25,214 nucleotides of DNA. It comes from Nannochloropsis salina CCMP1776 (Eukaryota > Sar > Eustigmatophyceae > Eustigmatales > Monodopsidaceae). The notes beneath the pieces were generated by a model. The model worked only from the letters and a program-made list of their open reading frames with translations. It was not told where the DNA came from and did not search any database. The stretch spans positions 13,094 through 38,307 of the forward strand of contig SDOX01000118.1 of the NCBI GenBank assembly GCA_004565275.1, given 5' to 3'. Positions within the stretch are counted from its first letter, which is position 1. Each line of letters starts with the position of its first letter. Made by a program: the position numbers and the translations under genes. Positions 1-25,214 of the stretch are shown one piece after another.

Positions 1-559
1 CGCAGGCGGCAGCACCACGCCGGGTCACTGACGCGATAGGCCTCCACCACGGCGTCCTGCCCTCCCCATCGACCGCACACCAGCATGTCCGAGTCATCTC
101 CCCACTCCAACCAATCTACGGTTCCAGACGGCGGCGGCCGCCCTCCGCCGCCCTCCCCCCCTCCCTCCTCCCCGCCCTCCCACCCTTCCCACGGGCCCCG
201 GGGCCGATACTGTGTCCGTGAATAAGGAATGGTAGCACTCGATCAACATCGTCATCGGGTCTCGAACCGTTAAACGCGCGGATAAACGGCTGTCCGTTAC
301 GCTGGCGATATAGTTTCCTTCAGGAGACCAAGCTACCGCGTATTTGGCGTGGGGGTACAGCTGCCCCCCCCCCGCTTTCTCCTCCTCTCCCCTCTCCCCT
401 ATTCCGTCTTCTCCTGCAGGAGTTTCGTGGTTCCTTGCTGGGGCTGGCTCCGGGCGGGCACTCTCCGAGGAAGCGAGCAGAGCGCGACCGTGGGAGGAGA
501 GGAGGTTTTTAATCCTGTCATGATGATGCACACCGGGTAAGAGTCGTAAACATGAATGC
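1..559 (-). CDS. WD-repeat protein, WRAP73/WDR8-like, N-terminal part (gene runs off the left edge)
   Basis: The segment at about 360 down to 200 encodes YAVAWSPEGNYIAS, then RLTVRDP and CYHSLFTD. This matches the first WD blade of the WRAP73/WDR8 family (pattern: SPDGKYLAS, RLVVRD, then a Cys/Asp segment). In a second frame, from about 120 down to 1, the sequence reads DWLEWGDDSDMLVCG and then AYRVSDPAWCCRL, which fits the next WDR8 strand pair (IEWS, then VWSLEQPEWHCKI in animals). In animals and fungi the family anchors microtubule minus ends at centrosomes or spindle poles, so a spindle or basal-body role is inferred. The two parts lie in different frames, separated by a GGGA-rich stretch (about 120-195). 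This could be an intron or a length error in a C7 run at 155-161. The first in-frame ATG is at 559-557, but a splice acceptor just upstream of 360 would allow a different first exon. The family is likely; the gene boundaries are not fixed. Confidence 0.55.
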
Positions 560-612
560 ATGGGAGTACCATCTCGACAGGATAATGAGAAGATCGATGC
601 AGGAGAGTTCAC

Positions 613-2909
613 GATGGAAATGCCTCCTTATGTAGAGGACGGGGTGGCGGTCGTTTTCAGTGACAGGAAGCAACGGGGGACAGGGGGAAGAATTTCCCAG
701 GAATACAACGCAGCAGCACGAGCACGCGAGGGAGAGAATTTACGTGAATTATCGATATTAAAAACTTTAATGATACAGGGGGCTATAGCGCGAGTGGCGC
801 GACAGGAAAGGTGGGGTGATAACAAAAGGTATGACGTTCAGCAACGGGGCAAGACGGATTCAATTATCCATAAAAACGAGTTCACGCACACTCCATAAAC
901 ACGAACATCGATGCATATATGCCTACACATGTATGAGACTCGTGAGAGCTTTTACGTACCGCGTCGAAGCCAAAAAATCGTCCATTCCTGTGGCAGTCGC
1001 GACGTTCCCGCCGCTCCTGTCGTCGGAACTTTGTGGATTCGTTCCTCTTCCCATGACCTTGCCAAGCCCCAAAAAGTGCCAACTCTCCCCAGCCTGCACG
1101 GTATTATGCATACGTCATGCATTAAGATGCCGTATGTGTACGAAACTGAAGAGGTAATTCTATATCACCGGCCACGACGCTAGGAGTGGGAGGCTCGAGA
1201 AAACCCGCTAAAATTTCTTAGCGAGGGGGGGAAAAAACAAGGCGCACAAGAAAACCGGAAGCACACTGGCAATTTTAAGACAGCACTTTTTCCCAGAGCT
1301 TTTCACAACACTTCTCCACGTATATTTGACATAGGTCTACGCTGGTGGAAACAGAACTTGGGCCACAGTCAACTTTTAAAAGTAATACCCACGCAAAAGT
1401 ATGGAAGACGAGAAGGAAAGGATTGCTCTCCGAAGAAAAGACCATCGCATGCTGGCTCCAGCTTCTTTATCTCACCAAGCGTGGCAGAAAATATTTTTCC
1501 TTTTTTTAAGACTCAGAATTAACACACTATGAAGGAGGATATTTTTTTCCATTTTCTGTAATTTACGTGCTCGGTGAAAGCAGAGTCCTGCCTCATCACG
1601 TCCTGGTCGTGACAGCATGGAGGAAAATCCCGAGATACAATTTCGGCAGACTTTGCCCAAATCACCCATTTGACGTGCACTGCACGGTCGTCGCGAAGAT
1701 ACAAGAGTCGTGACACAATCGCGATGGAGTTTAAGGTCTTTTTTGACTAAATTTCGAGCGGTGGAAATTTCCCGAGGAGCGGCATGTGCCCCGTCCATGT
1801 ATCCCACTTTCAGTCTTTACCCTCCCGACCAAGAGCCTATCCTTCACCAGTAATGTGACCGTTGCTCGTGCCGCTTGACAATGCAGAAATATCTAAACAG
1901 GCGACCTGGCTGTGGTCGACTGCCGGTATCACTAATGCAGTGCATTTGCGATATTCGGGTCGGCGAGTTATTTATATTTAACCCACTACACGGAAAGGAG
2001 CTCTCTGCCCTGTGTGAAATACCGATTTCTTCATGTCCGCGTACAATACCCGACATATCCCAGTCTTTCGCGGGCAGGTCGAAGGAAAGTGTCGTATGGC
2101 AGACCTGTATCACACTACATACACCGTGGCCTGTCACCGGGACAGAATTGCATAGATGATTTGAACATTCAGGTTGCAAATTTCTGACACCGCGCATGCT
2201 GTCGTAAACGATCGGACAAAGCCCGTTCAGTCGGGCTTAAAGCTGCAAAGCGGTAACTACCAAATGGGAGCCTGCCACTCACGTCTTCTTTCCTTTGCTG
2301 GTGAAATCGAGTGATTAAGGACGTATGAGTGGTCGCTTCTGTTGCTATGGACATTTTTTCCTCGGATGTGTTCCCTACGGACATAGTCGACTGTTCCAGC
2401 CGCCGGAAGTGCTTTTGCGCTGACGCTTGTGATGCACTGCGTGTCCTTCTGTGGACGCCGGTCGTCTCGGCAGCCGAATAGGAAGCGCTTAACTTGTGGG
2501 CATGCTTACACGAGTCGTGGAGCCTTCATTTAGAATAAAAGTCCATAAAATCGCTAATGGCTTTGTGGGTGTCCGTTCATTCGGATCAACCAACGGGAAT
2601 TCTGTCTTGCCCTCAACAAGGACACCTCGCGTTTTTTTCCCCGATACGCGGGAGACATGTTCACATTCCAGAGCCACATAAATCATTGTTGTGCTCAATT
2701 TATGCATAGCTGTCGATTTACTTCACGAATGGCTCACATACTATACATCTGTATGGGCAAATTCTGGGAAAATTCGTGTGGGTAGTTTCGCCCTCGGGAG
2801 ACCATCCGGCTCATGTGTTTACGTATATGTATGTTGACTAATATGTCTCACCCTGTAACTCACCGTGGACATCCATGTTATCATCCCTTACCCCTCTGCC
2901 CCCTTTAGT
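613..2909. other. Intergenic interval, no recognisable gene
   Basis: About 2.3 kb between the divergent WDR8-like gene and kinase K1. Open frames here are short (under about 120 codons), overlap on both strands and resemble nothing I know. Visible details are a hairpin at 1204-1227 (CGCTAA/TTAGCG arms) followed by a G-rich run, a TATATGTA element at 2825-2832, and a pyrimidine-rich stretch ending in TTTAG at 2904-2908. The last could be the acceptor of a 5' UTR intron of K1. Both promoters of the divergent pair presumably lie here. Confidence 0.5.
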
Positions 2910-4988
2910 ATGTTCGACGCAGGCCTTGCTCACGAGTCGGGTAACCGAGGAGACCCGTTTTTCACCGCCGGAGCTCCCGGACCGCAGCCTATTGAAAAAG
3001 AGATCCATTATGAGTTTGCGCCTGAGCTGAATACGGAATTGGATGGTCGTAATCACAGATTCACCGGCCATGGGAACGACACAGTCAGCAGCAGGGGCAA
3101 CGGCCGGGATGGTTCACGGAGTAAAGACATGAATTCTTTCCTCCTGGTGCCGATGCCTGAGGACCAGATTCTTCCAGTTCCCCGGATTTCTCACGACTCC
3201 CGCCTCGACGATGGGAACAGCTTCTCGGCCTCTTCACCCGCGCGTCCCGCTTCTGTCCAGGTTTCCTCTTGTCCCCTGGTGCGGTTACCACACTCTCCTG
3301 CCCTACCCCCCTCCTTTCGTCTTGCCGCAGGACACGTCCTTCGTTCCGCGGTGACGTCTCACGCCTACAGGATCATTCGAAGCCTCATTCCCGCCTCCTC
3401 CCATAGCCCCTACCGACCTCCAACTGCCCTCTATCTTGCTACCCCCTTCCCGTCGAAGCCTCTGTCCTTGGGGCCAAGACGAAGCGGGACATATCCCTCC
3501 TGCCAAACGGGGGACCCGGACATAAGCCGCCCTTCGCAGTCGAAATGCGTGGTCATCAAGGTGGGAATCTGCCTGGAATGTCGCACCTTATTCAAGCAGG
3601 AACACATCAAAGTTTCCAAGCATTTGACCCTTCTCTTTCTTCTCCCTCTCTCCTTTTTCTTCCCCTGGATTTCCCTGGCGTAGGTCACAATCCACGGTCC
3701 CTCTTGGCCTCATTGCCTCCCTTCCGACCCGCCACTCGGAGAGTTGGCAGCTGCTCACATACTAAGAAGTTACAGCCACGGCCACAATGGCAATCCCAGC
3801 AGCCTTGGCCCTGGCCGAAGCAATGGGAGCTGTCACGATCCATCTTCTGCCCATGTAATTCCACTCTTGGATGCGCTCGCTGACGACGACTGTGTGTACC
3901 TTGTCTACCCGTATGCCTCCGGTGGGGACCTCTTTGACTTCGTGACCAAGTCGGAGGGAGGGTTGTCAGAAGAGACCGCGCGGGCCTTCTTCGCCGACAT
4001 GGTCGGGGGTTTACGGTACTTGAAGTCCAAGGGATTGGCCCATGGGGATGTCAGCTTGGAGAACGTGGTGCTGTGGGAACAGGAGGAAGCGGTAGAAGGA
4101 GGGAGCGCAGGGGGGGAGAAGGAAGAACGAGGGCGGCCGCGGAAACGTCGGCCTGTCTGTCGTTTAACAGACTTGGAAATGGCGCGAAATCTTTCCAACG
4201 GTTCGGGCCCATCTGTGGCCCCCTTGGGAAGACGGACGGTCGGGGGAAAGAAAGGTTATGTCGCGCCCGAATGTGTATTTGGCACCGTGGTGGACTGGGA
4301 AGCGGCGGATGTATGGAGCCTGGGCGTCTCTCTGTACACCATGTTGACGCGCCATCCCCTCTACACTGACCCAGAGGATTCGGGCTTTGAATTGCTGTGT
4401 CGAGGAGAAGCCCGGCGGATGATGGAATTTTACAGAGACGTGTACAGCTTGGAGATCTCGGAGGCTGCCGTGGACCTATTGGCGTGGATGTTGGCGCCAA
4501 ATCCAGCGGGACGACCGCGCCTGGAGGAAGTGCATGAGCATGCCTGGCTTGATGGAGAAGGGGGGAAGGCGCTTGGCTCGACCGAAGGAGGAGGATCCTC
4601 TGGAGCTTTTTACGTTCAGAGGGCGTGTGCGAAGGAGGAGATGGATCCGGGATGGGAAGGAATGCTAGGTCGACGGCCGACGGCGGACAAGGCTATGGAG
4701 GAGGCACACTTGGATGTTGTTTTGGAGAAAACTCTCACCGATGATACGATGGAAAAGACCCTCCCTGGCACGCCCTCCCTCACATGGGACTTGTCTTCTG
4801 CATGGACGCCTGCGACCACCCCCGGCAGCATTGGAAGCATTTACACTAGCAGCAGCAGGAGCAACAGCAGCAGTGACAACCATGGTTGCGAGAGTGATCA
4901 CACGATCAGAAGCAAAGATGACGTGGCAAATAATATTTTTACACCTGTGTTAATTTCAAATTACGAAGAACTTGCCATGGGGCAGTAG
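2910..4988 (+). CDS. Atypical protein kinase K1 (HGDVSLEN/DLE family), two exons
   Basis: Model: exon 1 2910-3560, phase-0 intron 3561-3683 (GTGGGA to a GCGTAG acceptor), exon 2 3684-4988; 651 residues. The domain runs CVVIK (beta-3 lysine, codon 3558-3560), PLGEL (candidate alpha-C glutamate, 3741-3743), the hinge YLVYPYASGGDLFDF, the catalytic loop HGDVSLENV (from 4041), DLEMAR (from 4170), GYVAPE, then ADVWSLGVSLYTML and HPLYTDPED. The catalytic Asp and Asn and the Mg-binding Asp are kept. HRD is HGD, the loop Lys is Ser, DFG is DLE, and there is no GxGxxG loop; beta 1-2 appears to be the YRIIRS segment. About 28 charged residues sit between the catalytic loop and DLE. The tail is Ser/Thr/Asn-rich with poly-Ser from CAG/AGC repeats. 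It is probably a Ser/Thr kinase of a stramenopile CAMK-like group, or possibly a weak or pseudo-kinase. The ATG at 2910 is the first in frame, but a pyrimidine tract ending in AG directly before it leaves an upstream exon possible. Confidence 0.85.
3561..3683 (+). other. Phase-0 intron in K1, directly after the beta-3 lysine codon
   Basis: It opens GTGGGAATC and ends in a pyrimidine-rich stretch followed by GCGTAG. Removing it joins CVVIK to VTIHGP and on to PLGEL in the same frame. Its length is 123 bases, a multiple of three, and the only in-frame stop is the TAG that forms the acceptor. K2 has an intron at the same residue. Confidence 0.75.
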
Positions 4989-5890
4989 TGTCACAAGTAG
5001 CAGCAGTACTACCCGCATGCCGAGTGGTAGCTCACGACGCGGAATACATGGTCACTCTAACTGCAATTAATTTGAGGGTTACAGTAGCAATGTATCGGGC
5101 AAAAGCAGCACTCAAAACGGCATTAGTTGCGGTAATGACACCCAGAACAGTCGGGATCAAGAAATGGGCGATACAAAAAAAAGATGTATGATTTTTGAAC
5201 TTTGCAGCTGCGTGGCGCGGGGTCGTGAGGATAGGGTAAAGATCGGTGTCTACGGAAAAATAACAACAGAGCTGGGGAGAGGGAGTCGAAGCAAGGCACT
5301 CACGAAACGGCTTCTGCTTTCATGTATCAACAGAGACTTTAAAACAGATAAGGTCGACGGGGGGGGTTAATGTTTCAACGGTACACAGAATGAGACAAGG
5401 GAGGGAAGAGAGAAATTCTACGGAGAGACTTGTATTGACGTGCCAAATCGTCTCGCTCGTGGAGCATGGCAGTATAATGATAAATCATGCGCAGAGAAGT
5501 GCAAAGAACCATCGCGTCTCCTACATGTGCACGTAAATGAATGATGAACTTCGATTCGCATGTTCGGGACGAAGATGAGAAAGTTAAGCTAGTAGCAGTG
5601 GGACTCTGCGACACAATGACGCCTGCAATGCTCAGGCATCAGGGCTTGCGGGGAAAATTGACAGGCACATGCTCGGCCGCTCTATGCTCAAAACATTTTG
5701 AGTAAAGATGTGATTGTGGGCCAAAGAGAAAAGGTAGAAGGGTATAAATGCGGGAAGGAGCAAAAAATGATGGAACGGTATTGAGCATGTGCAAGCGATA
5801 AATTTGAATAGGCTATGAGTTCGCATGAGACGAGAGTTGAATGATGCCATTTTGTAGTCGATTGCACGTGGCAGCATACGAAAATGTTCA

Positions 5891-5908
5891 TGGTTCAGCA
5901 CTGAACCA
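5891..5908. repeat. Perfect short dyad, 8-base arms with a 2-base centre
   Basis: TGGTTCAG, CA, CTGAACCA. The centre is too short for an RNA hairpin loop without opening a pair, so a dimeric-protein site or chance is likelier than a structured RNA. Confidence 0.4.
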
Positions 5909-7721
5909 AAACCAGGGGGATAGCATCCCTGAGGTGAAGAAGCTTTTACTTAAAATGAGCCATCGGCTTCGCTGGTAATATATGGGGCTGGGGCGTGCGG
6001 GCATGGAAAGAAACGATGATTTGGAGAACGAAAAATTGTGCGTTTCGTACTATGTTACGTATGTTACAAAGAATCTCAATTCGAAATGGGACTACAGTAC
6101 CCAAATATTTTTCTCGCAACATCGGGAACAGCAAATCGCGTTCTCCCGGTATCGTAGCTCATGAGAAAGAAGAAAGCATCGTTGCACGTCCGACAATGCG
6201 AGGAGCACAAAGGACTCATAACCCCATATACTCCAGACATTTCTACGCTTAAGCAACAACGACTTGAAGAAGTACACAGAGCAAAAGAAGAAGACTTAAT
6301 ATATAGATAATATGCCATAGAGCTATAAATGTGTTCTTAAATAAAGGAAAGAATACATGATGAATGCCTCTTTTGCATGTACCGTGTTTGTATTCCCTCT
6401 TTTATCTCGATCAATGCTATGATATCAGAGCTCGCCGGCGAGGTATCATACGTCACACCCCATAACGTGACACCCGAAGAAGGCGATGATCACGGAAAAC
6501 GTCTATAAAAGTAATGCTGCCTTCGATCGGTCTGTCAAAGTCTGCCGCTGAATTTACTTGAGATATGGCATCATTCCATATGCGACTTCTTTTTGGATTT
6601 CTCGCTGCTTGTCGTGATCTTGCTGGAAACACTATACACGTGCTCCCTTGGTCCAAGTTCTCGATTCAACATTTCTTTCCACTAGCATGACAACTCCTGT
6701 GAACAAGTGGTAAAAGGCTTATAAACTAGACTGTACACCGCTAGGTTCCCTGCTGGCAAGCAGCCGGACAGGGCGTCGGCCTCTGTGAAAGGAATTTTAG
6801 CGTTTATGAGGATAGCGGTACATGGTGGGGAGGTGCCCAGACCAGGGGAAAAAGTAATAGGAAAAAACGAGGGAGGAGAGAGTTGAAGGAAGGGGAGAGA
6901 GGGGGGGGGGCTAAAGGTGGTTTGGGATGGCTTTTCAAAGGACGTGACTGGAGGAAGCCTGCAGAAAGCACGTGGGACAAGAGTGGAATCCATGTCAACC
7001 TCCCCCCCGCGAATCAAAAGACAACAAGCCCATCAATAAATCAAAATTGCGTGCAAGCACGAATCATTTTTGTTCTCTCTCCATGTTCCTCATTCATTCA
7101 CGCCGGGGGGGAAACCATATTTTTCGTTTCCGCGTCCCGTCGGTGCCATGTGTCACGCCGCCCCACTCTCACAGTCGGGGCGGTGTGCATGCACCTGGGC
7201 CGGCTGGAGTGTTTAGTCGACTGTCCTCTTCACCAGCAGAGGTCCCTGTTCAGGGTTGTTGACGCATTCTTCGGACATCGTGTGTCGCACACATGTTTTC
7301 TCAGATATGTCCTTTCTCTTGATTACGCCTCACGACTTTGGGCTCTTTCCACGCACTCAATGCCTCCTAGCCAGGCCTTCTATGGTCACCCTCATATAAT
7401 TTCTACCTCCCACAATGTGACAATCTCGGTTCGTTCGCCTTTCTTTCCTCTTTCATCTTTGTTATCGTACTTGGAATTTCGGCAGCATTGCTACCCTCTC
7501 TCTTTCTTATCTTATCTTCGTATTTCTCTTTGGGTGGTTTTTGTCATGATTCTACGCTTCCTATCGCCTTGTCTCACAAGTCCGTGCGAGCAACCATTTC
7601 TTCTTTCGAATCTTAATGACCGTTAAAGTCATCTCCAGCTGGTCTGACGACTCCCTACCGCCTTCCCCTCCTAGGCCAACCAACTTCTCTCTTATCTTTC
7701 CTCCCTTCCCTTCCATCTGCA

Positions 7722-7881
7722 GCGACAATGGACTGACATTGCTGCGGCTGCTTTTTTTTCGCTCCATGTCACAGGTTTCTGATGTAAAGTAAGTAATTCT
7801 TGCCGCCCGGGCTGGAAATGTGTAGGGCACAGTTTGCTCTTGCTGGTCTTGCGACAATGTACTGGCATTGCTGCTGCTGCT
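7722..7881. repeat. Near-identical 31-base repeat pair 129 bases apart
   Basis: GCGACAATG at 7722 and GCGACAATG at 7851 each lead into (A/G)CATTGCTGC and a GCTGCT run. The two units differ at about 3 of 31 bases. This is consistent with a small local duplication seeded by a CTG microsatellite. No coding frame over it is recognised. Confidence 0.55.
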
Positions 7882-8398
7882 GCCGTCTGCGTCGTGCACA
7901 GCATTTATAATAATTGTAGTAATAAATAAGGTTCCGCTTCTGTTCTCGGAGCTGACACTCTTCCGGGATCGTATATTGCTTACAATATTTCACATAGCAG
8001 TCTTCGCCGCTCACGCTGACCGTTCGCGTTCTCTGTCCTACGTTCCTCTAGGCATGGTAGGGGCTGGATGCGTTGTCTGTTTGGCTGTTCTAGATATTAG
8101 GGGACCCCAGTTTTCGAAAGACGACCAGAACCAAATTATCCGGCACTCTACCCGAGACTCTGGCGGAGTTGAAGCCTCCTACACCGAAAATGACAGGGCT
8201 AGCTGCGGCCTTGTAACTCTTTCCCCACGCCGTCCCACGGAGCCAGCTTGGCTTCCTCGCCTCGGCAATTTTCGCGCCATTTTTTCCCCCTCCTCTTGCC
8301 TCCTGTACCTATCGCCTCTTGCCAGTCTGACGTTCCTTCCACTCAGGAAGTCCGTGTACTGCTCCCCTTCCTTCCCTCCCTCTGTGCGTCTGAGCTCG

Positions 8399-11293
8399 TT
8401 ACCGGCCTTCCAGGCACCGAAAGGAGGAAGCCGTAAAGGCCGTCGACGGGATGTGTCGGGCGGCGTGGGGAGGGACGGAACCGGGGGGGATAGGTTGAGG
8501 AAAGGCAGGCGAGGCCGGAAAGGAGGAGAGGAGGGAAGGCCGGAGCTCCAGAGACCGGCGGGGCGTGGCCAGGGTCGAAGGTGAGGCGGCGGTGCCGATA
8601 CAGGAGGAGGGAGGGGGGGAACATAGGTTGTCACACTCCTGTAGGGCGTGGTAGGCAGGGTGATCGGAAGAGGCCGGGAAATCCATGCACGCATCCCACC
8701 GCTGTCGCCCTGCTTGACTCGGGCTGCACCCGCCGACCTGGGTGATAAGGGACGGAGGTGCCTGCCCGCATCGCCCGCGGGGCCCGGCGCTATCCTGGCT
8801 TCTCCCTCCCCCTCCCCAGCACAAGGGCGTTTTCTGCGCCGCCTGGTGGGATTCCGGGGGCAACGAGGTGGCGGGGGAGGGGGAGGAAGGGAAGGAGAAG
8901 GGGGCTGGGGAGGTGGTGGTCGCCGCCGAGTCCCACAAAGGATCGGTAGGACACGGGCAGGCCGGCAGGTCCAGGGTCGGGGGAAGGACCGAGAGGGGAA
9001 GCGCCGGAGCCCCTCCCTCCTTATCGCCCCGTGCGGAGAGCGAGGGCGTGGAAAAAGGCGAGGCAGCCCCGGTAAGGGTGTCCATGCCGGCTTCGCTGCC
9101 CGAAAACCCCCGAGCAGGATCGGGACGAGACGGAGAACGCGTTGGGGAAAGAGAGGAAAGCGGCGGTGCCAGAGGCCTCGACCACAAGGGTAGATCGACC
9201 CGCCCTCCTTCTTTCCCTCTTTCCCGCCCTGCCTCGGCCCTTTCCTGTCCGTCCTCCGCCGTGCTCTGTCCAAGGGGTTGAAGGCAGATGCGACGCTGCC
9301 CCACGGAGGCGGTGTCGTGGTGCTGGCAAAGCCTTTCCCGAGGAAGCCTCGCCGTCCTGCGGCGTGCGCCCCGCATCCTCCGGGTATGTTCGGGGACGAA
9401 GTGGCCCTGCCCCTGATCTCCGGTGCGAGAAGCCGCCGTGTCCCAAGAGACTGCTCCCTCGACCGCCACGGCGTCATTCTCCAACACCTGCCCATTCCCT
9501 TCCATCTCCTCCTCCTTCCCCTCGGCCGACCCCGCAGGCGGCGACCACCTTCCTTCCTCTCCCTCCTCTGCCCCCTCCTCCAGACCAAGCCGGGCTCCCT
9601 GCAGTAGCTGGTACGGCAGGGACTTTATCGGCGTCGCCTCCTGCGTCACCCAGGGGTGTGCCATGATCTCTTGGAGGGTTGGTCGGGCCGCCGGGTTCGC
9701 ATCGAGCATGGCGATGACGAGGGAGAGGGCTTCCGCGGGCAGGTCGATGCCATATTCCCGAGCATAATGTCCGAGGACCTCGGCAATCATCCCGTGGCCC
9801 AGCAAGTTGAAGCAGGGATCCTCCGGGTCGGCGTAGAGGGGCCGGCCGGTCAAGAGGATGACGAGGCAAATGCCCAAGGACCACACGTCCGAAGCCCCCC
9901 AGTCCCGCAGAGTGCCGCGGACGATTTCAGGCGAGACGTAACCCGGTTTCCCCCCCGCGATCGTCAGGAAAGGGTTTGAGAGGGCACGGGCCGGGGGGGA
10001 GCCGTCCAGTGGGGTCCAGGAAGGGGCGGAGGTGCCGATGGAGGAGGAGAAAGGGGAGGGGAGGGAAGGACTCGAAGCTTCAAACGCCTGGCCCCAACTC
10101 GACCCGCTTTCCCCGTATTCCACCTCCATCGCAGCCTCCTCCTCCTCCTCCTCCTCCTCCTCCTCTGCCTCCTCCAAATGCCGGGCCATTTCCAAATCGA
10201 TGAGGTGACATGTCGGCCCTTCCCGCTCCCCATCGTAGGACAGCATCACGTTCTCCAAACTGACGTCTCCGTGGCTGATCCCCCGCCCGTGCAAGTCCTG
10301 CAACGCCCTCGCCATGCCCCTAAAGATCCCTCGCGCCTTGGTTTCCCCGACCCCGTGCGGGTGCTGGGCCACGTAGTCGAAGAGTTCGCCCCCGTTCGCG
10401 TAGGGAAAGACGAGGTACAAGTAGTCCGGGTCGGCCCATGCTTCTATCAAGGGGATGACACCGACAGGACCTTTCTGCGCCTTCTCATCTCCCCGGCCGA
10501 GCAGAAGGGGAGAGGAGGCCAGGTGGAGGTGGGCTGCCAGCTCTCCCATGGGCTTGCCTTCCCCCAAGGAGGACTGGACTGCCGATTGATGAATCACCTG
10601 GAGCGAGACGAAGGCGGAGGGAAGGAAGGAGAAAGGGGAGGAGGTAGAAAGGGTAAGGAGCAAAGAAAGGGCGTGTGGAGCGTGGGTTTTGGGTCCTATC
10701 CGTGGCGGGCCTTGTCTGAGACAAGGCAGAGAGATACTATTGAAGGTGGAAGACATAGGAGGGAGGCAGGAAAGAAAGGCAAGAGGGAGGAAAGAAGAAG
10801 TAAAGATATGGAGGGAGGGACATACCTTGACGACGACTCTATCATCTTCGACATGTGATTGGGTAGGGAAGGCGGGGATCGATGCAGTGCCGTGCTCGGG
10901 CGTGGCCAAGACCACATAATTGGGATATTTACAGTGATTTACCAGGGAAACAAACCGGTAGCCACGCCCACTGATGGGATTTCTTAGGACGGTAGGCATG
11001 GGGCCTGAGAATGCGGCCCGTCCCGGCTGGAACACCTCATCGTGGAAGGACGAAGGGAGAAGGGGCTTCCCAAAGAAGGAATAGCGAGGATGTGGGGCAG
11101 GAGCATGCCGGGACACATCACTTCTGTGCTCAGGCAGGGAAGGACATGAAGAAGACGACGATAAAGGTTGATACTGTAGGCATGAACCTTCTCGGCGGCG
11201 CCTTGACACCTGCTCTTGTTGCGCTTGGAGCTTTTGGGCCCTGGCCATGTCATGGAGGAGGGATGACAGCTTTCGGATCTGCACATCGGTCAT
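8399..11293 (-). CDS. Atypical protein kinase K2 (HGDVSLEN/DLE family) with a long Pro/Ser-rich tail, two exons
   Basis: Model: exon 1 11293-10826, phase-0 intron 10825-10598 (GTATGT to CTCCAG), exon 2 10597-8399; 888 residues. The start MTDVQIRKL is the first ATG in frame. The N-terminal 30 residues look helical (Leu/Gln-rich). The kinase domain follows: RGYRFVSL in place of a glycine loop, RVVVK (lysine codon 10826-10828), PMGEL, YLVFPYANGGELFDY, HGDVSLENV (10273 down to about 10247), DLEMAR (about 10200 down to 10183), GYVSPE, SDVWSLGICLVILL and GRPLYADPED. A poly-Glu run from a GAG microsatellite follows DLEMAR. After the domain comes an acidic patch with GRWSP, then about 380 residues rich in Pro, Ser, Ala and Gly. 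All three minus-strand frames are open in that tail region because of high GC, so the tail and stop (TAA at 8401-8399) are less certain than the domain. It is a sister of K1 by its intron position. Confidence 0.85.
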   Translation of the reverse strand: MTDVQIRKLSSLLHDMARAQKLQAQQEQVSRRRREGSCLQYQPLSSSSSCPSLPEHRSDVSRHAPAPHPRYSFFGKPLLPSSFHDEVFQPGRAAFSGPMPTVLRNPISGRGYRFVSLVNHCKYPNYVVLATPEHGTASIPAFPTQSHVEDDRVVVKVCPSLHIFTSSFLPLAFLSCLPPMSSTFNSISLPCLRQGPPRIGPKTHAPHALSLLLTLSTSSPFSFLPSAFVSLQVIHQSAVQSSLGEGKPMGELAAHLHLASSPLLLGRGDEKAQKGPVGVIPLIEAWADPDYLYLVFPYANGGELFDYVAQHPHGVGETKARGIFRGMARALQDLHGRGISHGDVSLENVMLSYDGEREGPTCHLIDLEMARHLEEAEEEEEEEEEEAAMEVEYGESGSSWGQAFEASSPSLPSPFSSSIGTSAPSWTPLDGSPPARALSNPFLTIAGGKPGYVSPEIVRGTLRDWGASDVWSLGICLVILLTGRPLYADPEDPCFNLLGHGMIAEVLGHYAREYGIDLPAEALSLVIAMLDANPAARPTLQEIMAHPWVTQEATPIKSLPYQLLQGARLGLEEGAEEGEEGRWSPPAGSAEGKEEEMEGNGQVLENDAVAVEGAVSWDTAASRTGDQGQGHFVPEHTRRMRGARRRTARLPRERLCQHHDTASVGQRRICLQPLGQSTAEDGQERAEAGRERGKEGGRVDLPLWSRPLAPPLSSLSPTRSPSRPDPARGFSGSEAGMDTLTGAASPFSTPSLSARGDKEGGAPALPLSVLPPTLDLPACPCPTDPLWDSAATTTSPAPFSFPSSPSPATSLPPESHQAAQKTPLCWGGGGRSQDSAGPRGRCGQAPPSLITQVGGCSPSQAGRQRWDACMDFPASSDHPAYHALQECDNLCSPPPSSCIGTAASPSTLATPRRSLELRPSLLSSFPASPAFPQPIPPGSVPPHAARHIPSTAFTASSFRCLEGR
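10135..10164. repeat. (TCC)n microsatellite encoding poly-Glu in K2
   Basis: Read on the minus strand this is GAG repeated about ten times, giving a Glu run in the activation-segment insert of K2. A purine-strand triplet repeat of this kind is prone to length change. Confidence 0.85.
10598..10825 (-). other. Phase-0 intron in K2, 228 bases, in frame and without a stop
   Basis: The donor GTATGT follows the AAG codon of RVVVK. The acceptor CTCCAG precedes VIHQS. The intron is a multiple of three and open in the coding frame, so a retained form would add 76 Ser/Leu/Phe/Pro-rich residues between beta 3 and alpha C. Comparison with K1, which has an intron at the same residue, is the main reason for calling it an intron. 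Confidence 0.75.
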
Positions 11294-11320
11294 AGTGCTG
11301 TGTGGACAATAATGTGCGCG

Positions 11321-11328
11321 TGACGTAA
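11321..11328. promoter_or_regulatory. CRE-like element TGACGTAA upstream of K2
   Basis: TGACGTAA lies 28 bases upstream of the K2 start codon, inside the GC-poor stretch leading to it. Half-sites of this type bind bZIP factors in many eukaryotes. On the minus strand a TATAGATT stretch lies about 25 bases further upstream. A single octamer is weak evidence. Confidence 0.3.
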
Positions 11329-11691
11329 GTGAGAGCGCATTGAACAATCTATAAAATCTGCCAGAAAGCAGCTAGCTTGCAGGTACTTTTCTTCTATCCC
11401 CCGGGTGTCGCTGAATGTACATAGAGAAGAGGAGAAGAGGACATACTCAGAAACGGGACGCGGCGGGGGCAGAAAAATGACTAAGGGTGCCAAGCCGGAA
11501 CAGTGAGCGAGGAAAGCGCTGGCGCCGAGCTTGTACATTATCGACGCAAAACAAAGTACGCAAAGGCTGTGACATAGGGCTTTTCGTCTCTCAACGCTCT
11601 CCTGTTTCTCTCGTCCTTCGTACGTCTGCGTACTTTGTAGTTGAGGTCTCGGAGAGTCCATCTTAAGAGTATCGAGAAGAAGCCAGGTCTG

Positions 11692-11733
11692 TCTTCGGCT
11701 GAGGAGGGTCCAGCCGAGGCCCTATTTCTTTTT
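11692..11733 (+). other. Hairpin followed by a T-rich run
   Basis: CTTCGGCTG and CAGCCGAGG pair (one wobble) around a 9-base loop, followed within a few bases by TTTCTTTTTTT. It has the form of an intrinsic or Pol III-type terminator on the plus strand. No plus-strand RNA gene is evident upstream, so function is unassigned. Confidence 0.25.
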
Positions 11734-12941
11734 TTGGTAATTCATTCGTGAAATGCGGATCTTCAAGCACGATGATGCAGCATAGTCACACAATACATGT
11801 AAAGCGATATTTTTGTTAAAATGGCATGTTTTCTGGTGGCAAATTGCCCCTTAAATCCTCAAAGAACCAGCGGGGTATATTTATCTCTCGTGAAGATGCA
11901 GCCGTACTATTGACCGGACATTGCAGGCACCCGCAGAAAAGATTTTCCGCCGCCAAAAAACATCCCAAAAAGCGAACGTTTATGTCGACAGGACGTACAT
12001 TAAGTAAGCGAGGTGTCTATTACATTTTTGGAATCACCCGTCCATCATGTAAATTTTTCTGGGGAATCTGCTCCCCGGACATTGCCTTGACATACCATCT
12101 GCCGGCGTTCGACCCCGTGCCGAAAAAACAGACCATACAGCCTCCTTACGAGAAGATACAACAGGCCCGGCGGCACGTAGGTTTTGGTGAAGCATGTACA
12201 CGACATGGCCTCCGTGACCAATATGATCCTTCTCAGGATTCAATGCATGCGCAGTGATACGCTTTCTTGTTTTCCCCCTTGTTCTATGTTAACGGTGGCG
12301 TGACTCGAATCATAAAAAGAAGGCAGGCGCCGGTCCGTCACTGTCAACATGCTCATCAGAGGGAAAATATGCCTTGGGTGCCATCATCATGAATAGGGTT
12401 AGCTGACCTTCCCTACTGTCAAATTCTACATGGATGTGGATCATCAACATTTCCATTTATTTTTAAAAAAGAAAGTGGTCAACGAGACGACGTCCTTATC
12501 GAGCACACTGCTCCCCTTCTTAGTTTCGGAACAACCATTTTACGGATACAACATCGTTTATCGGAGACTGGCATTATTATTTATCTTTTGATAACTCTAT
12601 ACTTTTGTTGAGGTGTCGATGGCCGCGCGTGCTTAGCTGAGTGCAGATGCTTTCCATCCTGTCGAGTTTCCTTCACTTGAGCTGTGGCAGTCGCATGATA
12701 CGAGCTTTCGCAAGACCTGAAATGCGCTCGCAAATGAATCCCCCATCCCTCTTTTCGAGTGGAATATCGAGAATGAGAGAGACACGAGATTCAGTTTAGA
12801 AGCATTCGGAAACTAAACACCTGAATCATCACTCGTCCCAAGGTGGCCTGCCCGACTACAGATCGGGCAGATCGGAACGACTGTCCTTCTCCCCACCATG
12901 AGCGCATGTGCGGAAAAGGCAACCCTTGCCAAAGACAAGCA

Positions 12942-14228
12942 CTATACATAAGAATCGAGTATTCCTTGACGAAATGCCGCAGTGAGTACCTCTTTCGCTC
13001 TGCTGGCAAGCAAATGTGCCTTCCCTTTGTGGCTATAGATGTAGTCACCTAGCAATATCCCTTCCTCCTCCCCGTTCTCCTCCCCGTCCTCCTCCCCCTC
13101 CTCCCCCTCCTCTTCCCCTTCGTCTACCTTCTTCAATTTGTCTTTTTCCTCGTTCCCCCTTCTTTCTACTACCTCGTTCCCTCCATCCCTTCGTCTTCTC
13201 CCCTTCGCCCCCATCTCCTCCACCACGCGCTGCAATGGAAACCGTTTCATGTCGCAGGTTTCTCGCCACGCCCGGGGCAAGCCAGGCTTTTTTCGGGCCC
13301 GTTGAAATATTCCGACGCTGGCTTCTTCTTTGGCCACCGCCAACACGTAGCACCGGTATCGGTGGAAGATCCCAATGTCGACGAAAGGACAAGTAACCAG
13401 CCTGACAGGCGCCACTATTACCGTCCCAGCCGTCTCCTCCTCCAGCTCCCGGGCTGCCACGGCCGCAATCGCCTCTCTGTCTTCACTGTCTGGCTCTGGG
13501 TGTGGGCTTGACCGACCGCCCATCTCGCCCCATTCCCGCCCGGATACCCCGTCCCTCCCTTCCTCTGCCACCAAGACGAGGTCGAACTCGTCGGGGCAAT
13601 GGGAAGGAGACAACAGCAAGACTCCCGCCCCAACCACGCCTTGCCCCTCTTGGCCCCCCCCACATTTTTCACACCCTTTGCACCGCCATGCCCGCGGGTG
13701 TCCCCACTGGCAGCTTCCATTTTGACAATGTTCTCCTTCCTGGCACATCACATGCTGGTATCTGCACGCGTTCTTCCCGTCCTTCGCTTGGTAAAGGCAC
13801 CGGCCCGTCAAGCGGAGGCGTCGACAGGGTTTGGACCATTCACGCTTGTCTTCCCATGCACGCGGGTGGCCTTTCCGACAATGCTGGTAGTCGAGGCAAT
13901 CTATTCCATGGGGGCACGCTTCATGAAGGAAGGAGCATGTATAGGGCGGGGGCCCCAGACGGGTGCACCGGCCGAAGCGGAAATACGAGCAATGGCGCTG
14001 TGAAGACGAGTTTTGAAAGACAATAGGCACTGAGGATAGGGTGGAGGGGCTGAAGGGATGCAGGGATGTCGATGTACGTGAAGGAGAGAAATCTGGACCG
14101 TCTTGTCCATGAGGGCGATGCGCGTTTGCAATTTGTTTCTTGCATCCTTCCTCTCCTTCGTCCTCCGGACGCCGCCTCTTTCCATGTAGGGAGCTGCTAC
14201 TGATGTGAGTGCCATTCCCGTTACTCAT
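12942..14228 (-). CDS. CCCH zinc-finger / Nudix hydrolase fusion protein
   Basis: A single open frame of 428 residues, with the first ATG (MSNGNG) at 14228. A basic N-terminus (GKRRRPEDEG) resembles a nuclear signal. Four zinc-finger-like units follow at about 13995 down to 13690: CX7CX9CX3H, CX5CX5CX3H, CX8CX10CX3H and CX5CX4CX3H. They form two paired modules, each ending in GHPRAW. A small Cys cluster (CKGCEKC) leads to a Nudix domain: GAGVLLLSP (first strand), then a Nudix box in which E-x7-REL-x-EE is present (about 13481-13421) but the usual first Gly is Pro and the later Gly is displaced by one. The strand region HRYRCYVLAV follows, then an acidic insert (about 13130-13063) before a helical C-terminus. 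Nudix enzymes cleave nucleoside diphosphate linkages, and CCCH fingers usually bind RNA. An RNA- or cap-directed hydrolase is inferred. Deviations in the box mean reduced activity is possible. Confidence 0.85.
   Translation of the reverse strand: MSNGNGTHISSSSLHGKRRRPEDEGEEGCKKQIANAHRPHGQDGPDFSPSRTSTSLHPFSPSTLSSVPIVFQNSSSQRHCSYFRFGRCTRLGPPPYTCSFLHEACPHGIDCLDYQHCRKGHPRAWEDKREWSKPCRRLRLTGRCLYQAKDGKNACRYQHVMCQEGEHCQNGSCQWGHPRAWRCKGCEKCGGGQEGQGVVGAGVLLLSPSHCPDEFDLVLVAEEGRDGVSGREWGEMGGRSSPHPEPDSEDREAIAAVAARELEEETAGTVIVAPVRLVTCPFVDIGIFHRYRCYVLAVAKEEASVGIFQRARKKPGLPRAWRETCDMKRFPLQRVVEEMGAKGRRRRDGGNEVVERRGNEEKDKLKKVDEGEEEGEEGEEDGEENGEEEGILLGDYIYSHKGKAHLLASRAKEVLTAAFRQGILDSYV
13062..13130. repeat. CTCC/TCC-rich low-complexity tract encoding an acidic Glu/Gly insert
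   Basis: On the minus strand this reads GAG/GAA/GGG-rich codons giving EGEEEGEEGEED and similar in the Nudix domain. It is probably a loop insertion rather than an intron, because the frame is kept and the sense strand is purine-rich, unlike the introns here. Confidence 0.75.
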
Positions 14229-14787
14229 GGCAACCACAATTCTTGATCTTATATAAAGCTACCTTTACTGTTCTCGGTTGTGGGATACAAGCACATCACA
14301 ATTTAGCACGTGAACAATAAATACAAATCCCACTCCTCCCGAACAATGCGAGATATTGGCCCTGATTATTGTTCCGTCAGTCAATCAAAAGACTGGTGCA
14401 CACTGGTAACGCCGCAATTCGTAAGTATACACCCTCTCTAATAGCCACAAGGGCGGATGACGCCATGCTTCAACATGCATCCTGAAAATAACCAAGACGT
14501 TTAAAACAAACGCTTCGCGACCGCAAGCAAACCAAGTTTATATCTTACAATACCTATTTATCACCATTGGTACCATGTTCATCCATGAAATGAACCTCCC
14601 CGCGCTTAGGTATCCCAACGAAGGAAGAGTCGCCGTCCTCATTCAATCTTAGGACGGTAAATGTGTTCTATTTTTTCCCTCCTTGTACTTTTCAGGTTTG
14701 GGTCCTACCAATGCATTAAAACGAGTCTCCTGTGCTCGTTGAGCAGATCTAATTCGGGTCCCGCTTCACCTCTGTCATCCTGCATCC
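14229..14787. promoter_or_regulatory. Divergent promoter interval between the Nudix and SET genes
   Basis: It is 559 bases long and AT-richer than its flanks. A TTATATAAA element (14249-14257) lies about 21 bases upstream of the Nudix ATG on its own strand. That is close for a TATA box, since transcription would start near the ATG. No element is identified for the SET gene. No gene is seen inside. Confidence 0.4.
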
Positions 14788-16709
14788 ATGCCCACCCGGA
14801 GGCACAGCAAGAAAGGCAGCGGCGAACGTGCTGCCAAGAGGGGCCCGGTTAAGTACAAAGACACCCCCAAAATCTCAAAAGATCGGATTAAACATGTTCA
14901 GCAGTGTATATCATTTTTAAATGCCCTGGAATTGGGTCGTGTTGGACTCACCTGTCGCGCTTTGCATCTGGCAGTGACCGAATGCTTACGGTACGGGGCA
15001 GTGGGGACACTTGAAGGACAATGGGCACGACCCCCGTCCCCATTCCTATGAATCCGTCAAAAAGCCATGTCTGACATCATTCCCTCTCCCTCATTTTTTC
15101 TTTGTGCCACAATTCATAACCCTGGCCTGCCTGGATGCCCCCGGCGCTCTCTCTTTAGCTTGCTACAAACCGACATCACACGCGGCCAGTCGCCCATGCT
15201 TACGCCTTTACCTTGCGTCTCACCCCCGCCTTCCTCGGGTCTTCCACCCCTTCCCCTCCTTCCGTCCACCTTCCGATGGGTGGATTCCGTGGTGCTGCCG
15301 TCGGGAACTCACAACCGGCGCCTGCATCGCCGGGGAGGGGGGGCTGGGAGCGCGGGGAAGGGTCAGACGGAGGGGGCGGAAGCGGCGGAGGGATGTGGAT
15401 GCGATGGAGAGAGCAGGAACAGCGCAGCCCTGTCTTCGTCTTCGTCTTTTCCCCTAGTCTGTTGCCATGATGCTTCCTGTCCCTGTTACCGGACTGCCCA
15501 CAGGATCGCCCTTGTCGACGCCCCCCCCCCGGTGAACACAGCGGCAGCAACGCTGGCAAGGCCAGTATCGAGAGTATTCATAGTCCCAGTACCAGGCAAA
15601 AGAGCGACCAGGACCAGAGCAAGGGTGACCCCACCACTGCCACCGATACGCACACCATCGACGACGAAAAAGGCAGCAACAACATCGACGCCACGCCCGA
15701 CAACCATGACGTGGTCCGTCACCGCATGCCCAGCAACAGCGGTAACCCCGTGGCAGGTCAAGATGCTGACCGGCCCCTTTCCCCCACATCATCCCCATCT
15801 TCTTCAACCGCTTCCTCCTTCAAATTTGAATTTGAATGCTCTTCCTCCTGCCGTTGCCTCCCCGACCAGTGCCAACTTCGGCCCACCCAAGCGAGTGCTC
15901 GACTTCCTCTCTCCCTCGGCTATCTCCCCAAGAAAGGTTGGGGCGTCTTTTTTTCCCCGCCTCCGTCCTGTGCTCCCGCCCGCCCTCCCTCCCTCCCTCC
16001 TCACACCTTCGTTGCCGAATATACCGGGGAGCTGATCAGCACCGTGGAGGCCCGTCGCCGTCTCGCGATCTACGACGAGGTATCCGCCCTTTCTTCCCTC
16101 CCTCCCTCCCACCCTTCCTCCCTCCCTCCCTCCCCGGGGATTGGAAAGCGCACTTCCCCCCCAGCAGGGTGCACGCACGCCGTGGAGCATGTCAAACACG
16201 CGCAGGGCCACGGCCAGGCAAATGCGGCGCCGGCAGAAGTCCCCATCCTGGGCCCATGCCCCCCCCAGGAAGGGGACAAAGAGGAAAGCGGGGGAGGACG
16301 AGTGCACGCTGGCCCCCGTCCTCATTACTTGCTGACTCTCCTGGAGGAAGGCGACGATTTCTACCTGCGCACGTCCCTGGACGCCACGCATTGTGGGAAC
16401 GTCTCCCGTTTCTTCAACCACTCGTGCGACCCGAATATGTACTTGGTCTGTGTTCGGAACGGAGGCCTGCTCCCTCGCCTCTGTTTTTTCACGCAACGAC
16501 GTGTGCATGCGGGCGACGAGCTGACGTTTGCGTACGGGGAGAGGGAGGAGAACCACGCTTCGAAGGGAGGAATCCAGGATGAAAGTGGAGCTCGCTTTGG
16601 CCGGTCATGTGCAAAGGGGACACCACTGCCCCAATCACAGTCGGGCAGGCCGTGCTGGTGTGGTTCGGAGAAGTGTGTGGGAAATTTGCCGTATCAACCA
16701 GGGCTGTAA
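14788..16709 (+). CDS. SET-domain histone-lysine methyltransferase-like protein (multi-exon)
   Basis: The 3' half is clear: a pre-SET end (CSSSCRCLPDQC), KKGWGV, FVAEYTGELIS, the signature GNVSRFFNHSCDPN (about 16396-16437), ELTFAYGE, and a post-SET Cys cluster CWCGSEKC (about 16651-16676), with the stop TAA at 16707-16709. Earlier pre-SET cysteines (EGCGCDG, then CCHDASCPC at about 15465-15490) lie in another frame, so at least one intron separates them from the frame used after 15500. A phase-0 intron 16080-16268 (GTATCC to CCCCAG) would join LAIYDE to EGDKEE and restore the expected spacing. The ATG at 14788 opens a basic segment, then ISFLNALELGRVGLTCRALHLAV, which resembles an F-box helix bundle. 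A stop at 15049-15051 means it must splice onward. SET enzymes move methyl groups from S-adenosylmethionine to lysine. The pre-SET points to the SUV39/H3K9-type group. Exon borders before 15700 are not resolved. Confidence 0.75.
16080..16268 (+). other. Probable phase-0 intron inside the SET domain
   Basis: The donor GTATCC follows the codons for LAIYDE. The stretch has CCCT repeats at 16096-16134 and an acceptor CCCCCCCAG at 16260-16268. It is 189 bases, in frame and stop-free, so a retained form is also translatable. Without it the SET insert is unusually long. Confidence 0.55.
16096..16134 (+). repeat. (CCCT)n pyrimidine repeat in a SET-gene intron
   Basis: Repeated CCTCCCTCCC on the sense strand. 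The complementary strand has four or more GGG runs and could form a G-quadruplex. Confidence 0.8.
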
Positions 16710-18806
16710 ATGTTGCCAAGGACATGTGTGTTTCAAAATAAAACACATCGAGGTGTACGCTAGCCGGGCATACTTGTTCTTTGGGGGGTGTTATTCTTTT
16801 TTCGACTTGTCATGGAACTGGTTGTAAGAATTGCCTGCGGCTCGTTTCCTTTCGGTCGCTTATGTCTTTCTCTCGAAAGAAAGGCACCGTGATCGAGTTG
16901 TGTGCACGCATGACAGCATCATACGTATACAGACTGCGTATAAAGATCAAACGGCACACCGAACCGCATGGCAAAATAAATATGACATCAAATAGATAGG
17001 TTGCGTCTCTACAGTGTCCTGTGCACTTTTGTAACACACCACGTGGACATTATGTTGACACGCCTGCATATAAGAGTCTACCCAAAGAAACAAATGTAAA
17101 ATGTTTTCCAATCTCTCTTCCCCCCCATGTGGTCTTGCCGGAAAAGTTCTTATCTTCTTCAGATCAAAAGCTTTTCGATTCATCGATTTGCGGCACGTTT
17201 TTTTCTCCACACCGTTCATAGCGGCCACTCCCGTTCACAGGGCAGCGGATTGCGCTGCTACCGTGAAACCATCATAGTCTCTATCGTTCTGACAAATAAA
17301 AAAGAAAATTCGTAATCGACTCGAAGGCAAAAGGGATCGTCTGACAGATATATGAGCGATTGGAGATGTAAACTCCTCCTACAAGTTGTGTCTCCCAGCG
17401 ATGTGAAGGAAGAACATCGTTGATGCCTCATCTGCACGAAAGTACTAAGGACAGGGTGACATAGCCGGTGACCACACGATCAGCCCACTTCATGTCGCTC
17501 TCCCACCTCCCCGTGACATGGTGTAACAGAACTGATCCGATCAGTGGTGCAAAATAGGGCTCATGGGCGCCATACAATGCGGGTGATCACTCAACAACTT
17601 CGCTGTTTGATACGCTGCACATTAGTCCTTAGCCCCAACCCCCTGAACTCATATAACGCCGAGGACATGGAGTCATATCCCTGGACGACGGCAGCAACCG
17701 TGCCATGTGTGAGCCATGAGAAGACCCTACGCGAGAAGACATGCCACGTACCACCTACTCGAACGAGTACATGCCAAGCAGGAGAGGTGCCGAATGTGCC
17801 GAGAATCTTGAAGGTGTGCTAGGCTCATGCGTACTTCTCGTGCTTTCACCGAATATCGGCCGTATAAGACACAAAGCAACGGAAACACTCGCTAAGCATC
17901 CAGATTTGCAGCCAAACCTTGAAGACCCTGTCGCTTTTTCCATACACGACGGCATGCTGGCATGAAAAGCGCTGAGAAGATAGCGGTACAGGCGGATATT
18001 TCGCTCAGAGATAGAGGGACTCTCAGGTTCCGACCAGAGTGCATGTGCCGAGAGGAGAAAAGAACACGTACGCATGGTTTTCTCTAAGCTTATTTTTGCT
18101 TTTAACACACTGTTTGGACACTTGCTACTTCATTTGCCACTCGCACTACGACTACGATGACCAAATGGTTCCTGGCGTAGGTGAACCCTGGCAATGGGGC
18201 CACGGTCTTTTTCCTTGGCGGATTTGCCTTCGGCCGGGCAATGGAAAGAGTGTCTCTGGGAGGCTTTCGGCAAGTTCTCTTCCGAGAAAACCTTGACATG
18301 CTTTTCTCATACAGGTGGAGCATGTAACCAACACGCACGTGTTTCTCTGAAGCACTTTCTTCTCTGTGCGACAGGTGTGGGGCATATAGGCAATCTAATA
18401 TCCTACCCTAGGCGGATATCTCGCATCTCCAGCGTTTTTCACTTCTCCTCATCATATTGAGCGACATAGCAAAGCACTCGCTGCCTCGCCTGCCTCGATT
18501 TTTGATATGCAATGGCCCTCAACACTCGTTCGCACGCGTGCGCGGCCTTCCCTTTCTTTCGTGGGGGGGTTGCCGGCGTACCTTGTTAGATTTTGACATC
18601 CAATTCCCTACAAATGGCCACCATAATGCTTTTTATATGAAAGTAACCGTCGGGCACATTTTATGCGTGAGGTTGCAATGTCTCCTGGAGTGTACGTCCC
18701 AAAACTCAGGTCCTTTCCCCCCCGGTTACCCTGTACCTCAACACACGCACTCATCCCTCTGTATATTCACCTTTTCATTTTACAGAGACCTAACAAAGAT
18801 AAAAAA
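16710..18806. other. Interval between the SET gene and K3, no recognisable gene
   Basis: About 2.1 kb. Frames are short (under 120 codons) on both strands without recognised domains. Two 15-base copies of AGGCGGATATyTCGC lie at 17990 and 18410. A pyrimidine-rich stretch ending TTTTACAG at 18778-18785, just before the K3 ATG, could be a 5' UTR intron acceptor. Confidence 0.45.
16737..16742 (+). terminator. AATAAA polyadenylation signal of the SET gene
   Basis: A canonical AATAAA lies 28 bases after the stop codon. It sits in the loop and 3' arm of an imperfect stem (ATGTGTGTTT / AAAACACAT). The short distance to the stop is plausible for a compact algal genome. Confidence 0.45.
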
Positions 18807-21054
18807 ATGCACGCCACGCACACCCACCACTTTTTCCGGCGTGACGAGGACGGTATGGTCCGTTCCCCGGTGAAGCGTGTGGATGGTGTCAGCCTGCAAG
18901 GACACCTCCATGCCTTGAACAATGAAGGTTTCCATGAGGATGTAAATCGCACAACCAGACACATACAATGCGCGTCAAACCTTGTCGAAGCCTTGAAGAC
19001 GACAAAGAAGAGCAGGAGAAGTGGCCGTACCCCCCGTAAGACCGATGAAGGCCTCACCATCGGCAGCAGCAATAACTTCGACAGGAGGGAAGGGAGCACA
19101 GGGATCAACGCACGTCCTAGCTTTCATTGCAATGACAATAACGCGCCTCGGCGTCCAGCGCTCCCACCGATCGACCTCCGCTTCCACAACCACCGCGACG
19201 TCAGCCAGCTCGTCGGCATTGGCACCTCTTCCCCTCCCTCCCCCTCCTCCTCCACTACCACCTCGTCCGCTACCTCCCCTTCCCATGCCTGCCTGTCCGC
19301 CTGCGCCTTCCTCACCAAAGCCAACGACTCGCAGTTACCCTTCCTCTCCGCGCCCCCTCCCTTCCCCCGGACCTGCCACTGCCCTGCCTCTGCCTCCCTG
19401 GCCCGACCGAGCATTCCCCAAACGAGAAGGAGCCCAAGCCGCCTGCCCGACACCTACACAGGCAAGCTCGCCACCATCCACAACGTGCACAACAACGATC
19501 CCACCGCCGGGAGCGTCCAAAGTACCTCCTTGCCTCGCATTGCTCCCCTCTCCTTCACCCCTCCCCCGCCACCCTTCAGCAATTTCTATCCTGGACGCAC
19601 ACTCCAATTCTCTGCCTCCCTCCGCTCCTACCGCCTTCTCCACGGCGTCGGTGGCCTCGATCATTGCAAGCCTCAAACCCACGTGATGGCCGCCCAGGCA
19701 CTGTCCTCGACCGCCGCCTCCCCCAAGGTCGCCGTCAAGATAGTCCAGCAAGCCTGGATCCAACGACATGCCTCCCCGTCCCCGCCCTTCTCTCCCCTCG
19801 CCGCGCCCTTCCTACCCAGTATCTGCAGGCCGGTGGGTGAGCTGGAGGCGCTGCGACTTCTCAGCTACAGCTCCGCTCACCCCAACGTGATGCCCGTGCT
19901 TGACATCGAACAGGACAAGGTACGCCTTGCCCTCTTTTCCTCCTATCCGCCCTCCCTCCCTCCCTCCCTCCCTCCCTCTCTTTTCTCTTCCCTCTGTCCC
20001 CCCATGTCTCTTGTAGCTTGCCTCTATGGAGTAAAAAAGTCGCAACTCCGAGCAAACAAGCCACCCTGGGTGTTGGTTTCCCGATTGTACGTCTCGCCCC
20101 GCCCTTACGCAGTCTCGTCCTGCTCCTCTTCCCCTCCTCTTCCCACCACAGGACAACCTATACTTGGTCTTCCCCTACGCAGGGGGAGGGGAGCTCTTCG
20201 AGACGGTTTCGGCCCATCCCCAGGGTCTCCCGGAATCAACGGCCCAACGGTTTTTCAAGGAAATATGTAACGGTTTGGCGCATTTGAAAAGGCACAATTT
20301 GAGCCACGGAGACGTGAGTTTGGAAAACGTGATGCTCTATGATCCCGAGGAAGGAGAGAGGGGAGGAGGGAGGGAGGGAGGGAGGGAGCGAGGGATGGGA
20401 AGGAGTACAATGGGGATTTCGTTTGGACATGAGGATTCGGCGGAGGGGGAGGAAGAAGAGGAGGAAGCGCCCGAAGGAGGCTTAGACAGGCTCCACTGTC
20501 GCCTGATCGACTTGGAAATGGCCCGCTACGTGCCTCCCTCCTCCTGCCCTTCCTCTCCTTCCTCCTACTTCCCCATGGGCGGAAAGTCCAGTTACACTGC
20601 GCCCGAGGCATTCTACAACCGCCCGTCTTCCCCCTACCCCCTGGACCCGTATGCCTGCGACATTTGGGCCTTGGGTATTTGTCTCTACATGCTCTGCACC
20701 GGCCGGCCGCTGTACCAAGGTCCTGAGGACGACGCTTTCCTCCTTCTGGCGTCGGGAGGGGCGCCGGGGCTCCTGAGCCATTACGAGGATGCGTACGGGT
20801 TGACTTTGCCGCGCTCGGTCCACAAGCTCTTGGCTGGCATGCTCTGCCCCGAAGGAGACCAGCGGATGACGCTGGAGGAGGTGATGAGGTGGAAGTGGGT
20901 GCAGGCGGGAGGGAGGGAGGAGGAGGAGGAGGAGGAGGAGTCCTCGGCCGGCCGTTGGTCCCCAGCAACAACAGTGGAGGACGAGGGGGAGGAAGGGGAG
21001 GAAGGGGAAGAAGGTGTGCGGTGCGAGGCATTGCCTATCTTGGTCTTCCCGTGA
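18807..21054 (+). CDS. Atypical protein kinase K3 (HGDVSLEN/DLE family), two exons
   Basis: Model: exon 1 18807-19919, phase-0 intron 19920-20151 (GTACGC to CACCACAG), exon 2 20152-21054; 671 residues. The first ATG follows an A-rich leader. A Ser/Pro/Thr-rich region of roughly 270 residues precedes the kinase domain: RSYRLLHGV in the glycine-loop position, KVAVK (lysine codon 19737-19739), PVGEL, YLVFPYAGGGELFE, HGDVSLENV (from 20305), DLEMAR (from 20509), SYTAPE, CDIWALGICLYML and GRPLYQGPED. The catalytic residues match K1 and K2: Asp and Asn kept, HRD changed to HGD, DFG to DLE. Between the catalytic loop and DLE is an insert of about 50 residues, partly from a GGGA repeat. The beta-3 to alpha-C linker is about 14 residues longer than in K1 and K2. 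The tail is acidic with GRWSP, as in K2. The intron lies at the hinge, unlike K1 and K2. Confidence 0.85.
19920..20151 (+). other. Phase-0 intron in K3 at the kinase hinge
   Basis: The donor GTACGC follows DIEQDK, and the acceptor CACCACAG precedes DNLYLVFPY. Splicing changes the frame and restores the hinge that K1 and K2 read continuously, so it is required. It holds a (CCCT)n run at 19951-19978. Confidence 0.85.
20361..20390 (+). repeat. (GGGA)n repeat inside the K3 coding sequence
   Basis: Tandem GGGA/GGAG encodes a Gly/Arg/Glu-rich loop between the catalytic loop and DLE. The repeat unit is not a multiple of three, so a single-unit length change would shift the frame. Confidence 0.8.
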
Positions 21055-21761
21055 CATGGAGACCAGGCGGGAGGGCGTCTAAGGAGTGAGAGGAAAGGGG
21101 GGAAAGCGACTGCTGGACTAGAGGGACCTGTAGGCTTAGGCCAGAAGTAATTCCTGGGTGGATGTATGACTGATTCGTGCCATGGACGGGAATGCAGACA
21201 AACAATAGACAAGATTCCGAGTGAAAAAAGTGCAATAGATGAAGGCCAGCGTAGAACGACGCCGAAAAAGTGTTTCCGACATAGATGTAAATTTAGCGTG
21301 ATTAGATGTGTTGGCGAACTCAATATTTAGATTGTCTGATACTGTGTTTGATGGCGATGTATTCCGGCGACAGCTGGCAACTACACTAACGGGAGCAAAC
21401 GGAGGCGTATTACAGAGAAGAAAGAAAGGGATCAGGCGGGGTCGGAATGGAAGGAAGCTTGTAAGATACGTAGCAAGCAGAGCGATCGACCGGACGGGGG
21501 GAGTGGATGCAGTCCTCCCTGTGGAACAAAGAAAAAAAGTAAAAGGCAGCACGTTGCCTTTGAAAAATTGATATGGCAATTCTTTTCTTGGGCCGTTACA
21601 AGACCCACGCCCTTGTAAGATGCAGGGACGTGCCTCTCTGTGCTCAAGGTTTTTCCCCCTGCCCCTGATCAAGTCACCAATGGCTTATTTAGATGCTCAA
21701 ATGCTATGTACATGCTGCACGCTCCACGGACAAGCCCTTCCCGCACCACGACTTTGCGTGA
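21055..21761. other. Interval between the convergent K3 and phosphatase genes
   Basis: About 0.7 kb holding both 3' ends. A plus-strand frame at 21308-21571 (87 codons, Arg/Lys-rich) has no recognised similarity. I see no RNA gene or repeat. Confidence 0.45.
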
Positions 21762-23551
21762 TCATCCGCTCTTCTCCTGGCCTGTCCAGTGCCCCTCCCC
21801 AGCCTCTACCCCGGCCTCTTTCCGCTCCTCCGCTCCCAACAGGCGGCGCCGGACCAGCTGGAGCTGAGCGCGCAATTGAAACAAGTCGCCCAAAAACGGA
21901 CGGACGTCGTCCAAGGGGGCTAAGCGCCGGTCGATCAACTCACCCACTGCCTCCAGGGTTCGATCCTCGACGTCGTCGTAAAAGGAGGGGACGAGGATGC
22001 CGTTCTCGGGCTGAGGCACGAAGGACAAGGGGTTGTTATCCACCAGCACCACCCGGGACAAATCCGCCTTCCCCAAGCCCGCTTGAATCCTCCTTAAGTC
22101 CTTCAGATACGTGCCGTGCACATGCCGACAGGCGGGTCGGTAGAAGCGGCCGTCCAACAGGGAACCGGTGGGGTCTAACCGGTCCAACACTGGTCGGGCA
22201 TAGGTCTCTGTGGCCGCTGTGAACACAAAGACGTTGTACTCGTCGCTCAAGCGCTGCAGGAAGGCCTCTACACCGGGCCGGAGGTTAACTGGAAGGAGGG
22301 AGGGAGGTAGGAGGCGAAGGAGGGAGGGAAGGAGGGAAGGAGGGAGGGTCAAACACCGGCTTTTATCGTCTCAAGCGACTGAGAGGGTGGCGCGCGAATA
22401 AGACGCGATGACCGTCTTTTCAACGCCGCACGACTGCTCAGCTTATTCAACAGCATTCGTGCCGCTTCCGACAAGGCAAGGGAGAGACATTCCCCCCGTC
22501 ATCCCACGTCTGCAACTTTCCGAAAAAATACGGAGAAAAAGACCGAATGCCCCCCCTACAGAAACACCTGAACGCCTCCCCCCCACCAGCGGGCCTTTCT
22601 AATCACGTTTCACCCACCTCGCACCCGCTCTCCCTCCTCCAACTCCAGCCAAAAATAATCCACACTCCGGTGGCGAACGTCTCCCAAGGCCTCCCCTATA
22701 TCCGCCTGGTGCTGGTAGTGGAAAGACTCCGAGTCACCGTTGGGGAGAAGTTGATGGGCCAGCTCCCGGCCCCGTTCGTCCCGCATGTCCTCCTCGAAAC
22801 GGCTGTGGAGCAGGCATTCGTCCATGTCCTGCAGGGAGGGAAGGGGGGAGGGAGGGCGGGAGGGAGGGCGGGAGGGGCGCAGGGAGGGAGGGAGGGAGGA
22901 GAAAGGAAGGGAGGGACACGGGAGGAAGGGAGTGGAACGTCGGTGAAAGGGAGGAGGCGGGGGTTAAAAAGTGGTTCTGGAGGAAAGCAAGGGTTCTGGA
23001 GGTACCCATCGTCTCCGATATCTCCCCTTGAACCCAATACAAGCCGTCACAAACACAGAGATAAAAAGGTACACCCAGAAAGGCGACGAGAGAGAGAGAA
23101 AGATCCGGTATGCACCGGACGCACGGAATGCGCAGGCCTTGATTTCCCCTCTCCAAAGGCCTACCAGCACCACCGTCAACTTCTCTCGCTTCCTGTAGAC
23201 GGAAAATTTCCGTCCCTGCCCCTGCATCCACTTGGCATCGCCGTGTCTGCTACCACACACAAGTGACCGCCCACCGTGTCGAGCCGTGCCCGTGCGCGAG
23301 GCCTCCGGGGCCGGCGGTTGTTTTCCTGTCCTGTTAACCAGGCTGCTACGTCCGGCCTTCCCGGCCTTCGTCATGCCACTCCCGTAGCCAAAGCTTTGAG
23401 CGTGGAACGAGCGACTCCACTTGCTGAAAACGACCCCCGACAGGTCGCGCGAGGCAACTGCCTTCCCAAGTGCAGCTCTTCTGGTGCTTGCCATCCCTTG
23501 CCCCGGCCGGCCCACCATGCCCACCGCACATAGGGCGAGACGTGAATGCAT
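21762..23551 (-). CDS. FCP1/SCP-like HAD phosphatase, probably organelle-targeted, three exons
   Basis: Model: exon 1 23551-23165, intron 23164-22829 (GTAGGC to CTGCAG, phase 0), exon 2 22828-22618, intron 22617-22289 (GTGGGT to TTCCAG, phase 1), exon 3 22288-21762; 374 residues, with total length a multiple of three. The exon 1/2 junction creates KLTVVLDMDECLLHS (HAD motif I, DxDx), and the exon 2/3 junction gives RVRVNLRPGVEAFL, both as the family requires. Motif II is VFTAATETYA, then YLKDL with the conserved Lys, and VVLVDNNPLSF (motif IV). The family removes phosphate from Ser/Thr, for example in the RNA polymerase II CTD, or serves as Tim50 in mitochondrial import. The N-terminus (from the Met of MASTRRAALGKAV to SRSFHAQSFGYG) is rich in Arg, Ser and Ala with no acidic run, like a mitochondrial presequence. 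It lacks a transmembrane segment, so it is not a classic Tim50. The substrate is unknown. Confidence 0.88.
22289..22617 (-). other. Phase-1 intron 2 of the phosphatase gene
   Basis: The split Val codon (G plus TT) joins VR to NLRPGV. CCCT repeats on the sense strand (22291-22348 as GGGA on the plus strand) lie beside the acceptor. Confidence 0.85.
22829..23164 (-). other. Phase-0 intron 1 of the phosphatase gene
   Basis: The donor GTAGGC follows KLTVVL and the acceptor CCTGCAG precedes DMDEC. The plus strand shows GGGAGGG repeats at 22831-22920, so the sense strand has CCCT repeats next to the acceptor. Confidence 0.85.
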
Positions 23552-24178
23552 GACTGCGGCTGGCTACAGAAAAGTTTAAACCTTCCCTTGTGGTTGCCTG
23601 TGAGGTCGAGTGTACGGTTTAGCGGAATATCATAGAACAGATCTGCGACCATCGCGTGCAGGAAACCCTCAAAACCGGGAGGAACAACTCGGAACGATGT
23701 ATATCGAGTGGCAGTAAGGAAGCAAGAAATCGTCGGATTTTCCATCTGGTGCATTTATGAAGAGTTTTGAGCCATGTTCCGGGGTAAAAAGAGGTCAGCG
23801 GTGATATGCCGCGACCAAAGGGCAACGTCTCTTGATCCAGGGCCACTCTATGTCCGCGGGAGGGACTCGTCGGGGAATATTTTTGACGCTCGACCAAGAC
23901 TTTGGGTACGGGAGGCAACAAAAAAAGCGACTAGCGGGCGGCGTTCGCGCCAAAACGGAGGGCACCCCGCCCTATGGCCACATCGAAGGGCGGGCAGTAA
24001 CACCTTGGACCCCAAAATGTGAGTGCGCGTATGTATTTGTGTTGTAATTGCACGTTGCCTGCACGTCGTGGAGGTGTGTGTCCAAAATGCCTTTTAATAA
24101 TCACGATAGAGATGCCCCCAAAACGAAGCAACGCATGCGTCATTCCTTCCCTTTTATGCCTGCAGCTGGTATAGACGG
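23552..24178. promoter_or_regulatory. Divergent promoter interval between the phosphatase and ABCG genes
   Basis: It is 627 bases with no recognised gene. Short frames on both strands do not resemble proteins I know. I see no convincing TATA element. A pyrimidine-rich stretch ending CTGCAG at about 24147-24165 precedes the ABCG ATG and might be a 5' acceptor. Confidence 0.4.
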
Positions 24179-25214
24179 ATGTCAAATGACAGAACTCGCC
24201 CACAATTCTTAAAACAGCTAGGGCAGGACATGAATAGAGCGCCCTTTGAAGGGGACGGCAGGCAGGAGGGTGGAATATCTGGTAATGTGCGGCGTCATGA
24301 AAAAGATCAAGGAGGGGCCGGTCGAAGCCCGGCTCGAGCCCCCGGCCTACGGCACCAGCACCCCCCTCCTCAAATACCAGAGGCGCACGCATCGCAACAA
24401 GAGCAGGAGGACATTCCATTCCTATCACCAGAAAGCGGGGACTCCGACTGTCAGGCGCAGGGTTCGGGGGCAGAAGAACGGGAGGAGGACCCTGATGAGG
24501 AGGACGAAGGAGCTGCGGTTCGTATCACGGTGAGTGTGACAGATGCCGAATCCTATGGAGCTGGGTAGTAAGTATTACGAAAGATTATCCATGGGGAGTA
24601 GGTGCCAAGAAAGATAAGCGTGTTACCTCAACATGGACGGGTGCGTGATAGGCCCCTCCTTCCTTTTATCACACTGCCGCACTCCTCCTCGTTTGTCGCT
24701 CCTGCCTTTTTTAAAAACCATCGCCCCCTTACCTCCTTTGCCTTCCTCCGTGCGCCCTTCACTCTGTAGGTCACCGCGGACAATGTGTCCTACTTTCTTC
24801 CTCCCCGCCGCCCTTCCCTTTCCTCCTGCCTCCCTGCTTTCCTCCTCCCTCCCTCCCACCGGACCCGAAGGTCAGTGCCCGGGAAGCGACAGCTCACGGG
24901 CAAGGCGCTGCTGCAGAACGTAACGTTCCAAGTCACTCCTGGGCGCCTGACCTACATCATGGGTCCGTCTGGGGCGGGTAAAAGCACTTTATTGAACCTG
25001 CTGGCTCGTCGGTTGACGCGGGGGTCGTTGGGGGGGGAGGTCCGGTATAACGGTAAGGATGAAAAGGAGGGAGGAGATGGGTGGTCGAAGGAGGATGAAT
25101 CCTTTCGGAGTAGGTATCAGAGGGGAGGGGAGATGCAGTATGATACGAGGGGGAGGGAGGAGGAGGAAGGGGAGGGAGGAAATTGTGTGTGGTGTGGGGG
25201 GAGGGAGGGAGGGA
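24179..25214 (+). CDS. ABCG-type ABC transporter, N-terminal part (gene runs off the right edge)
   Basis: Model: exon 1 24179-24529, phase-0 intron 24530-24769 (GTGAGT to CTGTAG), exon 2 from 24770. The acidic N-terminus (EEREEDPDEEDEG) leads over the splice to RITVTADNVSYF, then KALLQNVTFQVTPGRLTYIM and the Walker A motif GPSGAGKSTLLNLLARR (about 24963-25013), then GGEVRYNG. The order LLxNVxFxVxPG, Walker A, GxVxxNG is that of ABCG (white/PDR) transporters, where the nucleotide-binding domain precedes the membrane segments, so an exported lipid or small molecule is likely. Between VSYF and VPGKRQ lies a Pro/Ser-rich CCCT-encoded stretch that keeps the frame; it could be a loop or a second intron. 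After YNG the frame stays open to the edge, but GTAAGG at 25053 could also be a donor. The start ATG is the first in this frame. Another frame (MKKIKEG to YGTSTPLL, about 24295-24375) could hold the true first exon. Confidence 0.8.
24801..24860 (+). repeat. CCCT/CCTCC-rich tract in the ABCG gene
   Basis: Pyrimidine-rich sense strand like the introns of the other genes here, but in frame with the flanking coding sequence. It encodes a Pro/Ser/Leu-rich run between VSYF and VPGKRQ, and may be an unrecognised small intron. Confidence 0.5.

Follow-up and report, generated by a model that had tools for sequence, protein, structure and literature searches.

A serine/lysine exchange between the catalytic and P+1 loops in a family of CAMK-like kinases of Nannochloropsis salina suggests a relocated γ-phosphate lysine

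Three genes of the eukaryotic protein kinase superfamily, named here K1, K2 and K3, lie in the window, by which we mean the whole 25,214-nucleotide stretch of Nannochloropsis salina CCMP1776 DNA that was analysed. They match the Pfam profile PF00069 (Pkinase) with scores of 109.8, 106.0 and 77.6 bits against a curated cut-off of 31.7, and Pfam detected no domain in them outside the kinase domain; the first exon of K1 likewise gave no domain of its own. In each gene the exons form a continuous translation across splice-like introns (Table 1). An intron directly after the β3 lysine is common to K1, K2 and a further relative, K6, in which the acceptor only was seen. The presumed K2 intron has no in-frame stop over its 228 nt, so intron retention is possible.

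Table 1. Gene parts and key residues of K1, K2 and K3, in window positions.
Feature	Positions	Strand	Details
K1 exon 1, N-terminal region to β3 Lys	2910..3560	+	Translation; CVVIK 3546-3560
K1 intron, phase 0, directly 3' of β3 Lys codon	3561..3683	+	In-frame stop at intron end
K1 exon 2	3684..4988	+	PLGEL (αC) 3732-3746; HGDVSLENV 4041-4067; DLEMAR 4170-4187; GGKKGYVAPE 4242-4271; DVWSLG 4308-4325
K1 Ser at HRD+2 (PKA Lys168 position)	4053..4055	+	
K1 Lys at APE-5 (PKA Thr201 position)	4248..4250	+	
K2 exon 1, up to β3 Lys	10826..11293	-	RVVVK 10826-10840
K2 presumed intron, phase 0, same site as K1 intron	10598..10825	-	228 nt
K2 exon 2, with long C-terminal tail	8399..10597	-	PMGEL 10538-10552; HGDVSLENV 10247-10273; DLEMAR 10181-10198; GGKPGYVSPE 9926-9955
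K2 Ser at HRD+2	10259..10261	-	
K2 Lys at APE-5	9947..9949	-	
K3 exon 1, with ATG 18663 and 18807 as possible starts	18663..19919	+	KVAVK (β3) 19725-19739; PVGEL 19830-19844
K3 intron, phase 0, just 5' of hinge	19920..20151	+	Site differs from K1/K2 intron
K3 exon 2, from hinge	20152..21054	+	HGDVSLENV 20305-20331; DLEMAR 20509-20526; GGKSSYTAPE 20578-20607
K3 Ser at HRD+2	20317..20319	+	
K3 Lys at APE-5	20584..20586	+	

An earlier note on this DNA had described three paralogues clustered locally on both strands and separated by unrelated genes. This description holds: K1 and K3 are on the plus strand and K2 on the minus strand, and neither of the two genes that separate K2 from K3 is a kinase by Pfam, one being a SET-domain gene and the other showing a sub-threshold NUDIX match only. 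The note had overlooked two more relatives, which the contig carries 75-78 kb beyond K1-K3 (C11:108.5 and 111.0 kb). Pairwise identity between the three kinase domains is 40-42%, in line with the old expansion proposed in that note and not with a fresh tandem array.

The motifs HGDVSLENV and DLEMAR were recovered at mapped positions in all three genes. As had been claimed, the catalytic Asp of HxD and the Asn are retained, the Arg of HRD is lost and the Gly of DFG is replaced by Glu (HGD, DLE); the β3 Lys, the αC Glu, the metal-binding Asp of DxE, the APE Glu, the helix-F Asp and the helix-I Arg are also kept. Since the HRD Arg is gone, K1-K3 have no classical RD switch. Glu at the DFG Gly position occurs in 3 of the 97 readable kinase segments of the genome, which are K1, K2 and K3. 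The initial list of signatures missed a Ser at HRD+2, a Lys at APE-5 and the absence of the glycine-rich loop GxGxxG from K1 and K2; in K3 this loop is partial (GVGG). The glycine-rich loop is described as no strict requirement for a kinase (PMC526369), so that the filing of K1-K3 in the superfamily rests on the Pfam match. Nor is a Lys at HRD+2 a condition of membership, since tyrosine kinases are likewise reported to be without it (PMC1989141). The missing glycine-rich loop of K1 and K2 and the Glu at the DFG Gly position in all three are counted against the explanation favoured below.

Written as a degenerate DNA pattern, HGDxSxEN with an AGY serine occurs at three places in the 26.5-Mb genome, which are K1, K2 and K3; the reversed control occurs at none. 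The wider pattern DxSxEN gave one further match with an AGY serine (control 1) and ten with a TCN serine (control 3); three of these 11 places were read (K4, K5 and K6), and the other eight lie outside the Pfam kinase places. A literature search by motif letters brought no kinase paper on the K1-K3 motifs among the matches listed, some of which looked like chance strings ('DLEMAR' in 'Middlemarch').

The family of K1-K3 has at least seven members in this genome, the one eukaryotic genome covered by the search, where Pfam marks 147 kinase places, part of which were read; five members share the same 227-kb contig. The genome also gave 34 light-harvesting-protein matches, as expected of a photosynthetic eukaryote. 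The signatures of K1-K3 do not stand isolated: K7 has HGDVSPEN with DLG, K4 and K5 have HRDMSLEN with D[LM]G, and K6 has HRDLSLEN with DFG. K4 is devoid of the APE Glu, so not every member of the family need be active. Scans for viral relatives with K2 and with the seven-row family alignment found none.

With the motif columns left out, the seven members form one clade (FastTree 0.953; SH-aLRT 93; third tree 89/90). Within it K1-K3 form a clade of modest support (0.758 in FastTree; 73/95), and in none of the three trees do they fall into three separate families. It is thus scarcely conceivable that they are unrelated kinases whose motifs agree by coincidence, or that they arose as a recent tandem array: the genes do lie apart and on both strands, but they form a single clade in three trees, and an identity of 40-42% argues against recent tandem duplication. 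K6, with HRD and DFG, branches inside K7, with HGD, which means that HGD arose twice or reverted, unless this weak branch (63/76) is wrong.

The change shared by all members concerns two positions. At HRD+2, the position of PKA Lys168, where kinases usually have Lys, Ser is found in 7 of 7 members; at APE-5 in the P+1 loop, the position of PKA Thr201, where kinases usually have Thr or Ser, Lys is found in 7 of 7. Lys168 and Thr201 are in hydrogen-bond contact in canonical kinases (PMC10979876, PMC2604893, PMC11196109). The 83 other readable algal kinase segments have Thr (66), Ser (15), Arg (1, L077) or Val (1) at APE-5, and never Lys. The swap separates the family from other algal kinases with a Fisher p of 1.3e-9 (7/0 vs 0/59), a value that ignores kinship among the sequences. 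Of the aligned domains, 98 have Lys at HRD+2, and every one of these carries Thr or Ser at APE-5; the alignment includes 125 bacterial domains, among which there may be duplicates because their loci overlap. A test for correlated change across independent branches had four pairs on well-supported branches, with on average 2.7 agreeing and 0 disagreeing (p about 0.25), which alone is not significant, the pairs being too few. The Ser/Lys swap is the shared change of the family, and of the kinases read from this genome no other has it. In the literature read on Lys168/Thr201, kinomes and covariation, the swap did not come up.

The pair is frequent in bacterial kinases, a further sign that the signatures are not isolated. 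Bacterial kinases found by a Ser at HRD+2 have, in 54 readable cases, Lys (47), Arg (2), Thr (2), Ser (2) or Asn (1) at APE-5; this set comprises 56 motif instances from 58 loci, L126, L135 and L154 yielding none and L121 two. Among 153 bacterial sites found by the GK motif, 30 were read, with Ser (24), Thr (3), Asn (2), Ala (1) and in no case Lys at HRD+2. The two sets overlap, since L108 and L207 are one gene. Twenty-nine readable domains from the 30 top Pfam bacterial matches, a control biased toward canonical kinases, combine Lys at HRD+2 with Thr (27) or Ser (2) at APE-5. Exceptions with the DFG Asp kept are L131 and L155, with Thr at APE-5, and L158, with Asn. In three other Ser kinases the DFG Asp is apparently lost, and APE-5 is Ser in L105 and L117 and unreadable in L144; this loss of the Asp with no visible APE-5 Lys indicates that Ser-type kinases do decay. 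Three myxobacterial genomes contain 151 exact GK-type pattern sites, and the 28 that were read are all without the usual Lys. Myxobacterial kinases are reported to have mostly a catalytic-loop Lys (PMC2887360), which fits the swap kinases as a minority class. The paired Ser/Lys thus recurs in bacterial kinases.

With the motif columns left out, the seven members group with 33 of the alga's own kinases (SH-aLRT 95), and L001 and L032, which are among their nearest algal neighbours, have solved relatives that mark them as CAMK-type. The best solved relatives of the family by profile are SNRK (8.7e-48), HSL1, BRSK2, MELK and CaMKII; by single sequence the best is CaMKII (1.4e-21). AMPK, CaMKII and Chk1 rank high among the predicted-fold matches, with TM scores normalised by the model of 0.40-0.48; the model is of K2 with the presumed intron read in frame (mean pLDDT 69.9), and its C-lobe is confident and its N-lobe not. 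Judged by its nearest sequence relatives and algal neighbours, the seven-member family is CAMK-like. The same swap being frequent among bacterial kinases, the family might have been acquired from bacteria by gene transfer, swap included, but the grouping with algal kinases and the CAMK-type neighbours and relatives make this very improbable, and a bacterial origin is unsupported by the trees.

HGD is a feature of the choline-kinase branch. Kinship with that branch, which HGD and DxE could suggest, is ruled out by the APE motif, the C-lobe and the protein-kinase nearest relatives.

We consider it rather probable that K1-K3 are old paralogues, CAMK-like and probably active, whose γ-phosphate Lys has been relocated to the P+1 loop. 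This Lys seems to have shifted from one loop of the kinase to another. The Lys at APE-5 would reach the active site and take over the orienting and neutralising of the γ-phosphate, and the Ser at HRD+2 would replace Thr as the hydrogen-bond partner. The enzyme would remain active, and its handling of charge would depend on whether the activation segment is folded into position. HGD and the Glu at the DFG Gly position would be further changes in K1-K3. Four elements of this scheme are inferred: that the enzymes are catalytically active, where the Lys side chain lies, what the Glu does and in which order the changes came about. Other relocations of the catalytic-loop Lys have been termed 'functional residue hopping' (PMC1989141).

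The pair could also be a structural exchange that ties the P+1 loop to the catalytic loop, the Lys staying outside phosphoryl transfer and the enzymes running without a γ-phosphate Lys, like the small-molecule kinases of the fold. Those relatives are generally without a catalytic-loop Lys according to PMC4702295, and the combination of HGD and DxE is reminiscent of the choline-kinase branch. In that branch the Glu connects to the αC Glu (PMC1821047). However, PMC4702295 also argues that a basic residue at HRD+2 is required for protein kinase activity, and APE-5 is Lys or Arg in 49 of the 54 readable bacterial Ser kinases, not just any polar residue; we regard such an exchange as unlikely, if a serious contender. 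A little less likely still is that K1-K3 are pseudokinases with weak or no ATP binding, acting as scaffolds like TRIB, a reading that would leave the family and the swap untouched. This is what the absent glycine-rich loop of K1 and K2, the lost HRD Arg and the rare Glu at the DFG Gly position (3/97) would lead one to expect; TRIB has SLE for DFG, with Glu at the same place (PMC7586955), the listed solved relatives include CASK, and the bacterial Ser kinases L105, L117 and L144 appear to have decayed. Yet the β3 Lys, αC Glu, catalytic Asp, Asn and metal-binding Asp have been kept despite only 40-42% identity, as has the Ser-Lys pair, and TRIBs are described as having neither the metal Asp nor the Asn (PMC7586955).

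Beyond relocation in K1-K3, a broader reading is conceivable, although we put it forward tentatively and would not yet bet on it: the swap may represent a second recurrent design for phosphoryl transfer, in which the Lys is supplied from APE-5, nearly exclusively of a Lys at HRD+2. It would have arisen at least twice, in algal CAMK-like kinases and in bacteria, and would tie catalysis to the folding of the activation segment, letting K1-K3 drop the HRD Arg yet stay regulated. A kinase that has lost the HRD+2 Lys is readily dismissed as degenerate. Should a P+1-loop Lys be able to substitute for it, many proteins of this sort would probably be functional enzymes, among them the seven described here and those of the 151 exact GK-type myxobacterial sites, and kinase annotation rules would need a second template. 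The swap offers a clean two-residue test of the role of the HRD+2 Lys in catalysis.

By profile, single sequence and predicted fold, the family is closest to the CAMK-group Ser/Thr kinases (SNRK, BRSK, MELK, CaMKII, AMPK). In the alignments inspected, these solved relatives have HRDxK with GS, whereas HxDxS with GK is found in the K1-K3 family. The residue pair at HRD+2 and APE-5 is the same in the algal family and in bacterial Hanks-type kinases with HRDxSPEN and GKxxYMSPE, but the latter lie elsewhere in the tree and keep HRD in 47 of 56 cases, and none was seen with Glu at the DFG Gly position. FIKK kinases of Apicomplexa, a lineage expansion with clustered genes and an incomplete glycine triad (PMC526369), resemble K1-K3 in these respects; at the level of motifs, with no FIKK sequence aligned, the FIKK motif of subdomain II is absent from K1-K3, which have VVIK, VVVK and VAVK. 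Tribbles are like K1 and K2 in having no glycine-rich loop and a Glu at the DFG Gly position (SLE), but according to PMC7586955 they have lost the metal Asp and the catalytic-loop Asn, both of which K1-K3 keep (DLE, HGDVSLEN); TRIB is absent among the best 60 of 2794 solved relatives. The choline kinase/FadE branch shares the replacement of the DFG Gly by Glu, which there pairs with an Arg replacing the β3 Lys (PMC1821047), whereas K1-K3 keep this Lys and, unlike that branch, have a protein-kinase C-lobe with APE. The WNK kinases offer a likeness of another kind, as a functional Lys is provided there from elsewhere in the active site (PMC1989141, PMC1821047): in WNK it is the β3 Lys that has moved, whereas in the algal family the β3 Lys is kept and the catalytic-loop Lys would have changed place.

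The three paralogous kinase genes K1, K2 and K3, which the earlier note had read from the sequence alone, were borne out in place and strand by translation and by Pfam Pkinase matches, all between 78 and 110 bits (cut-off 31.7). Their kinase domains share 40-42% pairwise identity, and long acidic runs interrupt those of K2 and K3. Across the whole genome, the degenerate DNA pattern that encodes HGDxSxEN with an AGY serine matched K1, K2 and K3 only. Wider DNA patterns, combined with Pfam and protein searches of the genome, led to four further members, K4-K7. Contig C11 (226,927 bases, the window being bases 13094-38307) makes up 0.86% of the 26.5-Mb, 103-contig assembly, and carries five of the seven; given the three in the window, the chance of finding two or more of the remaining four there is about 4e-4. 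Among the neighbouring genes, the DMDECLLH stretch of the NIF/CTD-type phosphatase apparently lies in a separate upstream exon, for which Pfam returned no match when this exon was searched alone.

Members of the kinase family and neighbouring genes (window positions, or contig and kb)
Feature	Position	Strand	Remarks
K1	2910-3560 + 3684-4988	plus	translated exons
K2	11293-10826 + 10597-8399	minus	translated exons, join presumed
Acidic run in K2	10130-10180	minus	after DLEMAR
K3	about 18663-19919 + 20152-21054	plus	translated exons, start approximate
Acidic run in K3	20440-20470	plus	before DLEMAR
K4	C11:108.5 kb		HRDMSLENI, DMGMC
K5	C11:111.0 kb		HRDMSLENL, DLGMC
K6	C15:234.9 kb		HRDLSLENL, IDFGMA
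K7	C95:71.2 kb		HGDVSPENV, IDLGMA
Cys/His-rich open frame	12942-14219	minus	NUDIX match sub-threshold, 17.0 bits vs cut-off 21.1
SET-domain gene	15711-16709	plus	PF00856, 59.5 bits; between K2 and K3
NIF/CTD-type phosphatase	21762-22352 and about 22620-22830	minus	PF03031, 124 bits
ABC transporter start	about 24780-25214	plus	PF00005, 46.1 bits; continues past window end

In most Ser/Thr kinases, the lysine of the catalytic loop at HRD+2 (PKA Lys168) is described as hydrogen-bonding the Thr/Ser of the P+1 loop at APE-5 (PKA Thr201) (PMC10979876, PMC2604893, PMC11196109). In all seven family members both positions are invariant but exchanged, with Ser at HRD+2 and Lys at APE-5. This paired exchange, which the first reading had missed, is the chief interest of the family. 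The register was confirmed by HMMER alignment of the family profile with SNRK, where GK stands opposite GS. Lys occupies APE-5 in none of the 83 other readable P+1 loops of the genome (Thr 66, Ser 15, Arg 1, Val 1), and the sole Arg belongs to a segment, L077, that also has Arg at HRD+2 and has lost the DFG Asp (HRDVRVEN with GLG). Other odd kinases of this genome read HGDLTPSH (L083), HGALRPAN with DQG (L095) and HGDIKLGN with DLN (L099). Our searches of open PMC literature, which takes in few subscription papers, did not turn up a description of the exchange.

The trees exclude the alignment columns of the catalytic loop, DFG and P+1 loop. All seven members fall into a single clade in a tree of 193 kinase domains (support 0.953), and do so too in a 163-row site-heterogeneous tree lacking the bacterial set found through its P+1 motif (SH-aLRT 93) and in a careful 23-row tree (89/90). 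In the site-heterogeneous tree they group with 33 algal kinases (SH-aLRT 95), and the family lies among kinases of the alga itself. Of its six nearest neighbours, two were tested and both are CAMK-type, the best solved relatives being Chk2 and CaMKI for L001, and CaMKII and CaMKI for L032; those of the family are SNRK, HSL1, BRSK2, MELK and CaMKII. Chains of AMPK, CaMKII, Chk1, Pim1 and Aurora match the fold predicted for K2 (E from 7e-16 to 3e-13; model-normalised TM 0.40-0.48). This model, made with the intron read through, has a mean pLDDT of 69.9, with a C-lobe mostly above 90 and a poor N-lobe. Within the family, K4 and K5 pair firmly (100/100, 23-row tree). The proposal of an old, rearranged local expansion of an atypical, perhaps lineage-restricted family is partly supported: the seven hold together, while a clade of K1-K3 is likely but not firm (0.758 among 193 domains; 73/95 in the 23-row tree).

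K6 combines HRD with DFG, K7 HGD with DLG and K1-K3 HGD with DLE; the HGD and DLE signatures first noted thus look like further steps on an HxDxSxEN background. K6 is placed inside K7 in the trees, so HGD would have arisen twice or reverted, on weak branches (63/76). K1, K2 and K6 have in common a phase-0 intron immediately behind the beta3 Lys, seen in K6 as an acceptor site only, the upstream exon not being found in the stretch examined around it; the K3 intron is a different one. K4 (L013) reads YMDPV at the expected APE and may be a decaying member. Kinases of the HxDxSxEN type may also be present in further stramenopiles and in alveolates, which offers no more than a lead.

The exchange recurs in bacteria. 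Scanning GTDB for H[GR]D[VML]S[LP]EN[VLI], with no criterion on the P+1 residue, gave 58 loci confirmed by tblastn as relatives of K1; re-reading left 56 motif instances, 54 of them readable at APE-5 (Lys 47, Arg 2, Thr 2, Ser 2, Asn 1). The DFG Asp is apparently lost in both Ser cases (L105, L117) and in L144, unreadable at APE-5; these three are perhaps pseudokinases. It is kept in L131 and L155 (Thr) and L158 (Asn), which count against strict Ser-Lys coupling. Conversely, 30 of 153 GKxxY.[AS]PE sites in five genomes were read, and HRD+2 was Ser in 24, Thr in 3, Asn in 2, Ala in 1 and Lys in none. As a control we took the 30 top-scoring Pfam kinases of these genomes and one more, a choice that favours canonical kinases: all 29 readable have Lys at HRD+2, with Thr (27) or Ser (2). 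Over all aligned domains, Lys at HRD+2 goes with Thr or Ser at APE-5 in 98/98, and bacterial domains with Ser at HRD+2 carry Lys at APE-5 in 72/80; these counts are not independent events, since the sets overlap slightly (L108 is L207) and the sequences are kin. Restricted to independent branches, the comparison leaves just four well-supported pairs; on average 2.7 of them agree and none disagrees (p about 0.25). Three myxobacterial genomes (G002, G003, G004), with at least 131, 134 and 132 kinases, hold 54, 58 and 39 sites of the GK pattern and none of the reversed pattern.

K1-K3 keep the beta3 Lys, alpha-C Glu, catalytic Asp, Asn and metal Asp, as well as the APE Glu, helix-F Asp and helix-I Arg. 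At the level of sequence, the kept residues speak for nucleotide binding and catalysis. Protein kinase activity has been argued to need a basic residue near the gamma-phosphate (PMC4702295). The origin of this residue differs between kinases, which PMC1989141 terms 'functional residue hopping': it may be Lys at +2, or else Arg at +4 (tyrosine kinases), an upstream Lys (ChaK) or a small-lobe His (Rio2). The APE-5 Lys may be directed at the gamma-phosphate, and the P+1 loop would then be a further source of this residue. For Glu in place of the DFG Gly there are two precedents, of opposite meaning. In choline kinase, which is active, it pairs with an Arg replacing the beta3 Lys (PMC1821047), whereas in the inactive Tribbles it occurs as SLE (PMC7586955); K1-K3 match neither exactly.
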